Source: Bacteroidota bacterium (GTDB taxonomy: Bacteria; Bacteroidota; Ignavibacteria; Ignavibacteriales; Melioribacteraceae). From it: a DNA stretch of 64,000 nucleotides. Each line of letters opens with the position of its first letter. Within the stretch, counting starts at the first letter, position 1. Made by a program: the position numbers and the translations under genes. The notes under the pieces were generated by a model, which was not told the origin of the DNA, did no database searches, and saw only the letters and a program-made list of their open reading frames with translations. Shown piece by piece: positions 1 to 64,000 of the stretch. The stretch spans positions 1 to 64,000 of the forward strand of contig JAHISP010000036.1 in the NCBI GenBank assembly GCA_018818165.1, in the 5' to 3' direction.

Positions 1-301
1 AAATCCTTCTGTAAATGGTTAATAATTAAGTTAATAATTTTTTCAATAAAATCCATGAAGCTACGGTCGGCTACGCCTCCCTTCGCTTCATGGATTTTTA
101 CCATTTACACAAAACTTTCTACACTACCAAAATTTCAGATACTTGGATTAATAAACCAAATACTCGATTATTTCTTTAAATATTTTAGTCAAAAATGTAG
201 TATGATTTTTTAAGCTTTTTGTCTCATTTTTATTGGCAATTCCACCTTTTTAGTCAACCAATTTTATATCGCTGCATTAAACCTCAATTGCAAATATTTC
301 T
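1..301. other. Intergenic stretch with one hairpin
   Basis: No gene is seen. The only structure is a long inverted repeat at 48-98, listed separately. The rest is AT-rich sequence downstream of the first minus-strand kinase gene. Anything to the left lies outside the window. Confidence 0.5.
48..98. terminator. Long hairpin, probable terminator
   Basis: A perfect 14-bp stem (48-61 with 85-98) encloses a 23-nt loop that is richer in G+C than its surroundings. The right arm runs into a T-rich stretch on the plus strand, and the left arm is followed by A/T-rich sequence on the minus strand. It could therefore end the long minus-strand gene run that stops at 302, a plus-strand transcript from outside the window, or both. 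The unusually GC-rich loop could also mark a REP-like element; I cannot decide. Confidence 0.5.
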
Positions 302-2671
302 TTACATCATTGTAATTGGAAGAATTACGGTGAAAGTTGTACCTTTACCTTGAGTACTCTTATATTCTATTTCGCCACTATGAAGTTCCACATATCTTTT
401 TATAATAGACATTCCTAAACCTGTCCCTTTTATATCTCCAACATTTTCACCTCTATGAAAGGATTCAAATAAATATTTTTGATCTTTTGTGGAAATTCCT
501 ATTCCTTCATCAGCTACAATAAAAGATAATTGATTATCATTTTCCACAACAGAAAACATGATTTTGCCTCCATCAGGAGAATACTTAATTGCATTGGTCA
601 GTAAATTAATGATAATATATTTTAATATTTTGTCATCAACAAAATATTTTTCTCTCAACAGTTCTGCTTTATAGATTAGTTTATGTTTTGGAGTTAGTAA
701 AGATTCTATCTCTTCAACAAAACTATGACATAGAAAATCTAGACTTATTTCCTTTGGAGAAAACACAAGTTTTTGATTGTCAGATTTACTAATAACAAGT
801 AAATCATCAATAAGATCTACCATGTAATAGACACGCTCCTCTATTCTGTCAACATGACTATTAAATTTTTCATCATCCCAATTTTTGCCATATCTACTAA
901 GTAGTTGTGCGGAAGAAAGAATTGTAGTAAGCGGAGTTCTGAATTCATGCGATGCTGTTGAAATTAATTTTTTTCGCAATTCACCTACTTCTTTTTCTGC
1001 TTCTAATGAATGCTTAATAATTATTTCAGTTTCTTTTTGTTTCTCAAGCTCATGTTGTAATAATTTATTTACATTTGATAGTTCACCCGTTCTTTCTGCA
1101 ATTAGTTCTTCAAGATGAAGACGATATTTTGAAAGTTCTTCCTCTTGTTTAATTTTTTCGGTAATATCTTCCATTATTCCAACAAAATGAGTTACCTCTC
1201 CCGTTTCATTCTTTACTGGAAAGATATGACTTGCTTGCCAGTATAGTTCATTATTTTTCTTTTTATTTATAAATTGACCGCTCCATTCATTACCATTTGT
1301 TATTTTGTCCCATAATTCAGTATATACCTTAACATCCATTAAATTGCTTTTTAACACAGACAGATTTTTCCCAAAAACTTCATCAAACGAATAACCGGTT
1401 GTGTTGGTAAAACTTGGGTTTACATATTCAACTTTTCCTTCTATATCTGTTATTACAACAATTACTGGACTCTGTTCAATCCCTCTGGTTAAAACTCTAA
1501 TTTTTTCTTCGGCTTGTTTTCGGTCTGTTATATCATGTAAAACACTAATAATCCTCTCAACTTCTCCATTATTTAAAATAATTGTTGATCGGATGTCGAC
1601 ATAAACCAAGGTATCGTCTTTTCTTTTTAGTCTCAATTCTGCTTGCAATTTATTCTGACCGTTGGAAATTGCTTCATCAAGCAAACAGTTATAATGCGAA
1701 TAATCTTTTTCGTTTTCGTAAAATATTCTTGACTGATACCCAATTACTTCATCAGGGCTATATCCGAGCAGTAGCGTGATAGCACGGTTTGCATATTCAA
1801 TTATTCGTTCTTTTGTTTTAACATTTAAGACAACATCGCTAATAGTATTTAATAGTGAATCAAGATATTCCTTTTGGTTATTTATAATTATCTCTGCCTG
1901 TTTGCGTTCGGTAATATCTTCAATTGTTCCATCATAAAATATAATTTTTCCATTAGCGTCCCTAATTGCATGGGCACTTTCTCTTATATGTAAAATAGAT
2001 CCGTTATGACAATTCCAGATTGACTCAAACCCTTTTACTTCTCCTTTAGTTTCCATCTGTTCCACAAATTTCTTTCGATCATATGTAGGTTCAAATTCAT
2101 CCTTTTCAAGATTTCTAAAGGCAAGTTCATTAAAAGAAGTGTAACCAAGCATTTTTATTAAAGCAGAATTGGCAAGCAATATTTTTCCATCAGGAGTTGT
2201 TCTATAAATACCAATTATAGAATTTTCAAAAAGTGATCGAAACCGTTTTTCACTTTCTTGTAATGCATCTTCCGCATGTTTTCGCTCAGCTTTGTTTTGC
2301 GCTTCTCTCAGAGCACGTTTAACAGCTGGCACTAACCGCGAAATTTTTTGCTTAATCACATAATCTGTCGCTCCTTTAGTCAAACCTTCAATAGCTGCAT
2401 CCTCACCTAAAAAACCAGAGACAAAGATAAATGGAATATCTGGAGATATTTCCAAAGCTAGCTTTAACGCCGTCATTCCATTGTATTCAGGAAGTCTGTA
2501 ATCCGAGAGAATAATATCATATCCGCCATGATGCAAAGCTTTTTCAAACTCTTCACGAAACTGTACAAGCGTAATATTGCAGTTCATACCAGCGGAGTTA
2601 AGTTTGTTTTTAATAAGTTCTGCGTCGGTTAAATCATCTTCTAAATGCAATATGTGTATTACTTTTTCCAT
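302..2671 (-). CDS. Receiver-PAS-PAS-PAS histidine kinase
   Basis: This 789-residue cytoplasmic signalling protein has no membrane segment. An N-terminal receiver (about 1-120) carries the acidic pair E11/D12-D13, phospho-acceptor D57 and K107. Three PAS domains follow (about 143-260, 270-390, 395-510), each closing with the usual DITxRK-type end. A coiled stretch leads to HisKA with H575 in SHEFRTPL and an ATPase with N693 and the G boxes DEGIGIS and GTGLGMS. The kinase core therefore looks active. The layout suggests a phosphorelay kinase that is itself phosphorylated through its front receiver, perhaps by the CHASE8 kinase encoded two genes upstream. It lies 47 bp downstream of the CheY-like regulator and is probably co-transcribed. 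The start has an AGGAT motif just upstream. The input ligand is unknown. Confidence 0.9.
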   Translation of the reverse strand: MEKVIHILHLEDDLTDAELIKNKLNSAGMNCNITLVQFREEFEKALHHGGYDIILSDYRLPEYNGMTALKLALEISPDIPFIFVSGFLGEDAAIEGLTKGATDYVIKQKISRLVPAVKRALREAQNKAERKHAEDALQESEKRFRSLFENSIIGIYRTTPDGKILLANSALIKMLGYTSFNELAFRNLEKDEFEPTYDRKKFVEQMETKGEVKGFESIWNCHNGSILHIRESAHAIRDANGKIIFYDGTIEDITERKQAEIIINNQKEYLDSLLNTISDVVLNVKTKERIIEYANRAITLLLGYSPDEVIGYQSRIFYENEKDYSHYNCLLDEAISNGQNKLQAELRLKRKDDTLVYVDIRSTIILNNGEVERIISVLHDITDRKQAEEKIRVLTRGIEQSPVIVVITDIEGKVEYVNPSFTNTTGYSFDEVFGKNLSVLKSNLMDVKVYTELWDKITNGNEWSGQFINKKKNNELYWQASHIFPVKNETGEVTHFVGIMEDITEKIKQEEELSKYRLHLEELIAERTGELSNVNKLLQHELEKQKETEIIIKHSLEAEKEVGELRKKLISTASHEFRTPLTTILSSAQLLSRYGKNWDDEKFNSHVDRIEERVYYMVDLIDDLLVISKSDNQKLVFSPKEISLDFLCHSFVEEIESLLTPKHKLIYKAELLREKYFVDDKILKYIIINLLTNAIKYSPDGGKIMFSVVENDNQLSFIVADEGIGISTKDQKYLFESFHRGENVGDIKGTGLGMSIIKRYVELHSGEIEYKSTQGKGTTFTVILPITMM

Positions 2672-2718
2672 TTCATCCTAAACAATTTATCGTGAGTATT
2701 AAGTAATATGTGAATTAT

Positions 2719-3165
2719 TTATTTTATACTGCCTGGTGGTGGTTCATTTATAAGTGCCCAAAATATTCCTATTTCACTAACAGCATCTATAAACTCTTTA
2801 AACTTAACAGGTTTTACAACATATGCATTAACACCAAGATTATAGCATTCTTCCAGATCGCGTGATTCGCATGATGAAGTAAGAATAACAACAGGAATTG
2901 AACGCAAATTCTCATCCGATTTGATTTGCCGCAAAACCTGAATGCCATCCATCCTTGGCATTTTAAGATCGAGCAGAATAACAATTGGATTACCATTGGG
3001 GCGTGATGCAAAATCTCCTCTCCGATACAAATAATCCAGCGCTTCAACACCATCATTAACAACCCCAACTCTGTTAACAAGGTTATATTTTTTAAATGCG
3101 CTAATTGTTAATTCAATATCTCTTGGGTCATCTTCTACAAGAAGAATTTGTTTTAGAATTTCCAT
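2719..3165 (-). CDS. Single-domain response regulator (CheY/Rcp1-like)
   Basis: A 148-residue stand-alone receiver. The acidic pocket E11-D12-D13, phospho-acceptor D66 in LLDLKMP, T96 and K118 are all present, so phosphorylation is expected. The loop between strand 2 and helix 3 is longer than in CheY, as in the Rcp1 group that partners phytochrome-like multi-PAS kinases. There is no DNA-binding or enzymatic output domain, so it should act by protein contact or as a phosphorelay shuttle. Its start codon overlaps the end of the 1704-residue kinase gene by one base, and the receiver-PAS-kinase gene follows after 47 bp. This arrangement suggests a kinase-regulator-kinase relay (inference). Confidence 0.9.
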   Translation of the reverse strand: MEILKQILLVEDDPRDIELTISAFKKYNLVNRVGVVNDGVEALDYLYRRGDFASRPNGNPIVILLDLKMPRMDGIQVLRQIKSDENLRSIPVVILTSSCESRDLEECYNLGVNAYVVKPVKFKEFIDAVSEIGIFWALINEPPPGSIK

Positions 3166-6100
3166 TATTTTACTCCTTCATTTATTTTAGGAAGTGAAAA
3201 ATAAAACGTTGCACCTTTATTTACAATACTTTCAGCCCAAGTTTTTCCTCCATGCCTATTAATTATACGTTTAACATTAGCCAATCCAATGCCTGTGCCT
3301 TCAAATTCGTTTGCCTTATGTAAGCGTTGAAAGACACCGAAAAGTTTATCTGCATAAGCCATATTAAAGCCTACACCGTTATCGTGGATAAAAAACACAA
3401 TTTCTGTTTCTTTTTCTTGTAACCAGCCAATCTCAATTTCAGTTTTCTCACGTAAGCGGGTAAATTTCAACGCATTTGAAATGAGATTAACCAACACCAT
3501 ACGCAGCATAGAACGATCACCTAGAATGACTGGTAATTTTGCAATCTGCCACTTAATCTTTCTGTTTTTGGTTTCTGGTTTCAGTTCCAGAATCACATCT
3601 TGTACTAATGTATTAAAATCAACATGGGAGTTTGACATTTCAAAACGTCCCATACGGGAGAAGGAAAGAAGATCATCAATTAAAGTGCCCATTCTCTTGG
3701 CAGATTTAGAGATTGTATCCATAAAATGCAGGCTCTCTTCATCAAGACCAGTTTCTATTCTATCTCTAAGCATTTCAAGAAATCCATCAATGTGTCTAAG
3801 TGGTGCTCGTAAGTCATGCGACACAGAATAAGCAAAGGCTTCTAGTTCTTTGTTTGCTATTTCGAGTTGAGCGGTGCGGTTGGTAACTCGTTGTTCAAGT
3901 TCCTGATTAAGCTTATGGATTTCCTCTTCGGCTTTTTTTCGCTCTGTAATATCCACAAGTGAAACAATAACTTTAGAAAGAGTTTTTTCATAACCGGGGC
4001 ATACTGAAAAATAGACTGTAACATTCCATATATCACCTTCTAATGTTTTTACACTTGCATCTCTTACCATCTCGGTCTCACCGTTCCATATGCATATCAG
4101 TTCCTGCTTGAAAGTAAGGAAAGATTCTGGTGTAAATGTATTAACAAGATTAGTAATTAAATTTTCTTTTTTATTAGCTTTGTGTAGTTCAACAGCAGCT
4201 TTATTTACATCAACAATCTTTGTTAAATCTGCACATTGTTTTATTATTTCTGGATGTTGGTTAAAATGGGTTTCAATATCTGTAACCCCTATCATTTTTA
4301 GGTCATCAAAAAGTTTCTTCACTTCAGAAAAATCTTCTTCCCAAATTGAAACAGGGGAATTTTCAAATACCATACGGTAGCGCTCCTCGCTTTCTTGTAA
4401 GTCACGAATTGATAACAGCCCTGTTAGGGCATCTGTTAGTCTTCTACCAATTTCCTGGAACAGCCGCTCCTCTTCTGGCGACCAGATGCGTGCATAAGAA
4501 CATTGATGAATACCAAATTGCCATGGTTTACTCACCTTGGGATAAATAGCCATTGACATCAAGCATTTGAAACCAAATTGTTCCGATGCAACTGCTGGGA
4601 GTGGATATGGTGTATCAGGTCCGAATTGCACAACGCCATCCGCTGAGAGCAAGGTTCGAATTGTATCAGCAACTTGCAGATCCATCGGAATTTCAAGACC
4701 TGATTCAAGAACGCCTGGATATTCAGGCTTGGTTCTCTCCATTGGTACTTTCCATGTGGCAGCGTTTGGATCGCATGGATATAGTAAAAATGCCCGGTCG
4801 CATTCAAAGATAGAAAGTACTATATCAAGAACATCTCTCATCATTTGTTCAAGATTATTTGTTCCCTGAATGGCAAGGTTAATTTGATCCATAGTTTCCA
4901 CAAATTTAAAATGTGCAAGACGTTCTTCTTCTACTTGCTTTCGTTCTGTTATATCTTCTGCAATACCTAGCAAGTAAGCTGGCTTTCCATTTTTATCAAG
5001 AATAGGTAATTTTTTTGTGTGCAGTATTCGCTCACCAAATTTTGTGTTGATTGGTTCTTCGGTTATATCAATCATTTCTTGGTTGTTTAGAACTTGTTTA
5101 TCTTTTTCAATAAAAAACTGAGCCTGCTCTATAGGGAAAAAATCAATATCCGATTTGCCTATTAATTCATCACGCCTAACTCCAAGTAAATCTTCACCAG
5201 CTTGATTAAACCGAACAAATGTTAAATTTTTAGCTTCTTTAATAAAAATCATATGCGGAATATTTTCAATGATTGAAGATAAAAATTCTTCACGATCCCG
5301 GAGTTCTTCTTCAGCCCGTTTACGCTCGGTGATGTCCCTGCCCAGCACAACCAGTCCTTTTCTTGAACCATCCGTTTCGAATATCGGAACTTTAATTACA
5401 TCGAAAACTTTAAAAGTACCGTCTGATTTAGGAATAGTTTCCTCACCCTGGGATATTCCACCGGCAAGCCATGATTTTTCATCTGTAGATTCGCAGTTCA
5501 AAAAAGCCTGGCGGTAAATAGGATTCGTGAATTCAGCCAGTTCGGAATCTGTTTTACCTCGATAATCAACATCCTTCAAAGAGAATAGTTCAAGGTCGGA
5601 GTCATTCGCTTCAAGCCAGCGCCCGTAACCGTCTTTAAAACAAATAATATCCGGCGTTGAATTGATCAACGTTCTTAGCAGTTGTTCGTTTTCTTTTATT
5701 TTTTGTTCGGTACGTTTCCTTTCGGTGATGTCTTGACCAATGGATAGAACACCTACAGTGTTTCCCTCAGCATCTCGCTCGGCCACAAATCGGACGAGGT
5801 AGTAGTTGAATCCACCATCAGGAAGTGATAGCACTAATTCCATTTCACTCAACTCACCACTTTCCAGAACACGCAAAATATGCCCTTCATATTCAGCGTC
5901 GATCTCAGCACCGGCGGCTTTAAACTCCAGTGGTGTTTTGCCGAGTATCATTTCAGGATCCATAGAGAAGGTTTGAGTCATTCTGGAGTTGCAGTATATG
6001 ACACGTCTGTGCATGTTATAACGGATAATATTATCAGGGGAATTTTCCGCCAGACTGCGGTATTCCTGCTCCCGTTTAATCAGTACCGCTTCTGCTTGCT

Positions 6101-8279
6101 TCTGCTTCTCACGTGTGCGCAAAGCGTTAATTCCAAATGCTAGATCATCTGCAAGTTCTACAAGGATTTTCACTTCATTAGTATCAAATGCATCTTCATC
6201 AACTGAATAAATACTTAACGCTCCAAAAGTTATTTCTTCACTTATGAGAGGAAGTGCAATAATAGATTTATATCCATGTTGAATTGCAGCTTCGCGCCAG
6301 GGAGCGAAAGCAGGGTCGGTTGGTATGTTATGTAAGGTACAAGGTTTCCCTGTTCGGATTGCTATACCACAGGGTCTAATACCAAGTTCGTTATCTGCCC
6401 AGGAAACCTCTAGAGAATTAATATATTCAGAATCGAAACCGGCATTAGCCACAGGGCGCACAGTTTTTGCTTCATCATGCTCGGTAAAACCGACCCACAC
6501 AAGTCGATAACCCCCTATATCGACAATAACTTTGCATATCTCATTCAGTAATGTCGCTTCATCCGTTATATGAATAAGAGCCTCGTTGGAGTTGCTAAGC
6601 ATACGAAGAGAGCGGTTCATACGGGCTCGCTCTTTTTCAAGTCTCTTACTTTCGGTAATATCCCGTCCAATAGTTGAAACGCCAACTATTTTACCATCTC
6701 TATCCAACACAGGCGAAATAGTAAGGGATACATCAATGAGTTGCCCATCCTTTCTTTGCCGTATTGTTTCGAAGTGCTCGATGTGTTTTTCGTTTTTTAT
6801 CCTTTCAAGAATGAGGGGTATCTCTTCTTTACGTTCAACTGGAGACAGTATAAAAATAGACTTGCCAATCATTTCACTTTCGGTGTAACCATAAATATTT
6901 TCAGCACCTTTATTCCAACTTGTAATACTTCCGTCCAGGGTCTTACCAATAATAGCATCGTCGGAATATTCAACAATTGCTGCAAGTTGGGAGATTCTTT
7001 GTTGAGCATGTTTCCTTTCGTCAATCTCCTTAGAAAGATCATCTATAATATTTAAAGTAGCAATACGGGCTTTTTTAAGCTCAAGATTTTTTGCAACTAA
7101 TTCTTCATTTCTTCTTTTTTCTTCTTTATTAAGTTGTTTAACTTTTTCTTCTGCTTGCTTACGTTCAGTTATATCTTCCAAGGTTGCATAAACTTGAAAA
7201 GGCTTTGTTTCACCAGGTTTAAATTGGGGTGTGGCATTAATGTTCATCCAAACGTATTCTTCTTTACTTGGGTGGAATACTCCCATAATTACATTTCGTA
7301 CTTCTTTTCCTGTACTTAAAGCAACCATTGCTGGATGTGTGTCACCAGGGAACTCCGAACCATCTTCATGAATGGCTCTCCAACTTGGGTCAATGGATTC
7401 TCTTCCTAACATTTGATCAAGTGTCAAACCCAAAATCCGTTCGGCAGCACGGTTGGCTGATGTAATGTTTCCCTTTGCATTCTGGTAGACAACCCCCTGT
7501 ACCATAGTTTCAAATAGTGTTCTGTAGTATTCTTCATTTTCCTTTAGTAATTCCTCAGCTTTATTTCTGGCTGCATCACGTTTATTTAATTGAATAAGCA
7601 TTTCGTTAAAACTGTCGTACAATAATCCTAGTTCATCTGCTCCTTGCTTTTGAACGTGAAGTGAATAATTTGCTTCTGCAGTTATCTTATTTGTAGTGTG
7701 CGCTAAATTTATGAGTGGTTTTGAGATAGTAGTTTGAAGTTTTAGAGCAATGAAATATGATAAAACTAAGGTTCCTAAAAATAATGTTATTGTTAAAATT
7801 ATTTGCCTATTTATTTTGTCGGTCAACATATCTGTAGATGCTTTAATATACACAGTGCCATATTTAACACCCTTATACTCTATTGGGTGAAATATTTTCA
7901 AGTATTCTTCTTCAAAAATATGGATGGCTTTCGTGCTAATGGATAAAGGAAGTTCATCATCCCTTACCTTTTGATATGAAATAAATAATTTGTTGTTCTC
8001 ATCATAAATGCAGCAGGTTATAATTGATGATATGGTTCCAACTTTGTTAATAACATCTTTAGCAACTATTGTATCTCTAAATGAAAGAGGAGCAACACTG
8101 TATTCCCCTATTAACTCTGCATTGGCTAAAGTATTATTAACCATATCCTCTTTAAATTTTGCTATACCATCAATTGTATTTATTGTAAAACTAATTCCAA
8201 TTGTAATAGTTGTTGCCAACAATACTATTATTATTATTTTATTCTTTATAGAAATATTATGGAAGAATTTCATTATCAA
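3165..8279 (-). CDS. CHASE8-HAMP multi-PAS/GAF histidine kinase
   Basis: This is a 1704-residue membrane kinase. A short N-terminal membrane helix (about 15-33) and a second one (about 160-180) flank a periplasmic domain resembling CHASE8, the sensor of YfiN-type proteins. A HAMP domain (about 180-235) follows. The cytoplasmic chain then has PAS, PAS, GAF, PAS, PAS, PAS, a second GAF ending in a GIHQCSYxRIW strand, an unusually long PAS beginning SIWEEDFSEVKK, HisKA (SHDLRAPLRH) and an ATPase domain with NLISNALKF and GTGIGLA. The gene starts inside the last codons of the YfiR-like gene (ATGA overlap), so the periplasmic partner is very probably that protein. This assignment is inferred from the YfiR-YfiN pair. 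The last 730 bp are almost identical to the kinase gene at 34,116. Confidence 0.88.
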   Translation of the reverse strand: MIMKFFHNISIKNKIIIIVLLATTITIGISFTINTIDGIAKFKEDMVNNTLANAELIGEYSVAPLSFRDTIVAKDVINKVGTISSIITCCIYDENNKLFISYQKVRDDELPLSISTKAIHIFEEEYLKIFHPIEYKGVKYGTVYIKASTDMLTDKINRQIILTITLFLGTLVLSYFIALKLQTTISKPLINLAHTTNKITAEANYSLHVQKQGADELGLLYDSFNEMLIQLNKRDAARNKAEELLKENEEYYRTLFETMVQGVVYQNAKGNITSANRAAERILGLTLDQMLGRESIDPSWRAIHEDGSEFPGDTHPAMVALSTGKEVRNVIMGVFHPSKEEYVWMNINATPQFKPGETKPFQVYATLEDITERKQAEEKVKQLNKEEKRRNEELVAKNLELKKARIATLNIIDDLSKEIDERKHAQQRISQLAAIVEYSDDAIIGKTLDGSITSWNKGAENIYGYTESEMIGKSIFILSPVERKEEIPLILERIKNEKHIEHFETIRQRKDGQLIDVSLTISPVLDRDGKIVGVSTIGRDITESKRLEKERARMNRSLRMLSNSNEALIHITDEATLLNEICKVIVDIGGYRLVWVGFTEHDEAKTVRPVANAGFDSEYINSLEVSWADNELGIRPCGIAIRTGKPCTLHNIPTDPAFAPWREAAIQHGYKSIIALPLISEEITFGALSIYSVDEDAFDTNEVKILVELADDLAFGINALRTREKQKQAEAVLIKREQEYRSLAENSPDNIIRYNMHRRVIYCNSRMTQTFSMDPEMILGKTPLEFKAAGAEIDAEYEGHILRVLESGELSEMELVLSLPDGGFNYYLVRFVAERDAEGNTVGVLSIGQDITERKRTEQKIKENEQLLRTLINSTPDIICFKDGYGRWLEANDSDLELFSLKDVDYRGKTDSELAEFTNPIYRQAFLNCESTDEKSWLAGGISQGEETIPKSDGTFKVFDVIKVPIFETDGSRKGLVVLGRDITERKRAEEELRDREEFLSSIIENIPHMIFIKEAKNLTFVRFNQAGEDLLGVRRDELIGKSDIDFFPIEQAQFFIEKDKQVLNNQEMIDITEEPINTKFGERILHTKKLPILDKNGKPAYLLGIAEDITERKQVEEERLAHFKFVETMDQINLAIQGTNNLEQMMRDVLDIVLSIFECDRAFLLYPCDPNAATWKVPMERTKPEYPGVLESGLEIPMDLQVADTIRTLLSADGVVQFGPDTPYPLPAVASEQFGFKCLMSMAIYPKVSKPWQFGIHQCSYARIWSPEEERLFQEIGRRLTDALTGLLSIRDLQESEERYRMVFENSPVSIWEEDFSEVKKLFDDLKMIGVTDIETHFNQHPEIIKQCADLTKIVDVNKAAVELHKANKKENLITNLVNTFTPESFLTFKQELICIWNGETEMVRDASVKTLEGDIWNVTVYFSVCPGYEKTLSKVIVSLVDITERKKAEEEIHKLNQELEQRVTNRTAQLEIANKELEAFAYSVSHDLRAPLRHIDGFLEMLRDRIETGLDEESLHFMDTISKSAKRMGTLIDDLLSFSRMGRFEMSNSHVDFNTLVQDVILELKPETKNRKIKWQIAKLPVILGDRSMLRMVLVNLISNALKFTRLREKTEIEIGWLQEKETEIVFFIHDNGVGFNMAYADKLFGVFQRLHKANEFEGTGIGLANVKRIINRHGGKTWAESIVNKGATFYFSLPKINEGVK
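3182..3914. repeat. Duplicated kinase core, copy 1
   Basis: This 733-bp segment covers the HisKA and ATPase region of the CHASE8 kinase. It aligns without any gap, and with only scattered mismatches, to 34,121-34,853. Sequence upstream of the HisKA coil is unrelated between the two genes. The pattern indicates a recent copy or gene conversion of the kinase module. Confidence 0.85.
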
Positions 8280-8848
8280 TTTTCCTCTATATTTATATCT
8301 TTAGAAAGATTTAGCAGCAAAGTACTTGCGTACAACCCCGATCTTTGCAAAGCATCTTTGTTTATTTGAAAATATATATGACTGCTTTTTAAAAACAGAA
8401 TTATTATTACACCATTTTTGGAATTTTCTACATTATCACTTATTGTAAGTATAGGTTTATTTTCCGTATAAGATAATATTTGGTCAATTTTGGTACTTTC
8501 CAATTTTGATATAAACAGAATATTACAAAGTGCAATTTCTTCTAAGGTGGAAACCTCTAATATCTCAACTTTTTTACCTTCTATTTTTTTTGTTCTAAAC
8601 TTATCTTTAAGAAGCGCATTAAAATGATTACTACCAATAATGCCCAAAATAAAAGGTTTATTGGTATCTGCAATATTAACTTTGGCAGGCCAATCAATAA
8701 AATGGGTGAATTTTTCCAGATATGCTGCTTTCACCTCATACTCACTAAAATATTTAGATTGAGCGAGTGCACAAATTGGCATCAGTATAAAAAATAATAT
8801 TTTTAAACTATGGTTCTGCATCTTTTTTATAGTAATCAATAATCTCAT
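8276..8848 (-). CDS. YfiR-like periplasmic protein (DUF4154)
   Basis: This 190-residue protein has an N-terminal signal peptide ending near ALAQ. It carries the DUF4154 signature: KAAYLEKFTHFIDWP near the mature N terminus, a middle strand ending CNILFIS, and a C-terminal block with INKDALQRSGLYASTLLLNLSK. In Pseudomonas YfiR is the periplasmic repressor of the CHASE8 cyclase YfiN. Here the overlapping next gene encodes a CHASE8-type histidine kinase rather than a cyclase, so a repressor or ligand-presenting role towards that kinase is proposed. The TonB receptor lies 34 bp upstream. A second in-frame start 27 nt downstream would also leave an intact signal peptide. Confidence 0.82.
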   Translation of the reverse strand: MRLLITIKKMQNHSLKILFFILMPICALAQSKYFSEYEVKAAYLEKFTHFIDWPAKVNIADTNKPFILGIIGSNHFNALLKDKFRTKKIEGKKVEILEVSTLEEIALCNILFISKLESTKIDQILSYTENKPILTISDNVENSKNGVIIILFLKSSHIYFQINKDALQRSGLYASTLLLNLSKDINIEEN

Positions 8849-8882
8849 TTTCTCTACGCTTCAAATATAAATTACTTTATTC

Positions 8883-11132
8883 TTATAAATTTACATTAAT
8901 TTTGATACCAAATGCTGCAGATTCATTAACCCACATAACTCTTGACGGATAATTGTATCTTTCACCGGTTGAATATGAATAACGTTTACTACCCAGTAAA
9001 TTAATACAATACAGAGAAATGGTGGAATTAAATTGAGGGAAATATTTAGAAATAGATAAATTTAATTTCACATCGGTACCAGCGAAGTTTTCATCATCTA
9101 ACTTGTCATTAAGAATTTCCCATGCTGAATTATTATTACCATACTTAGCGATATACATTAATTGTACATCCTCATATCCATCCCATTTCCAAAAAAATTG
9201 TCCATCCGCATGCAAAGTTATTTGATACGGCAGTTCAACATTAGCGAACAGTTTGGTAGAATGATTTGCCCAATTATTAAGATCATTTCCTGTGCTTACT
9301 AATCCATTAAAATTATAATCGGCATAACTAATTCCTTGCGAAGTAATTCCGGTTGCGTTTTCCCAACTAATCTGTTTTACATACGAATGATTGATACCGT
9401 ATGTCGCTTTTTCAAATTTGAATTTCGCTTCAACTTCAGCAGTGAAATATTCTAAATTTCCAATTGGCTTCGTTTCACCTTTGATTGTGGCGGGATCATA
9501 AACAAAGCCCAGCATTTCACCCCAGTTATAAGACGCTGATACATTTATTAAACAGTACCCCATTGGCAAAGTACTGTACATTAATTCAATACAGTCCAGC
9601 ATTTCCGGATTTGCTTTGGTGTTATATAAATGTTCTTTATACAATTCTTCGGCAGTATTCATGCGAACAGACCGCTGCCATATTAATTTGATTATATTGT
9701 TTTTTTCAACCTCCGATATTATTCCTATTCTGGGCGAAAAGAAATATTTCGAATAGTTGTTCTTATCCATCCGGGCAGAAAGTAATAGATTGGCTAAAGG
9801 GTGGAATTCAAAATTACATTCGCTGAAAACAGATATTGTATTTGTGTTAAATCCATCAGCAATAATATCTTCAATATATCTGCCGTCAGGAATTTTGTAA
9901 TCGTTGGAAAGCATATACATTTTATTATTGCCCCATCCCGGACCATATATGTTGTACGAATAACTTGCACCTAAAGCATACTTATACTTTTCATCCCTCT
10001 GTGAGATGTTAATTATGCTACTCAAAAAGATTTCTGATTCAGAGAAGGCAGAAACAATATTTCCCGCGCCATGAGGGCTGTTAAAACCGCCTTCGTCATA
10101 ATGAAGTAACGGTTTTGTTACCCAATAATTGTAATGATTTTCCGACTTATAACTGATATTAGATTTAAGTGAAATGTTTTCACTAAATGAGTGATTGTTT
10201 TCCAGAACGCCTACAATTCCTTTCTGTCCAGTAAACCAAACCGGAACTTTTTCACCTGCAGCGAGTGTCATCTTTTGACGAAACAGCGCCGGCTGATCTG
10301 AATTAGTATATCTTGCCCAAACACGCCACTCATCAAAAAAATTCATATCAAAATGTAGTTTTATCTGAGGTTTTCCCAAGTTGTCTCCAAATATTGGCAT
10401 AACGCCATTTCCATCAGAAGTATTTAAATATCCTGCGGTACCAGTATTTTGATCTACTGCAAAATAATCAGCATTTTTATAACCATCGGTATAGCGTAAA
10501 CTTCCATGGACAAAGAGGTTAAAATCTTTTCTTGTAAATCCTAAACTTGCATAACCTCCTTTAGAGTTGTACGCAAAATTATCTTCAACTCCAATTGATA
10601 CTCCGTTAGAAGTTGTGGCAGTTTTTGTAATGATGTTTATTATCCCAACAATTGCGCCGGGTCCGTATGTTACCGAACCGGGACCTCTTATGATTTCAAT
10701 TCGTTCGATGTCATTTAAATCCCAGTTACTAAGCTCAAGCTCTGCGCCTTGCATGCCTTTTTGATTCATATTTTTACCGTTAACCAGCATTAGGAATTTA
10801 TAATTTCTATCAATAATAACGCCTCTGATTCCAATCCTTGGGGATGTATGATTCAACCAAATTGCGCCTGGTACATAAATTTCAATAAGGTCGGCAATGT
10901 TTCGAGCGGGAGTTACAGCGATATCTTCTGTGGTTATTGTTGTTAACGATACGGGTATTTTTAATTTAGTTAATGTTGTTAATGAGCCTGTAACGACCTT
11001 AGCATTCATCAACTCCTCAATGGTCATTCCTTCTATCGTTTTTCCCTGAGCATATATACAAATAGGTAGTACTGATAGGAGAAATATTAATGCAAGTATA
11101 GCCTTTAACATAGGGGCAAATTGTTTTTTCAT
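8883..11132 (-). CDS. TonB-dependent outer-membrane receptor
   Basis: A 749-residue receptor from the preferred start. The frame is open to 11,216, but the ATG at 11,132 has a strong AGAAGGAG site and gives a clean signal peptide (KKQFAPMLKAILALIFLL, cleaved near YAQG). The mature N terminus reads KTIEGMTIEELM, a short motif shared with the second receptor. The plug follows with LMLVNGKNM, ERIEIIRGPGSVTYGPGA and GIINIITK, then a long barrel ending in a beta strand with terminal INVNL. The substrate cannot be read from sequence. Position between two YfiR-like genes suggests that it reports on, or feeds, the same signalling unit. No iron-box or cobalamin element was recognised upstream. Confidence 0.85.
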   Translation of the reverse strand: MKKQFAPMLKAILALIFLLSVLPICIYAQGKTIEGMTIEELMNAKVVTGSLTTLTKLKIPVSLTTITTEDIAVTPARNIADLIEIYVPGAIWLNHTSPRIGIRGVIIDRNYKFLMLVNGKNMNQKGMQGAELELSNWDLNDIERIEIIRGPGSVTYGPGAIVGIINIITKTATTSNGVSIGVEDNFAYNSKGGYASLGFTRKDFNLFVHGSLRYTDGYKNADYFAVDQNTGTAGYLNTSDGNGVMPIFGDNLGKPQIKLHFDMNFFDEWRVWARYTNSDQPALFRQKMTLAAGEKVPVWFTGQKGIVGVLENNHSFSENISLKSNISYKSENHYNYWVTKPLLHYDEGGFNSPHGAGNIVSAFSESEIFLSSIINISQRDEKYKYALGASYSYNIYGPGWGNNKMYMLSNDYKIPDGRYIEDIIADGFNTNTISVFSECNFEFHPLANLLLSARMDKNNYSKYFFSPRIGIISEVEKNNIIKLIWQRSVRMNTAEELYKEHLYNTKANPEMLDCIELMYSTLPMGYCLINVSASYNWGEMLGFVYDPATIKGETKPIGNLEYFTAEVEAKFKFEKATYGINHSYVKQISWENATGITSQGISYADYNFNGLVSTGNDLNNWANHSTKLFANVELPYQITLHADGQFFWKWDGYEDVQLMYIAKYGNNNSAWEILNDKLDDENFAGTDVKLNLSISKYFPQFNSTISLYCINLLGSKRYSYSTGERYNYPSRVMWVNESAAFGIKINVNL

Positions 11133-11389
11133 TTTATCATCTCCTTCTACTATAATATTTAGAAAGTTCATTTTCATTATATTTTCCGTTTTCCACATGG
11201 TGCCTTTATACAACATTATTCTTCACTATTTATATAACACTTTTTTTACAATATAATCCAATTATATTTTTACTTACAATTCTCATTTTATTAAACTAAT
11301 GTGGTTTATGATAATCCTTATAAAACCTATTCCTAAAGTGATAAGAATATTATTAATTATACAAGAAAGTTTGAGGAGCTTTTTCATTA

Positions 11390-11938
11390 TTAATTCTCCT
11401 CTGTATTTACAACTTTTGAGAGATTAAGCAGCAAGCTGCTAACATACAAACCAGAATCTTGTACTGCTTTTTTATTTATTTCAAAACTTATATGGTCGTT
11501 TTCAAAAAACAGAGTTATTAGAACTCCATTTTTGGCAAATCTTTTGTAATCGGTAATTGTAAGGATTGGCTTTTTCTTTGTATAAGATAATATTTTGTTT
11601 ATTCGGTAATGTTCTGATTTTGGGATAAATAGAATATTACAATCATCAATTTCATTAACAGTTGAAATATATTGTATTTCAACTTTTTTGCCCTTTATGC
11701 TTACTTGAGAATACATTTTTTCAAGTACAGATTCAAAAGGATTTTCACCCATTACTGTAATAACAAAAGGTTTACTCACATCTTCCATCTTAACTTCAGC
11801 CGGCCAGTCAATAAAGCGGGTGAACTTCTCTAAAAAACCTGCTTTCACTTCGTACTCATCAAATATAGCTGTTTGAGCAAAAAGACAAAGCGGCATAAAG
11901 AAAATAAACAATGTTAGTATAATATTTTTTATAACCAT
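11390..11938 (-). CDS. Second YfiR-like periplasmic protein (DUF4154)
   Basis: This 182-residue paralogue of the 8,276-8,848 product has the same landmarks: a signal peptide ending LFAQ, EVKAGFLEKFTRFIDWPAE near the mature start, CNILFIPKSE in the middle and INKKAVQDSGLYVSSLLLNLSK at the end. The two are clearly homologous along their whole length but well diverged, so the duplication is not recent. It sits between two TonB receptor genes, 75 bp after the upstream one, giving a receptor-YfiR-receptor-YfiR-kinase order. A role as a periplasmic modulator is inferred from family knowledge. About 250 bp separate its stop from the next receptor start, so that receptor may have its own promoter. 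Confidence 0.82.
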   Translation of the reverse strand: MVIKNIILTLFIFFMPLCLFAQTAIFDEYEVKAGFLEKFTRFIDWPAEVKMEDVSKPFVITVMGENPFESVLEKMYSQVSIKGKKVEIQYISTVNEIDDCNILFIPKSEHYRINKILSYTKKKPILTITDYKRFAKNGVLITLFFENDHISFEINKKAVQDSGLYVSSLLLNLSKVVNTEEN

Positions 11939-12013
11939 AAGCCTTAACTCGTCATTTGAAAATCAGTAAAAAATTTACAAAAGTGCAAACAACTATCATC
12001 ATTTTACTGCTAC

Positions 12014-14116
12014 TTAAAAATTAATTGTACCTTTTATATAAAAACTTCTCCCCTCTTCTAAATAACGGCTGGGATTCGATCCTCTGACATCAGGATAAAG
12101 GTTTTCCGTATCAAACAAATTATAGATGGAAAACGAAAAATCAATCTCCGGGAATGTTGGAAAATTTATCTGGTGCGCCAGGAATGTTAAATTGAAAGAC
12201 TTATACTCCGGAATAGTGATCTTAATTTCGTTAAAATCCTTATCCAGAGCGTAGCCCTTAATTTTATCTGTGTACTTTCCCTGAAAGCTTAAAGATAATT
12301 TTTCTGTTATGTTGAAAATAAAACCAAATCCCAATTTGTTTTTCGCAATTTCCATGAAGTCAGGATCATCTGGATTGCGTTCATAATTATACCAGATATA
12401 TCCACGCAAATTGTTATACTGCCATTTTACCATGCTTTCAAATCCATCTACATTTTTAGTGCCTCCGTTAACAATAATATCTTCTATACCCGGGGCTTCT
12501 TCGATAATTCTGGAAGCATGATTCTGATAGTAAACTAATTGTCCGACAATATTCTCTACAGGGTTAAAATGAAGTGATAACTCCCATGTATTTATTTCAG
12601 TGGGATGCAGATCGGGATTCTCAGAAAATTCGAACATTGTAGGTTCACGGAATGCCTCTCCATATAGTGCTTTTACCGCAAAACCTTGTACTAATTTAAA
12701 ATAAAAACCGCTTCTTATATTTGTTATACTTCCGTAAATATTATGATGGTCATATCTGCCGCCTAAAGTTATCTGAAGTTTATCATCAAGAAAAGAATGT
12801 TGATCCTGCAGGTAGAAATATGTTTTATTCTGATCCAGGAATGGATTCAAATTAGAAAAATAACCTTTAGGTGGAAATAGATATCTACCCACAATCGGTT
12901 TACCTAAAGTGCTGTCTGTGTTACTTAAACCTGTAAAAGCAGGTTCGCCAATATTTACATTATAATAACCAAAACCGACTATCAGATAATTGGGGATACT
13001 CTCCGGCGTATAATCCAGTTGAACGTTTATTGTGTGTGATTTGCAATCTTCAATATTAAATACACCAAGGTAGGGAGGATTATCACCCTCATCTTCCCGA
13101 TTTTGAAAACGAATAAAATCATTTTCATCTTCGCGTAAAGCATCAACTGCTAATTTTAGGGGGAAAGAATCGAACTTCTTCTCAAACCTTAAATAAGTCA
13201 AAATTTGTTCGGAAATGTAACTAAAATTAGTATAAGAGATTTCTGGACTTTCAATTCCACCACCGTCTTCATCTCTTAAATAATACGTACCTGCCATGAT
13301 ATTTGTGTTATTATTAATAGAATAATTCAAATCAATATTTGCATTATATGCCTTGTTGTTATCTCTATATGGATTTCCATTGTCGAGCATTTCATTTCTT
13401 AACTGCCTGTTATCCTCGGTATATTGTGCAGTTCTAACAAATTTAGTAAAATCAGGTCCGTTCTGATTAAAAATAGTTCCGTTAAGAGTAATACCCAAAT
13501 TCTTCTTTTGGGTGATTACATTGAAACTGAATTGCTTACTATCTAATACCTTATCCACACTTCCCAGGGCGAAAGAAAAATCTGAATGCTCTTTTGTATT
13601 ATTACTGTTTTTTGTAATAATATTAATCACACCAGTATAAGCATCTGCCCCATATAAGGCCGAAGCCGGTCCCTGGATTATTTCAATCTGCTTCACATTG
13701 TTTAAAGTGTATTGAGATGCAATATATGATTCCCCTGACCATAACTTATTTACCTGGCGCCCATTAATTAATATTTTTGTCTGTGACCAGTTTTCCGCAA
13801 AGCCTCGCTGCCCGCCCTGGAGGTTAGAATGCGCATTAACGTATTCAATTCCTGGAAGATTCTGCAAAACATCTTTCAGATCGCGGTAGCCGTATTGTTT
13901 AATATCCTCTTCGGTAATTACATAGATTGTGGCAGGAGCTTCGACCAACTTTTGCATCCTATTAGAAGCGGTAATAACTTCAAGGTCCATCAATTCTTGA
14001 AAAGTCATTTCATCTAACGTTTTTTCCTGGGCTGAGAAATCATTTGGAAATACAGACAGAAGAAATATCAATATAAAGATAGTATTAATTACTATACTAC
14101 AATTTTTCGATTTCAT
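12014..14116 (-). CDS. TonB-dependent outer-membrane receptor
   Basis: A 700-residue receptor with a signal peptide ending near FSAQ. The mature start EKTLDEMTFQELMDLEVITAS closely parallels the other receptor. A well-formed plug follows (APATIYVITEEDI, LPGIEYVN, ILINGRQVN, IEIIQGPASALYGADA, GVINIITK), and the barrel closes with terminal F in IKGTINF. The barrel contains the FREPT and NPDLHPTEI motifs typical of siderophore- or cobalamin-type receptors. The start is fixed by AGAAGGAG six bases upstream. Uptake of a corrinoid would fit the nearby corrinoid enzymes, but this is only a guess. No cobalamin riboswitch signature is visible in the 195 bp upstream. Confidence 0.85.
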   Translation of the reverse strand: MKSKNCSIVINTIFILIFLLSVFPNDFSAQEKTLDEMTFQELMDLEVITASNRMQKLVEAPATIYVITEEDIKQYGYRDLKDVLQNLPGIEYVNAHSNLQGGQRGFAENWSQTKILINGRQVNKLWSGESYIASQYTLNNVKQIEIIQGPASALYGADAYTGVINIITKNSNNTKEHSDFSFALGSVDKVLDSKQFSFNVITQKKNLGITLNGTIFNQNGPDFTKFVRTAQYTEDNRQLRNEMLDNGNPYRDNNKAYNANIDLNYSINNNTNIMAGTYYLRDEDGGGIESPEISYTNFSYISEQILTYLRFEKKFDSFPLKLAVDALREDENDFIRFQNREDEGDNPPYLGVFNIEDCKSHTINVQLDYTPESIPNYLIVGFGYYNVNIGEPAFTGLSNTDSTLGKPIVGRYLFPPKGYFSNLNPFLDQNKTYFYLQDQHSFLDDKLQITLGGRYDHHNIYGSITNIRSGFYFKLVQGFAVKALYGEAFREPTMFEFSENPDLHPTEINTWELSLHFNPVENIVGQLVYYQNHASRIIEEAPGIEDIIVNGGTKNVDGFESMVKWQYNNLRGYIWYNYERNPDDPDFMEIAKNKLGFGFIFNITEKLSLSFQGKYTDKIKGYALDKDFNEIKITIPEYKSFNLTFLAHQINFPTFPEIDFSFSIYNLFDTENLYPDVRGSNPSRYLEEGRSFYIKGTINF

Positions 14117-14311
14117 TGCATCATCTCCTTCTTAAAAAATATTTAATAATAGATTTTTAAATAATTTTCGCGTACCACATAGTCTTTTTCTTAAAACTCA
14201 TTTTCTCATAAATAAACAAAATATATTAGTAATACAACTAAATCAAAAATAAAAGGTGTACTAACTCTCATTTTGTTTGTTTCAACATTCACAAAAGCCA
14301 AATTGCTATTT

Positions 14312-15952
14312 CTATATTGGTATATCATACTTATTTGGTTTTCCTTCTTTTTCAAGAAGGATATTAATTTCTTTTTTTAATTCAATCATTTTATCTTCTC
14401 TGCCTATCATGAGTTTATTAAAATTATTTATTTCATCCAACTGTTCTTTCAGTTCTGCTTCCGCTCGTTTGCGGTCGGTAATATCACGCGCTAAAGCCAA
14501 GTTATAACCTTTGTTATTGTATACAAAATAATTGGCGTTAACCTCAACGGGAAAAATACGTCCATCTTTTGCTTTGTGTCTACCTTCGAAAGTAAACGAA
14601 CACTTAGTTTTAAGTTCCTCCCAATGGCTTGACCACCGACTAATTGGATAGTCTGGATCAATATCATAAACACTCAATTCTAGTAATTCATCACGAGAGT
14701 ATTCCAATATACGGCAGGCATCTTCATTTACATAGTGGAATCGGGCATGTTCATCAATCAGAAATACCGTCTCGCGAACATGGTTTAATGCGAAGTTCAT
14801 AATAGCAATGTTTTGCTCTGCCTTTATATGTTCGGTAATATCGGTAAAGGTTATAATTACTTGCGTTAATTTATTATCATCGCTAAAAACAGGATCTCCA
14901 TTTACTAATACCCAAACATCATTTTCATTGTTAGATCGATGCACTCTAACAACAAGGTTTCTTAAAGGTTGGCGTGTGGTCAGAATCCGATTAACCGGAT
15001 ATTCTTCAAGAGGCATAATCGTTCCATCTTCACGAGAGAAATGCCAATCGGGATCAATTGCCTTCTTTCCTAAAAGTTGATCTTCAGTAAGTCCAAGCAG
15101 TTTTTCCGCTGCTGCATTGCATGTTAATATTTGTGTATCAGAACCATGCACAACAACTGCCGACTGAATTTTCTGAATGAGTGTTCTATATTTTATTTCG
15201 CTCATTTTTACAATACTATTTTGATCATCAACAAGCTGCATAGTTTTATTAAACACTTCACTTACAACTCCAACTTCATTATCGGTAATAATAGGAATGG
15301 GAATGTTTTCTTGCTTAAGACCAAATTGTTCTGCACCTGTAAGTAATAATTTAAGTTGTTTAAGTACCACTCGGGAAAGAACGATTGCGAACAATGTGCC
15401 AATAAATATTGCCACTAATGTATAAAACACACCTGTACGATTCACATATTCAATATGTATACGATTTTCAGCAAGATTTTCTGCAATACGTGCCCAGCCT
15501 AAGAATGTATTGTGCACAATTATCGGTACAGCAGTTTCAATATTTTCTTCAGACGAAATGAGATTTGTTGTTTTATGTGGACCACTAAGCAATGCAATAC
15601 TTACTGAATCGTTTAAATACAATCCAATCTTACTTTTATCTGTATGGCTTAAAACAAGTCCATTTTTATTAATTATCATTGCATAACTGATTGAGTGATT
15701 TTTGGAAAATGTTTCCAGCACTTCCTGTAAACCAATGAGATCGTCAGTTCGTAAATATACTTCGGAACTTAATGCTAATACATTGGACTGAAATAAAGCA
15801 TCGCTATTAGCTTTTTCAAGTAAAAAATTCTTCTGGCGTTGTGTAAGATCATACACAAATATTGTCATCAATAATAAATGCACAAAAGCAACGCCTAGTA
15901 TAAGTTGGCGCTTTATTGACTTACCTACAATCCATTTGAAGAATTTTGTCAT
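14312..15952 (-). CDS. Membrane sensor with HAMP and two PAS domains, no kinase
   Basis: This 546-residue protein has membrane helices at about 18-38 and 185-205 around a periplasmic domain of roughly 145 residues. A HAMP linker and two PAS domains follow (about 265-385 and 390-510). The protein then ends in a charged helix with NFNKLMIGREDKMIELKKE. There is no HisKA, ATPase, GGDEF, EAL or methyl-accepting segment. The same tail closes two other kinase-less sensors in this gene run. The start overlaps the stop of the PhnD-like lipoprotein gene by one base, so the periplasmic domain probably reads the state of that binding protein. How the signal leaves the protein is unknown; contact with a separate kinase through PAS or tail helices is one option. 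Confidence 0.8.
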   Translation of the reverse strand: MTKFFKWIVGKSIKRQLILGVAFVHLLLMTIFVYDLTQRQKNFLLEKANSDALFQSNVLALSSEVYLRTDDLIGLQEVLETFSKNHSISYAMIINKNGLVLSHTDKSKIGLYLNDSVSIALLSGPHKTTNLISSEENIETAVPIIVHNTFLGWARIAENLAENRIHIEYVNRTGVFYTLVAIFIGTLFAIVLSRVVLKQLKLLLTGAEQFGLKQENIPIPIITDNEVGVVSEVFNKTMQLVDDQNSIVKMSEIKYRTLIQKIQSAVVVHGSDTQILTCNAAAEKLLGLTEDQLLGKKAIDPDWHFSREDGTIMPLEEYPVNRILTTRQPLRNLVVRVHRSNNENDVWVLVNGDPVFSDDNKLTQVIITFTDITEHIKAEQNIAIMNFALNHVRETVFLIDEHARFHYVNEDACRILEYSRDELLELSVYDIDPDYPISRWSSHWEELKTKCSFTFEGRHKAKDGRIFPVEVNANYFVYNNKGYNLALARDITDRKRAEAELKEQLDEINNFNKLMIGREDKMIELKKEINILLEKEGKPNKYDIPI

Positions 15953-16890
15953 TATTTATTTTCTCCCATGCCTGGTAACAACCCGAATAGATTTTTATAC
16001 TTTTGCAAAAAAGCGTTAACACGTAAAGAATATTCATGCTGGGTTATTGCCTCAAAGCATGATAGATTAATTCGCTTCAAAATATCTTTACCTTCAGAAC
16101 TTTTTTGCAAATTGACTAATATATCAGAAAAGATTTTTACATGATTTACCGGCACATCATTGCGAGCAACCAAACCGTTATTAATTAGGGGTACAGTCTG
16201 CCATTTTACTACAAGTGAATTTCCCACATCTGGGTGTGCTTCAATAAACGATTCCCATGGTGGAGCCCATGTGCAGCCTGCTTTTGTTTTGCCAACATAA
16301 ACATTCATAATAGATGATTCCTGCGAGCCAACATAGAGGCAATCTGCATCCTTTTCTACATCCAACCCGTTTGTCTTAAGAAAATATTTTGGCATCATGG
16401 AAGCGGCAAGCGCTGTTGCCGATGGAAAACTTATTGCAGCACCTCGTAAATCTTTAATCGAATTAATATTACTATCTTTACGAACCACGATTATTCCGCG
16501 AAACTGATCGTCGTCGCCCATCTTTCCGAAAATGGTATAACCATAATCTATCGACCAACAACTCTGATACGGATTAGGTAATGCAAAATGGAATTTCCGG
16601 TTTTTAAGTTTCTCTTCGAAGTGAGCATAATCGTGTGAAGCCTCAAGGCGAATAGAAAATTCTTTTGTGTTTTTATTGATATAATCTACTAAGGGTTGAT
16701 AAACTTCGAAAAAATGACGAGAATTATGCAATGGGTGTACTGCAAAAATATATTCAACTGCATTGTTTTGTATTGATGATTTCCTACCGAAGTTAGGCGA
16801 GTAGTCTTGTTTCTCTTGCTTCGTACAACCTAAATTTATTGCGATGGTTGTAATTAAAACAAATTTAAAAACAATCAAAAAGTACTTCAT
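15952..16890 (-). CDS. PhnD-like substrate-binding lipoprotein
   Basis: A 312-residue phosphate/phosphonate-type periplasmic binding protein, anchored as a lipoprotein through the lipobox INLGC. PhnD-family landmarks are present: FAVHPLHN at the start, a KFHFALPNPYQS stretch, DLRGAAISFPS and a late GLVARNDVP. The frame is open to 16,920, but the ATG at 16,890 follows AAGGAG at correct spacing. No ABC permease or ATPase gene is nearby. The next gene is a membrane PAS sensor joined by a TAATG overlap. This argues for a sensing rather than a transport role (inference). The ligand is unknown, since this family also binds phosphite, sulfonates and organic ions. Confidence 0.8.
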   Translation of the reverse strand: MKYFLIVFKFVLITTIAINLGCTKQEKQDYSPNFGRKSSIQNNAVEYIFAVHPLHNSRHFFEVYQPLVDYINKNTKEFSIRLEASHDYAHFEEKLKNRKFHFALPNPYQSCWSIDYGYTIFGKMGDDDQFRGIIVVRKDSNINSIKDLRGAAISFPSATALAASMMPKYFLKTNGLDVEKDADCLYVGSQESSIMNVYVGKTKAGCTWAPPWESFIEAHPDVGNSLVVKWQTVPLINNGLVARNDVPVNHVKIFSDILVNLQKSSEGKDILKRINLSCFEAITQHEYSLRVNAFLQKYKNLFGLLPGMGENK

Positions 16891-17231
16891 GATATAACTC
16901 CTTAAACCATTGCTATCCAAATAATTCCCAATACTTCGTATAGATATGCCTTAAATATACAAAAGCTGCACATACTATCTATGTAACGGCTCAACTTTCG
17001 AAAACACATTTTACTCCTTTATTGGCTTCTGCCAAATAAAAATAATTTATTTGAGCTGATGCTCATAACTTTTTAGTTAATTCTTTCCGCTAGTTAAAAC
17101 TCGCTGTAATTCAATATCAAAATTTCAATTATGTGGCTTTCATCTTTAGGATTTATTTTATTAAAATATTTTCCATTTTCCATCTCTAATTTTCCGTTTT
17201 CTATCTTTATAATTTCCCATTACCTACCGCG
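16891..17231. other. 340-bp intergenic stretch
   Basis: This separates the methyl-transfer block from the PhnD-sensor pair. I see no coding frame, no strong hairpin with a T-run and no recognisable riboswitch. It should contain the promoter for the PhnD-like gene, but I cannot place its boxes with confidence. Confidence 0.4.
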
Positions 17232-17414
17232 CTATATTGGTATATCATACTTTTTTGGTTTTCCTTCATTTTCAAGAAGAATGTTTATTTCTTTTTTCAA
17301 TGCTTCTTTGATAGTTACACCAGCAATATATTGCTGTATGAGAGCTTGTCTGCCGCCCATTGTAAGATATTTATAAGTATAAATTGTCATAATTTTTCTC
17401 TCATATAACTTCAC
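17232..17414 (-). CDS. Small ORF ending in the sensor tail motif
   Basis: A possible 60-residue product with a GTG start (AAAGGA upstream) or a 52-residue form from the internal ATG. Its last 22 residues, from LKKEINILLENEG to the DIPI end, nearly match the C terminus of the sensor at 14,312. The DNA match also covers the stop codon and a few following bases. The first 35 residues are unrelated to that sensor. It begins 28 bp after the DUF1638 gene and could be a translated small protein of that operon. It could equally be the relic of a third sensor gene lost by deletion. I cannot tell which. Confidence 0.35.
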   Translation of the reverse strand: MKLYERKIMTIYTYKYLTMGGRQALIQQYIAGVTIKEALKKEINILLENEGKPKKYDIPI

Positions 17415-17442
17415 ATTTTCCTTTTATAGAATATTTTGTTTA

Positions 17443-18228
17443 CTACTTTTCACTTGCATCGATTATATCACTCTTAATCATAAAATATTCTTTTACCGAA
17501 TTCCATGTTCGCAATAAAATATCAATTGTACCTTGCCTGATTTCAGTATTAAGCCCGGTAAGCTTAATAAATTCTTCAATATTATATTCCATTTCTTCCG
17601 GAGGCATTGTAGGATTAGTAATTAATAGTGCTCTTTTATATCGCTTGAACATGCTTTTTGCTGCTTTGATACTTTCACCGGGTAAGTTTTTATTTAGAAT
17701 TTTTCTCCAATTATATGTCCAACCTGGAATCATAAAAAAAGTGCCTGGTTCTTTACACTGCTCTGCATAGTAACAACTTCTTCCTCCAATTATTAATCCT
17801 ACACAGTCATCAACGGGATGTTCACCATCCATAGGTATAAATACAGGTACTTTTGCTTTAATTAGTTCTTCTGGATTATTGAGAGCGTTTCCGCACAAAC
17901 CATATCCCAGCAAAAATGCATCCACGTAGTGTGCAAGATTACGTGAGGTTTCAAGAATAGCTTTGCGCAGTATTTTTTTATTTCGGTGAAGTTCCAACTC
18001 AAGTACAACAACAACAACCTCCAGATTGTCCGAAGGTTCTTTACGGTAACTATTAAGATGAGGAATGCATTGAATTTGTTTTGAGTATTTTAATTCCAGA
18101 AGTTGGATTAACCGTGTAGAGTTGGAGTTTTCAATTATTGAAATTCTGCCTATCCCAGAATCTGTTCCCAAGATAAAAGCAAATTCTTGTGTTAAAATTT
18201 CGCACGTTATAATACCTAAAACAGCCAT
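17443..18228 (-). CDS. DUF1638 protein
   Basis: This 261-residue protein has the DUF1638 layout. It starts with a hydrophobic strand ending IITCEIL and carries LLGYGLCGNAL near the middle. A block DDCVGLIIGG then leads to a GTFFMIPGWTYNW segment. The biochemical function is unknown to me. The family is repeatedly found beside corrinoid-dependent methyltransferases in methanogens and anaerobic bacteria, and here it overlaps the RamA-type activase by one base (TAATG). A second, shorter member lies at the other end of the same block. A role in loading, activating or protecting the corrinoid protein would fit but is inference. It is longer than its paralogue because of a C-terminal domain of about 60 residues. 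Confidence 0.78.
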   Translation of the reverse strand: MAVLGIITCEILTQEFAFILGTDSGIGRISIIENSNSTRLIQLLELKYSKQIQCIPHLNSYRKEPSDNLEVVVVVLELELHRNKKILRKAILETSRNLAHYVDAFLLGYGLCGNALNNPEELIKAKVPVFIPMDGEHPVDDCVGLIIGGRSCYYAEQCKEPGTFFMIPGWTYNWRKILNKNLPGESIKAAKSMFKRYKRALLITNPTMPPEEMEYNIEEFIKLTGLNTEIRQGTIDILLRTWNSVKEYFMIKSDIIDASEK

Positions 18229-19886
18229 TATATTTCTTCCTCTGATGTTTTATCATCAAAATGGATTTTAAAAAAACTGTCTAAAGTCATTATCTTAATT
18301 GAGCAAGCATATTCACATTTTTTACAACTTACTCCTCGGCATAACGCCTCGTTAAGAATAATCGATATGGAACCACTCTCACTTAAAATTGATAATGCAT
18401 TCGTGGGACATACATCAATACATACATTGCATATGGTACATTGATCAAAATTTCTTTTAACAATTCTGCCTATGTTTGGAATAGTTTTTAATCCAAATAA
18501 ACCAAGATCATCAATATCTCTTTTAACTGTACGAATAATTTCGGGATTTCCATCAGCATTTGGAAGAGCGGGGAATGAATATTTTTTTAGAAAATTCCTA
18601 TACATTGATAAAGGCATTCCCTCTGTCCAATATGAAAGCTCCAAAATAAAAATCTTTTTAAAGATGTCGGATGAAGCAAAAATGTAATGAGTATCGCGTA
18701 ATTTAGATGCGAGCGAACTCATAAATTCCAAGTCGTTAGGATTCTTTGCTAACCGGCAAGCCATTGCCAAAGACGTGTTTCCCACCTGATATGTTTTTTT
18801 TACACTCGGAGGAATCATTCCTACCTGTAAAGCTTTTTTAGCATCAACATAAGTTCCCGCCGCGCCCGACATATAAATTGTGTGAATATCTTCTACAGAA
18901 ATACCTGCTGCTTTACAAAGAGTAAGATAACCGGCTCGTATAGCTCCAATTGCTTTTCCGGCTTCAGCTAAATCTTCTTCCGTAAAAGAAATATTATTCC
19001 CAAAGTGAAGACGCTTATCTGCTGTACAAATTCGCGGTAAAGATATCAGCCCGGTTTCAATAGCTTTATACATTGCTGCAATTGTGCCTGTGCTTGTTAT
19101 CCCGATTGGTTTTGGAAAATTAGAATTAACAGGTTGAGATTTCCCGGACATATCTACCAAAGAGCCTTCAACAGGCATTAAATCATTATCAAGTAAGGTC
19201 AATTTGAAATAAGGCTTAGAATATTCCACATCTGCAATAGCGCCGGGAATAGCTAAGACACCGCAAGAAATTTCCTGTCCTTCAAGCGCTGGACCCGCTG
19301 CTGCCGAAGCTGTTATTATTTTCCCTTTGTGGAATAGAGCGATCTCGGCATTTGTACCGAAGTCGATAGATATTGAAGTTTCTTCTTTATCGAGCATGCT
19401 GGTTTGAATAATCATTGCCAATGCGTCTGCACCTACATGATGACAAATAGACGGGGGAATAATTACATCACAGTTAAGTAAGTTTAAATTCGTGATGGAT
19501 TCAGCAGGAATAATAATTGCATCTCTATCCGGGATTTCAATTTGCATCGATTCAAATTTACGGCTTCCGGCAAAAGCTAAATCTTTAATCTCAGTTCCAT
19601 GGAATAAAGAAAGTTGTGTTGGATTTCCACACACAACCAAGCGAACAATATTTTTTGTATCAACACAAAGTTCGGTAATCAACCTGTTTACTGCATCAAT
19701 AAAAATATTGTGGGCTGTTTCAATTCCATATTCTAAAGCAAAATGGAGATGATCTATAATATTGGAGCCAGGTAAAGGATGATTGGTCGTAATAGCAGTG
19801 GACAATATTTCTCCTGAAGAAATATTAATACATTGAGCGCGAAAACCACTGGTTCCCAAATCTATAGCCACAGCCAATTGTGTCAT
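18228..19886 (-). CDS. ramA: RamA-type corrinoid reductive activase
   Basis: This 552-residue protein should reactivate the corrinoid protein by ATP-driven reduction of inactive Co(II) to Co(I). The N-terminal three quarters show ASKHA-type ATPase motifs (DLGTSGF at 9-15, DFGTNAE at 175-181, SGAAGTYVD at 340-348). The C terminus has two ferredoxin-like motifs: C483-C486-C489-C493-P and C516-C521-C524-C528, the second with a CX4C opening. This order, ATPase then two 4Fe-4S motifs, is that of archaeal RamA, not the N-terminal 2Fe-2S layout of acetogen O-demethylase activases. It lies 20 bp after mtaB and overlaps the DUF1638 gene. The symbol follows family resemblance; the exact corrinoid partner (MtaC or the second corrinoid protein) is not shown. 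Confidence 0.9.
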   Translation of the reverse strand: MTQLAVAIDLGTSGFRAQCINISSGEILSTAITTNHPLPGSNIIDHLHFALEYGIETAHNIFIDAVNRLITELCVDTKNIVRLVVCGNPTQLSLFHGTEIKDLAFAGSRKFESMQIEIPDRDAIIIPAESITNLNLLNCDVIIPPSICHHVGADALAMIIQTSMLDKEETSISIDFGTNAEIALFHKGKIITASAAAGPALEGQEISCGVLAIPGAIADVEYSKPYFKLTLLDNDLMPVEGSLVDMSGKSQPVNSNFPKPIGITSTGTIAAMYKAIETGLISLPRICTADKRLHFGNNISFTEEDLAEAGKAIGAIRAGYLTLCKAAGISVEDIHTIYMSGAAGTYVDAKKALQVGMIPPSVKKTYQVGNTSLAMACRLAKNPNDLEFMSSLASKLRDTHYIFASSDIFKKIFILELSYWTEGMPLSMYRNFLKKYSFPALPNADGNPEIIRTVKRDIDDLGLFGLKTIPNIGRIVKRNFDQCTICNVCIDVCPTNALSILSESGSISIILNEALCRGVSCKKCEYACSIKIMTLDSFFKIHFDDKTSEEEI

Positions 19887-19906
19887 TAAATGCCTATATA
19901 AAATTT

Positions 19907-21274
19907 TTATAAATTGTATGAAGAGGGTTTAAATCCCTTTACTTTACTATATTTTTTTAAACACATATCAATAAAATCATCTTCCTTATCAGGCAGTGCT
20001 TCTAGTTCTTTAATATATTTAGTTAACGATTCTTTTTCGAATGCAGTGAATTGTAAATTAGGGTCGTTAAACATAAGTTCACCGCTCTTTAATGCGGCGG
20101 CTCTTGCTCGTGAATATAGACTTTCATTATTATCAACAACAGCTTTACCAATTGCCCAAGCATTATCGGGGCAAAGTATAAAGCTATGTGGACTCCGGTA
20201 GCGGTCAGAATTGATTAAGCATGCCTGGAATTGTTTTTGAAATCCTAATTCAATTGCTGAATTTAATGCAGCAGCATCGTATCCCAGAATTTCTGTAAAA
20301 ACAGCCGACGAAGAACCGCCAAACATATCGGTGTATTGAATTGCTTCGTTAGACCAGAGATCGCATACGGCTGCCATCAGATTACCGCAAAGATCCATAT
20401 GCGCGCAAGCGCTCGCTTTTCCTTCTGTAGAGATAGGAATACCGGTAATAGCTTTGATTATCGGATTTTCGTAGGCGCAGTCTTTACCGGGTCCAACAGC
20501 TCCGCATTCATAGGCAACAAGAGTATTGCTAACGCTTATTGCCCGGCTTAAAGCTGCAAGAGTTTGAGGAATATCTTTCGAAATAAAACCACCAGCCATA
20601 AACATTGCAGTATTTGCATGAGCACAACTGGTATCGCCACCTGGAATACAATTGTTATTTTTGGCAATATCAACAATATTTGTCCATAGCCATTCCATAT
20701 CTCTTCCACCAAGCACAGCCTGCCCGAAAAGTAATCCCGTAACATCATTTCGAATAATGCTGTAATCAAATATTTCTTTACCGCCTAAGGATTCGATTGA
20801 TATAATATCGGCATATTTGGAACTATATTTAAATGCTTCAAAAATTTTATCGGTGCGTTCCGAGTTACGCATATCTATTTGATCAGGTTTGCGTATATCC
20901 GCAATAGTCGAACGGTACGAACACTTAAGTCCATACTTTTCATAATATTCATCTAATTGATGGGCAGTTTGTGCAGCTATTTCCATACCCCATTGGGGAT
21001 TATCGGTCATCTGAAAAACATGTTCATTTTCAATTTGAATAGCGGGTATGCCAACAATTACGCATCTTTCCAATGCATCTTCGTTAGCTCTTTCAAACTC
21101 GCGCAACAATGATTTAATAGTTTTCTCACTTCCTGGGCGCGGATGGGGAACAATTTCAGGAATAACATAACCTCCGCCCAAAATCAATCCGCGTTTTGTT
21201 TTAACCGGTTTTAAAGCAGTGCCGAATATCATTTCTTTAGCAGATTTATAAGCCATCGAATTGCTCAGTTTCAT
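19907..21274 (-). CDS. mtaB: Methanol:corrinoid methyltransferase MtaB
   Basis: A 455-residue zinc enzyme that should move the methyl group of methanol onto the corrinoid of MtaC. The decisive evidence is the ligand set E161 (SIESLGGKE), C217 (GGDTSCAHA) and C266 (GPGKDCAYE). The spacings of 56 and 49 residues are exactly those of E164, C220 and C269 in the Methanosarcina barkeri enzyme. The length also matches the family. No in-frame stop is present, so it is not a pyrrolysine-type methylamine enzyme. It lies between mtaC and ramA with 20-30 bp gaps, and AGAAGGA precedes the start. Methanol is the most likely substrate, but bacterial MtaB-like enzymes may accept other small alcohols or methyl donors. 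Confidence 0.92.
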   Translation of the reverse strand: MKLSNSMAYKSAKEMIFGTALKPVKTKRGLILGGGYVIPEIVPHPRPGSEKTIKSLLREFERANEDALERCVIVGIPAIQIENEHVFQMTDNPQWGMEIAAQTAHQLDEYYEKYGLKCSYRSTIADIRKPDQIDMRNSERTDKIFEAFKYSSKYADIISIESLGGKEIFDYSIIRNDVTGLLFGQAVLGGRDMEWLWTNIVDIAKNNNCIPGGDTSCAHANTAMFMAGGFISKDIPQTLAALSRAISVSNTLVAYECGAVGPGKDCAYENPIIKAITGIPISTEGKASACAHMDLCGNLMAAVCDLWSNEAIQYTDMFGGSSSAVFTEILGYDAAALNSAIELGFQKQFQACLINSDRYRSPHSFILCPDNAWAIGKAVVDNNESLYSRARAAALKSGELMFNDPNLQFTAFEKESLTKYIKELEALPDKEDDFIDMCLKKYSKVKGFKPSSYNL

Positions 21275-21304
21275 TTTATAATCCTTCTAATTTAAAAGTA
21301 AATT

Positions 21305-22054
21305 TTAACCATTCCACTTAGTTCTCATTTCTAACCAGCTTAATCCATTTAGAGCGTCTTCTGCCAAAGCTGGAGCCTGACTTGCTTCCTTGCCCCAAAT
21401 ACCTAAATCGAAACTTGTTACAAACTCTTCATTCACTGCACCGCCACCGCATATGAAAGGTATGTTTAAGTTTATTTGTTTTAATCCAAATGCAATTTTA
21501 GGAAAGGCAGTCATTGTGGTTGTCATTAAAGCTGTTCCTGTTACTATTATCGGTTTATGAATACGGCATGCTTCGATTACATCATCAACAGGCACATCAG
21601 CTCCAAGGTTTATTACTTCGTAACCGGCTGCGTTTAATAATGCATTTACAATAACCTGCCCGATATCATGGATATCACCTTCGGCAGTATGTGTTACAAC
21701 TTTCGCTTTCTTTTCCATTGGTCTTCCCAATTTCTGTTCACATAGTTTAATACCCGCAATCATAGAATCGGAGGATAAAATAACTTGTGGAAGAAAGTAA
21801 ACACCAAGCTCCCATAAACGGCTTACTTCTTTCATTCCGGCAATTAAACCGCCGTTAATAATTTCCATTGGCTCTTTAATATGTAGAATACTTTTAACTA
21901 GGTTTTCCAATTCATCTTCGTTACCCGAAACAATGCAATCTGCTACTTTTTGTAAATTTTCATCTTCCGATACTTTCCTTGCAGTTTGACGAGCAACTTC
22001 GACATTTATATCATACCTTGTAAATATTTTGTTTGTTTCTGATTTAGGTTTCAT
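21305..22054 (-). CDS. mtaC: Methanol corrinoid protein MtaC
   Basis: This 249-residue methyl carrier has a helical cap domain (about 25-110) followed by a B12-binding Rossmann domain. The cobalt-ligand motif is G126-D-I-H129-D-I-G. Later landmarks are INLGADVPVDDV, TALMTTTM and FICGGGAVNEEF. It would accept the methyl group from MtaB and pass it to a second methyltransferase. A GGAG site precedes the ATG. It lies 30 bp upstream of mtaB, and 58 bp separate it from the kinase-less sensor gene before it. The first 30 residues precede the cap domain proper; a later start is possible but no better ribosome site is seen. Confidence 0.9.
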   Translation of the reverse strand: MKPKSETNKIFTRYDINVEVARQTARKVSEDENLQKVADCIVSGNEDELENLVKSILHIKEPMEIINGGLIAGMKEVSRLWELGVYFLPQVILSSDSMIAGIKLCEQKLGRPMEKKAKVVTHTAEGDIHDIGQVIVNALLNAAGYEVINLGADVPVDDVIEACRIHKPIIVTGTALMTTTMTAFPKIAFGLKQINLNIPFICGGGAVNEEFVTSFDLGIWGKEASQAPALAEDALNGLSWLEMRTKWNG

Positions 22055-22112
22055 TTGTACTCCATATACAGAGTATATGATAATTAATTATTATATTTTA
22101 TTATTGTTTGTC

Positions 22113-25100
22113 TTAACTATGCACACTATACTTTTTGGGTTTTCCTTCTTTCTCAAGCAGCGCATTTATTTCTTTTTTTAACTCAATCATTTTTTCTTCT
22201 CTTCCAACCATAAGTCTGTTGAAACGATTAATTTCGTCTATCTGCTCTTTAAGCTCTTGTTCAATCCGTTTACGTTCAGTAACATCACGGAAATTTATAA
22301 CAATCCCATTCACACTCGGCACATTAAATAAATTTTTACCTGTCCCCTCTAAGTAACGCCAATTTCCGTCGCAGTGTAAAAATCTAAAGTCAACTTTCTC
22401 CGTTTCTCCAATTTTCGGCAATAATCCGATAAACTGTTTTTGAATTCGTTCAATATCTTCATGATGAACAAACTCAAAAGCACTTTTACCAATAAGTTCA
22501 CCGTGCCTATAACCCAAAACACTTTCATGGGAAGGACTTTCATATATAATATCACCATTCTTGTCGAGTAGAGAAATCACATCACTTGAGTTTTCTATTA
22601 AAGACCTAAAGTATTCCTCACTTTCTTTTAGATTGTTATATGCGATAAAGCTTGTTAGTGAATCTTCCAACCGTTTTCCGATCTCGTTGAAAAGTCGTTC
22701 TTCCTCTTTAGTCCAAATACGTACATATGAACTTTGATGAAATCCAAGCAGCCATGGCTTGCCTACTTTGGGATAAATTGCAACCGACATTAAGCATTTG
22801 AAACCAAACTGTTCCGATACTTCTGCAGGTAGTGGATACGAAGTATTAGTGCCAAATTGAAGAGGTCCGTTATTTGAAAGCAAAAGCCTGAGTATGCCTG
22901 CTACTTGTGTATCCATAGGTATCTCAAGTCCTGATTCAAGAATACCGCTATATTCCGGTTTAGTTCTCTCTATAAGTACTTTCAATGTTTCAATATTTGG
23001 ATCGCAAGGGTACATTAAGAATACCTGGTCGCAGTTGAAAATCGAAATCATGGTATTGAGTACACTACTCATCATTTTCTCAAGATTATTCGTTCCCTGA
23101 AAAGCCAGGTTAATTCTATCTATACTTTCAAAATAGCGGAGATTTTCCTGCCGTTCTTGCTCAATAATTTTGCGCTCGGTAATATCTTGCCCGATTGCCA
23201 AAACACCAATTATTATTCCATTACTATCGTGCTCTGCTACAAATGCTACTGCATAATTATTATCATTATCATTTAGATCGGTAAATACTATTTCCATTTC
23301 TATTGGATTACCGGTCTTTAAAACTTTTAATAGATTTTCCTGGTACTTTGTTACATCTTCCGAATTTTTAAATTTATGCTCAATTAGTCTTTGTCCCATA
23401 ATAGAAGTATCTGAATAATTACTAACTGCATTTTGATGATTTAGATATGTTACATTTCCATTAATATCGTAGCGCATTATATGATGAGGTAAATTTTCAG
23501 CTAAAGTTCTGAATTCTCTTTCTCTGTTTATAAGTTTCTGTTCAGCTTTTTTGCGTTCAGTAATATCAAATACTGTTGAACGGCTCATTATAAAATTTCC
23601 ATTACTATCTTTTAGAGCTGTAGCATTAAGCATTATAGGAAAGACTAAACCATCTTTACGAACTAATTCAAATTCTAAATCATTTATTAATCCTCTTTCC
23701 ATAAATACAGAAAAGTTTTTATTAAAAATCTCCTGGCTCTCTTTAGTAATAATATCAATGAATTTCATCTTTCCAACAACTTCATCAAAAGTATAGCCAA
23801 GCCATTCAAGTTCAGTATGGTTCATTCTTACGATCACACCATTTTTATCCAGTGAATGGTAACCGCACGGTGCGCGATTGTAAAGATCACGAATTTCTTC
23901 CGCAGCAAGATATAAAGCTTCTTCCGCCAGCTTGCTCTCTGTAATGTCCATAAGGTTTCCTACAAGTCGCACTACCTTACCTTCTTCATAAACAGGTTGG
24001 GCGGTTGTACGAATCCACAAAGGTTTCCCTGTGAACGTGGTGAATTGAAATTCAAAGTCATAGGGTTCACCCTGCTCACAAGCGCGTTGAAATGCATCTT
24101 GGAGGATTAGTCTATCTTCTGATCCGTAACACGTTAGACTTTCCTTTATATGATCTATGTTTGGATCGTTGGGTATTTCATGTATCCTATAGAGTTCTTC
24201 TGTCCAGAACATCTTACCCGACTTAACATCAAATTCCCAACCACCCACTTTGGTCAATTGTTGTGTAGTATTAAGCAAAGCCTCGCTTTTTTGCAGTGCT
24301 TCTTCAGCATGTTTACGCTCGGTAATATCAATAAGCGAAACAATAACCTTATCCCAATTATTTTCATATTCCTTGGCAATTGATTGCCTAATTACAACAT
24401 TTTTTATTTCACCGGTAAAATCTTTAAGTGTAGCTTCACCATAAAACTTAAATTTACCAGAAGCTAAAGCAATAAAAGTTTCCTTTACATATTTAAGCAG
24501 CTCGTCAGTTGTTGCATTACTCAGTCCGTTCAACAGACTTACTTTATCCTCAGCTTTGTATAATTCCAATGATGCATTGTTAAATGAATTTACTTTCATT
24601 TTATCAACACATTTTAAAACCTCCTCAGGATGATTATCAAAAAAGCTGCGCAAGTCTGTAACTCCACTCTCTTTAAGTTGATCTATAAGCTTTTTGACTT
24701 CTGAATAATCTTCTTCCCATAAAGAAATAGGAGAATCTTCAAATAGCTGATAATAGTGTGCCTCACTTTTGAGCAAAGCTTCTTCCGCATGTTTACGCTC
24801 TGTAATATCTCTTGTAACAGTTAAAATATTTTGAGGAATAAAATTTTCATCTCTTAGAAAAGATGCAGACATTTCAACCCAGATTATAGAACCATTCTTA
24901 TGATACATTTCTAATTCAAGCAAAATAGTTCTTGATGGATCGGATTTTCCACTAGTCTCAAACAATAATTGCTCGGTGAGAACATTCTTTGCCTTCTTAA
25001 ATGATTCAGGTGGTAAAATTTGATCTAAGGAAAGCACCAAAGCTTCTTCAACTGTAAATCCACGAAGTTTAAATACTGAAGGACTTAAATAAGTTGGTTT

Positions 25101-25361
25101 AAGCTCCATATCTAAAATAGAAATTGTATCAGCAGTGTTTTCGGCAATAAGACGATAACGCTCTTCACTTTCCTCTAATTTTTTTCTTGTCTCTTCCAGG
25201 TCTTCCAACATATTTAAAAGGGCTTCCGATTTTTTCTCAAGATACTCCATTTGTTCGAGTAATTGAGGATAATAAGTTTTACGGAAAGAATGTTCGCCAA
25301 TACCTATTAATTTTTCTTGTATTGAATATTCTTTATCTTTTGAATCAGAGTGCGCGTTCAT
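22113..25361 (-). CDS. Soluble six-PAS/one-GAF sensor without kinase
   Basis: A 1082-residue cytoplasmic protein with no membrane helix. After a coiled N terminus (about 20-65) come PAS1, a long PAS2 of the LWEEDYSEVKK type, PAS3, PAS4, PAS5, a GAF domain (about 750-930, with GFHQSSYVRIW) and PAS6. The chain ends with the helical tail NRFNRLMVGREEKMIELKKE. No catalytic output domain is present. It is translated just after the iron alcohol dehydrogenase, whose gene it overlaps by 17 nt, and just before mtaC. It is thus embedded in the methyl-transfer operon and probably senses a metabolite or redox state of that pathway. The heme-binding PAS/GAF kinases that control methyltransferase genes in Methanosarcina are a functional parallel, not a demonstrated homologue. 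Confidence 0.8.
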   Translation of the reverse strand: MNAHSDSKDKEYSIQEKLIGIGEHSFRKTYYPQLLEQMEYLEKKSEALLNMLEDLEETRKKLEESEERYRLIAENTADTISILDMELKPTYLSPSVFKLRGFTVEEALVLSLDQILPPESFKKAKNVLTEQLLFETSGKSDPSRTILLELEMYHKNGSIIWVEMSASFLRDENFIPQNILTVTRDITERKHAEEALLKSEAHYYQLFEDSPISLWEEDYSEVKKLIDQLKESGVTDLRSFFDNHPEEVLKCVDKMKVNSFNNASLELYKAEDKVSLLNGLSNATTDELLKYVKETFIALASGKFKFYGEATLKDFTGEIKNVVIRQSIAKEYENNWDKVIVSLIDITERKHAEEALQKSEALLNTTQQLTKVGGWEFDVKSGKMFWTEELYRIHEIPNDPNIDHIKESLTCYGSEDRLILQDAFQRACEQGEPYDFEFQFTTFTGKPLWIRTTAQPVYEEGKVVRLVGNLMDITESKLAEEALYLAAEEIRDLYNRAPCGYHSLDKNGVIVRMNHTELEWLGYTFDEVVGKMKFIDIITKESQEIFNKNFSVFMERGLINDLEFELVRKDGLVFPIMLNATALKDSNGNFIMSRSTVFDITERKKAEQKLINREREFRTLAENLPHHIMRYDINGNVTYLNHQNAVSNYSDTSIMGQRLIEHKFKNSEDVTKYQENLLKVLKTGNPIEMEIVFTDLNDNDNNYAVAFVAEHDSNGIIIGVLAIGQDITERKIIEQERQENLRYFESIDRINLAFQGTNNLEKMMSSVLNTMISIFNCDQVFLMYPCDPNIETLKVLIERTKPEYSGILESGLEIPMDTQVAGILRLLLSNNGPLQFGTNTSYPLPAEVSEQFGFKCLMSVAIYPKVGKPWLLGFHQSSYVRIWTKEEERLFNEIGKRLEDSLTSFIAYNNLKESEEYFRSLIENSSDVISLLDKNGDIIYESPSHESVLGYRHGELIGKSAFEFVHHEDIERIQKQFIGLLPKIGETEKVDFRFLHCDGNWRYLEGTGKNLFNVPSVNGIVINFRDVTERKRIEQELKEQIDEINRFNRLMVGREEKMIELKKEINALLEKEGKPKKYSVHS

Positions 25362-26511
25362 AAATTGCCTTTATATCTTCTAATTTTGGTTTTCGTGGAT
25401 TGGTGGCTAAACATGGATCTTCAATAGCATTTTTTGCCAATTGATCTAAATCCTTTTTACCTACTCCTAATTCACCAAGGGTTATATTTATTCCTGCATC
25501 CTTTCTAAGTTGTGCAATTTTATTTAGAAGAAGAGATTTTTTTTCCCTTGTATTCTGCATTTTCATATCAAGGTTTAAGGCTTCACTTATATTAGTATAT
25601 TTTTCGACCGAGGCCTCAAAATTGAAATCAATAACATATTCCAACAAAACGGCATTACAAACGCCATGCGCTAAACCTAATAAACCTCCAAGGCTATGCG
25701 CCATACTATGAACCAATCCTAAACTGGCGTTTGAAAAAGCCATACCTGCAAGTAAGCTTGCCATCATCATATTGTTTCGGTACTTCATATCCATAGGATT
25801 GTTAAGCGCATGAATTAAATTTTCGTTTATTAAACGAATGGCTTCTAGCGCAGCAAGATCCGTAATGGGAAAGCTTAAATTAGAAACATAAGCTTCACAT
25901 GCATGAACAAATGCGTCTATTCCTGTTGCTGCTGTAAGCTCGGTTGGCATTGTGGTTGTGGTTTCAGGATCGATTAAAGAAACATCTGGGATTACAGTTT
26001 TGCTGATGATAGCAATTTTAACTTTTCTAGATGAATCAACTATTATTGCAAATTGAGAAATATCAGCCGAAGTACCGGCAGTTGTTGGAATACAGATTAA
26101 AGGCGGTCCGGGAATTGGCACTTCATCTACGCCTTCAAACTCAAGAATATGTTTATTGTTGGTTGATACAATTCCAATACCCTTTGCGCAATCCAGTGGG
26201 CTTCCACCGCCAATAGCAACAATTATATCGCAGCCATTTTCACTAAAAGTTTTTACCCCCGCCATAACTTCATAATCTTTAGGATTTGGCGTTACATCCT
26301 TAAAAAGAACATATTGTATTCCTTCTTGAATTAAATTCTCTTCCACTTTCTTAACCCAGCCAGCCTGGATTATACCAGGATCGGTTACAAGCATCACTTT
26401 TTTTGCACCAAAATTTCTAATATGACGGCTGGTTAAATTAATAGCCCCTTGTCCATAAATGAATTCCGGGATGACAAATCTTCTGAGATTTAACAGACTT
26501 TCGTTTTCCAT
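25345..26511 (-). CDS. Iron-containing alcohol dehydrogenase
   Basis: This 388-residue group III NAD(P)-dependent alcohol dehydrogenase has the cofactor loop GGGSPLDCAK at 101-110. The metal ligands are D199, H203, H268 and H282, with spacing as in FucO and the NAD-dependent methanol dehydrogenases of Bacillus. It would interconvert an alcohol with its aldehyde, for example methanol and formaldehyde or a C2-C4 alcohol. Sequence alone does not fix the substrate. Its place in the operon, between two sensors and a few kilobases from mtaBC, suggests a second route for the same alcohol or disposal of an aldehyde. Its stop overlaps the next sensor start by 17 nt, and the upstream sensor ends 4 bp before its ATG. 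Confidence 0.88.
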   Translation of the reverse strand: MENESLLNLRRFVIPEFIYGQGAINLTSRHIRNFGAKKVMLVTDPGIIQAGWVKKVEENLIQEGIQYVLFKDVTPNPKDYEVMAGVKTFSENGCDIIVAIGGGSPLDCAKGIGIVSTNNKHILEFEGVDEVPIPGPPLICIPTTAGTSADISQFAIIVDSSRKVKIAIISKTVIPDVSLIDPETTTTMPTELTAATGIDAFVHACEAYVSNLSFPITDLAALEAIRLINENLIHALNNPMDMKYRNNMMMASLLAGMAFSNASLGLVHSMAHSLGGLLGLAHGVCNAVLLEYVIDFNFEASVEKYTNISEALNLDMKMQNTREKKSLLLNKIAQLRKDAGINITLGELGVGKKDLDQLAKNAIEDPCLATNPRKPKLEDIKAIYERAL

Positions 26512-26515
26512 CTTT

Positions 26516-29500
26516 CTATTCCTTTCTCAATAGTTTTAATTCAAGTTCAGCCATTCGTTTTTTTAATTCAACCATCTTTAGTTCCCTGCCAATTGTTAAT
26601 CTTTCAAATCTTTCAAGTTCATCTTTCCTTTTTTTCAATGCCTCTTCAACCTGTTTTCGTTCGGTTATATCTGTAATAATACCTTCAATAGCAATTGGAT
26701 TTCCAGCATTATTGCGTACTAAAATGTTACGTTGATTAAACCAGCGAACCTCGCCCGATTTATGAATGAATTGATATTCATATGTAGGGAAAATTTCACC
26801 TTTAATTAGATTTTTCCATTGCTCTTCAAAATAATTATGCCAATCGGGATGAATTGCATTTTTGATAAGTAGTGGAGAATTATAACATTCTTTAGGAGAA
26901 TAACCGAAAACAGAAAGAGCAGCCTGACTTACGTATTCATATTCTCCATCAGGTACCGACATTCTGTAAATCACATCCTGTGCATTTTCCGCTAAGCGTC
27001 GGAACCGTTCTTCGCTTTGACGTAGTGATTCCGCAGCCAGCTTGCGCTCGGTAATGTCTCTTGCAACCATTAGTACTGTGTTATCTGACATTGGAGAAAT
27101 GGTAGCATCAAACCAGAGTATCTTATTCCCAATAGGTAAATTGTATTCAATACTAAGTAATTTGCTTTCTTTAAGAGTTTGTGAAATATAATTTAGAAAA
27201 TAGTCAGCCTGATCTTTTGGAAATACTTCATGGAGTGTTTTCCCCAATAATTCCTTTGGCGGTTTATATAAGAGAGAAGGATTCGTTTCAGCGATTTTTA
27301 AATAGCGTCCTTCTGAGTTTAGTACAAGCACAACATCAGTCATAGCTGAAAACAATGCACGTAATTCAGCTTCCGATGAACGTAATGTTGCTTCCGCCAG
27401 CTTTCGATCTGTAATATCCTGCACTGTTCCTATTGATAGAAGAGGTTTATCTCCGTCATAGAAAGTCTCGCACTGCTCATGCACAAATTTAATACGTCCA
27501 TCAGAAAAAAGAAGTCTATGGTCAATAGAGTAGGGAGTTTTGTTATTAAGCGAGTTTGTATAAGCAAAATTAACTGCTTCCCTATCGTCGGGATGAATTG
27601 TGTCGAGAAAAGCATCGTAAGTAGTTTTGAATTTTTTGGAGTCAATTTCGAATATTCTATATATTTCATCAGACCAAATAAGAACATTATTGCTCAAATT
27701 CAATTCCCAGCTTCCAATATGTGCAAGGTGTTGAGCTTCATTGAGCTGAGCTTCCCTTTTTAATACTGCTTCTTCCGCCCGCTTGCGTTCCGCGATTTCC
27801 CAAGTAAGGTCGGCAAGAATTGAAATTACTTCTATATCTTTTTTATTATAATCACTCGTCTTGTTTCCTACACCAAGGACTGCTTTTATTTTTTCACTTC
27901 GTAGCACAGGCACAACAAGTTCTCTTATTAATTCGGCGTGCCCCTCCGGCATACCTTTTCGGTTTGGTAGTGAGGTGTAATCATTATGGACTACAGGTCT
28001 TCTCCTATATACACATTCAGCCCAAACACCGGCTGCATCAATTGCATAGTGTAATCCTTTACCTTCAGCTTTGCAAAATTCAGCCTTTGTTCTTGTTGAC
28101 CAATTCTGAAGTGTAAGTGTTTTTTGATCATCTTCAACAAAATGATAAAAACCGATGAGACTGCCAGTAAGTAGCTCGGCTTGGTTCAATGTTTCCTCTA
28201 ATAATTCATCTAATGAATGGGTTGCTGCGAATTGCAATAGGGATAATCGTGTTGTATTTATTGCGTCATTTCGTTTTCTTTCGGTAATATCTGTAACTAT
28301 CGCTTCAATTGCAATTGGATTGCCGGATACATCCTGTACTAAAATATTACGTTGATTCAACCAACGGACTTCTCCCGATTTATGAATTATCTGATATTCA
28401 TAAAAAGGAGGCATTTCACCTTTAAGAAGATTTGCCCATTGCTCTTCAAAATATTTATGCCAATCGGGATGTATTGATTTTTTGATAATCATTGGCGAAT
28501 TATAACATTCTTCAGGAGAATAGCCGAAAACGGAAAGAGCAGCCGGACTTACATATTCATATTTACCATCAGGCAACGACATTCTATAAATTACGTCGCG
28601 AGCATTTTCCGTTAACCGACGGAACTTTTCCTCACTTTCTTTTAGAGTGTTATGTGCAATATAACTTGTTAGCGAATCTTCCAATCTTCGACCAATCTCT
28701 TTGAAAAGCCGTTTTTCTTCAAAAGTCCAGGTTCGTACATATGAGCATTGGTGCATCCCAAACGCCCAAGGTTTTCCTACTTTCGGACGCACGGCTGTCA
28801 TTATCATTGATTTTACACTAAATTTTTCACTACTAACTTTGTTGATTGGTCTGTCACTGCCTTCTGCGAAAGTAATTGGTTCATCGGATTTGAGGGCTTG
28901 TCCTAAATTGTCAGCCATATCGGATGGCATAGGTAAATCCACATTCAAGATTCCGGCACCTGGATATTCATGTTTTGTAATTTCCATTGGAACTTGAAAC
29001 ATAGATGCATCCGGATCGCAGGGATACAAAAGCCATACACGATCACTATCAAAAATAGAAAGCACTGTAGCGAGTACTTCACTCATCATTTGCTCAAGAG
29101 AATCTTTGCCTTGAAGAGCCAGGTTAATTCTATCTATGCTTTCAAAGAAATGCAGATTCGTCAGACGTTCCTGTTCAACAAGTATGCGCTCGGTTATATC
29201 TCTGGCAACCGCATATATTAATTTGTCTGATGGGAAGGAATTCCACTCAATCCATTTGTATGAACCATCCTTGCAAAGGTATCGGTTAGTAAACCGTAAC
29301 ACTTCATTCTGCTTTTCAAGATTTGCAATTGCTAGCAAAGTTGATTCTAAATCATCAGGATGAACCAAATCGAGAAACCGTTTGCCTTCCAATTCGTTTA
29401 ATGGAAAACCAAGTGTTGATTCCCATTCGGGATTTAGCCGGCGAAAATATCCATCAGTATCTGCAATACACAATAAATCGAGCGACTTTGTAAAGTAACG

Positions 29501-31156
29501 TTCCAATTCTTCCGACTTTTCTAATAATGCTTGTTCCGCAATCATTCGATTATTCTGGGTTTCTATAAATTCAAGAGCGAAAGAAATATCCAACGCCATT
29601 TCTACGAGAAGGTCAATATCTTCTTTTTCAAAAAAATTGATTTCATCGGCATAGATACTTAGCGCTCCAACCACTTTATTAAAAACAATCAACGGGAATG
29701 ATGCAGAAGATTTATAACCATATTTAATTGCGTCTTTTTGCCATGGGATCATGGTCTCATCTGTTTCAATATTATTTGATATTTTGCATTTGCCTGATTT
29801 AATTGCTTGTCCTGCTGGACCGCTACTTAGCAACTCGTTATTTAAGTCGATGTTAATTTTTTCAAGGTAATCTCCGGTAAAACCATTGGAAGCTCCAACT
29901 TCAACTTTATTTGTAATAGGATTTACCAACCCAATCCATACCATTCTGAACATACCATATTCAACGGCTATATGGCAGACTTCATTTTGTAGTTCCTTCG
30001 TATCATGAATTCTAACAATGGTCTGGTTGATATTGCTGAGTACAGCATAAATACGATTGAGTTTAACTATTTGCTTCTCCGCCTGCTTGCGCTCGGTAAT
30101 ATCACGGATGAATGCAGTTATACCAACAATTTCTTCATGTTGAAAAATTGGATTCCAACTGAATTCATAATAGATGTCTGGTTCCGGCTGATGCTGTTCT
30201 TCCGAAAACGTTTCTCCTTGTAACACCCTATCCATACTATTTTTTGCGGATTCCCTTAATTCCGGTATCAACATACAGTTGAGCAGGTTCATCCCAATTT
30301 TAATATCAACATTCCAAACTGTTTTCATTGCCTCGCGATGTTTTTCATTAAAAGCCGTGTAGCAATAGTCTGTATCTAAAGAGAAAATTATTATATCACC
30401 GGGACTATTAATCAATGCTGAGAGTAAGGTATACTGTGATATTAACTGCTGTTCAGCGCGTTGGCGCACAGCAAGCTCGTCTTCAAGTACATTATTCACT
30501 TCATGTAATTCAATTGTTCGCTCTTCAACTCTGTTTTCAAGTTCTTCATTTATGGTTCTTAGTTCTTCTTCGGCAAGTTTGCGTAAATTGTTTTCTTCGG
30601 AAAGTTGGTCGAAAGCAGCTTTAAGTTTTGTTTGACCCTGTATCTCGTTTTTTAATATATGAGCTGCATAACTGAAAAATGTAGGCAAGTTGGAACGTAA
30701 GTCGCTCGCGCTAATATACAAGTCTTCGATTTTAATAACAGCGATAAGATCAACGCCAATCGTAAGCGGGAATGCCCATATATTTGCTTTTGTAGATTCA
30801 GCTGTGAGCAATTTGGTGTCGCTAAAATCACTTTGATACTCAATAAGCGTTTTTGTTTCGAAAACTTTTTTTACAAATTCATCTTCAATCAGGTCGATCC
30901 TTTTTGTTTCACCCAATACATCGGCATAGTATATCTCATCGTCAATTACATAGTAAATAATAATATTTGATCCGCCAATATTTTCGAATATAATTTGTAA
31001 TAGATTTTGAATTGTGTTTTGTAATCCCGAAACAGCGCTCATTTTACCCATCAGGTGAGTAAATAACTGCAAATAGGATTTTTCAATTGCAAGTTTTTTT
31101 ACTCTTTCATGAAGGTTGTTATACTCTTCTTTTGAAATAAGAATCTCACCATCCAT
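26516..31156 (-). CDS. Soluble ten-domain GAF/PAS sensor without kinase
   Basis: A 1546-residue cytoplasmic protein. Order by eye: N-terminal GAF-like domain (20-185), coiled coil (190-245), PAS, GAF, PAS, GAF (with GMHQCSYVRTW), PAS, GAF, PAS, PAS, PAS. It closes with the tail ERFERLTIGRELKMVELKKR. There is no histidine kinase, cyclase or DNA-binding domain. Two of its PAS domains (about 860-985 and 1395-1510) are near duplicates, at DNA level too. Its start lies 11 nt inside the DUF1638 gene and its stop is 4 bp before the alcohol dehydrogenase, so translation is coupled within the methyl-transfer block. Two large sensors in one catabolic operon suggest that more than one signal is read. 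Confidence 0.8.
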   Translation of the reverse strand: MDGEILISKEEYNNLHERVKKLAIEKSYLQLFTHLMGKMSAVSGLQNTIQNLLQIIFENIGGSNIIIYYVIDDEIYYADVLGETKRIDLIEDEFVKKVFETKTLIEYQSDFSDTKLLTAESTKANIWAFPLTIGVDLIAVIKIEDLYISASDLRSNLPTFFSYAAHILKNEIQGQTKLKAAFDQLSEENNLRKLAEEELRTINEELENRVEERTIELHEVNNVLEDELAVRQRAEQQLISQYTLLSALINSPGDIIIFSLDTDYCYTAFNEKHREAMKTVWNVDIKIGMNLLNCMLIPELRESAKNSMDRVLQGETFSEEQHQPEPDIYYEFSWNPIFQHEEIVGITAFIRDITERKQAEKQIVKLNRIYAVLSNINQTIVRIHDTKELQNEVCHIAVEYGMFRMVWIGLVNPITNKVEVGASNGFTGDYLEKINIDLNNELLSSGPAGQAIKSGKCKISNNIETDETMIPWQKDAIKYGYKSSASFPLIVFNKVVGALSIYADEINFFEKEDIDLLVEMALDISFALEFIETQNNRMIAEQALLEKSEELERYFTKSLDLLCIADTDGYFRRLNPEWESTLGFPLNELEGKRFLDLVHPDDLESTLLAIANLEKQNEVLRFTNRYLCKDGSYKWIEWNSFPSDKLIYAVARDITERILVEQERLTNLHFFESIDRINLALQGKDSLEQMMSEVLATVLSIFDSDRVWLLYPCDPDASMFQVPMEITKHEYPGAGILNVDLPMPSDMADNLGQALKSDEPITFAEGSDRPINKVSSEKFSVKSMIMTAVRPKVGKPWAFGMHQCSYVRTWTFEEKRLFKEIGRRLEDSLTSYIAHNTLKESEEKFRRLTENARDVIYRMSLPDGKYEYVSPAALSVFGYSPEECYNSPMIIKKSIHPDWHKYFEEQWANLLKGEMPPFYEYQIIHKSGEVRWLNQRNILVQDVSGNPIAIEAIVTDITERKRNDAINTTRLSLLQFAATHSLDELLEETLNQAELLTGSLIGFYHFVEDDQKTLTLQNWSTRTKAEFCKAEGKGLHYAIDAAGVWAECVYRRRPVVHNDYTSLPNRKGMPEGHAELIRELVVPVLRSEKIKAVLGVGNKTSDYNKKDIEVISILADLTWEIAERKRAEEAVLKREAQLNEAQHLAHIGSWELNLSNNVLIWSDEIYRIFEIDSKKFKTTYDAFLDTIHPDDREAVNFAYTNSLNNKTPYSIDHRLLFSDGRIKFVHEQCETFYDGDKPLLSIGTVQDITDRKLAEATLRSSEAELRALFSAMTDVVLVLNSEGRYLKIAETNPSLLYKPPKELLGKTLHEVFPKDQADYFLNYISQTLKESKLLSIEYNLPIGNKILWFDATISPMSDNTVLMVARDITERKLAAESLRQSEERFRRLAENAQDVIYRMSVPDGEYEYVSQAALSVFGYSPKECYNSPLLIKNAIHPDWHNYFEEQWKNLIKGEIFPTYEYQFIHKSGEVRWFNQRNILVRNNAGNPIAIEGIITDITERKQVEEALKKRKDELERFERLTIGRELKMVELKKRMAELELKLLRKE

Positions 31157-31748
31157 TTGATTTATCGCCTTTTTGTTGTAATGATAAAAATAAAACCGAC
31201 TCTAAATTTTCTAATCCGACATCCAACCATCTCAAGGGCAGATCAACATACCGCGCCATAATCTCGGCTTCTTTTGAGAAGTAACCGGAACATGGTGTTC
31301 TTAAAGCTAATATATATTTTCTATCTTCCCGGAAAATTTGCTGTACGATTTCTTTATTATCGCCAAAGGTTTTTTTAGAGATATAGTTCCAGCGGTTCGC
31401 CCAGTCTTCTAAAAGGAAAAATGCTCCGTTAGATAATTCTCTGGTAAACACTTCATTCCCCAATAATATGTCAACACAGTTTTGTCCTGCTGTGCGGAAT
31501 GTATTAGCATCCCGAAGAATATTATCTATTAGAGGATGACATTCGCCGTAAAAGACAAATGTATTTTTATCGGATTGTTTTTTAAGTGCTAACGAAAGGT
31601 TCTTTTGCAACTTTTCGAAATTGATATGAAGAGACGAATCAAGAAAAACAGTATCCAGCAACCAATTGTTTTTTTTTATCAGCCAATTGATTTCCTTTTT
31701 TAAAATACCGCATCCAACAAGAATATGTTTGTTTGTATTATTTTTCAT
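31146..31748 (-). CDS. DUF1638 protein, short form
   Basis: A 200-residue member of the DUF1638 family. It opens with HILVGCGILKKEINWL, has LHINFEKLQKNL in the expected place, then FVFYGECHP and NCVDILLGNE. The GWxxxW-like segment is replaced by FFLLEDWANRW. The frame is open to a TTG at 31,775, but the ATG at 31,748 gives the usual family N terminus and an 11-nt overlap with the UroD-like gene. It belongs to a corrinoid protein/UroD/DUF1638 cassette that parallels the MtaC/MtaB/RamA/DUF1638 cassette downstream. Function unknown. Divergence from the 17,443 protein is large, so the two are not a recent duplication. Confidence 0.7.
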   Translation of the reverse strand: MKNNTNKHILVGCGILKKEINWLIKKNNWLLDTVFLDSSLHINFEKLQKNLSLALKKQSDKNTFVFYGECHPLIDNILRDANTFRTAGQNCVDILLGNEVFTRELSNGAFFLLEDWANRWNYISKKTFGDNKEIVQQIFREDRKYILALRTPCSGYFSKEAEIMARYVDLPLRWLDVGLENLESVLFLSLQQKGDKSNGW

Positions 31749-32772
31749 AACTGCCAAACTCGTAAGCGGCTTCAAGCATTATCTTAATATTCTCTTCGGG
31801 AATAGCTAATGGCATTACCGCTGTTGTGAAAAGGAATTTTCCACCAGGCATGCCGGCATCAATTATTCTTTTTACCTCATTTCTTATCTCTTCTTTTGAC
31901 CAGTCGATTAGCTTTATATCATTAATTGATCCGCATATTAATCCGCGACCAGCAATGATGCGTTTGCCTTCAGCAACATCATCCAGCGGACTTAGGTAGT
32001 AACTTCTTATCCCGGTCCGTTTTAGCAGGATATCCAGTACATTATTGAAGCGTGCCTGCGCACAAAAGTATACAATATCCTTAGTCCCAATAGAACTAAT
32101 GTCCTTTTCGATCCATGGGAGAGATTGGTCCATAAAGTATTTCATAGGAACCGCATCTGTTGATCCAAAGAAATTAGCGTAGAATAAAACATCGGCTCCT
32201 TCTTTACGGTAAGCCGCCACTTCCTTTATAAAAAAGTCATTGCATTTGGCTAATAATTCATCCCGCAATTCCTCTGGTCCCATTAAAAGCAGTTCCATCC
32301 ACTTGCTCATTCCCATTAGCATTGCGGGCAAAGTCATTGACGAGGTTATATAGGCACATATAGGGTACTTACCATCAGATTCTTTTTTTAGGATTCGCAA
32401 ACATTTAAGGGATTCTTCAAATTTCGGATGGCTTAAAATATCATCAGGTATTTCGAGTTTGTGAATATCTTCAGGTTTCCTGATTACCATTTGACCAACA
32501 TTGGGCGGACCATAATCCGAGTAAATAATATTTCCGCAACCCATCAATTCTACTTCTTTACCGACATAAAAAAGAGACCAGAGGTTGTCATATCCATATT
32601 TTTCACGCATTTTTAACTGCCCTTCGGCAACATATTCACCCTTTGAATAATATTCTTTCAATGACATCCCCAATTCTTTAGCTCCCTGATCGAACATGTT
32701 ACAAAATACTGGTATACGGTCGGATTTTTCACCATTAACTGCGGCTATTAGTCTGTCCATTCCGGTTATCAT
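31738..32772 (-). CDS. UroD-family (MtaA-like) methyltransferase homologue
   Basis: This 344-residue protein has the uroporphyrinogen decarboxylase fold. It has a DRIPVF-type opening and a late CGSINDIKLID segment. MtaA/MtbA-type members take the methyl group from a corrinoid protein, using zinc held by His-x-Cys and a late Cys. Here the HxC position reads Y235-F-C237, and the late Cys region (about 315-322, FTTAVMP) has no Cys. Two of three zinc ligands therefore appear missing. It may use another chemistry, pass methyl to tetrahydrofolate, or be non-catalytic. Its ATG overlaps the stop of the corrinoid protein gene (ATGA), so the two proteins are almost certainly partners. Heme-pathway HemE is unlikely given this context. 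Confidence 0.75.
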   Translation of the reverse strand: MITGMDRLIAAVNGEKSDRIPVFCNMFDQGAKELGMSLKEYYSKGEYVAEGQLKMREKYGYDNLWSLFYVGKEVELMGCGNIIYSDYGPPNVGQMVIRKPEDIHKLEIPDDILSHPKFEESLKCLRILKKESDGKYPICAYITSSMTLPAMLMGMSKWMELLLMGPEELRDELLAKCNDFFIKEVAAYRKEGADVLFYANFFGSTDAVPMKYFMDQSLPWIEKDISSIGTKDIVYFCAQARFNNVLDILLKRTGIRSYYLSPLDDVAEGKRIIAGRGLICGSINDIKLIDWSKEEIRNEVKRIIDAGMPGGKFLFTTAVMPLAIPEENIKIMLEAAYEFGSYEK

Positions 32773-33434
32773 GATCGTACCTCCGAAATTAATTTTGTTA
32801 CAATTTTACCGGCTTCAATTCCATTTTCAGCCCAAGCATCCGCATGGACAATTTTGTAGAGTTCGTGATTATACTTATATGGCGCGCCTCCAACAATAAT
32901 TTTAATTTTATTTTCAAGTCCTCTTTCTTTTAGAATCTCGCGTACCCTAATACATCCGTTTTTTCCATTAGCAGTATGCATCATCATTGAAGATATTCCT
33001 ATTACCTGTGCTTCATGTGCAATAGTTTCATTAACAAATTTCTCGGGGGTAACATTTAATCCTAGGTCAACGGCTTCAATCATATTTGCTTTCAAGCACC
33101 CGATAACAATTTTCTTACCTAACCCATGAAAATCGCCATGCGAGGTACCGATTACCATTCTCCCAATTATTTTAGGAGGTGATTTGAATTTAGAAATTAG
33201 TTCTTCGGTAGCCTGTGCTGCAATTTGTGCAGTCATAAAATGTTGTGCAAGATTTGCACCGAAATCTTGACTGATTGAAGTTGACATAAATTCAATTGAA
33301 GGGACAATAACTTCAAAAACTATTTCTTCAGGTGTTAAACCTTGTTGTAGAGCTTCATAAACAACTTTTAGAGCGGCATTTTTATCCGTGTCAAAAATTG
33401 CCTGGTTGTACGCTTCTTTTACTTGAGCAATCAT
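32769..33434 (-). CDS. Second methyltransferase corrinoid protein
   Basis: A 221-residue carrier with a helical cap (about 1-85) and a B12-binding domain whose cobalt-ligand motif is G100-D-F-H103-G-L-G. Further family marks are DLGLNVTPEKF, ISSMMMHT and KIIVGGAPY. The frame runs to 33,491, but the ATG at 33,434 follows AAGGAAG and gives the normal family N terminus. It differs from MtaC and looks closer to the MtbC/MttC group used with methylated amines and other donors. No matching first methyltransferase is adjacent. It may draw on MtaB or on a donor enzyme elsewhere. This is the first gene of the methyl-transfer block. Confidence 0.85.
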   Translation of the reverse strand: MIAQVKEAYNQAIFDTDKNAALKVVYEALQQGLTPEEIVFEVIVPSIEFMSTSISQDFGANLAQHFMTAQIAAQATEELISKFKSPPKIIGRMVIGTSHGDFHGLGKKIVIGCLKANMIEAVDLGLNVTPEKFVNETIAHEAQVIGISSMMMHTANGKNGCIRVREILKERGLENKIKIIVGGAPYKYNHELYKIVHADAWAENGIEAGKIVTKLISEVRS

Positions 33435-34115
33435 ATCTGTCTTCCTTTTAAAAAATCCAGAACATAGTTTAGTATTTGCACCAGCACACATATAAAGTAT
33501 AGCTAAGTATAAAAAAAAATAATTGCTTTTACAAAATATGATTTTATATTATTTATTTTACTTCAATACGGCAATGACACTAAGTAACCATTTGTGCTAA
33601 ATTGCTGTAAAAAGGCTGTTTTGCCCGCTTGGTTAAGTATTTAAATCTTTATTTTTTTGACTTTTTTGTTGAAAATTAATAGTACCTTTTTCCACCAATC
33701 CAATTTCCATAATAAAACATATAATAATCAACTTCTATTGTTTTTGCGATTACTTTATAGCAATTATAGTAATTTTTTGCATTGAAATTTAAAATTGCTC
33801 TCTATGTGTTTTATTCCAACTTTATGAACACCAACTTGCTCAATATTACAATTTTTACAATCTATGATTAATCTACTTTTTCTACAATAATTATTAGGAC
33901 AACGATATGTAGAAACACAGAAAAAAACAGGGACGAATGTAATTTGTAGTGGATTTATTACTTGTAGAGGATTTGAAAATTAAAAGAACTAAAGAACTGC
34001 TTTATTTGGTTAAACTCTATTTAAAACTTCCCATTAGTGCTTATTTATTTTGTAAATAGTTACTTTAGAGTTCCTCGTATTATCTTCAACAAGAAAAATA
34101 TAATTAAATATTTCC
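33435..34115. other. Promoter-bearing gap with a repeat
   Basis: This 680-bp stretch lies upstream of the methyl-transfer block and downstream of the kinase at 34,116. It must contain the promoter of the block, but I could not assign boxes. No cobalamin riboswitch signature was found. It holds copy 1 of the 124-bp repeat (33,793-33,916). Confidence 0.4.
33764..33916 (-). repeat. Repeat with transposase-like zinc-finger remnant, copy 1
   Basis: Bases 33,793-33,916 match 36,939-37,062 closely. Read on the minus strand there is an open frame of about 48 codons ending at 33,764, with pairs CPNNYC, IDCKNCN and FQCKK spaced like the N-terminal zinc ribbon of IS1-type transposases. It has no start codon where the other copy has ATG, so it is probably a relic. 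Confidence 0.5.
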
Positions 34116-36560
34116 TTAATTTATTTTTGGAAGTGAAAAATAAAAAGTTGCACCTTGATTTACAATACTTTCAGCCCAAGTATTTCCACCGTGCCTATTA
34201 ATTATACGCTTAACATTAGCCAATCCAATGCCTGTGCCTTCAAATTCGTCTGCCTTATGCAAGCGTTGAAAGACACCGAAAAGCTTATCTGCATAAGCCA
34301 TATTAAAACCTACACCGTTATCATGGACAAAAATCACAATTTCTGTTTCTTTTTCTTGCAACCAGCCAATCTCAATTTCACTTTTCTCACGTAAGCGGGT
34401 AAATTTTAAGGCATTTGAAATGAGATTAACCAACACCATACGCAGCATAGAACGATCACCTAGAATGACTGGTAATTTTGCAATCTGCCACTTAATCTTT
34501 CTGTTTTCAGTCTCTGGTTTCAGTTCCAGAATCACATCTTGTACTAATGTGTTAAAATCAACATGGGAGTTTGACATTTCAAAACGTCTCATACGGGAGA
34601 AGGAAAGAAGATCATCAATTAAATTGCCCATTTGTTTGGCAGATTTAGAGATTGTATCCATAAAATGCTGGCTTTCTTCATCAAGACCAGTTTCTATTTT
34701 ATCTCTAAGCATTTCAAGAAATCCATTAATGTGTCTTAGTGGTGCTCGTAAGTCATGAGACACAGAATAAGCAAAGGCTTCGAGTTCTTTGTTTGCTATT
34801 TCTAGTTGAGCGGTGCGGTCAGCTACGCGTTGTTCAAGTTCCAGGTTAAGCTTTCTAATTTCTTTTTCTGCATTTGCACGTCGGCTAATATCACGAACTG
34901 CTGTAACACGAATTGTTTTGTTCTTTTTGCTTTCAAAGTTTTTTGCTTCTAGTTCTATAGGAAATACGGACCCGTCTTTTTTAATTCCTTCAATTTCATA
35001 TGGCAAGGCATGTTCTTTAATTATATTTTTCGAAATAAGACTATGATATTTAACAGGTATAAGAAGTTTTATTATATTTTTACCTAATATTTCCTCACGC
35101 GTGTATCCAAACATATTTGCGAATGAAAGGTTGAGATCAATGGCAGTTCCTTTATCATGCATTACTATGCCTTCAAAAGTTAAATTTGATAAGTTTTTAA
35201 AATTTTCTTCACTTTTAATAGATTTTTCTAATGCACTTTTGGCTTCTTCTGAATACAAGATAAGATTATTTTTCATTTCTACCAGAGCTTTTCCAAGCAA
35301 ATCGGTTTTGCCAATAATTTCATAATCTGTATTTAAATTACCTTTGCCTATTTGAATAGCAAAACTTGTATTTTTAGTAATATTTTCATTTAATATATTT
35401 AAAGAATTTTGCATACTACAAATTTCATCACTACCGCAAACAGCTATTTTTTCTGTCATTTCGCCTTGTGATAATTTTTGTAATAACAAATCGGTTCTTA
35501 TAATTTTCTTTACAATAAGATTATTGCTTAATGAATTTAATATAAATACAACAAGAACTAAAAGAAGAATTAAAACAATTATTTCGAATGCAATTATTTC
35601 TCTAATTAATTTTTGATAATCCGTAATATCAACTTGCAGTATTCCAATTCCTTCAATTTTTTGGCTAACATTTTTTATTGGAATAATGGCATATTTGTAA
35701 TTTTTATATTCAAAACCGTAATTTTCTAAAATATTTAATTTGGTTTTATTTTTTATGATATTTTCTAATACGAATTTTTCTGTTTTATCTACTAAGATGT
35801 AATTACTAATTACTTGTTTTTCAGTTTGAATGTTTGAAGAAGAGTCCTCTAAAAAATTGGTTGCAATCTTTAATAAATCTTTCTTCATAAAAATGGCAAA
35901 ATCCTCATCAGTTTTACCCTGAATTTTTTGTAGAAGAATATTTATATTAAAAAAAGCTTCAACTGAACCATAATATTTTTTGTTTGTTGAAAAAATTGGA
36001 GCAATTCCTCTAATAACAAATCCTGCTCGTCCGGTTTCAATCCCTTTTACAAAAGTATGTTCTTTGTAAACTTTGAGTATTGAATTTCTAAAACCTGATA
36101 TGTCATCGCCTCTTATTTCCGACCAGCACCTGCAAAAGGAAATTGCGGGTGGTAAATGAAAATGAATTCGAGCTTCGTATCCGGAACTTTCTAAAATTAT
36201 TTTATTGATTTTTGAAAACTGATTATCAATAATATTTGATGCTTTTTTCAAATCTCCTGATTTATAATATTCGGTGTACGCGTCTTGAACAATTTTCATT
36301 TCAGAGCTAATTGAGGCAATATATAAAGCTATGTTGCTTACTTCTTCAATTGCCCCGTTTACTTCCATAATTTTGGTTTCAATAAGTCTGTCAGTATTGT
36401 AACTAAATGTTTGATTAAGCGAATAGACTGTAACAATTATTATTGCTGTAAACAAAAACAACATAACTGATAATAAAGGAATAATTATTTTATGCCTAAG
36501 TTTTAAGTTTTTGAAAATATTTGCTTTTACAATAATCTTTTTAGTCATATCTTGTTTCAT
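34116..36560 (-). CDS. Membrane histidine kinase with dCache sensor
   Basis: An 814-residue kinase. Membrane helices at about 22-42 and 318-338 enclose a large periplasmic domain. Its FHLPPAISFCRCWSE and GIETGRAGFVIRGIAPIF stretches resemble the dCache_3 group of ligand sensors. HAMP follows (about 340-395), then one PAS (about 440-555), HisKA (SHDLRAPLRH) and an ATPase domain. From HisKA onward the protein differs from the CHASE8 kinase at only about 13 positions in 215 by eye. It is the first gene of the minus-strand run and stands alone between two copies of a 124-bp repeat, which suggests a separately acquired or duplicated unit. No dedicated response regulator is adjacent. Confidence 0.87.
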   Translation of the reverse strand: MKQDMTKKIIVKANIFKNLKLRHKIIIPLLSVMLFLFTAIIIVTVYSLNQTFSYNTDRLIETKIMEVNGAIEEVSNIALYIASISSEMKIVQDAYTEYYKSGDLKKASNIIDNQFSKINKIILESSGYEARIHFHLPPAISFCRCWSEIRGDDISGFRNSILKVYKEHTFVKGIETGRAGFVIRGIAPIFSTNKKYYGSVEAFFNINILLQKIQGKTDEDFAIFMKKDLLKIATNFLEDSSSNIQTEKQVISNYILVDKTEKFVLENIIKNKTKLNILENYGFEYKNYKYAIIPIKNVSQKIEGIGILQVDITDYQKLIREIIAFEIIVLILLLVLVVFILNSLSNNLIVKKIIRTDLLLQKLSQGEMTEKIAVCGSDEICSMQNSLNILNENITKNTSFAIQIGKGNLNTDYEIIGKTDLLGKALVEMKNNLILYSEEAKSALEKSIKSEENFKNLSNLTFEGIVMHDKGTAIDLNLSFANMFGYTREEILGKNIIKLLIPVKYHSLISKNIIKEHALPYEIEGIKKDGSVFPIELEAKNFESKKNKTIRVTAVRDISRRANAEKEIRKLNLELEQRVADRTAQLEIANKELEAFAYSVSHDLRAPLRHINGFLEMLRDKIETGLDEESQHFMDTISKSAKQMGNLIDDLLSFSRMRRFEMSNSHVDFNTLVQDVILELKPETENRKIKWQIAKLPVILGDRSMLRMVLVNLISNALKFTRLREKSEIEIGWLQEKETEIVIFVHDNGVGFNMAYADKLFGVFQRLHKADEFEGTGIGLANVKRIINRHGGNTWAESIVNQGATFYFSLPKIN
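34121..34853. repeat. Duplicated kinase core, copy 2
   Basis: This is the gap-free partner of 3,182-3,914. It covers the coil, HisKA and ATPase of this kinase. The constant offset across the full length argues for a recent event or continuing gene conversion. Confidence 0.85.
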
Positions 36561-37120
36561 CGCTTTTTATCTGGGCAATTCCACTGATGTATTGATTATT
36601 CCCTTTTTATACTTATCATTTTAATACTGTTGCATTCTCTGGATTTATTATTATTGCTAACGTCATTCCATAAACAATGTTCAAAATCAGTCTATTTGTT
36701 ATCGTCCTTTATTTGTCAATATACAAATATTAAATGTGAAAAGACGAAAATAATAGAGAAATATAGAGTTAATGTACAACTATTAATTACAAAATTGAAG
36801 TTATTTTTCTGCAGTATTCATAACTGCGAGTTAAAATTAAAGTTGTTAAGTTCCAATTTTGCAAATGGTTTTAGTCAGTGCTTTTTTAGTGATTAGTTTA
36901 ATTTAATATCCGAAGTATCAAGAATTGATTTTGAAAAAAATTGCTCTCGATGTGTTTTTACCAACTTTATGAACACCAACTTGCTCAATATTGCAATTTT
37001 TACAATCTATCATTTTAATCCACTTTTCTAAAATAATTATTAGTGCAACGATATGTAGAAACTTATAATTAAATATTGGAAGTTTTGTTGTTGGGAAGGG
37101 GATTGGAATGTGAAAATTGT
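36561..37120. other. 560-bp gap between kinase and serA
   Basis: No convincing gene is present. A plus-strand frame at 36,630-36,896 has no ribosome site and low-complexity hydrophobic content, and I do not accept it. The gap holds copy 2 of the 124-bp repeat (36,939-37,062). Confidence 0.4.
36939..37062 (-). repeat. Repeat with transposase-like zinc-finger remnant, copy 2
   Basis: This is the second copy of the repeat at 33,793-33,916. On the minus strand it has an ATG directly before IDCKNCNIEQVGVHKVG, then diverges by small indels and loses the second cysteine pair. Both copies are truncated beyond the finger. A small IS N terminus is the best reading, but no catalytic part is found. Confidence 0.45.
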
Positions 37121-37153
37121 AAACCTCCGAAGTTTTTAAAACTTCGGAGGTTT
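37121..37153. terminator. Bidirectional terminator hairpin
   Basis: A perfect inverted repeat CCTCCGAAG / CTTCGGAGG with AT-rich loop and flanks (AAA before, TTTTTT after) lies 5 bp beyond the serA stop codon. On the plus strand it is followed by six T; on the minus strand the T-run is only three. It should end serA transcripts and could also block plus-strand read-through. Confidence 0.75.
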
Positions 37154-37157
37154 TTTA

Positions 37158-38078
37158 TTACTTATTAACTTGAAAAGTTTTATCCCCATTTTTTAAGAAA
37201 TTTACAATTTGATTTGCTGCGGCTATGCCAGCATTTACATTTGCTTCTTCAGTTTGTGCACCCATTTTCTTTGGAGTAAAGTAAACACGGCCAGCAAATT
37301 TAGATAAAAGCTCTTCTGCATTATCTGGTGCAATATCCGAAACATATTTGAAGTCAGTTCTTTCGGTCATTAATTTAACTAAATCAGATTCATTGACAAC
37401 TTCTTTACGCGCAGTGTTTACAAGTGTTGCGCCTTTTGGCATTTTGTTTAATAACTCGAAGTTAATAGAATTTTTTGTTTTGTCATTTGCTGGAATATGC
37501 AATGAAATGTATTCACAATTTGAGTAAAGTTCATCAACTGAATTATAAACTTTTACGCCGTCAGTTTCAATTGCTTCGGCAGAAACGAAAGGATCGAATG
37601 CTGCTATTTTCATTCCAAAACCTTTTGCGATAACACCAACTAATTTACCAACGTTACCATATGCATGAATTCCAAGAGTTTTGCCTTTTAACTCTGAGCC
37701 GGATTTACCATTAAACAAACCACGAGCCGCGTAAACCATCATTCCAAGAGCAAGCTCTGCAACTGCGTTTGAATTTTGTCCAGGTGTGTTCATTGCAACT
37801 ACACCTTTTTCTGTTGCTGCTGCTAAATCAATATTATCATAACCAGCACCGGCGCGGACAATGATTTTAAGATTATTTGCGGCATCAATTACTTCTTTTG
37901 TTGCCAAATCGCTGCGTATTATCATTGCATCAACATCTGCAACTGCTTCAAGTAATTGCGAATTATCAGTATATCCTTCAAGTAATACTAATTCATAACC
38001 AGCATTTTCAACTACTTCTTTAATTCCATTTACTGCAACTTTTGCAAACGGTTTGTCTGTTGCTACTAATACTTTCAT
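37158..38078 (-). CDS. serA: D-3-phosphoglycerate dehydrogenase, short form
   Basis: A 306-residue NAD-dependent 2-hydroxyacid dehydrogenase that should open serine synthesis by oxidising 3-phosphoglycerate. It has R54-S-D near the substrate site, GAGYDNID at 77-84, a nucleotide loop GIHAYGNVG at 137-145, R224 in NTARKE and PDNAEELLSKF. The usual catalytic His in TPHxGA is replaced: the segment reads TPK270-K-MGAQTEEAN. I recall this TPKKMGA form from Bacteroidota SerA proteins, so it is probably a lineage variant rather than an inactive copy. There is no C-terminal ACT domain, so feedback control by serine through that domain is not expected. It is transcribed alone, with the hairpin at 37,121 as terminator. 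Confidence 0.85.
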   Translation of the reverse strand: MKVLVATDKPFAKVAVNGIKEVVENAGYELVLLEGYTDNSQLLEAVADVDAMIIRSDLATKEVIDAANNLKIIVRAGAGYDNIDLAAATEKGVVAMNTPGQNSNAVAELALGMMVYAARGLFNGKSGSELKGKTLGIHAYGNVGKLVGVIAKGFGMKIAAFDPFVSAEAIETDGVKVYNSVDELYSNCEYISLHIPANDKTKNSINFELLNKMPKGATLVNTARKEVVNESDLVKLMTERTDFKYVSDIAPDNAEELLSKFAGRVYFTPKKMGAQTEEANVNAGIAAANQIVNFLKNGDKTFQVNK

Positions 38079-38320
38079 AGGTTACCTCAAATTAATTATT
38101 CATTAAACATTTTTAATACTTAAACAAAAATCCAAAAAATAAAAATCAAAAATCAAATAAAAGACAAATTCAAAAATAATAAGTACCAAACATTATATAA
38201 TTATACGATTTAGTATCATAAAATCCACTTAACGTTAGAAATAAATTTAACTTGGTTTTTTGCACTTTGGAGCTTTCGTATTTATTTGTTATTTATATTT
38301 TGAAATTTGTTATTTCTACT

Positions 38321-39970
38321 TCACTTCATCATTGGAATTTTTATGCCTTTTTCTTTCGCATTTTTAATCGCTCGTTCGTATCCAGCATCTGCATGACGGA
38401 CAATTCCCATTCCAGGATCGTAAGTAAGCACGCGATCTAAACGTATTTCAGCTTCTTTTGTACCATCGGCAACAATTACCATTCCTGCGTGGATGGATTT
38501 ACCAATACCAACTCCTCCGCCATGATGAACAGAAACCCAACTTGCGCCGCCAATTGTATTTAACAAAGCATTTAAAATAGGCCAATCGGCAATTGCGTCA
38601 CTTCCGTCTTTCATTGCTTCAGTTTCGCGGTATGGAGAGGCAACTGAGCCACAATCCAGATGATCGCGACCAATAACAATAGGAGCTTTAACTTTTCCAT
38701 CAGCAACAAGTTGGTTAAATATTTTGCCAAGTTTTGCACGGTCGCCATATCCTAACCAGCAAATTCGAGTTGGCATTCCTTGAAAATGGATTTTTTCTTG
38801 TGCTAATTTTATCCAACGAATTAAAGCTTTATCTTCTGGAAATGCCTCCATTACAGCTCTATCTGTAACATAAATATCTTCTGGATCGCCCGAAAGAGCA
38901 GCCCAGCGGAATGGTCCTTTACCATCGTTGAACAATGGACGAATATATGCAGGCACAAAGCCTGGAAAATCGAATGCATTTTCAACTCCATTTTCTTTTG
39001 CTTCGCCACGAATATTATTGCCATAATCAAAAACAATTGAGCCTCGTTTTTGGAACTCCAACATAGCCTTAACATGAGTTACAACTGTTTTGCGTGCTTG
39101 TTTAATATATTCATCTGGATTATCTTTTCTTAGTTTAAGTGCGTCTTCAAAACTCATTCCCATTGGAACATATCCTTGAAGCATATCGTGTGCAGATGTC
39201 TGATCAGTTACAATATCTGGCAAAATATTTCTTTCTAAAATTTGTGGAAGTATTTCGCCTGCATTTCCGACTAATCCAACAGAAAGTGCTCTTTTTTCTT
39301 CTTTAGCTTTTTGAACTAATTGAAGCGCTTCATCTAAATCTTCTGTTAAAACATCAACATATCCAGTATCAATTCTTTTTTGAATTCTTGATTTGTCAAC
39401 ATCAATTCCAAGGCAAGCAGCTCCATTCATAGTAGCAGCAAGTGGTTGAGCGCCACCCATTCCGCCAAGACCTGCAGTTAATAAAAATTTACCAGCCAAA
39501 GTTCCATCAAAATGCTGATTTGCGCATTCTGCAAATGTTTCGTAAGTACCTTGTACAATTCCTTGACTACCAATGTAAATCCAACTACCAGCAGTCATTT
39601 GTCCGTACATTGTTAATCCTTTTGCCTCAAGCTTTCGGAATTCTTCCCAATTTGCCCAATCGGGGACAAGCATTGAGTTTGAAATAATTACCCGTGGTGC
39701 ATTTTCGTGAGTTCTAAAAACTGCGACTGGTTTACCCGATTGTACGAGCATCGTTTCATCATTTTCAAGATTTTTAAGTGTTTCAATAATTGCTTCGTAC
39801 GATTCCCAATTACGAGCAGCTTTTCCACTACCACCATAGACAATTAAATTATCAGGGTCTTCTGCAACTTCTGGGTCTAAGTTATTCATAAGCATTCTCA
39901 TAGCTGCTTCTTGAATCCAACCTTTGCAAGTTAAATCTGTGCCTTTTGGGGCTTTAATATTTTTTATCAT
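38321..39970 (-). CDS. hutU: Urocanate hydratase
   Basis: A 549-residue urocanase, the second step of histidine degradation (urocanate to imidazolone propionate). The full length and hallmarks are present: [13 protein letters not shown] near the front, [13 protein letters not shown], the NAD-binding stretch [22 protein letters not shown] and the C-terminal [10 protein letters not shown]. The frame extends to 40,045, but the ATG at 39,970 gives the normal family N terminus. No histidine ammonia-lyase, imidazolonepropionase or formiminoglutamase gene is in this window. The gene stands about 93 bp downstream of a small unknown gene and may share its transcript. Confidence 0.95.
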
Positions 39971-40063
39971 TTCAATACCTATTTTTAAAATTAGACAAAT
40001 TAATCGCGATGGCACGAATAGTTTTACTAATTTTTTTATCCTCAAATTTGTGACAAATCTTTT

Positions 40064-40405
40064 TTAATAATCCGAAAAATGTGTCTCCAACAAATTATTA
40101 TATTGATTAAACATAGCTTTGTAAAACCATTTCTTCAAAAATCCACTTTTAGCCATAGTTATTTTTAACTGATTTCTATTCTGGGTTAGCTGATGCACCA
40201 ATCTAGTCTTTTCATCCTTTAGTAACTTAACTTGAGATGGATTTTCAGCAATTTTATCTTGAATTGATTCGAAAGCTTTAATATCCTTATAGAAATCTTG
40301 GTTAGAACTCATCTGCTTAATTGCTTGTTTACAAAAGCTAGTAATAATTTTAGCTTCATTTTTATCAAAATCGTATGTGTAACTTTTAAATAACTTTTTC
40401 ATCAA
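40064..40405 (-). CDS. Small helical protein of unknown function
   Basis: This 113-residue basic protein is predicted by eye to be mostly helical, with a central charged stretch (about 50-85) and a C-terminal aromatic segment KKWFYKAMFNQYNNLL. I do not recognise a family. It lies 15 bp after the adenosine deaminase gene on the same strand, so co-transcription with that gene is likely. There is no signal peptide. Two adjacent Met codons make the exact start uncertain by one residue. Its codon use looks like that of its neighbours, which supports it as a real gene. Confidence 0.6.
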   Translation of the reverse strand: MMKKLFKSYTYDFDKNEAKIITSFCKQAIKQMSSNQDFYKDIKAFESIQDKIAENPSQVKLLKDEKTRLVHQLTQNRNQLKITMAKSGFLKKWFYKAMFNQYNNLLETHFSDY

Positions 40406-40420
40406 TAAATTTCCTTTATT

Positions 40421-41509
40421 TTAAGCTTTTAATGAGAGAAGCTTTTCTCTCATCTTTTGGTATCCTGGTTTAATAACGTTATATATATATTCCAATTTTT
40501 CGTAGTGATTAGTAAATGCAGATTTCATAGCATTTATATTTAACTTTTCAATATCGTCAAAAGTAATTCCAAATTTTTCTGTTGCAGTTAAATATTCATC
40601 TGTCAATGTTATATTGCTCATAAGTCTATCATCGGTATTTAAGAACACTCTAAATTTTGCATCATATAATTTTTTGAATGGATGATTTTCTAATTTGTCA
40701 ATTGCACCAGTATGAACATTACTATTTAGACAAATTTCCAGCGGAACTCGCTTATCCAAAATGTATTGTGCTAAATCGCCAAGTTTTAAAATATCACCAT
40801 TTGCATCATAAACAATATCTTCTTTCAAACGGGTTGCATGCCCAATGCGATGTGAGCCACAAATTTGAATTGCCTGCCAAATTGATTCTTTTCCAAAAGC
40901 TTCACCCGCATGAATAGTAATATTAAAATTTTCGCGCATAATAAATTGGAAAGCTTCTAAATGATTTTTTGGGGGATAACCACCTTCTTCACCAGCAAGG
41001 TCAAATCCTACAACTCCTTTATCTTTAAAATTAACCGCAAGTTCAGCAATTTCAAGCGAGTTTGTCATGTTACGAAGTGAACACAGAATAACTCCAAAGC
41101 CAACACCAAAATCTTTTTTGCCACGTTCTAAACCGTCAAGAACGGCTTCCATAATATCATCATAATAAAGCTCTTTCGAGGTATGTAAAACTGGAGCAAA
41201 TCTTGTTTCAACGTAAACAACACCGTCTTTGTGCATGTCTTCCATCATTTCGTAAGCAATGCGCTCAAGGTTTTCTTTTGTTTGCATAACGGCAATTGTG
41301 TGTTCAAAGCCTTGCAAAAATTCAACTAAATTACCTTTGTTTGCTCCACGAAAAAACCATTCGGCTAATTCCTTTGGGTCTTTTGTTGGAAGTTTTTTAT
41401 AACCGATTTGTTCAGCTAATTCAATTATTGTTTCTGGACGTAAACCACCATCTAAATGGTCGTGTAGAAGCACTTTAGGAACTTCTCTAATAATCTGTTC
41501 TGCATTCAT
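40421..41509 (-). CDS. add: Adenosine deaminase
   Basis: A 362-residue zinc hydrolase converting adenosine to inosine. The metal and catalytic set is complete: H16-D-H18, H200-AG-E203, H224 in RIGH and D293-D294 in NTDDRLMS. The opening VLLHDHLDGGLRPETI and the NSNVHTG segment distinguish it from the adenine deaminase at 45,204. The start has a GAGGT site five bases upstream. A small unknown gene follows after 15 bp. Together with the second deaminase it points to purine salvage or use of exogenous nucleosides. Confidence 0.92.
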   Translation of the reverse strand: MNAEQIIREVPKVLLHDHLDGGLRPETIIELAEQIGYKKLPTKDPKELAEWFFRGANKGNLVEFLQGFEHTIAVMQTKENLERIAYEMMEDMHKDGVVYVETRFAPVLHTSKELYYDDIMEAVLDGLERGKKDFGVGFGVILCSLRNMTNSLEIAELAVNFKDKGVVGFDLAGEEGGYPPKNHLEAFQFIMRENFNITIHAGEAFGKESIWQAIQICGSHRIGHATRLKEDIVYDANGDILKLGDLAQYILDKRVPLEICLNSNVHTGAIDKLENHPFKKLYDAKFRVFLNTDDRLMSNITLTDEYLTATEKFGITFDDIEKLNINAMKSAFTNHYEKLEYIYNVIKPGYQKMREKLLSLKA

Positions 41510-41615
41510 TTTTACCTCATAATTTTCACTTCAAAAAATATTCTTTTTGGCAAGTAATAGCAATTGGGAAGTAAATCAAAAATGAGAATTGCTAATATTT
41601 ATCATTATTTATCAA

Positions 41616-42506
41616 TTATTTGTATTTATTTAGTATTATAATTCCAACTATAATCAGTGCCATGCCAACAAAGTGTAGCGGAAAAAGTGATTCCCCATCC
41701 AATATTCCCCAAGCAATTGCTACTATTGGAATTAAATATGTAGTAGAGGATGCAAATACAGCGCTAGTGCTTTTTATAAGTTTGTTGAAAATAGCGAGGG
41801 CAAATGCTGTTCCTATTGATCCTAATATAAATATGCTTAAAAGAGAAAGTAAAGCATCGGGATGAGAAGTTATGCGTGTTGTAAAGTCGGACGAAAAAAG
41901 TATAACTAATGAGATTGGCGCGGTTAGTAATGTTGCTAATGAAACAAGCACCACAGGATTAAAAGTTTTAACATATTCCTTAACCATATTTCCCGAAATA
42001 CCATACAATAGAGTTGCTAGTATTACAAAAAGCGCGTAAAAATTGAAATTGCCAAGTTCACCAGAGCCTCCAACAAAACTAAGTACAAAAGAGCCAGCAA
42101 ACCCAATTGCTAATCCAAGTGCTATAGGCATACTAATTTTAGATTTATAAAAAAGAACTCCTACAATTGTTGTCATTACTGGAGTTAATGCGTTTAGCAT
42201 TCCAGCCAATGAACTGCTCATTTCTGTTTCGGCAGTAGCGAATAATATTGCAGGAATCAAATTAGAAATTAAACCAAGAAGAAGTAACTTTTTCCAATGG
42301 ATTTCTATGATTCCCCTCATATTCTTTATGGCAATAGGTAGTAAAACAATGCTTGCAAAGAGAATTCTAAGTGTACCAACTTGTAGTGGGGAATAAGCCA
42401 ATAATCCTTTTTTAATAAGGATAAATGAACTGCCCCAAATTAGTGATAAAAATATTAACACCAATATTGGGAATGATTGTCTCTGTTTTAAATTTTGAAT
42501 TAGCAT
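41616..42506 (-). CDS. DMT-family (EamA) transporter
   Basis: A 296-residue inner-membrane protein with about ten hydrophobic helices arranged as two EamA repeats. The first repeat opens with FLSLIWGSSFILIKKGL and the second contains ILATLLYGISGNMVKEY. The end reads LHFVGMALIIVGIIILNKYK. Members export metabolites such as amino acids or move other small molecules; the substrate cannot be read here. The frame can begin at a TTG at 42,512, but the ATG at 42,506 is preferred. It is divergent from the plus-strand TonB receptor gene, with about 170 bp between starts. Confidence 0.85.
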   Translation of the reverse strand: MLIQNLKQRQSFPILVLIFLSLIWGSSFILIKKGLLAYSPLQVGTLRILFASIVLLPIAIKNMRGIIEIHWKKLLLLGLISNLIPAILFATAETEMSSSLAGMLNALTPVMTTIVGVLFYKSKISMPIALGLAIGFAGSFVLSFVGGSGELGNFNFYALFVILATLLYGISGNMVKEYVKTFNPVVLVSLATLLTAPISLVILFSSDFTTRITSHPDALLSLLSIFILGSIGTAFALAIFNKLIKSTSAVFASSTTYLIPIVAIAWGILDGESLFPLHFVGMALIIVGIIILNKYK

Positions 42507-42675
42507 CCGCAAATATATGGATTAGTTCTTATTTTTAGTTTGCTATTAATTTCGCTAAATAATACTAGTTAGAGCAAATTGAGATTATTTTTTGACTATT
42601 TACCCTGATGAAAGATTTCTATTTTTAAATCCTAAATAATATTATTTCTTTTAATTATTCAACCAAAAGGTACAA

Positions 42676-45030
42676 ATGTTGCACAAATTCTTTCTCTTAC
42701 TGCTCTTAATAACTATAAATTCTAATATATTTGCCCAAAATGAACAGATTACAATAACAGGAAAAGTAATTGATTTGGAAACTAGCAAACCTTTATCAAA
42801 TTGCAACGTATCAATTTTAAATACTAACAAAGGAGAAGTAACAGATTATTCAGGTTCTTTTACTACAACTCTTGATGCTAAAAAATGTACTTTAGTTTTC
42901 AGTTATGTTGGTTATGAAACTATTCAAAAGTCTATTTCTCTTGAGGAAAATCAATCAACTACTCATGTAATAATTAAAATGGAGCCCAAAGAAATTGAAG
43001 GAGAAGAAGTTAAAATAATTGCTGACAAAAATATTCCATCAACTATATTGCAAAATGTAACTCCAAAAGATATTCAGCGAATGCCAAATATCTATTCTGA
43101 TGTTTTACGCTCTGTGCAGATTTTAGCGGGTGTTTCAACAAAAAGTGAATTAAGTAGTGGTTATAATGTTCGAGGTGGAACGTTTGATGAGAATTTAATT
43201 TATTTGAATGGATATGAAATTTATAGACCTTTTTTGTTAAGAACTGGATATGAAGAAAGTCAAACTACAATAAATCCCGATATGGTTAAGTCGCTTACAT
43301 TTTACAATGGGGCGTTCCCAGCAAAATTTGGAGATCGTATGTCATCTGCGCTGGAGGTTAATTATTCCAATGAGCATAGCAATAAAATTCATGGCTCAAT
43401 ACATGCAGATTTTCTAAATATGGGAATTAATCTTAACAATAAAATTGGAAACTTAAATTGGAATATTGGTGCAAGATATGCTTATCCATCTGCTTTTTTG
43501 GGTGGGCTGCAAACTAGAGGTGATTACAATCCCTCCTTTTCAGATATTCAGCTTTTTACTACTTACGATTTTTCAAAGAATTCTAGTTTGGAGTTATTAG
43601 GAATTTATTCTAAAAATAAAATTGAAATTACACCAAAACAATGGGATGGCGTTTTTGGTTTCCAAACAAGAGGGGATTATCGCGGAGTTACATTTGAGTA
43701 TTCTGGAAGTAGAGATTATTCACAAATAACAAATTTAATTGGGACTAAGTTTAATCATAATTTTGGAACTAGTAATAAAATAAATTTATCATTTGCAAAA
43801 TATTCCACTGAGGAAAAAGAATTTTATAATTTAAGCTCCGACATATTTTATTCACCAAATGCATATAGTCCTTATGATGATAGGGAATACCTGAAAACAA
43901 GATATGAAAATGGGGATAATTCTATTAAGCTAGATTCGTACAGATTTAAACTTGGATTAGAGCTAAAGCATAATATCCACAATTTCAATTTTGGCACAGA
44001 GTACAGAAGTGAGAAGATAGATAACAAATTGGACGAATATCTGTTTGAAATAGGTGATAGTACATTACATCAAAAACCAGTTTTAGATAAATATTATAAT
44101 TCATATAAACTAAACTCACTTAGTCTGTTTCTGCAAGACAATATTGTGTTTAGTTCTGCATTTGAAATGAATGTGGGATTGAGATATTTAAGATATGAAT
44201 TTAGTGATGAAAATTTATTTTCTCCACGAATTATTGTTTTTTACCGACCTTCTATTCAGCATGCAATAAGTTTTAGCTGGGGATATTATTATCAACCTCC
44301 ATTTTTAAATGAGTTACGAAGTACTAAAATTAGTTCACTAAAATCACAAAGAGCAATCCATTATGTTGCGGGATGGGAATATTATTTTAAAAAGGATATG
44401 AAATTTAAAGCTGAATTATATTACAAAGATTTAAATAATCTAATTCCATTTTACTACGATGTTTTTAAAATGATTTATACAGAAAACAATAATAGAGAAG
44501 GATATGCCTACGGATTAGATTTAATGATTGAAGGTGAAGTAGTTGAGGGAATGAGAAGCTGGTTTGGATATAGTTATCTTGATACTCGCGAAAGGAAAAT
44601 TGGAACGACTAATTATCAGAGGCGATTACTCGATCAAACACACACTATTCAAGTATTCCTACAAGATAGAATGCCTAAACATGAAAATTGGCAGTCGCAC
44701 CTTCGGTTCCTTATTGGCTCGGGATATCTTTATTATCCAAGAGTTGTGGTTAAAGATGATGAGACAGGCGATTCCTACTTAGAAGTAGCTTCTAAAAATC
44801 CTATGGAATTTCTTTATTACTTGCGTGTTGATATGGGATTATCAACTACTTTCGATTTTGGTGATGAATACAAATTAATTGTAACTACAGAAATTCTTAA
44901 TCTTTTTGATCACTACAATATTGGATCCTATCAATGGGCTCAAGTATTTAAAGATATTAATGCAGCAATTAAAATTCCACATATTTTGAGTAAAAGATTT
45001 TTTAATATCAGATTAGAGTTTAAGTTTTAG
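42676..45030 (+). CDS. TonB-dependent receptor with CarboxypepD_reg front
   Basis: A 784-residue outer-membrane receptor. The signal peptide ends near IFAQ. A carboxypeptidase-regulatory-like domain (about 25-110, ITGKVIDLETSKPLSNCNVSIL to YETIQKSI) precedes the plug (about 120-235, with GGTFDENLIYLNGYEIY and FYNGAFPAKFGDRMSS). The barrel ends in terminal F (RLEFKF). This layout is typical of Bacteroidota-type receptors. No SusD-like lipoprotein follows, so a glycan-uptake pair is not supported. The substrate is unknown. AAAAGG precedes the start. It is the only gene on its strand here, flanked by minus-strand neighbours. Confidence 0.87.
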   Translation: MLHKFFLLLLLITINSNIFAQNEQITITGKVIDLETSKPLSNCNVSILNTNKGEVTDYSGSFTTTLDAKKCTLVFSYVGYETIQKSISLEENQSTTHVIIKMEPKEIEGEEVKIIADKNIPSTILQNVTPKDIQRMPNIYSDVLRSVQILAGVSTKSELSSGYNVRGGTFDENLIYLNGYEIYRPFLLRTGYEESQTTINPDMVKSLTFYNGAFPAKFGDRMSSALEVNYSNEHSNKIHGSIHADFLNMGINLNNKIGNLNWNIGARYAYPSAFLGGLQTRGDYNPSFSDIQLFTTYDFSKNSSLELLGIYSKNKIEITPKQWDGVFGFQTRGDYRGVTFEYSGSRDYSQITNLIGTKFNHNFGTSNKINLSFAKYSTEEKEFYNLSSDIFYSPNAYSPYDDREYLKTRYENGDNSIKLDSYRFKLGLELKHNIHNFNFGTEYRSEKIDNKLDEYLFEIGDSTLHQKPVLDKYYNSYKLNSLSLFLQDNIVFSSAFEMNVGLRYLRYEFSDENLFSPRIIVFYRPSIQHAISFSWGYYYQPPFLNELRSTKISSLKSQRAIHYVAGWEYYFKKDMKFKAELYYKDLNNLIPFYYDVFKMIYTENNNREGYAYGLDLMIEGEVVEGMRSWFGYSYLDTRERKIGTTNYQRRLLDQTHTIQVFLQDRMPKHENWQSHLRFLIGSGYLYYPRVVVKDDETGDSYLEVASKNPMEFLYYLRVDMGLSTTFDFGDEYKLIVTTEILNLFDHYNIGSYQWAQVFKDINAAIKIPHILSKRFFNIRLEFKF

Positions 45031-45071
45031 GAATAAGACTTTAGAGTTTCTGCAAAATAAGTAATATTTAC

Positions 45072-45152
45072 AGTGTCATTTCCGCTCTCTCTTAGTGGGA
45101 ATCTCAGGAAACACGATAGATTCTCGATTAAAGCATTCGGGAATAACAGTCT
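45072..45152. repeat. Imperfect palindromic intergenic element
   Basis: An 80-bp stretch between convergent genes has related ends (CAGTGTCATTTCCG and CGGGAATAACAG) and an inner imperfect stem (GGGAATCT with AGATTCTC). It resembles the short dispersed palindromic repeats often seen between genes. No second copy is present in this window, so the call rests on structure alone. Confidence 0.35.
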
Positions 45153-45203
45153 CTATTTGTTTATGCAAAGGGTTCCAATTAACAGATAATATTTAAACTG
45201 ATA

Positions 45204-46217
45204 TTAAAAACCAAACTCATCAAGCTTATTTAACATAACAATTTTTCTATTATCATCGGCAAAACTTGCTTCAAATGAATTTTTAACAAGTTTGTTAATA
45301 TCATTAATTGTTAACTGCAAAGCATCTGCTGTTTGAATAAAATTTTCATTTATATAACCACCAAAATAAGCGGGGTCATCGGAGTTAACTGTTGCTTTAA
45401 TTCCTCTATCCAACATAATTTTTAGCGGATGATTCTTTAAATCATCAATAACTCTAAGCTTTAAATTGGATAATGGACAAACGGTTAGCGCTATTTGTTT
45501 CTCTACAATTCTATCAATTAACTTGTTATCACTTAGTGAACGATTTCCGTGGTCAATTCTGTGTACGTTAAGTAAATCCAGAGCTTCCCAAACATATTCT
45601 GCTGGCCCTTCTTCGCCGGCGTGTGCTGTTAGCTTTAATCCATCACCAAAAGCTCTGTTATAAACTTCCCTAAACTTTGTTGGAGGGTTACCAGTTTCGG
45701 AGGAATCTAATCCTAAAACATCAATTTTGTCTCTGTGATTAAAATAATTTTCGTATATCTCAAATGCAGAATCTTGTGGCAAATGGCGCAGAAACGACAT
45801 AATTAGTTTTGATGATATTCCAAAATCTTTTTCAGCATCTTTAAGTGCTGCGTGAATTCCATTTATTACGGTATCAAAAGCAACTCCTCTTTCAGTGTGA
45901 GTTTGAGGGTCGAACATTATTTCTGTGTGAATTACATTGTCTTCATTTGCCTTTTTTAGATATGCCCATGTGAGGTCATAAAAATCTTGCTCAGTTTGCA
46001 AAACCTTTGCACCAGTGTAATATATATTAAGAAACTCCTGAAGATTATTAAAATTATATGCAGAACGTAATTCTTCAACAGAACTATAGTCTATTTTAAT
46101 TTTATTCCTATCAGCAATTTTGAACATCAATTCTGGTTCGAATGTGCCTTCTATGTGCAAGTGCAGTTCTGCTTTTGGAATTTTATTTATATAGTCTTTA
46201 ACTGAATTGTTGTCCAT
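45204..46217 (-). CDS. Adenine deaminase (Aah1-type ADA family)
   Basis: A 337-residue member of the adenosine-deaminase superfamily with the features of the adenine-specific branch: LHLHIEGTFEPELMF, DPQTHTERG, LGLDSSETGNPP, HAGEEGPAEYVWEALDLL, VCPLSNLKLR and NSDDPAYFGGY. Metal and catalytic residues H19, H21, H199, E202, H223 and D280-D281 are present. The expected reaction is adenine to hypoxanthine. The frame extends to 46,256, but AAAAGG before the ATG at 46,217 and the family N terminus support the shorter form. It complements the adenosine deaminase 4 kb away. Annotation as adenosine deaminase by simple homology would be wrong on these motifs. Confidence 0.88.
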   Translation of the reverse strand: MDNNSVKDYINKIPKAELHLHIEGTFEPELMFKIADRNKIKIDYSSVEELRSAYNFNNLQEFLNIYYTGAKVLQTEQDFYDLTWAYLKKANEDNVIHTEIMFDPQTHTERGVAFDTVINGIHAALKDAEKDFGISSKLIMSFLRHLPQDSAFEIYENYFNHRDKIDVLGLDSSETGNPPTKFREVYNRAFGDGLKLTAHAGEEGPAEYVWEALDLLNVHRIDHGNRSLSDNKLIDRIVEKQIALTVCPLSNLKLRVIDDLKNHPLKIMLDRGIKATVNSDDPAYFGGYINENFIQTADALQLTINDINKLVKNSFEASFADDNRKIVMLNKLDEFGF

Positions 46218-46405
46218 AATATACCTTTTGTAAAATTTTACTAAGATAATCAACATTTTAGAAAATTGAAAATATAAATATTATTGATTTTTATAATTTT
46301 TAACCTTTTTATAAATATTTTTTGGTTACTTTGCAATTAGTGATACGGACAATTCTCAATGTTCTTCCTGTCAAATTTTGCAAAATTGGATTAAAGGAAT
46401 ATAAT

Positions 46406-47149
46406 ATGGACTCTATTTCAAACAAAAACTTTTATAATGATGTTTCTGAATATTATGACAACATGATTAATTTTAAGCAATCCTTGGAAAATAAAACCGC
46501 AAATCTTAAGGGGTTTTTGTCACCAGAAATTAAAAATGCTGCGGATATTGGCTGTGGTAGTGGAATTGATTCCATTGCGCTAGCATCGCTTGGCTTGGAG
46601 GTTTGCGGATTTGATTCATCCATGATGATGATTGAAAAAGCTGAAATAAATGCTGAAAATGAAAATAAAGTAATCAGCTTTTATAATTATTCTGCACAAG
46701 ATATTCCAAATACTTTTAATTCTAAATTTGATTTTGTTTGCTCGCTCGGTAATACTGTCGCAAATATTCCTCCAAAAGATATTTCTGATTCAATTAAAAG
46801 GTTTGCAGAACTTTTAACTAATAACGGAAAGGTACTCTTCCATATTTTGAATTACGAAAAAATAATTAGCGAAAATGAGCGAATTGTAAATATAAATAAA
46901 GGTGAACAAGAATATATAATTAGGTTTTATGACTTTGAAAAGGATTTCATCAATTTTAATATTCTAAAATTTGATATTGAAAATCCTAAACTGAGGAAAC
47001 TAATTTCAACCAAAGTTTATCCCCACACTCTGGAATTATTTTTGGACTTATTAAATCAAAATAATTTTAATAACGTTGAGGTTTTCCAAGACTTAAAGAA
47101 AACAGCTTTTAATTCTGAGACTTCAAATGATATTTATTTTTTTTGCTGA
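46406..47149 (+). CDS. Class I SAM-dependent methyltransferase
   Basis: A 247-residue methyltransferase with motif I ADIGCGSGIDSIALASLG, an acidic end to strand 2 (GFD), and FDFVCSLGNTVANIP as motif II region. The substrate is unknown; small-molecule methylation is usual for this group. The ATG at 46,406 follows AAAGGAAT, whereas the longer frame from 46,322 has no site. The end is odd: an extra T in an eight-T run makes it stop at DIYFFC, whereas a partial copy of its 3' end at 47,845-47,938 continues as DIYLFAERE before its stop. The gene was therefore probably altered when the toxin-antitoxin cassette arrived. Confidence 0.82.
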   Translation: MDSISNKNFYNDVSEYYDNMINFKQSLENKTANLKGFLSPEIKNAADIGCGSGIDSIALASLGLEVCGFDSSMMMIEKAEINAENENKVISFYNYSAQDIPNTFNSKFDFVCSLGNTVANIPPKDISDSIKRFAELLTNNGKVLFHILNYEKIISENERIVNINKGEQEYIIRFYDFEKDFINFNILKFDIENPKLRKLISTKVYPHTLELFLDLLNQNNFNNVEVFQDLKKTAFNSETSNDIYFFC

Positions 47150-47158
47150 AAGGGAATA
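47064..47158. repeat. 3'-end repeat of the methyltransferase, copy 1
   Basis: These last ~90 bp of the methyltransferase gene and its stop region are repeated at 47,845-47,938 with a few substitutions and one base indel in a T-run. The two copies bracket the BrnTA genes. Confidence 0.8.
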
Positions 47159-47178
47159 AAAGATTAAAATGAAGTTGA

Positions 47179-47201
47179 GTTGTCGATAATTTGTCGACAA
47201 C
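47179..47201. other. Small hairpin with TCGACAAC arm
   Basis: A perfect 8-bp stem (47,179-47,186 with 47,194-47,201) lies between the convergent methyltransferase and BrnA genes. There is no T-run after it. The right half TTGTCGACAAC recurs at 52,193-52,203 before the Bro-N gene, so it may be a boundary motif rather than a terminator. Confidence 0.4.
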
Positions 47202-47235
47202 TGAAATTATAAATGTATTGGAAAATATAGTTAAT

Positions 47236-47514
47236 TCATACAGAAGTTCTAAGTTCACTATCGATTCTTTCTTTTAATATTATTTTAATTAAAGATTGAT
47301 AGGGAACGTCTCTTTTATTCGCAATTATTTTTATGTCGTTTAATAAAAATTCTGGTAATCGTAAAGAAATAGTTTTTGTGGATAGTTTTAAATTAGGAAA
47401 AGAAACTAAACTCGATTTCTCCCAATTTATATATTCTGTGGAATCATTATTCAACCAAAATTCTTTTTCTTCTTTTTCGGTCTTAAATTTAGGTATGTTT
47501 TTTAATTTCTTCAT
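47236..47514 (-). CDS. BrnA-like antitoxin
   Basis: A 92-residue acidic/basic protein with an N-terminal FKTEKEEKEFWLNNDSTEYINW segment typical of BrnA antitoxins. A ribbon-helix-helix end follows (KTISLRLPEFLLNDIKIIANKRDVPYQSLIKIIL). It should bind and neutralise the BrnT ribonuclease and repress the operon. The ATG at 47,514 is preferred over an upstream TTG, giving a 26-nt overlap with brnT. The toxin-first order is usual for BrnTA. Both genes run against the methyltransferase gene and sit between two copies of its 3' end. Confidence 0.85.
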   Translation of the reverse strand: MKKLKNIPKFKTEKEEKEFWLNNDSTEYINWEKSSLVSFPNLKLSTKTISLRLPEFLLNDIKIIANKRDVPYQSLIKIILKERIDSELRTSV

Positions 47515-47806
47515 CGTATTTTCTTTTTTCAATTTTGTTCATATCTCTTGCAGAAATAACTCTAACTAAGTTTTTTCTTATTGTAAAGACAACAAATATT
47601 CTTCTATCCATTTCTGTTCTGCCTAATGCAAACCACCGTTTTTCTCTTTGTGTATGTTTAACATCATCTGCAATTATTAAAGGTTCGTTGAAGAATATTT
47701 GCTCACATTCAATATGAGAGACTTGGTGTTTTATCCAGTTTTTTTCAATGTTGCCTTCATCCCATTGGAATCCTTCAACATTTTCATAAATGTTTTTCAT
47801 ACACAT
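47489..47806 (-). CDS. BrnT-like ribonuclease toxin
   Basis: A 105-residue toxin of the BrnT family. The opening FQWDEGNIEKNWIKHQVSHIECEQIFFN and the later RWFALGRTEMDRRIFVVFTIR and RVISARDMNKIEKRKYDE blocks are diagnostic. Family members cleave RNA and are neutralised by BrnA. Two in-frame ATG codons (47,806 and 47,800) are available; the second gives the common MKNIYENVEGF start. A 19-bp palindrome abuts the first ATG and probably is the autoregulatory operator. Adjacent antitoxin and full length suggest an intact module. Confidence 0.87.
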   Translation of the reverse strand: MCMKNIYENVEGFQWDEGNIEKNWIKHQVSHIECEQIFFNEPLIIADDVKHTQREKRWFALGRTEMDRRIFVVFTIRKNLVRVISARDMNKIEKRKYDEEIKKHT

Positions 47807-47825
47807 GTATATTACAAAGATATAC
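47807..47825. promoter_or_regulatory. Probable BrnTA operator palindrome
   Basis: GTATAT and ATATAC arms surround a 7-nt centre directly before the brnT start codon. Ribbon-helix-helix antitoxins of this type repress their own promoter at such sites, so this is the natural operator candidate. The AT-rich arms could also overlap a -10 box. Confidence 0.45.
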
Positions 47826-47844
47826 TTAATTTTACAACAAATTG

Positions 47845-47938
47845 TTTTTAATAAAGTGAAGGTATACCAAGACTTAAAAAAAACAGCTTTTAATTCTGAA
47901 ACTTCAAATGATATTTATCTTTTTGCTGAAAGGGAATA
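47845..47938. repeat. 3'-end repeat of the methyltransferase, copy 2
   Basis: This orphan fragment encodes the last ~30 codons of the methyltransferase in frame, ending FAERE then TAG, with no gene body in front. It likely preserves the ancestral gene end. Confidence 0.8.
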
Positions 47939-47947
47939 GTGGTAGTA

Positions 47948-48112
47948 TTAGGAATCAAATTTGAAATCGACAATTTCGTAAAGCCTAATTATAAAATAGC
48001 ATGGAGCTAAAAAAAAGAAAAGGGAAGAAAATACAGAGGGAAAATATGTAATTAAAATATAACCAATGCTACTTACTATGATAAGACCAGTTAAATTAAA
48101 TAGAAATTTCAT
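47948..48112 (-). CDS. Possible small membrane protein
   Basis: A 54-residue frame starting MKFLFNLTGLIIVSSIGYIL. It has two hydrophobic stretches (about 4-24 and 27-46), separated by a proline, and a short charged C terminus ending FKFDS. No clear ribosome-binding site precedes the ATG, and I recognise no family. The clean two-helix pattern in otherwise empty sequence is the only support. It lies 9 bp beyond the orphan methyltransferase fragment. Confidence 0.33.
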   Translation of the reverse strand: MKFLFNLTGLIIVSSIGYILITYFPSVFSSLFFFLAPCYFIIRLYEIVDFKFDS

Positions 48113-48367
48113 GTAAACGCTTATATGTTATTCTTAAAATATTTTTCAATAAAAATCTTTTTAAGTGCATTTGTAATATAGTAATCTATTTAAAAAATAG
48201 TAAGTACTAATTCTTTTGACTCTTCAAAAATAAGCGAGGGAAAAAGCAGAAGTACTTGTTAAAAATAATTTCTAGTTATTAAAATGTTATTTCAATTAAA
48301 GTTTGAAAAATGTTTATTTTTGAATTAAGCAATTGGGGAATCAAATTTCAATTAAAGAGATAGATAA
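48113..48367 (+). promoter_or_regulatory. Upstream region of the DNA methyltransferase gene
   Basis: About 255 AT-rich bp with no coding frame. It presumably carries the promoter of the gene at 48,368. I cannot identify the boxes. Confidence 0.3.
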
Positions 48368-51300
48368 ATGAAAAATAAACATATTCTGGAATATTTTAAG
48401 AAAGTAAAAAATGCCAACAAAGAACTACCTAAAAAAGAAGCTTTTAAAGATTTATTAAATAGGCTTTACTCTACTGAAAATGAATTATTAGAACTTATTG
48501 ATAAAATAACTTTAGGGTCAGAAAAAGCAATTCTTGAAATCCCTAGAAAAGATAAAATACACAGAGGAAGTGCAGACACTCTTTACAATAAAATAATAAT
48601 TGAATTTGAAAATAATTTAAAAATAACAGAAACACATGCAAAAGAACAGTTAGCGGGTTATTTGTTAGGACAATTTAAAGCTGGTGAAGGTTATAATTTT
48701 ACTTTAATTGCTACAGATTGCATAACATGGAAAGTATATTCACCCGATGTTTCGTGTCTTGAAAAGATTGCAAAATTAACAGAAGATGAACTAATACTCA
48801 ATGAAATTAAAAGTGCTATGTTTGTTTTAACTGAGAATAACACAGATGATTTTTATTATTGGATTGACAGATTTTTATTTAAGGAAGAAAAACAAAAAGC
48901 TACTTTAACAAGAATTGAAGAAGCATTTGGTTATAGTAGCAACGTATTTCTTGAATCTTACCGTGAAATGACCAATCATTTTAACGATGCTAAAAAATAT
49001 GGCGAAGTTCAGGTTGCTTACGAGCAATGGAGCAAATTTTTAAGTATTGCCTATGGTTCATTTGATGGAAGTGAAGGTAATTTTCTTATACATACTTATC
49101 TTAGTGTTTTTGCTAAAATGCTTGCTTATGCTGTGGTTTCTAATGATGATTTTATTGATGATAAGGAAATGAGGGGCATAATTGATGGGACAATTTTTCA
49201 CAGTTATAGCATACGAAATTTTGTAGATGATGATTTTTTCCATTGGGTAAAAAATGATAGAGACTTTACTGCACTTAAAAAAGTTTTCAGACTAATTGCA
49301 CAAGAAATTTCCACATTTGATTTCCAAGATGTTGACGAAGATATTCTAAAAGGAGTTTATCAAGAATTAATTGACCTTGATACAAGGCATGCTCTCGGAG
49401 AGTATTATACACCTGATTGGTTGTGTGAAAGAATTGTGAATGAATTTAATTTTGAAGAAGGTAACAGAGTTTTGGACCCTGCTTGCGGAAGTGGTTCGTT
49501 TCTAATTGCTACTGTTCATCGTTTTAGAAAATTAAATCCTAATATTTCTGTTGAGGAATTAAACAGCAGTATTTACGGAATTGATATTCATCCACTTTCA
49601 GTTCAAATTGCAAAAACAAATATTTTATTAGCACTTGGTAAAGAGGTTGTAAACGCAAGAACTCCCATTCATTTAAATGTAATATTAGCAAATACTTTGC
49701 TTGCCCCTGATGGAGTTGAAGATTTTTTTGGAAATAATTTTAAGATGCAGATTGATAAAGAATCGCTTGAACTAAGTTCTCAAATTTTAGATGATGTTAA
49801 AATATTTGATGAGGCACTTGAAACTGCCGAAGACCTTGCAGAGCAAACATATCACCAAAAGGTACCAGTTGAAACTTTTACAAATATATTAAATAGAAGA
49901 ATTACGAGTGGAATTAACAAACAAGTAATTGATAGTTTTTACAAAATTTATCTTAGCCTTTGCAAGGTTAAAGCTAATAGAAGGGACAGCATTTGGAAAT
50001 TTATAATACAAAATCTTTATAAACCATATTTTCTTTCTAAAAAGTTCGATTTTGTTATTGGCAATCCTCCATGGTTTACTTATAGTTCAATTAAAAATGA
50101 AGAATATCAAAATATTCTTGACGAACTTGCCACAGTGTATAATGTTAAACCAACAAAAGTTGCAAATTTTCCTCATCTTGAGATTGCTGCAATATTTTTT
50201 GCTTATTGCACAAATTACTTTTTGAAAGAAAATGGCAAAATATGTTTTGTTTTACCACGTAGTTTTTTTAGTGCCGACCATCACGATAATACGAGAAGTG
50301 GAAAAGCAAAAGGGCTTAAGATTTTTGACATTTGGGATTTAAATGATGTTTCACCACTTTTTAGAATTCCTAGTTCGGTTTTATTTGCAAATAAAGAAAA
50401 GGATAATGTTAAAACAAGTCTGCCTGTTGCTGGTATTAAAGGATTATCTTTTAGTGGAAAGTTGCCCGCACATAATTGTAAACTTGATGTCGCAAAAACT
50501 ACTTTAAGCGAAAACGAGGTTAAATGGTTTTATTCTAAACTGGGTAATTCATCTGCATTTTCTAATAAAAGGTCAAAATTAGAAGAAAGAGAAAACCCAT
50601 ATAAAAAAAGTTTTAAACAAGGAGCCACAATTGTTCCACGCTCATTTTATTTTGTTAAACTTGAACAAGAAACGCCTGATAATTTTAATGACAAAATAAT
50701 TAATCTAAAAACTTCCGAAGATATTAAGCAAGATGCTAAAGAACCATGGAAATCTCTGGACATAAGTGGAAAAATTGAAAGTCAGTTTTTATTTAGAACT
50801 GCTCTTTCAAAAAGCATATTACCTTTTGCATTGTTTAAACCTGATTTAGTTGTTTTGCCAATAACAATAGAAAAAGATAACAACGATGAAAAAGTGATAA
50901 AACTGCATTCGCCTGATGATTTAATGAGTGATGGTTATATAAATGCTTCAAAATGGTTTAAAACTGCTGAAAGATTTTGGGATATTTATAGAACCGAAAA
51001 GAATGAAAAGATTTCATGCGAGAATTACTTGAATTGGCAAAATAAATTAACAGTTCAAAATTTAGAAGCCAAATATATAGTTCTGTATAATATGTCTGGA
51101 AAAGATGCTTATTCAACCCTCGTAATTAGGGAAATGCAAGACTTTGAATTCATTATTGATTACACAACTTTTCGAGTTGAACTAAACAACTTAAATGAGG
51201 CTTATTATATAACAAGTATTTTGAACTCCTCAATCCCCAATCTTATAATGAAAGATTTTCAAGCAAGAGGTTTATTTGGTGCACGTCATGTTTCTAAAAA

Positions 51301-51532
51301 AATTCTTGATGTATATTTCCCAAAGTTTGATGAAAATATAGAAGAACATTTAAAACTTGCAGAAATAAGTAAAACAGCACACGAAAATGCAGCGTTATTT
51401 ATTAAGGCAAATCCTCCAGAACATGAATTATCGGCAGTTCGCTTAGGTCGTTACCGAGTTGATATTAAAAAGTATTTACAAAAAGAAATGAAAGAAATAG
51501 ATAAGTTGGTAAAGAAGGTAATTAAGAATTAA
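48368..51532 (+). CDS. Type IIG-like DNA methyltransferase/restriction protein
   Basis: A 1054-residue N6-adenine methyltransferase of the Eco57I-like class. The SAM motif is DPACGSGSFLIATVHRF, preceded by ALGEYYTPDWL, and the catalytic motif is NPPWFTY. The region after about 680 should hold target recognition. The N-terminal third has GSADTLYNKIIIEFE, a possible degenerate nuclease core, so a fused restriction activity is possible but not shown. Length fits type IIG enzymes and also the methyltransferases of larger defence systems (BREX, DISARM), but none of their other genes is here. A 192-residue unknown gene follows after 27 bp and is the obvious partner candidate. Location in a repeat-rich accessory region supports horizontal transfer. 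Confidence 0.82.
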   Translation: MKNKHILEYFKKVKNANKELPKKEAFKDLLNRLYSTENELLELIDKITLGSEKAILEIPRKDKIHRGSADTLYNKIIIEFENNLKITETHAKEQLAGYLLGQFKAGEGYNFTLIATDCITWKVYSPDVSCLEKIAKLTEDELILNEIKSAMFVLTENNTDDFYYWIDRFLFKEEKQKATLTRIEEAFGYSSNVFLESYREMTNHFNDAKKYGEVQVAYEQWSKFLSIAYGSFDGSEGNFLIHTYLSVFAKMLAYAVVSNDDFIDDKEMRGIIDGTIFHSYSIRNFVDDDFFHWVKNDRDFTALKKVFRLIAQEISTFDFQDVDEDILKGVYQELIDLDTRHALGEYYTPDWLCERIVNEFNFEEGNRVLDPACGSGSFLIATVHRFRKLNPNISVEELNSSIYGIDIHPLSVQIAKTNILLALGKEVVNARTPIHLNVILANTLLAPDGVEDFFGNNFKMQIDKESLELSSQILDDVKIFDEALETAEDLAEQTYHQKVPVETFTNILNRRITSGINKQVIDSFYKIYLSLCKVKANRRDSIWKFIIQNLYKPYFLSKKFDFVIGNPPWFTYSSIKNEEYQNILDELATVYNVKPTKVANFPHLEIAAIFFAYCTNYFLKENGKICFVLPRSFFSADHHDNTRSGKAKGLKIFDIWDLNDVSPLFRIPSSVLFANKEKDNVKTSLPVAGIKGLSFSGKLPAHNCKLDVAKTTLSENEVKWFYSKLGNSSAFSNKRSKLEERENPYKKSFKQGATIVPRSFYFVKLEQETPDNFNDKIINLKTSEDIKQDAKEPWKSLDISGKIESQFLFRTALSKSILPFALFKPDLVVLPITIEKDNNDEKVIKLHSPDDLMSDGYINASKWFKTAERFWDIYRTEKNEKISCENYLNWQNKLTVQNLEAKYIVLYNMSGKDAYSTLVIREMQDFEFIIDYTTFRVELNNLNEAYYITSILNSSIPNLIMKDFQARGLFGARHVSKKILDVYFPKFDENIEEHLKLAEISKTAHENAALFIKANPPEHELSAVRLGRYRVDIKKYLQKEMKEIDKLVKKVIKN

Positions 51533-51559
51533 GAAGGGGAACAAAAAAGGAGGATTTTA

Positions 51560-52138
51560 GTGGTACCTAAATCAATAAAAGAGTTAGAAGAAATAAAGAT
51601 TACATGGAATGATAGAAATCTAGTTCGGTTAGACTACGAAAATGAAATAAGAATATGTTTTAAAAATAAATTTGCAGAGTGTTTTGAGAAAGTAAAAAAT
51701 GATTTTGAATATATGTTCCCAGCTACTGAATATGCTATCAATAAAAACAAGAATATCTGGAGTGCATCTTTGAATAGTTTTAGAATTGAGTTTTGCATTG
51801 ACACTCCAAGTTCAATTTTGGAAAAACATAAATTTGATCTTATAATTGTTAGAGAACAACGGTCACTTTTCCATATAGTAATCTTCTCAAGTTGTAATAT
51901 ATATTTCCCTAAAATTGGAACACATAGAGAACAACCTAAGTCTATTGAGTTAATTAAGAATGATATTCAAAGGATGAATGATGAGATGCTTATTATGGAT
52001 GAAAATAAAAAAAGGATAAAAGAAAGTTCATGTGTATTCGCATGCTATAGTGGAAAAAACTTAAAACCATCGGATTATAGAGAACTAAAAAAATATATGA
52101 CCTTTCGTGAAGTTCTTAAGGAATTGCTTAAGAGTTAA
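51560..52138 (+). CDS. Unknown protein linked to the DNA methyltransferase
   Basis: A 192-residue protein with a GTG start and a very strong AAGGAGG site six bases upstream. I do not recognise the family. It is a mixed alpha/beta chain with FDLIIVREQRSLFHIVIFSS in the middle and a long charged helix (about 130-165). Cytoplasmic location is expected. The 27-bp spacing to the methyltransferase suggests co-expression and a shared function, for example a restriction, specificity or control subunit. That is inference from position only. Confidence 0.65.
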   Translation: MVPKSIKELEEIKITWNDRNLVRLDYENEIRICFKNKFAECFEKVKNDFEYMFPATEYAINKNKNIWSASLNSFRIEFCIDTPSSILEKHKFDLIIVREQRSLFHIVIFSSCNIYFPKIGTHREQPKSIELIKNDIQRMNDEMLIMDENKKRIKESSCVFACYSGKNLKPSDYRELKKYMTFREVLKELLKS

Positions 52139-52230
52139 ATTAGAATTAAACCTGAGAAGCATACTAGTCAAAGGTGAAAAGTTAAGTTGACTTGTCGACA
52201 ACATAAAGTGATAATAGAAAGGGAGAAAAA

Positions 52231-53076
52231 ATGAGTGACAAAATTGCGATATTTAATGGAAAAGGGATAAGACGAACAATTCACAATGATGAATGGTGGT
52301 TTTCTGTTGTAGATATCTGTGCTGTATTAGTTGAGAGTGCAGATGGAGGAGCATATTGGAGAAAACTAAAACAAAGGTTAAAAAAAGAAGGAAGTGAAGT
52401 CGTGACAATTTGTCACGGGTTGAAATTAATTGCTCCAGACGGTAAGATGCGAGCAACTGATTGTGCAAATACAGCTGGAATTTTCCGTATTATTCAATCA
52501 ATTCCATCACCAAAAGCCGAACCATTTAAGCGTTGGTTAGCAAAAGTTGGTTACGAAAGAGTTCAAGAAATTGAAAATCCAGAACTTGCCCAAGAGAGAA
52601 TGAAAGAACTGTACGAGCAAAAAGGATATTCAAAAGATTGGATAGATAAAAGACTTCGTGGAATTGCAATAAGGCAAAACTTGACCGATGAATGGAAAGA
52701 AAGAGGAATTAAGAAGGAAATAGAATATTCAATATTAACAGCAGAAATATCAAAAGCTACTTTTGGAATGACACCAAGTGAATATAAACAATACAAAAAA
52801 TTAGAGAAAGAAAATCTTCGTGACCATATGACTGATTTAGAATTGATTTTTAGTATGTTGGGCGAAAAAGTAACAACTGAAATTTCTAAAAAAGAAGAAC
52901 CTAATACATTTGATAAAAACAAATTAGTAGCAAAAAGAGGTGGCACCGTTGCAGGTAATGCAAGAAAAGAGGCAGAAAAAGAAATTGGTGCAAGTGTTAT
53001 TTCATCCGATAATTATTTGCTTGAAGCCGAAGCGAAGAAAAAATTAAAATTACAAAAACGCCAAAAAGACAAATAA
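52231..53076 (+). CDS. Bro-N domain protein (phage antirepressor-like)
   Basis: A 281-residue protein with an N-terminal Bro domain (about 3-110: WWFSVVDICAVLVES, YWRKLKQRLKKEG, FRIIQSIPSPKAEPFKRWLAKVGYERV). A conserved second half follows with RLRGIAIRQNLTDEWKERG and the closing GGTVAGNARKEAEKEIGASVISSDNY. Such proteins are common as single genes on mobile regions of Bacteroidota-like genomes; their role is mostly unknown, some being DNA-binding antirepressors. GAAAGGGAG precedes the start. A diverged copy of 57 bp from its 3' end lies at 54,235-54,291, beyond two minus-strand genes. Confidence 0.82.
   Translation: MSDKIAIFNGKGIRRTIHNDEWWFSVVDICAVLVESADGGAYWRKLKQRLKKEGSEVVTICHGLKLIAPDGKMRATDCANTAGIFRIIQSIPSPKAEPFKRWLAKVGYERVQEIENPELAQERMKELYEQKGYSKDWIDKRLRGIAIRQNLTDEWKERGIKKEIEYSILTAEISKATFGMTPSEYKQYKKLEKENLRDHMTDLELIFSMLGEKVTTEISKKEEPNTFDKNKLVAKRGGTVAGNARKEAEKEIGASVISSDNYLLEAEAKKKLKLQKRQKDK
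52973..53029. repeat. Bro-N 3'-end repeat, copy 1
   Basis: This is the part of the Bro-N gene encoding AEKEIGASVISSDNYLLEA. It matches 54,235-54,291 over 57 bp with about eight mismatches. Confidence 0.65.
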
Positions 53077-53103
53077 AATCAAAGGGGGACAACGGCTATC
53101 TAG

Positions 53104-53409
53104 TTATTCAGGTTCTTTCGTAAATACTAAATACCAGTTTCCATTTCCAAAATATTTTCCCTCTTTTATAATAAATACGCGATATTCGTTACTAACGGCA
53201 GTATTTATTATTTCATGAAAATCAAACATGAATCCAACTCCTCTAATAATCTCTTGAGGTCCAATCCCAAATAGTTCAACACCTTTCAATATTTGTCCAG
53301 TAAGATAAAGTTGTAATTTTGTAAAAGTACTTAACTCGATATTAAATTTAAATTCACTTTCACCTTGTTGGATATACGTTAATGCGTCAACTTGGTTTAT
53401 TCTATTCAT
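53104..53409 (-). CDS. Unknown small protein
   Basis: A 101-residue protein without signal peptide or membrane helix. I recognise no family. It reads as alpha/beta with a C-terminal YRVFIIKEG...WYLVFTKEPE strand pair. AGGAAT lies upstream of the ATG. It runs towards the Bro-N gene and sits downstream of a frameshifted membrane gene on the same strand, so both may be cargo of one small insertion between the Bro-N gene and the copied Bro-N end. Confidence 0.55.
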   Translation of the reverse strand: MNRINQVDALTYIQQGESEFKFNIELSTFTKLQLYLTGQILKGVELFGIGPQEIIRGVGFMFDFHEIINTAVSNEYRVFIIKEGKYFGNGNWYLVFTKEPE

Positions 53410-53489
53410 TCAATATTCCTAATAATATTTTGCAACATAACACTTTTACTAATAACAGGCATCACAAAATAACATTGTTGAGGTGCGTG

Positions 53490-53961
53490 TTAAGCTGTGT
53501 CTCCAGATTTTTCTTCCTTTTTGTATATTGATAACAATGTTAAGTGACCTGCAAATACAGTTGATAACAATTGAAGGAAAGGCGAAATTGCAATCATCAA
53601 CATTAACCAACCAATTAAACTAATTCTAGGTTCATATAGAATCAGCGGTATTCCAAAGTTTGCTATTTCGGTATCGGAACCAGACAACATCTTGGCACTC
53701 CATCCCCATAGTAGCAACATTCCCAAGAAAGTTATTCCAGCAGTAATAAATGAATAAATTAACAATCGTTTTAGAATCTCCTTCACTTCACTCGTATTAA
53801 TTGATACCCATTTAATAATGTACCATCCAACAAAAAAAACCAAATAAAATATTGAAGAAAGGAACTCCCATTCCTAATCCCATGCAGAAGATATCCAAAG
53901 CCACATATATTACAAAGACGCTAAGTGGCTTAAAACTAAAGATGTCTTTGATATTCATCAT
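53490..53961 (-). pseudogene. Frameshifted four-helix membrane protein
   Basis: Reading from ATG 53,961 (AAGGA upstream) gives MNIKDIFSFKPLSVFVIYVALD...GVPFFNILFGFF, then a stop. The rest, GWYIIKWVSINTSEV to the GDTA end, is in another frame. Removing one T from the eight-T run (plus-strand 53,832-53,839) fuses the two into a 156-residue protein with about four membrane helices. It may be a pseudogene, a phase-variable gene or a sequencing error in the homopolymer. The family is unknown to me. Confidence 0.6.
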
Positions 53962-54073
53962 ATCAATCCTTGCTAAAATCTAATAGTAAAAAGTCGCAGT
54001 TGTACTCGACTGCAAACTTAATATATTTAAAATATAAAATGAATAATTAATAAGTCCATAATGGTAAAATGAT

Positions 54074-54214
54074 AGCGATGCGGGGTCAAATGTAAAGCAA
54101 TATAGTACAATAGGTTTCACTTTTAATAAAAAATATTTTTCATGTTGTATTTGCTAAAATTGGCGTAGCACAGATTAGTAATCTGTGTTTTAAAATATTT
54201 GACCCCGCATTACT
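54074..54214. mobile_element. MITE-like element with 18-bp terminal inverted repeats
   Basis: The left end AGCGATGCGGGGTCAAAT and the complement of the right end match at 16 of 18 positions. The 141-bp unit is flanked on both sides by the same 10 bp, GTAAAATGAT (54,064-54,073 and 54,215-54,224), as expected for a target-site duplication. It has no coding capacity and contains an internal 19-bp palindrome (54,169-54,187). It lies inside the degenerate Bro-N fragment. A REP-type element is the alternative reading. Confidence 0.75.
54169..54187. repeat. 19-bp palindrome, copy 1
   Basis: A perfect palindrome CACAGATTA-G-TAATCTGTG within the MITE-like element. The identical 19-mer recurs at 61,830-61,848 after the DNA methyltransferase gene. 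Confidence 0.7.
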
Positions 54215-54234
54215 GTAAAATGATTGTAAACTTG

Positions 54235-54291
54235 CAGAAAAAGAAGTTTGTACAAGTATTGTTTCATCCGATAATTATTTGATTGAAGCCG
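54235..54291. repeat. Bro-N 3'-end repeat, copy 2 (relic)
   Basis: This encodes AEKEVCTSIVSSDNYLIEA on the plus strand with no gene body in front, then runs on to an unrelated end. It is a relic of a Bro-N C terminus, broken on its left by the MITE insertion. Confidence 0.65.
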
Positions 54292-54336
54292 CAGGTAGTA
54301 GAATTAGCACAAGCAAAATAGGAGCTTTTGAGGTAA

Positions 54337-54371
54337 AAGGGGAGAATATTAAAGATTAACATTCTCCCCTT
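54337..54371 (-). terminator. Terminator after the DUF2202 gene
   Basis: An 11-bp perfect stem AAGGGGAGAAT / ATTCTCCCCTT with a 13-nt loop begins 8 bp after the DUF2202 stop. On the minus strand the stem leads into TTTT. It should terminate that gene. Confidence 0.6.
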
Positions 54372-54378
54372 GTTGAGT

Positions 54379-55053
54379 TTACCAAGAACCTCTCTCTTTT
54401 GGAGAGCTAATTATTAAATCAAATAATTCTTGCGAAATAAATTGTGGTTCATAAGTTCCGCCATATTGCAAAACTCTTGAATAAAATGAACGCAAGTGAT
54501 TTCGTGAACCTTTTGTTAAATTATTATAAACTAAAAGTATATCTTCACTTTCAATTTCGGCACTATATTCCATTAAATCTTTAATATCCAAATCTTCAAT
54601 TGTTGCACCAATTTTAACTGCTTCAAGAAGACTAACATTTGCAGCTTCTGTTAATTGCGTATATAATGCTGCAAGATCTTGGTTTTGGAATACTCCAATT
54701 TCATCATTTGTTACTGGATCTGCTAATTCATATTTATCCAAAAGCATTTTTATTGCGGTCATGTGAGTACTTTCACTCTTTGCAATATTGTTAAAAATTC
54801 TCATACCGTATTTTTCATAAAAATACAAATATACGTCACGAGCAAGTTTTTCTTCTTCGCGCATAAAAATTAAGCCATTTTCGGCTGAGTCAGAAAGTTC
54901 AGTTTTAGGAAGACTTGCAATTGCATCTTCAATTTGTTGAGCTTCAACATTAAGTGCAGAATCATCTGCCGCAACAATTGAATTGTCGCTTGTACAACCA
55001 ACAAATGCTAAAGCATACAATAATATTGTAATTCCAAAATATTTCTTTTTCAT
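54379..55053 (-). CDS. DUF2202 ferritin-like lipoprotein
   Basis: A 224-residue lipoprotein (lipobox AFVGC) followed by a ferritin-like four-helix domain of the DUF2202 family. Family marks include FMREEEKLARDVYLYFYEKYG, SESTHMTAIKMLL, IEDLDIKDL, ESEDILLVYNNL and KGSRNHLRSF. The Glu and His residues on these helices (EEEK, ESTH, IESED, RNHL) are placed as in diiron carboxylate proteins, so metal binding is likely; the physiological role is unknown. The leader before the helix bundle is low-complexity and acidic. It appears monocistronic, with its own terminator at 54,337. Confidence 0.8.
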   Translation of the reverse strand: MKKKYFGITILLYALAFVGCTSDNSIVAADDSALNVEAQQIEDAIASLPKTELSDSAENGLIFMREEEKLARDVYLYFYEKYGMRIFNNIAKSESTHMTAIKMLLDKYELADPVTNDEIGVFQNQDLAALYTQLTEAANVSLLEAVKIGATIEDLDIKDLMEYSAEIESEDILLVYNNLTKGSRNHLRSFYSRVLQYGGTYEPQFISQELFDLIISSPKERGSW

Positions 55054-55576
55054 GATATCTCCTTTTTGTTAAATAATTTAATGCAATTTATTCCATAACC
55101 ATGCCAAGTTGAATTTATTGTAAAAATAAAGGATTCTTAGGAAAAGGAATTAATTATTCGACATATAAGACGAAAAACTCGCCATGTTGAGATAAAGTGT
55201 CTTTTTAATTGCATCTAGTCCTTCAATACTAAAATTTATAATTAAATCATATATTTTGTATATTCCACAGTTAATTTATGGCTGTCTAGGAGCAGTAAGA
55301 CTGTAAAGCTTCAGACGGAAATGGACTTTTGAAATGCTTAACTTTGTGTAGTAAAGGAGTTTTAATGGTGTTTGAGGACTTTTTCCATCGACAGAAAAGC
55401 ATGAGAAATAGAAGAAATATGGAATTAAAGAATAGAAACTAATAAATGGAAGAAAAATTTCGCAAGCAAAGCAAAAATGTCGAGGAATGGTACTCTAAAG
55501 CAAAGGAAAAATTCAACAATTTAGCAATAAAACAATTTATCAGTTCAAGAATTGAGAAGCATCCAAAATCGAATTA
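55054..55576. other. 520-bp gap with repeat and micro-frames
   Basis: This holds copy 1 of the ~37-bp repeat (55,325-55,362). Directly after it are two tiny plus-strand frames, 55,365-55,442 (25 codons, good AAAGGAG site) and 55,446-55,580 (44 codons starting MEEKFRKQSKN). They are too short for a confident call. They may be the remains of a gene truncated when the ATPase cassette arrived. Confidence 0.35.
55325..55362. repeat. Direct repeat flanking the ATPase gene, copy 1
   Basis: The segment beginning ACTTTTGAAATGCTTAAC recurs at 56,998-57,035 with one extra A in an A-run. The two copies enclose the DUF4143 ATPase gene. Confidence 0.7.
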
Positions 55577-56776
55577 TTAGTTAAATGTATTTAGAAAATC
55601 AAACAAATGTAGATGTTCAATTCCTTTATAGTTACCAAGAGTAAAATTATCCAAAGAAACGACTATTTTTCTGTAATTATCCTTAATTTCCAAAAGATTT
55701 CCAAACTCACGTTCTCTAACGTTATCATCGGTAATTAAATATGCACACTGAATATAAACTATGGTTCCATCTTTTTCGCATATAAAATCAATTTCTTTAG
55801 AACCTAATTTCCCGACAAAAACTACATAATTATTTGTTTTTAGATGAATAAATACAATATTTTCGAGCAATTGGTTAATGTGTGTTTGCTGATAACCAAT
55901 AATTGCATTTTTTATTCCCCAATCTTCAAAATAGTACTTCTCTCCAACTTCAAAAACCTTTTTGCCAACTATATCTGATCTATTTACTTTGTAAATCAAA
56001 AAAGCTTGACACAAATAATCTAAGTAAGTTAACACAACTTGTGGCGAAATATTTGTTTTTTGAGATTTTAGATAGTCGCTTATTTTTTTTGCCGAAAGAA
56101 TATTTCCAACATTATTTGCCGCAAACTTTACTAAATTTTCGAGAAAATTAGTATTTCTGATATTAAAACGTGAGATAATATCTTTGTAAATAATAGTTGA
56201 ATAGATATTTTTTAGATAATCAAAAACAATTTCTTCTTTAAGAGGAAGATTTTTAATAAAAGGGAGTCCGCCAAAAATTAAATACTTTTCCAAACTCGAT
56301 TTATCATTAGGCAATTTATGAAAGAGTAAAAATTCGTTCCACGAAAGTCCAAAAACCTTTATTTCAATATTTCTTCCGCTTAAATAAGATGCCAATTCTC
56401 CCGAAAGCAAATTTGCGTTACTGCCGGTGCAATAAATATCAAAATTATCGTATGAATAAAAATGGCGGAGTGCTTTTTCAAATCCTTCAATATCTTGAAT
56501 TTCATCAATAAAAACGTAGTTAGTCCTATCTATTTCCATTTTTTGTTCAATATATTCAATCAAATTGGAATAGTTTTTTATTTCGTCAAATTGATATTTT
56601 TCCTTATCCACAAAAACACAATTCGCATTTAAGTCCTTTTCTTTGATTAAATCAATTAATTGAAGTAGTAGGTAACTTTTTCCAACACGTCTTTGTCCTA
56701 CTAAAACTTTAATTAAATTCTTTCCTATAAAAGGCTCTACTTTATCTAAATAAAATTTTCGTTTTAAGTTTTCCAT
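55577..56776 (-). CDS. AAA ATPase with DUF4143 domain
   Basis: A 399-residue protein with Walker A GQRRVGKS (27-34), Walker B YVFIDEIQD (87-95, D91-E92) and the sensor-like TGSNANLLSGEL. The C-terminal DUF4143 part has KYYFEDWGIKNAI, LENIVFIHLKTNNY and KEIDFICEKDG followed by a YIQCAY strand, in the arrangement of a restriction-nuclease-like fold. The family is abundant and mobile in many bacteria; its function is unclear. It is flanked by ~37-bp direct repeats and runs alone, with repeated palindromic motifs upstream of its start. A missing Lys in the QCA position of the last core strand suggests any nuclease activity may be lost. Confidence 0.87.
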   Translation of the reverse strand: MENLKRKFYLDKVEPFIGKNLIKVLVGQRRVGKSYLLLQLIDLIKEKDLNANCVFVDKEKYQFDEIKNYSNLIEYIEQKMEIDRTNYVFIDEIQDIEGFEKALRHFYSYDNFDIYCTGSNANLLSGELASYLSGRNIEIKVFGLSWNEFLLFHKLPNDKSSLEKYLIFGGLPFIKNLPLKEEIVFDYLKNIYSTIIYKDIISRFNIRNTNFLENLVKFAANNVGNILSAKKISDYLKSQKTNISPQVVLTYLDYLCQAFLIYKVNRSDIVGKKVFEVGEKYYFEDWGIKNAIIGYQQTHINQLLENIVFIHLKTNNYVVFVGKLGSKEIDFICEKDGTIVYIQCAYLITDDNVREREFGNLLEIKDNYRKIVVSLDNFTLGNYKGIEHLHLFDFLNTFN

Positions 56777-56800
56777 TAAATATATTTCCTTTGAAAATTA

Positions 56801-56859
56801 TTTCAAATATAATAGAAATAATTGCCTAAAACAAAATATATTTCAAGTATAATTGAAAT
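56801..56859 (-). promoter_or_regulatory. Paired TTTCAA-N6-TTGAAA-like sites
   Basis: Two near-identical 19-bp motifs, TTTCAAATATAATAGAAAT (56,801) and TTTCAAGTATAATTGAAAT (56,841), lie exactly 40 bp apart, 25 bp upstream of the ATPase start. The second is a clean palindrome. They look like an operator pair overlapping TATAAT-like boxes; the regulator is unknown. Confidence 0.35.
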
Positions 56860-56997
56860 GTGTGATATATAAATAACTGTAGAGAAGGAACGAAAATATT
56901 CGTTCCCTCATGTAATTGGAAAAATAATTAAACAATTAAAATTTCTAATTAATTATTTCTCATCCTTTGCTTCACAGTTTTCAGCAGTTGATTTCTA

Positions 56998-57035
56998 ACT
57001 TTTGAAATGCTTAACTTTGTGTAGTAAAAGGAGTT
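56998..57035. repeat. Direct repeat flanking the ATPase gene, copy 2
   Basis: Partner of 55,325-55,362, in the same orientation. It ends in AAAAGGAG, which in copy 1 serves as a ribosome site for a 25-codon frame. Confidence 0.7.
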
Positions 57036-57156
57036 AAAAACGGATAAATGAACAAGTTAACAAATTACATAAACGATTTTACTTATTAAGATAGTAAACA
57101 TACTTTTGAGAAAGTCTAAATGGTGTTCGACAGCAGTAAAATATATGGAAATGATT

Positions 57157-57816
57157 ATGAAAAAGCCGATAATAAGGTTTGTACTACCAATTATATTGGT
57201 ATTTGTCTGTGTAAAGTGTGTGAATAACAATGAAATTTTATTAAAAATAGATTCAGGCAAAAAAAATATAAATTTAGATAATACATTAATGGATATATCT
57301 TTTTCTATACAAAATGATAAAGAGCCCATAGATTTATACAATCTAAATGTAGTGGGTTTGAATGATACTTTTCGGAATGACTACATTACTGGTATATATA
57401 TTTTTTTACTAGATAAAGAAAACAGATACGTGACTACTTTCCCACAATGTTTTGGACATTCGGAGTTTGCTGATTTTGATATAGAAAGTGTTGTTATTGG
57501 TAAAGACTTTGACACTTCTTATAATAATGGGTATTGGAATAATTTCAAAACTATGGGGGATAGTACATTGAAAGAGTATAGTAAGGAGTATAGCAATAGT
57601 AAAATTTCTCTAAAGACTTCTGAAATATATAACGATACAATACGTATTGATTTATTCAACTTTGATATTAAAAAAGGGGTTTATTATATTCAGATGATTT
57701 ATATTGGGGATGAAGAGCAAGTTGTAAAAATACTTGATAGTATTGAGCAAAAACCAACTCTTAAATTCTTTTCTGGGAAATTAGTATCTAATAAACTCAA
57801 ATTAGAAGTAAAATAG
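57157..57816 (+). CDS. Unknown lipoprotein
   Basis: A 219-residue protein starting KKPIIRFVLPIILVFVCVKC, a signal peptide with lipobox VCVKC. The mature part is rich in beta-forming residues and in Asn/Asp, with ITGIYIFLLDKENRYVTTFPQ and GVYYIQMIYIGDEEQVVKIL, suggesting an immunoglobulin-like or small sandwich fold. No family is recognised. The frame opens at 57,106, but the ATG at 57,157 gives the proper signal peptide. It probably sits on the outer membrane or in the periplasm. Confidence 0.6.
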   Translation: MKKPIIRFVLPIILVFVCVKCVNNNEILLKIDSGKKNINLDNTLMDISFSIQNDKEPIDLYNLNVVGLNDTFRNDYITGIYIFLLDKENRYVTTFPQCFGHSEFADFDIESVVIGKDFDTSYNNGYWNNFKTMGDSTLKEYSKEYSNSKISLKTSEIYNDTIRIDLFNFDIKKGVYYIQMIYIGDEEQVVKILDSIEQKPTLKFFSGKLVSNKLKLEVK

Positions 57817-57936
57817 AAAAATGTGTCTTTTTTAATGTTGTAAAAGCCATTAAAATTGTCTCAAAAGTATCAATTGCACAAATGCCATATCATTTTGGGT
57901 AGTTGGCTTGAGCTGTGATTTGGGTCAATTGATCCA

Positions 57937-58311
57937 TTAAATGTTTTTAACCTGTTTCTCAAGCCAATCAAATATTACTTTAAATCTAAAATTGTGCTCA
58001 GACAAATTCCTCACATAGAAGTCATTTGCTTCTTCACTATCGCATGAAATATAAAATCCATTAATTCTCAAAAATACATCCGCCGCAAAAAAGGAAACTC
58101 TCTTATTACCATCTAAAAAAGAATGATTCATTGCCAAACTTTCCATCAAAGCAGCAGCTTCCTCAATAATATTATTATAATAACCAACTTGAGGGCGCAT
58201 TACTGAGGATTCAACTGAATTAATATCTCTAACGCCATGAATACCGCCAAATTCATCAATTAGTTCTTTATGTATCTCTAATAAATCGGCAACCGATAGA
58301 TATTTTCTCAT
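57937..58311 (-). CDS. Doc-type Fic toxin
   Basis: A 124-residue death-on-curing family protein. The Fic core is H63-SFLDGNKR71, compared with HxFxDANKR in P1 Doc, so the catalytic His and the nucleotide-anchoring Asn-Lys-Arg are kept. The opening YLSVADLLEIHKELIDEFGG is typical of Doc. Doc phosphorylates elongation factor Tu; the same is expected here. Its ATG overlaps the antitoxin stop (ATGA), ensuring antitoxin-first translation. It appears intact. Confidence 0.87.
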   Translation of the reverse strand: MRKYLSVADLLEIHKELIDEFGGIHGVRDINSVESSVMRPQVGYYNNIIEEAAALMESLAMNHSFLDGNKRVSFFAADVFLRINGFYISCDSEEANDFYVRNLSEHNFRFKVIFDWLEKQVKNI

Positions 58312-58571
58312 TTGGCTAACAACTCACCAAGACGATAATTTTTTTTCATGCTTTCTTTTAGTTTAGAAATCACTTCTTTGCTAACTTTTGAAGTTTCTTT
58401 TTCTTCATCAGGAATTCGTAATTCAAAAGGCAAACCATTGTATTCCTCTATTAAACTGTAAAAAATATTTATAGCCTCAGAGTGATTTATACCAAGGCGA
58501 GATAGTATCTTTGCCACTCTTTCTTTTTTTTTAGGATTTATCATTGCTCTAACTGTTGCAGTTTTTTCCAT
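58308..58571 (-). CDS. RelB/DinJ-type antitoxin
   Basis: An 87-residue protein with a RelB/DinJ-like ribbon-helix-helix start (TATVRAMINPKKKERVAKILSRLGINHSEAINIFYSLI) and a charged C-terminal arm (LKESMKKNYRLGELLAK) suited to cover the toxin. Pairing of this antitoxin type with a Doc toxin, rather than RelE, is a mixed pairing that is known but less common. A near-perfect 17-bp inverted repeat lies 29 bp upstream and should be its operator. Confidence 0.82.
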   Translation of the reverse strand: MEKTATVRAMINPKKKERVAKILSRLGINHSEAINIFYSLIEEYNGLPFELRIPDEEKETSKVSKEVISKLKESMKKNYRLGELLAK

Positions 58572-58599
58572 TTTTTTACCAGAATATTATTATTAAATA

Positions 58600-58616
58600 T
58601 GGCTGTATTATAGCCA
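58600..58616 (-). promoter_or_regulatory. Probable operator of the RelB-Doc operon
   Basis: TGGCTGTATTATAGCCA is an inverted repeat with one mismatched pair, ending 29 bp before the antitoxin ATG. Antitoxins of this fold repress their own promoter through such sites. The centre contains a TATTAT -10-like run. Confidence 0.45.
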
Positions 58617-58787
58617 CATTAATTCTCATTGTCAATACTTTTGTAGCATAACGAAATTAGTCCACGATAAAATGATATTAATTAAAATAGCACCAATGTC
58701 CGCTTAGGAATGAATCTTCGAAACCAAAAAAACATTTTCAAAGAATTTTAGTATATTTCACGGTTGTTTATAAAACTGGTATTAAAA

Positions 58788-60836
58788 TTGGAAAATGAAA
58801 AAATAATTGTAACTTCTGCATTGCCATATGCAAATGGTCCAATCCATTTAGGGCATTTAAGCGGTGCTTATTTACCTGCGGATATTTTTGTTCGTTATAA
58901 AAGATTAACCAAATCCGATATAATTTATGTTTGCGGATCCGATGAGCACGGAGTTCCAATAACAATTACAGCCGATAAAGAAAAATTAACTCCACAAGAT
59001 ATTATTAATAGATATCACGAAAGCAACAAAGCAGCATTTGCAAAATTTGGAATGAGTTTTGACATTTACTCAAGAACAAGCATTCCAACTCATCACCAAA
59101 CTGCCCAAGATTTTTTCATGAGTTACAATAATCAAGGAATTCTTACAGAAAAGAAAACATTGCAATTTTATGATGAAAAAGCTGGAATGTTTTTGCCCGA
59201 TAGATATGTTGAAGGCACTTGTCCTAAATGTGGATATGAAGAAGCGCGCAGTGATGAATGTGAAAAATGCGGTGATTTATATGACCCAAGTGAATTGATA
59301 AATCCTAAAAGTAAAATCTCTGGTGGAACTCCAGAATTAAAAGAAACTTCGCATTGGTATTTTCCGCTTGGCAAATATCAAGAACGCCTCGAAAAATATA
59401 TAAATGAAGCAAACGAAAAGTTTAATTGGAAAGATAATGTTCTTAATTATTGTAAAGGCTGGTTTAAGGATGGATTAAAAGATCGCGCTGTTACTCGCGA
59501 TTTGGATTGGGGCGTAAAAGTTCCTCTCGAAAATGCTGATGCAAAAGTGCTTTATGTGTGGTTTGAAGCCGTACTTGGCTATATTTCGGCTACAAAAGAG
59601 CTTTTTAAAGAAAAAAACAACCCCGAAGGATGGAAAGAATATTGGCAAAATGAAAAAACGCGTTACATTGCTTTTATCGGAAAGGACAATATTGTATTTC
59701 ACACAATAATATTTCCAGCAATGTTAATGGCTTGGAATGACACAAACGACGAGAAATTTGTACTTCCAGAAAATGTACCTGCAAATGAATTCTTGAATTT
59801 TGAAGGCAAAAAGTTCTCTAAATCGCGTGGATGGGGAATTGATGTTGAGCAATTTTTGGAAATATTTCCAGCAGATTCTTTACGCTATACTTTGGCTGCT
59901 AACTTGCCAGAAAATAAGGATACGGATTTTTATTGGAAGGAATTTCAAGCAAAAAGTAATTCCGAATTAGCCGATATTTTGGGGAATTTTATTAACAGAA
60001 CATTCATTTTTGCAAGCAAACATTTTGATGAAAAAGTTCCCGAAAGAGGTGAACTTGAGACAATTGATAAAGAAATGTTAGCTCTTATTTCAGAAGCTCC
60101 AAAGAAAATTGGCAATTTAATTGAAAAGTATAAAATTAGAGATGCCGTTTTTGAAATGATGTCGCTAGCACGCGCAGGCAATAAATATTTTAACGATTCT
60201 GAACCTTGGGTTAGCGTAAAAAATGATAAGACTAGAACTGCTACTACAGTAAATATTTGTCTTAAAACAATTTATACTTTGGCAGAAGTTTTTTCACCAG
60301 TAATTCCTTTTTCATCAGAAAAAATATTTAAAATGTTGAATGTTAAATCTGCTGATTGGAATGAAATTGGAAAGACAGAGTTTGAAGTTGGACATCAATT
60401 AAATAAATCGGAAATATTATTTACTAAAATTGAAGATAAAACAATTGATGCAGAAATATTAAAATGGAGCAATCCAGCAACAGTGGAAGAAAAAGAAGAA
60501 GAAAAGTTTCCAGAAATAACTTTTGAAGATTTCATGAAAGTTGATTTAAAAGTTGCCGAAATTATTGCTGCTGAAAATGTAAAGAGGAGCAAAAAATTAT
60601 TAAAACTTCAAGTTAAAATTGGAAAAACGGAAAGACAAGTTGTAGCCGGAATTGCGCAAAGTTATAAACCAGAAAGTTTGGTTGGAAAGAAAGTTGTAAT
60701 GGTTGCAAACCTTAAACCAGCAATACTTTTTGGACTTGAATCGCAGGGAATGATTTTAGCAATTGAAGATGAAAACGGTAAATTAAATGTTGTTGAAGTA
60801 AATAATTCTCTTAATTCTGGTTTGAAAGTAAGATAG
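58788..60836 (+). CDS. metG: Methionyl-tRNA synthetase
   Basis: A 682-residue class I synthetase from the TTG at 58,788. The HIGH motif is H20-LGH23, a zinc knob CPKCGY...CEKCG follows (about 145-165), then KMSKS as KFSKSRGWG near 350. A C-terminal tRNA-binding EMAP/OB domain (last ~105 residues, FEDFMKVDLKVAEIIAAENV) completes it. No ATG lies in frame near the conserved start. The frame also opens at TTG 58,764, but the family N terminus fits 58,788, so a TTG start is likely. No good Shine-Dalgarno site is seen. A DNA methyltransferase gene follows after 12 bp. Confidence 0.95.
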   Translation: MENEKIIVTSALPYANGPIHLGHLSGAYLPADIFVRYKRLTKSDIIYVCGSDEHGVPITITADKEKLTPQDIINRYHESNKAAFAKFGMSFDIYSRTSIPTHHQTAQDFFMSYNNQGILTEKKTLQFYDEKAGMFLPDRYVEGTCPKCGYEEARSDECEKCGDLYDPSELINPKSKISGGTPELKETSHWYFPLGKYQERLEKYINEANEKFNWKDNVLNYCKGWFKDGLKDRAVTRDLDWGVKVPLENADAKVLYVWFEAVLGYISATKELFKEKNNPEGWKEYWQNEKTRYIAFIGKDNIVFHTIIFPAMLMAWNDTNDEKFVLPENVPANEFLNFEGKKFSKSRGWGIDVEQFLEIFPADSLRYTLAANLPENKDTDFYWKEFQAKSNSELADILGNFINRTFIFASKHFDEKVPERGELETIDKEMLALISEAPKKIGNLIEKYKIRDAVFEMMSLARAGNKYFNDSEPWVSVKNDKTRTATTVNICLKTIYTLAEVFSPVIPFSSEKIFKMLNVKSADWNEIGKTEFEVGHQLNKSEILFTKIEDKTIDAEILKWSNPATVEEKEEEKFPEITFEDFMKVDLKVAEIIAAENVKRSKKLLKLQVKIGKTERQVVAGIAQSYKPESLVGKKVVMVANLKPAILFGLESQGMILAIEDENGKLNVVEVNNSLNSGLKVR

Positions 60837-60848
60837 GCATTATAAGGA

Positions 60849-61829
60849 ATGATAATTAAAAAACCTGCTCCAAGAAATAAGACAATCCAAATTACTGGAG
60901 AAGATTTTGAAAATTTTGAGAAAAAGATAATTCACTTAGATAAAAATATTTCTTTCGATAATTTGATTAATAAAACAATTAATCAAGACTTATTTGATGC
61001 AATTGAATTTTTACCAGATAGTTTTATTGACTTACTTTTTATCGATCCACCATATAATATGAATAAGAAATTTGGTGCTTCCAAATTTAAAGAAAGTTCT
61101 GTTGAAGATTATACCGATTGGCTAGATAATTTAATTTCAAAGCTAAATAGATGCATTAAACCTACTGCATCTATTTATATTTGTGGTGATTGGAAATCCT
61201 CTACTTCAATTCATCAAGTAATGGAAAAATATTTTGTTGTTCGCAACCGAATTACTTGGGAGCGAGAAAAAGGCAGGGGAGCAAAAACAAATTGGAAAAT
61301 GAACTCGGAAGATATTTGGTTTGGAACAAAATCGAAGGAATATTTTTATAACCCAGATGCTGTGAAATTAAAAAGAAAAGTTATTGCACCTTACAGAACA
61401 AATAGCGGTATACCAAAGGATTGGGATGATACAGAAAGCGGTCAGTTTCGTTTAACATTTCCATCTAATTTATGGAACGATATTTCAGTTCCTTTCTGGT
61501 CAATGTCTGAAAATACTGAGCATCCAACACAAAAACCGGAAAAATTATTGGCAAAAATAATTCTTGCAAGCAGTAAAAAAGGCGATTTGGTTTTTGATCC
61601 TTTCCTTGGCTCGGGAACAACTTCGGTTGTTGCAAAAAAATTAGATAGGAATTTTGTTGGAGTTGAGCTGGATAAAAATTTTGCAATTACATGTGAAAAA
61701 AGACTTACAATGGTGGATGACAACAATAATATTCAAGGTTATCACGATGGTGTTTTTTGGGAACGAAATAGCACAAACTTGCAAAAAAATAATCACAAAA
61801 TAAATGATTCAGATTTGAAATTATTGTAA
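60849..61829 (+). CDS. Solitary beta-class DNA methyltransferase
   Basis: A 326-residue amino-methyltransferase with motif IV DPPYN at 66-70 first and motif I DPFLGSGTT at 250-258 later, which is the beta order. HPTQKP (motif X region) precedes motif I. The target may be adenine N6 or cytosine N4; the DPPY form favours adenine. No endonuclease gene is adjacent, so it may be an orphan modification enzyme. It follows metG by 12 bp, and its AAGGA site is set very close to the ATG. Residues 1-45 are an N-terminal extension before the catalytic fold. Confidence 0.87.
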   Translation: MIIKKPAPRNKTIQITGEDFENFEKKIIHLDKNISFDNLINKTINQDLFDAIEFLPDSFIDLLFIDPPYNMNKKFGASKFKESSVEDYTDWLDNLISKLNRCIKPTASIYICGDWKSSTSIHQVMEKYFVVRNRITWEREKGRGAKTNWKMNSEDIWFGTKSKEYFYNPDAVKLKRKVIAPYRTNSGIPKDWDDTESGQFRLTFPSNLWNDISVPFWSMSENTEHPTQKPEKLLAKIILASSKKGDLVFDPFLGSGTTSVVAKKLDRNFVGVELDKNFAITCEKRLTMVDDNNNIQGYHDGVFWERNSTNLQKNNHKINDSDLKLL

Positions 61830-61849
61830 CACAGATTAGTAATCTGTGT
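61829..61849. repeat. 21-bp palindrome, copy 2
   Basis: ACACAGATTA-G-TAATCTGTGT overlaps the last base of the methyltransferase stop codon. It shares its central 19 bp exactly with the palindrome inside the MITE-like element at 54,169. It is followed by A-rich, not T-rich, sequence, so terminator function is uncertain. Confidence 0.7.
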
Positions 61850-61927
61850 AAAAAGTAAAAAAAGCATTACAAAAAAAATAACTAAACTAAAACTTAAATT
61901 AAAAAATATAATGGAGGATTAAGACTA

Positions 61928-63919
61928 ATGCGAAAAGTATCAAAATTATTAATGATTACAATAGTTGGGTTAATTTTTACTTCTTGTGCAACAAGACATG
62001 CTGATATTGTTGTAGCAAAATTTGACAATGATAAAATTACTCTCGGTGAGTTTGAAAAAGCATATGCAAAAAATGTTGGAGGAATTGAATCGGCAGAAAA
62101 AGATTCCGTTGAAAACTATAAAAAATTCCTTGAATTATATGTCCCTTATAAAATGAAACTTCGTGATGCTTATGTTCGCAATTTTCAGAATGACGAAGAT
62201 TTAATTGCAGAGTTAAATGATTATAAAGAAAAAGTTGGCGTAAGTTATATTGAAGAAAAGCAAATTGTAACTCCTGGAATGAAAAAATTCTACAAGGAAC
62301 GCAGCGAAGAAGTTCGCGTTAGTCATATTATGTTTAAAATGGGATCTGATGATGTTTTGAAAATAGCACAAGCAGTTCTTGATAGCATAAAAAACGGAAA
62401 ATCCTTTGAAGAAATGGTTTCTAAATATTCTCAAGATAGTTTTTCAAAAGGTGCAAATGGAGATATCTATTGGTTTACAGCTGGACAAATTATTCCAGCG
62501 TTTGAAAAAGCCGCATATAACACGCCTGTTGGAGAAGTTTATCCAGAAGTTGTTAAAACAAAATTTGGTTATCATATTTTGAAAGTTACTGATAGAGAAC
62601 CAAGAAAATACAAAATAAGAGCAAAACACATTTTAGTAAAAAATGATGAAAAACAGGGCAATATGGTTGATGCAATTCCTGGAGAAAAACCACTTGCAAA
62701 AATTACCAGAATCAAAAAAGAACTTATGGATGGTGTAGATTTCGATTCTTTGGCTATAAAATATTCTGATGATCAGGGTTCTGGCGCAAAAGGTGGAGAT
62801 CTTGGATTTTTTGAGAGAAGAATGATGGTTCAACCTTTTGATGAAGCTGCTTTTAAATTAAATGTTGGCGAAGTATCAGATATTGTTACTACTCGTTTTG
62901 GTTACCACATTATAAAAGTTACAGAAGTATTGGATTATCCTTCCTATGAGGATGAAGTTGAAACTCTTAGAGAATTATACAAAAAAAATAGATATCAATC
63001 AGATTATGATGAATATGTTGAAGGATTGAAGACAGAATACAACTTTAAAATGAATAATAATTTAGTTACTACTTTGGGCACAGCATTTGCAGATAGTACA
63101 TTTTCAAGTGAGTTTTTGGAAAATTCAAAGTATTTGATGTTAAAAGATTCGACTTTAGTTTCAGTTGATTCAAAAAATTATAATGTTGAATCATTTTTTG
63201 AATTTTTATTTGCTCAACCAGATTATGCTAACAGAGCATTGTCAGGCGATATTGTTACTAAAGGAGCATCTTCATTTGGATATAACTTATTGTTAAAAAT
63301 GAAATCAAAATCACTTATGAATTCTGATAAAGAATTTACAAGCTTAATGAATGATTATAAAAATGGAATTTTCATTTTTAAATTACAAGAAAGTGAAGTT
63401 TGGAATAAAGTAAATATTGATACTACAAAATTGCGTGAAGAGTATAATAATTCCAAAGATAAATTTACTATAAGCGGAACAGTAAATTTCAACGAAATAT
63501 TTTCAAGAAGTAAAGAAAAGATTGAAGAATATTATGAAATGCTAAAAAATGGAGTTGATTTCGATTCTGTAGCTGCAAAATATACAGAAAGACCAGGTTT
63601 TAAAGCTAAATTTGGAAGACACGGTTTTAAGGATGTTAACGATAATCAACTATCAAAAAAAGCAAACTCGCTAAATAATGATGGTGATTTTTCCGAACCA
63701 TTTGTTGCGGATAACGGTTGGTCAATAGTAATTCTGCGTAAGAAAGTTCCTTCAAGAATTAAAACTTTTGAAGAAGCTTTGCCCGAATTATCCAGCAAAT
63801 ATCAAGAGAATGAAAGTAAAAGACTTGAAAATAATTACATAAATGTATTGAATAATTTTTATCAACCAAAGTATTTTTACGATAAATTAACAAATGCATA
63901 CAAAGCTGAAAATAATTAA
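61928..63919 (+). CDS. Parvulin-type peptidyl-prolyl isomerase lipoprotein
   Basis: A 663-residue SurA/PrsA-like folding factor. The signal peptide ends in lipobox FTSC, so it is membrane-anchored outside the cytoplasm. A helical chaperone segment (about 25-120) is followed by two canonical parvulin domains (about 128-230, VRVSHIMF to FGYHILKV, and about 237-340, RAKHILV to FGYHIIKV). A third, degenerate one lies near 500-625 (TVNFNEIF to NGWSIVIL). It should assist folding of outer-membrane proteins, which fits the many TonB receptors here. GGAGG precedes the ATG. The start of a second lipoprotein gene overlaps its end by 26 nt. Confidence 0.9.
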   Translation: MRKVSKLLMITIVGLIFTSCATRHADIVVAKFDNDKITLGEFEKAYAKNVGGIESAEKDSVENYKKFLELYVPYKMKLRDAYVRNFQNDEDLIAELNDYKEKVGVSYIEEKQIVTPGMKKFYKERSEEVRVSHIMFKMGSDDVLKIAQAVLDSIKNGKSFEEMVSKYSQDSFSKGANGDIYWFTAGQIIPAFEKAAYNTPVGEVYPEVVKTKFGYHILKVTDREPRKYKIRAKHILVKNDEKQGNMVDAIPGEKPLAKITRIKKELMDGVDFDSLAIKYSDDQGSGAKGGDLGFFERRMMVQPFDEAAFKLNVGEVSDIVTTRFGYHIIKVTEVLDYPSYEDEVETLRELYKKNRYQSDYDEYVEGLKTEYNFKMNNNLVTTLGTAFADSTFSSEFLENSKYLMLKDSTLVSVDSKNYNVESFFEFLFAQPDYANRALSGDIVTKGASSFGYNLLLKMKSKSLMNSDKEFTSLMNDYKNGIFIFKLQESEVWNKVNIDTTKLREEYNNSKDKFTISGTVNFNEIFSRSKEKIEEYYEMLKNGVDFDSVAAKYTERPGFKAKFGRHGFKDVNDNQLSKKANSLNNDGDFSEPFVADNGWSIVILRKKVPSRIKTFEEALPELSSKYQENESKRLENNYINVLNNFYQPKYFYDKLTNAYKAENN

Positions 63920-64000
63920 AATATTTACTTTTGTAATTCTTCTCTTCTTGCTGTTTTCCTGTTCCAAAAAGGAAGAGAAGAATTATGTTGTTAAAGTTGG
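63894..64000 (+). CDS. Start of a further lipoprotein (cut by window end)
   Basis: A frame from ATG 63,894 gives a signal peptide with a hydrophobic core (IFTFVILLFLLFSC), a lipobox FSC, then SKKEEKNYVVKVG, and runs to the window edge. Position after a parvulin lipoprotein and the closing VVKVG suggest another SurA/parvulin-like protein, whose N termini often read this way. The 26-nt overlap with the previous gene implies coupled translation. Only about 35 residues are visible. Confidence 0.7.
   Translation, partial: MHTKLKIIKIFTFVILLFLLFSCSKKEEKNYVVKV

Follow-up and report, generated by a model that had tools for sequence, protein, structure and literature searches.

The window, a 64,000-nucleotide stretch from a Melioribacteraceae genome assembly, contains ten co-directional open reading frames on its minus strand, running from 33491 to 17443 (Table 1). 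Adjacent frames either overlap (by 4, 38, 11, 17 and 1 bp) or are separated by gaps of 4, 58, 30 and 20 bp. The widest gap is therefore 58 bp, in agreement with the initial annotation, which described ten genes overlapping or spaced by less than 60 bp and placed two large sensors within the unit; the sensors do belong to it. The first frame can start at 33491 or at M20 (33434, the end given in that annotation). Homologues of its product, CorA, in L127, L142, L145, L170 and L171 align from window residue 20, and those in L128, L172 and L177 from residues 2-9; judging from these alignments, 33434 is the probable start. A promoter and terminator scan gave no signal above shuffled sequence at the upstream end of the operon and a single weak stem, on the opposite strand, at the downstream end. 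Rfam and tRNA scans of the window returned no match.

Table 1. Features of the operon and of the DNA on either side of it, in window coordinates.
Feature	Position	Strand	Basis and remarks
Candidate partner kinase, dCache_3-PAS-HisKA-HATPase	34116..36560	-	Pfam; 624 bp upstream of operon
CorA, corrinoid (B12-binding) protein	32769..33491	-	PF02310; base-off motif DFHGLG intact
UroD-superfamily methyltransferase-like protein	31738..32772	-	UroD PF01208, 163 bits
DUF1638 protein (a)	31146..31775	-	PF07796 and conserved order
1546-aa PAS/GAF sensor	26516..31156	-	Pfam; GRE..MVELK tail
N-terminal ~240-aa GAF-like domain of 1546-aa sensor	30437..31156	-	Common to module 1 sensors
ErcA-family iron alcohol dehydrogenase	25345..26511	-	NF041833, 613 bits (above cut-off 550)
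1082-aa PAS protein	22113..25361	-	GRE..MIELK tail; overlaps ercA by 17 bp
MtaC-like corrinoid protein	21305..22054	-	PF02310/PF02607; NF040655, 258 bits (under cut-off 420)
MtaB, methanol:corrinoid methyltransferase family	19907..21274	-	PF12176, 678 bits; 2i2x alignment; tree
RamA-type reductive activase	18228..19886	-	TIGR04270, 718 bits (above cut-off 500)
DUF1638 protein (b)	17443..18228	-	PF07796; AlphaFold model, pLDDT 90
Possible accessory pair, PhnD-like binding protein and sCache-PAS protein	14312..16920	-	Pfam; same GRE tail

Three enzyme-plus-sensor modules make up the operon, and each occurs at other loci next to a histidine kinase of its own. Module 1 consists of a corrinoid protein, a UroD-like protein, a DUF1638 protein and a PAS/GAF protein; module 2 of an ErcA-family dehydrogenase and a PAS protein; and module 3 of MtaC, MtaB, RamA and a second DUF1638 protein. 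Among the loci compared, the complete three-module operon was met in the window alone. The conserved neighbourhood on which the initial annotation had proposed to check its reading thus exists for the separate modules and not for the operon as a whole. HisKA and HATPase domains were present in neither large window sensor (Pfam, E <= 1e-3), so a signal must exit through a separate kinase. The kinase upstream of the operon is possibly that partner, a guess from position and strand, and the PhnD-like/sCache-PAS pair downstream is a possible accessory.

We found the order corA, uroD, DUF1638 (as a gene or fused domain) and sensor or output protein in all 24 module 1 loci examined, window included, spread over three phylum-level groups. 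These loci were picked by similarity to the cassette-type UroD and all such hits were examined, so that they are not a random UroD sample; they came from a phylum scan (E <= 1e-20), an A1 profile (E <= 1e-60), plasmid tblastn and PF01208 hits in type A genomes. Most compared loci are from MAGs, for which completeness is not given. The protein following DUF1638 carries kinase domains in 17 loci (7 by Pfam, 10 by a custom HK profile), GGDEF in two, and neither in five (the window, L169-L171 and L173). In L169-L171 and L173 a binding protein and two kinases come next, an arrangement that parallels the window's PhnD-like/sCache-PAS pair. DUF1638 is fused to the output protein in three loci: to PAS-GGDEF in L143 (Pfam 30.6 bits, cut-off 27) and L141, and to HATPase in L157 of Azoarcus sp. 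KH32C, the latter two fusions being detected only by a custom HMM. The L157 cassette, whose proteins include WP_015451904-906, lies beside methanol-dehydrogenase and C1 genes. GGDEF-EAL outputs, which are c-di-GMP enzymes, occur in L144 and L145.

The ~240-aa N-terminal domain of the 1546-aa sensor is 71% identical to that of the L127 kinase and 44% to that of the L128 kinase, both kinase-bearing homologues of the window protein, and is matched in 18 of the 23 other cassettes. Pfam assigns GAF_3 to 6 of 16 members (E <= 0.1) and no family to the window member at the same threshold. From these comparisons the domain is likely to be the receiver for the corrinoid module.

A DxHxxG motif is present in all seven cassette corrinoid proteins checked, and the two operon DUF1638 proteins score 89 and 116 bits on PF07796. 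The window UroD scores 102 bits on the MtaA/CmuA model TIGR01463, under the cut-off of 235, and has Tyr for the first His of the MtaA zinc site (HxC...C) and no C-terminal Cys. In an alignment of all 24 cassette UroDs, none keeps more than one of the three zinc ligands typical of MtaA, versus 6/6 type B UroDs with all three. Three of the cassette proteins (L141, L143, L157) retain the first His and carry another in the column of the third ligand, so a different metal site is possible. In the methanotroph genomes G107, G109 and G110, all five UroDs besides the HemE-like top hits sit in cassettes. Ten UroD regions were inspected: L141-L145 are sensor cassettes and L146-L150 (one from Opitutaceae G106, the others four of eight UroD hits in Bacteroidales G105) are not. 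The L148 UroD has only 67 bits to the window UroD, and among the ORFs tabulated for the other four regions none matched UroD. The DNA examined beside the cassettes contains no AcsE-type or zinc-type UroD gene; one MetH-like match (26%) lies in the stretch adjoining L127. PQQ alcohol dehydrogenase does not go along with the UroD cassette: TIGR03075 scores over its cut-off in 1 of 11 cassette genomes versus 67 of 299 Pseudomonadota genomes, so methanol or alcohols as a general theme of module 1 are unsupported.

The iron alcohol dehydrogenase of the initial annotation proved to be specifically ErcA, a family named as regulatory. In relatives with an ErcA over the cut-off, a PAS histidine kinase is next in 4/4. 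The window partner of ErcA is not such a kinase, but the first 80 residues of the 1082-aa PAS protein resemble an ErcA-partner kinase.

In module 3, Pfam and NCBIfam matches bear out MtaB, MtaC and RamA as genuine. MtaB scores 657.8 bits on the NCBIfam equivalog NF040651, under its cut-off of 720. Its residues E161, C217 and C266, which we take to be zinc-binding, are conserved in alignment with the ligands of Methanosarcina MtaB 2i2x, so that the reported intact zinc ligands stand. For DUF1638b, Foldseek query TM scores were ~0.15-0.40 among 50 matches listed, and the best VIA-align Z score was 9.3, amid many alpha/beta proteins (racemases, HypB, ParA, SRP GTPases); this was too middling to name a relative by fold.

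Twelve other loci of the window's MtaB clade (L005-L015, L023) have a b-type DUF1638 after ramA, and 11 of them run on into a giant kinase, including L023, which is cut by the contig end and was read by eye. The twelfth, L012, has a PAS/PocR protein next, and L015 has an HD output, a c-di-GMP enzyme. The giant kinases were identified by Pfam scan in L009 and L011 and by phmmer and the custom HK profile in the rest. Of 20 clade loci with at least 3 kb of sequence, 11 have a kinase gene beginning no more than 4 kb downstream of mtaB, versus 0/42 outside the clade (nine loci without a separate mtaB ORF being counted by coordinates), and an HK occurs anywhere in the DNA examined in 1/58 loci outside it. 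Type A clusters are defined by their kinase, so 10/10 with a kinase holds by definition and the fair counts are 11/12 for b-type loci and 11/20 versus 0/42. Distances among the first 1480 residues of the giant kinase correlate with those of DUF1638 (rho 0.94), RamA (0.89), MtaC (0.88, n=9) and MtaB (0.57), with 0/2000 permutations reaching each value (3/2000 for MtaB in the first run); for the kinase C-terminus the correlations with module 3 proteins are just 0.24-0.35. MtaBs of this clade also occur in type B clusters, together with zinc-type UroD, sigma54 regulators and CODH/ACS, which means that not all of the clade is sensory. In a tree that excluded L081, the window's own copy, the Ignavibacteriae MtaB L079 groups with MtaBs of two relatives, apart from the window clade, a placement no more than consistent with the Ignavibacteria-type host of the initial annotation. 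Clade MtaBs are rare near their hosts (2/201 genomes of the family of G110, both found before), and a search for MtaB on plasmids gave no match.

In the initial annotation the operon was suggested as a possible route from methanol or methylated compounds to tetrahydrofolate. The genome that holds the window is 100% complete and contains no CdhC/AcsB (CODH/ACS) and no stand-alone methyl-THF:corrinoid methyltransferase, its sole match to the latter having 26% identity within a 1233-aa MetH-sized frame. This acceptor search covered CODH/ACS and methyl-THF:corrinoid methyltransferase. Two further UroDs of the genome that are not HemE-like (L129, L130) were viewed in the ORF table, where the one in L130 adjoins a corrinoid protein and no sensor. 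CODH/ACS is found in 1/10 type A genomes (L008, by CdhC) and 8/8 type B genomes. Four type A genomes have AcsE-type proteins, at 44-45% in L005 and L008 and more weakly, at 31%, in L009 and L023. Without CODH/ACS and a stand-alone methyl-THF methyltransferase, a route into tetrahydrofolate is unsupported; the operon UroD lacks two zinc ligands, and related cassettes adjoin kinases and, in the DNA examined, no AcsE-type or zinc-type UroD genes, which also tells against it.

Our data are best explained by a composite chemosensory operon, in which the corrinoid methyl-transfer enzymes probably serve as the input of signal transduction and not as a catabolic route. We infer a signalling step from the corrinoid enzymes. 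MtaB would move the methyl group of methanol onto Co(I)-MtaC, and the UroD-like protein would methylate CorA from a methyl donor, while RamA and DUF1638 would reload inactive corrinoid. With no acceptor enzyme found, methyl-corrinoid could build up as a signal. DUF1638 may sense whether the corrinoid protein is methylated, or its redox state, and relay this to the receiver domain at the N-terminus of the PAS/GAF protein; ErcA may report alcohol oxidation to the 1082-aa PAS protein; and both sensors would act on a separate kinase, possibly that at 34116-36560. Methanol, through MtaB, is the sole ligand that can be guessed. We extend this scheme more tentatively, at slightly under even odds in our estimate, to the cassettes in general: in what would be a new kind of sensory system, a substrate-specific corrinoid methyltransferase may load a methyl group onto a dedicated B12 protein whose state DUF1638 reads to drive a histidine kinase or diguanylate cyclase. 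Detection would then rest on methyl transfer itself, and the window operon would hold two detectors of this sort beside one for alcohol based on ErcA.

The main alternative, a catabolic methanol or methyl-compound operon whose sensors merely control its expression, we consider unlikely. MtaB, MtaC and RamA are all complete, and the intact MtaB residues and CorA motif leave room for turnover and catabolism; type B clusters put the same MtaB clade in a setting of this kind, and the mec cassette is a known catabolic corrinoid cluster with a two-component system, according to the available part of PMC9768040. The missing acceptor enzymes and UroD ligands described above weigh against it, as do the c-di-GMP outputs fused or joined to some cassettes. 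Less probable still is that the corrinoid proteins sense light, redox or B12 supply (through methylcobalamin photolysis or Co(II)/Co(I)), with the methyltransferases only charging the chromophore. B12 proteins can serve as photoreceptors, as in CarH, and RamA/RACo-type reactivases go with type A clusters and with Pseudomonadota cassettes; MtaC, however, scores 42 bits on the CarH model NF052513 (cut-off 400), and the cassettes keep two unrelated substrate-type methyltransferases, MtaB or UroD, which would be superfluous if light or redox alone were sensed. That gene transfer simply brought uncoupled genes together would suit their patchy spread (DUF1638 in 4/296 genomes of the phylum; MtaB in 3/97 genomes of relatives, own included, the own copy alone being of this clade) but is very improbable given the order kept in 24/24 loci, the overlapping genes, the fused domains and the correlated distances of DUF1638 and the kinase N-terminus.

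Corrinoid methyltransferases in genomes are read as catabolic or biosynthetic. If a recurrent class of them is instead sensory, some "methylotrophy" annotations in MAGs are wrong, a testable function can be assigned to DUF1638, and a single methyl transfer gives bacteria a means of detecting methanol and other donors of methyl groups. The idea can already be put to the test, since two named strains carry cassettes: Azoarcus sp. KH32C has L157, and Desulfospira joergensenii DSM 10085 has L188, which comprises CorA, UroD, DUF1638 and HK. The portions of the open PMC literature that we consulted yielded no description of such cassettes as sensors.

Like MtaABC of methanogens and acetogens, the window has an MtaB with zinc ligands, an MtaC-like protein and a RamA-type activase. 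Unlike MtaABC, it has no zinc-type MtaA in the operon, is coupled to sensors, and lies in a genome where CODH/ACS or a stand-alone methyl-THF acceptor was not found. MsmS and RdmS of Methanosarcina are heme proteins. They (PMC11784639) and MecA of the mec cassette (PMC9768040) are sensor kinases linked to corrinoid methyltransferases. In the accessible sections of these papers, the H-box is absent from MsmS and RdmS, for which redox (thiol) sensing is discussed; for MecA, ligand binding through PocR is proposed; and neither system shows a DUF1638-linked methyltransferase input such as the one proposed for the window. RamA-like and DUF1638 proteins also adjoin a corrinoid protein in reactivation systems that, as far as the available text of PMC5764234 and PMC12478193 goes, work in methionine synthesis or in demethylating betaine; that of PMC5764234 proposes no particular function for DUF1638. 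In the loci compared here, by contrast, members of these families are fused to kinases and cyclases or stand next to them. Finally, module 2 resembles ErcA-ErcS (YiaY-YiaZ), an alcohol regulatory pair of Pseudomonas; PMC12997753 reports a regulatory role for ErcA/YiaY and its kinase, the enzyme being thought to modulate the kinase. In both, an ErcA-family dehydrogenase is followed directly by a PAS protein; the window pair differs in lying between corrinoid modules and in having a PAS partner devoid of a kinase domain.

All ten genes of the operon proposed in the initial annotation are present on the minus strand, overlapping or at most 58 bp apart. They form three modules: corA (corrinoid protein)-uroD-DUF1638(a) with a 1546-aa PAS/GAF sensor (module 1, whose unit we call the cassette), an iron alcohol dehydrogenase with a 1082-aa PAS protein (module 2), and mtaC-mtaB-ramA-DUF1638(b) (module 3). 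We read this as a composite chemosensory operon in which corrinoid methyl transfer would act as the signalling input. Neither a HisKA nor a HATPase domain was found in the two large PAS/GAF proteins, which are therefore not histidine kinases themselves. The dehydrogenase belongs to the family first assigned, and more exactly scores above the cut-off of the model for ErcA, a family whose name marks a regulatory role. Three kinase-less PAS proteins of the window share a GRE..M.ELK tail, possibly a docking helix for a common kinase; the window's own copy excepted, no ORF of the compared loci L001-L083 has this pattern.

Coordinates of the operon, of neighbouring features in the window and of PocR domains in two compared loci
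Sequence	Positions	Feature
window	8276-14116	tandem array of two DUF4154 (YfiR-like)/TonB-receptor pairs
window	14312-15952	kinase-less PAS protein with GRE..M.ELK tail
window	14312-16920	PhnD-like binding lipoprotein gene overlapping sCache-PAS protein gene, just downstream of operon
window	17443-33434	ten-gene operon
window	22113-25361	kinase-less PAS protein with GRE..M.ELK tail
window	26516-31156	kinase-less PAS protein with GRE..M.ELK tail
L011 giant kinase (methanotroph)	1540-1701	PocR domain
L012 (Methanospirillaceae archaeon)	14021-17425	MtaB-linked sensor with PocR domain

The same annotation had proposed a methanol pathway feeding tetrahydrofolate. The MtaB zinc ligands are intact, as it stated, in an end-to-end alignment with Methanosarcina MtaB (2i2x), and because of this match methanol is the natural guess for the module 3 substrate. 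The pathway itself is not supported: the window's own genome (100% complete) contains no CdhC, and its sole match to methyl-THF:corrinoid methyltransferase shows 26% identity and lies within a MetH-sized open reading frame of 1233 aa. The operon UroD scores 102 bits on the MtaA/CmuA model (cut-off 235) and, at what we take to be the zinc-ligand positions of MtaA (4AY7), has Tyr at the first and lacks the C-terminal Cys.

We aligned UroD from the window, 23 other cassettes and six type B loci, the catabolic-looking MtaB clusters described below. The C-terminal zinc-ligand Cys is present in 0 of 24 cassette UroDs; 17 retain only the Cys of the HxC motif, three only the His (L141, L143, L157) and four none of the three ligands (L140, L174, L187, L188). 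All three are present in 6/6 type B UroDs. Five further loci (L189-L193, from genomes G099, G118, G100, G116 and G112) have UroD-family frames each with one in-frame TGA, in all five at the alignment column of the type B C-terminal zinc-ligand Cys (FAPG-U-D.PYDVP), and probably encode selenocysteine methyltransferases.

Relatives of the window UroD (E<=1e-20) occur in three of 295 other genomes of its own phylum, all within corA-uroD-DUF1638-kinase units (L127, L128, L140). Cassette-type UroD was found in 11 of 299 Pseudomonadota genomes, each with a RACo-corA-uroD-DUF1638-sensor arrangement, and in 4 of 247 genomes of the phylum of Desulfospira, including Desulfospira joergensenii DSM 10085 (L188), each with corA-uroD-DUF1638-kinase (corA interrupted by a contig end in one). 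Four more cassette loci, besides one already counted, come from methanotroph genomes G107, G109 and G110, and another lies on plasmid pAZKH of Azoarcus sp. KH32C. Module-1 gene order holds in 24/24 loci, window included. The protein after the cassette carries kinase domains in 17 of these (7 by Pfam, 10 by a histidine-kinase profile built here), GGDEF in two and neither in five, namely the window and four loci (L169-L171, L173) in which the next genes encode a binding protein and two kinases. The 1546-aa sensor begins with ~240 residues, probably a GAF-like receiver, that have counterparts in the sensors of 18 of the other 23 loci (71% in L127); the remainder differs between loci. In the DNA examined around these 23 loci we found no AcsE-type or zinc-type UroD gene, with one exception, a MetH-like 26% match in the stretch adjoining L127. 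The binding-protein (NMT1 family in L169 and L170, the two scanned) and kinase genes of L169-L171 and L173 occupy the place of the window's PhnD-like and sCache-PAS pair.

Fusions of DUF1638 to output domains are the best single argument for the corrinoid/DUF1638 unit as a signalling input. In L143, the protein after corA-uroD combines DUF1638 (Pfam, 30.6 bits; cut-off 27), PAS and GGDEF. A DUF1638 HMM that we built from other sequences and ran against eight proteins detected the domain in the PAS-GGDEF protein of L141 (i-E-value 2e-11) and in a HATPase protein of Azoarcus (WP_015451906; 1.4e-6). The Azoarcus cassette is flanked on one side by fae and fhc, genes of formaldehyde oxidation, and on the other by a cluster for a PQQ methanol/ethanol dehydrogenase; Pseudomonadota cassette genomes are not enriched for this dehydrogenase, which disfavours a general alcohol theme. 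Four residues invariant in both DUF1638 subfamilies (C9, H81, C112, C142) could bind metal or contact the corrinoid, and structure comparison of the predicted fold gave no telling relative. A portion of PMC5764234 describes a genetic link between B12 reactivation and both DUF1638 and a RamA-like protein, and there gives DUF1638 no specific role; an excerpt of PMC12478193 terms its role in reactivation predicted. The second DUF1638 of genome G131 (L139) adjoins a RamA-like gene, with no corA or uroD match in the ORF table, a pair resembling the methionine-synthase reactivation type.

An MtaB pattern scan of 84,980 genomes left 80 loci. In a maximum-likelihood tree (midpoint root), 22 loci and the window fall into a single clade with full support beside methanogen MtaB, and the window groups with six type A rows, L012 and L023 (support 98/82). 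Two arrangements dominate this clade. Type A, defined by its kinase, is mtaC-mtaB-ramA-DUF1638 followed by a kinase of ~2000-2500 residues (Pkinase, AAA, GAF, PAS, HisKA and HATPase in the two scanned), and comprises ten loci: Desulfobulbaceae (two), Aegiribacteria, Sabulitectum, Bacteroidales, Opitutaceae, methanotrophs (three) and a clam symbiont. Type B comprises eight loci, mostly Desulfobacterota, whose usual genes, in no fixed order, are UroD, mtaC, CobW, a sigma54 regulator, mtaB and ramA. CODH/ACS is found in 1/10 type A and 8/8 type B genomes. Because type A is kinase-defined, we restated the kinase counts on DUF1638 and distance. Among 12 clade loci with a b-type DUF1638 after ramA, this giant kinase comes next in 11 (interrupted by a contig end in Phycisphaerae L023), and a PAS/PocR protein follows instead in L012 (Methanospirillaceae). 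Downstream of mtaB, the start of a histidine kinase lies no more than 4 kb away in 11 of the 20 clade loci for which at least 3 kb of sequence was available (10 type A, one of six type B, none of four others) and in 0/42 loci outside the clade. The first 1480 kinase residues co-vary with DUF1638 (rho 0.94), RamA (0.89) and MtaC (0.88, nine loci), and more weakly with MtaB (0.57); the C-terminal part co-varies weakly with these proteins (0.24-0.35). From this pattern, the input half seems to stay with the enzymes and the output half to be exchanged. PocR, a domain for sensing small molecules, occurs in two of the clade's sensors (table). L121 and L122, from the window's relatives G001 and G040, encode another MtaB type (35-37% to the window's) beside corrinoid and RamA-like proteins, with no kinase detected in the parts examined, and are probably ordinary demethylation clusters.

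ErcA scores above the cut-off in five of 58 genomes, the window's own included, and in all four others its gene directly adjoins or overlaps that of a PAS histidine kinase (608-3012 aa). In the window's 1082-aa PAS protein, the first 80 residues align with the N-terminus of one of these kinases (34%) and the middle shares 46% identity with the L127 module-1 kinase; given this similarity, the window's two sensors look like derivatives of such kinases after loss of the kinase domain. According to a section of PMC12997753, the Pseudomonas alcohol (ped) cluster needs ErcA/YiaY and its kinase for full activation.

Family membership, gene order, the fusions and zinc-ligand loss are directly supported, as is the absence of CODH/ACS, AcsE-type genes and kinase domains. 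In the mechanism we propose, a methyl group would be loaded onto MtaC/CorA, and RamA with DUF1638 would reload the corrinoid protein; DUF1638 would also read that protein, the signal would be handed to the sensor's N-terminal receiver, and output would leave via a separate kinase. Our searches of the open PMC literature found no description of a conserved methyltransferase-corrinoid-DUF1638 input unit; we rate the operon as a new form of enzyme-coupled sensing, with a realistic chance that it represents a sensor of a new kind. Precedents exist both for kinases associated with corrinoid methyltransferases (MsmS/RdmS, MecA) and for a kinase paired with an enzyme (ErcA-ErcS).
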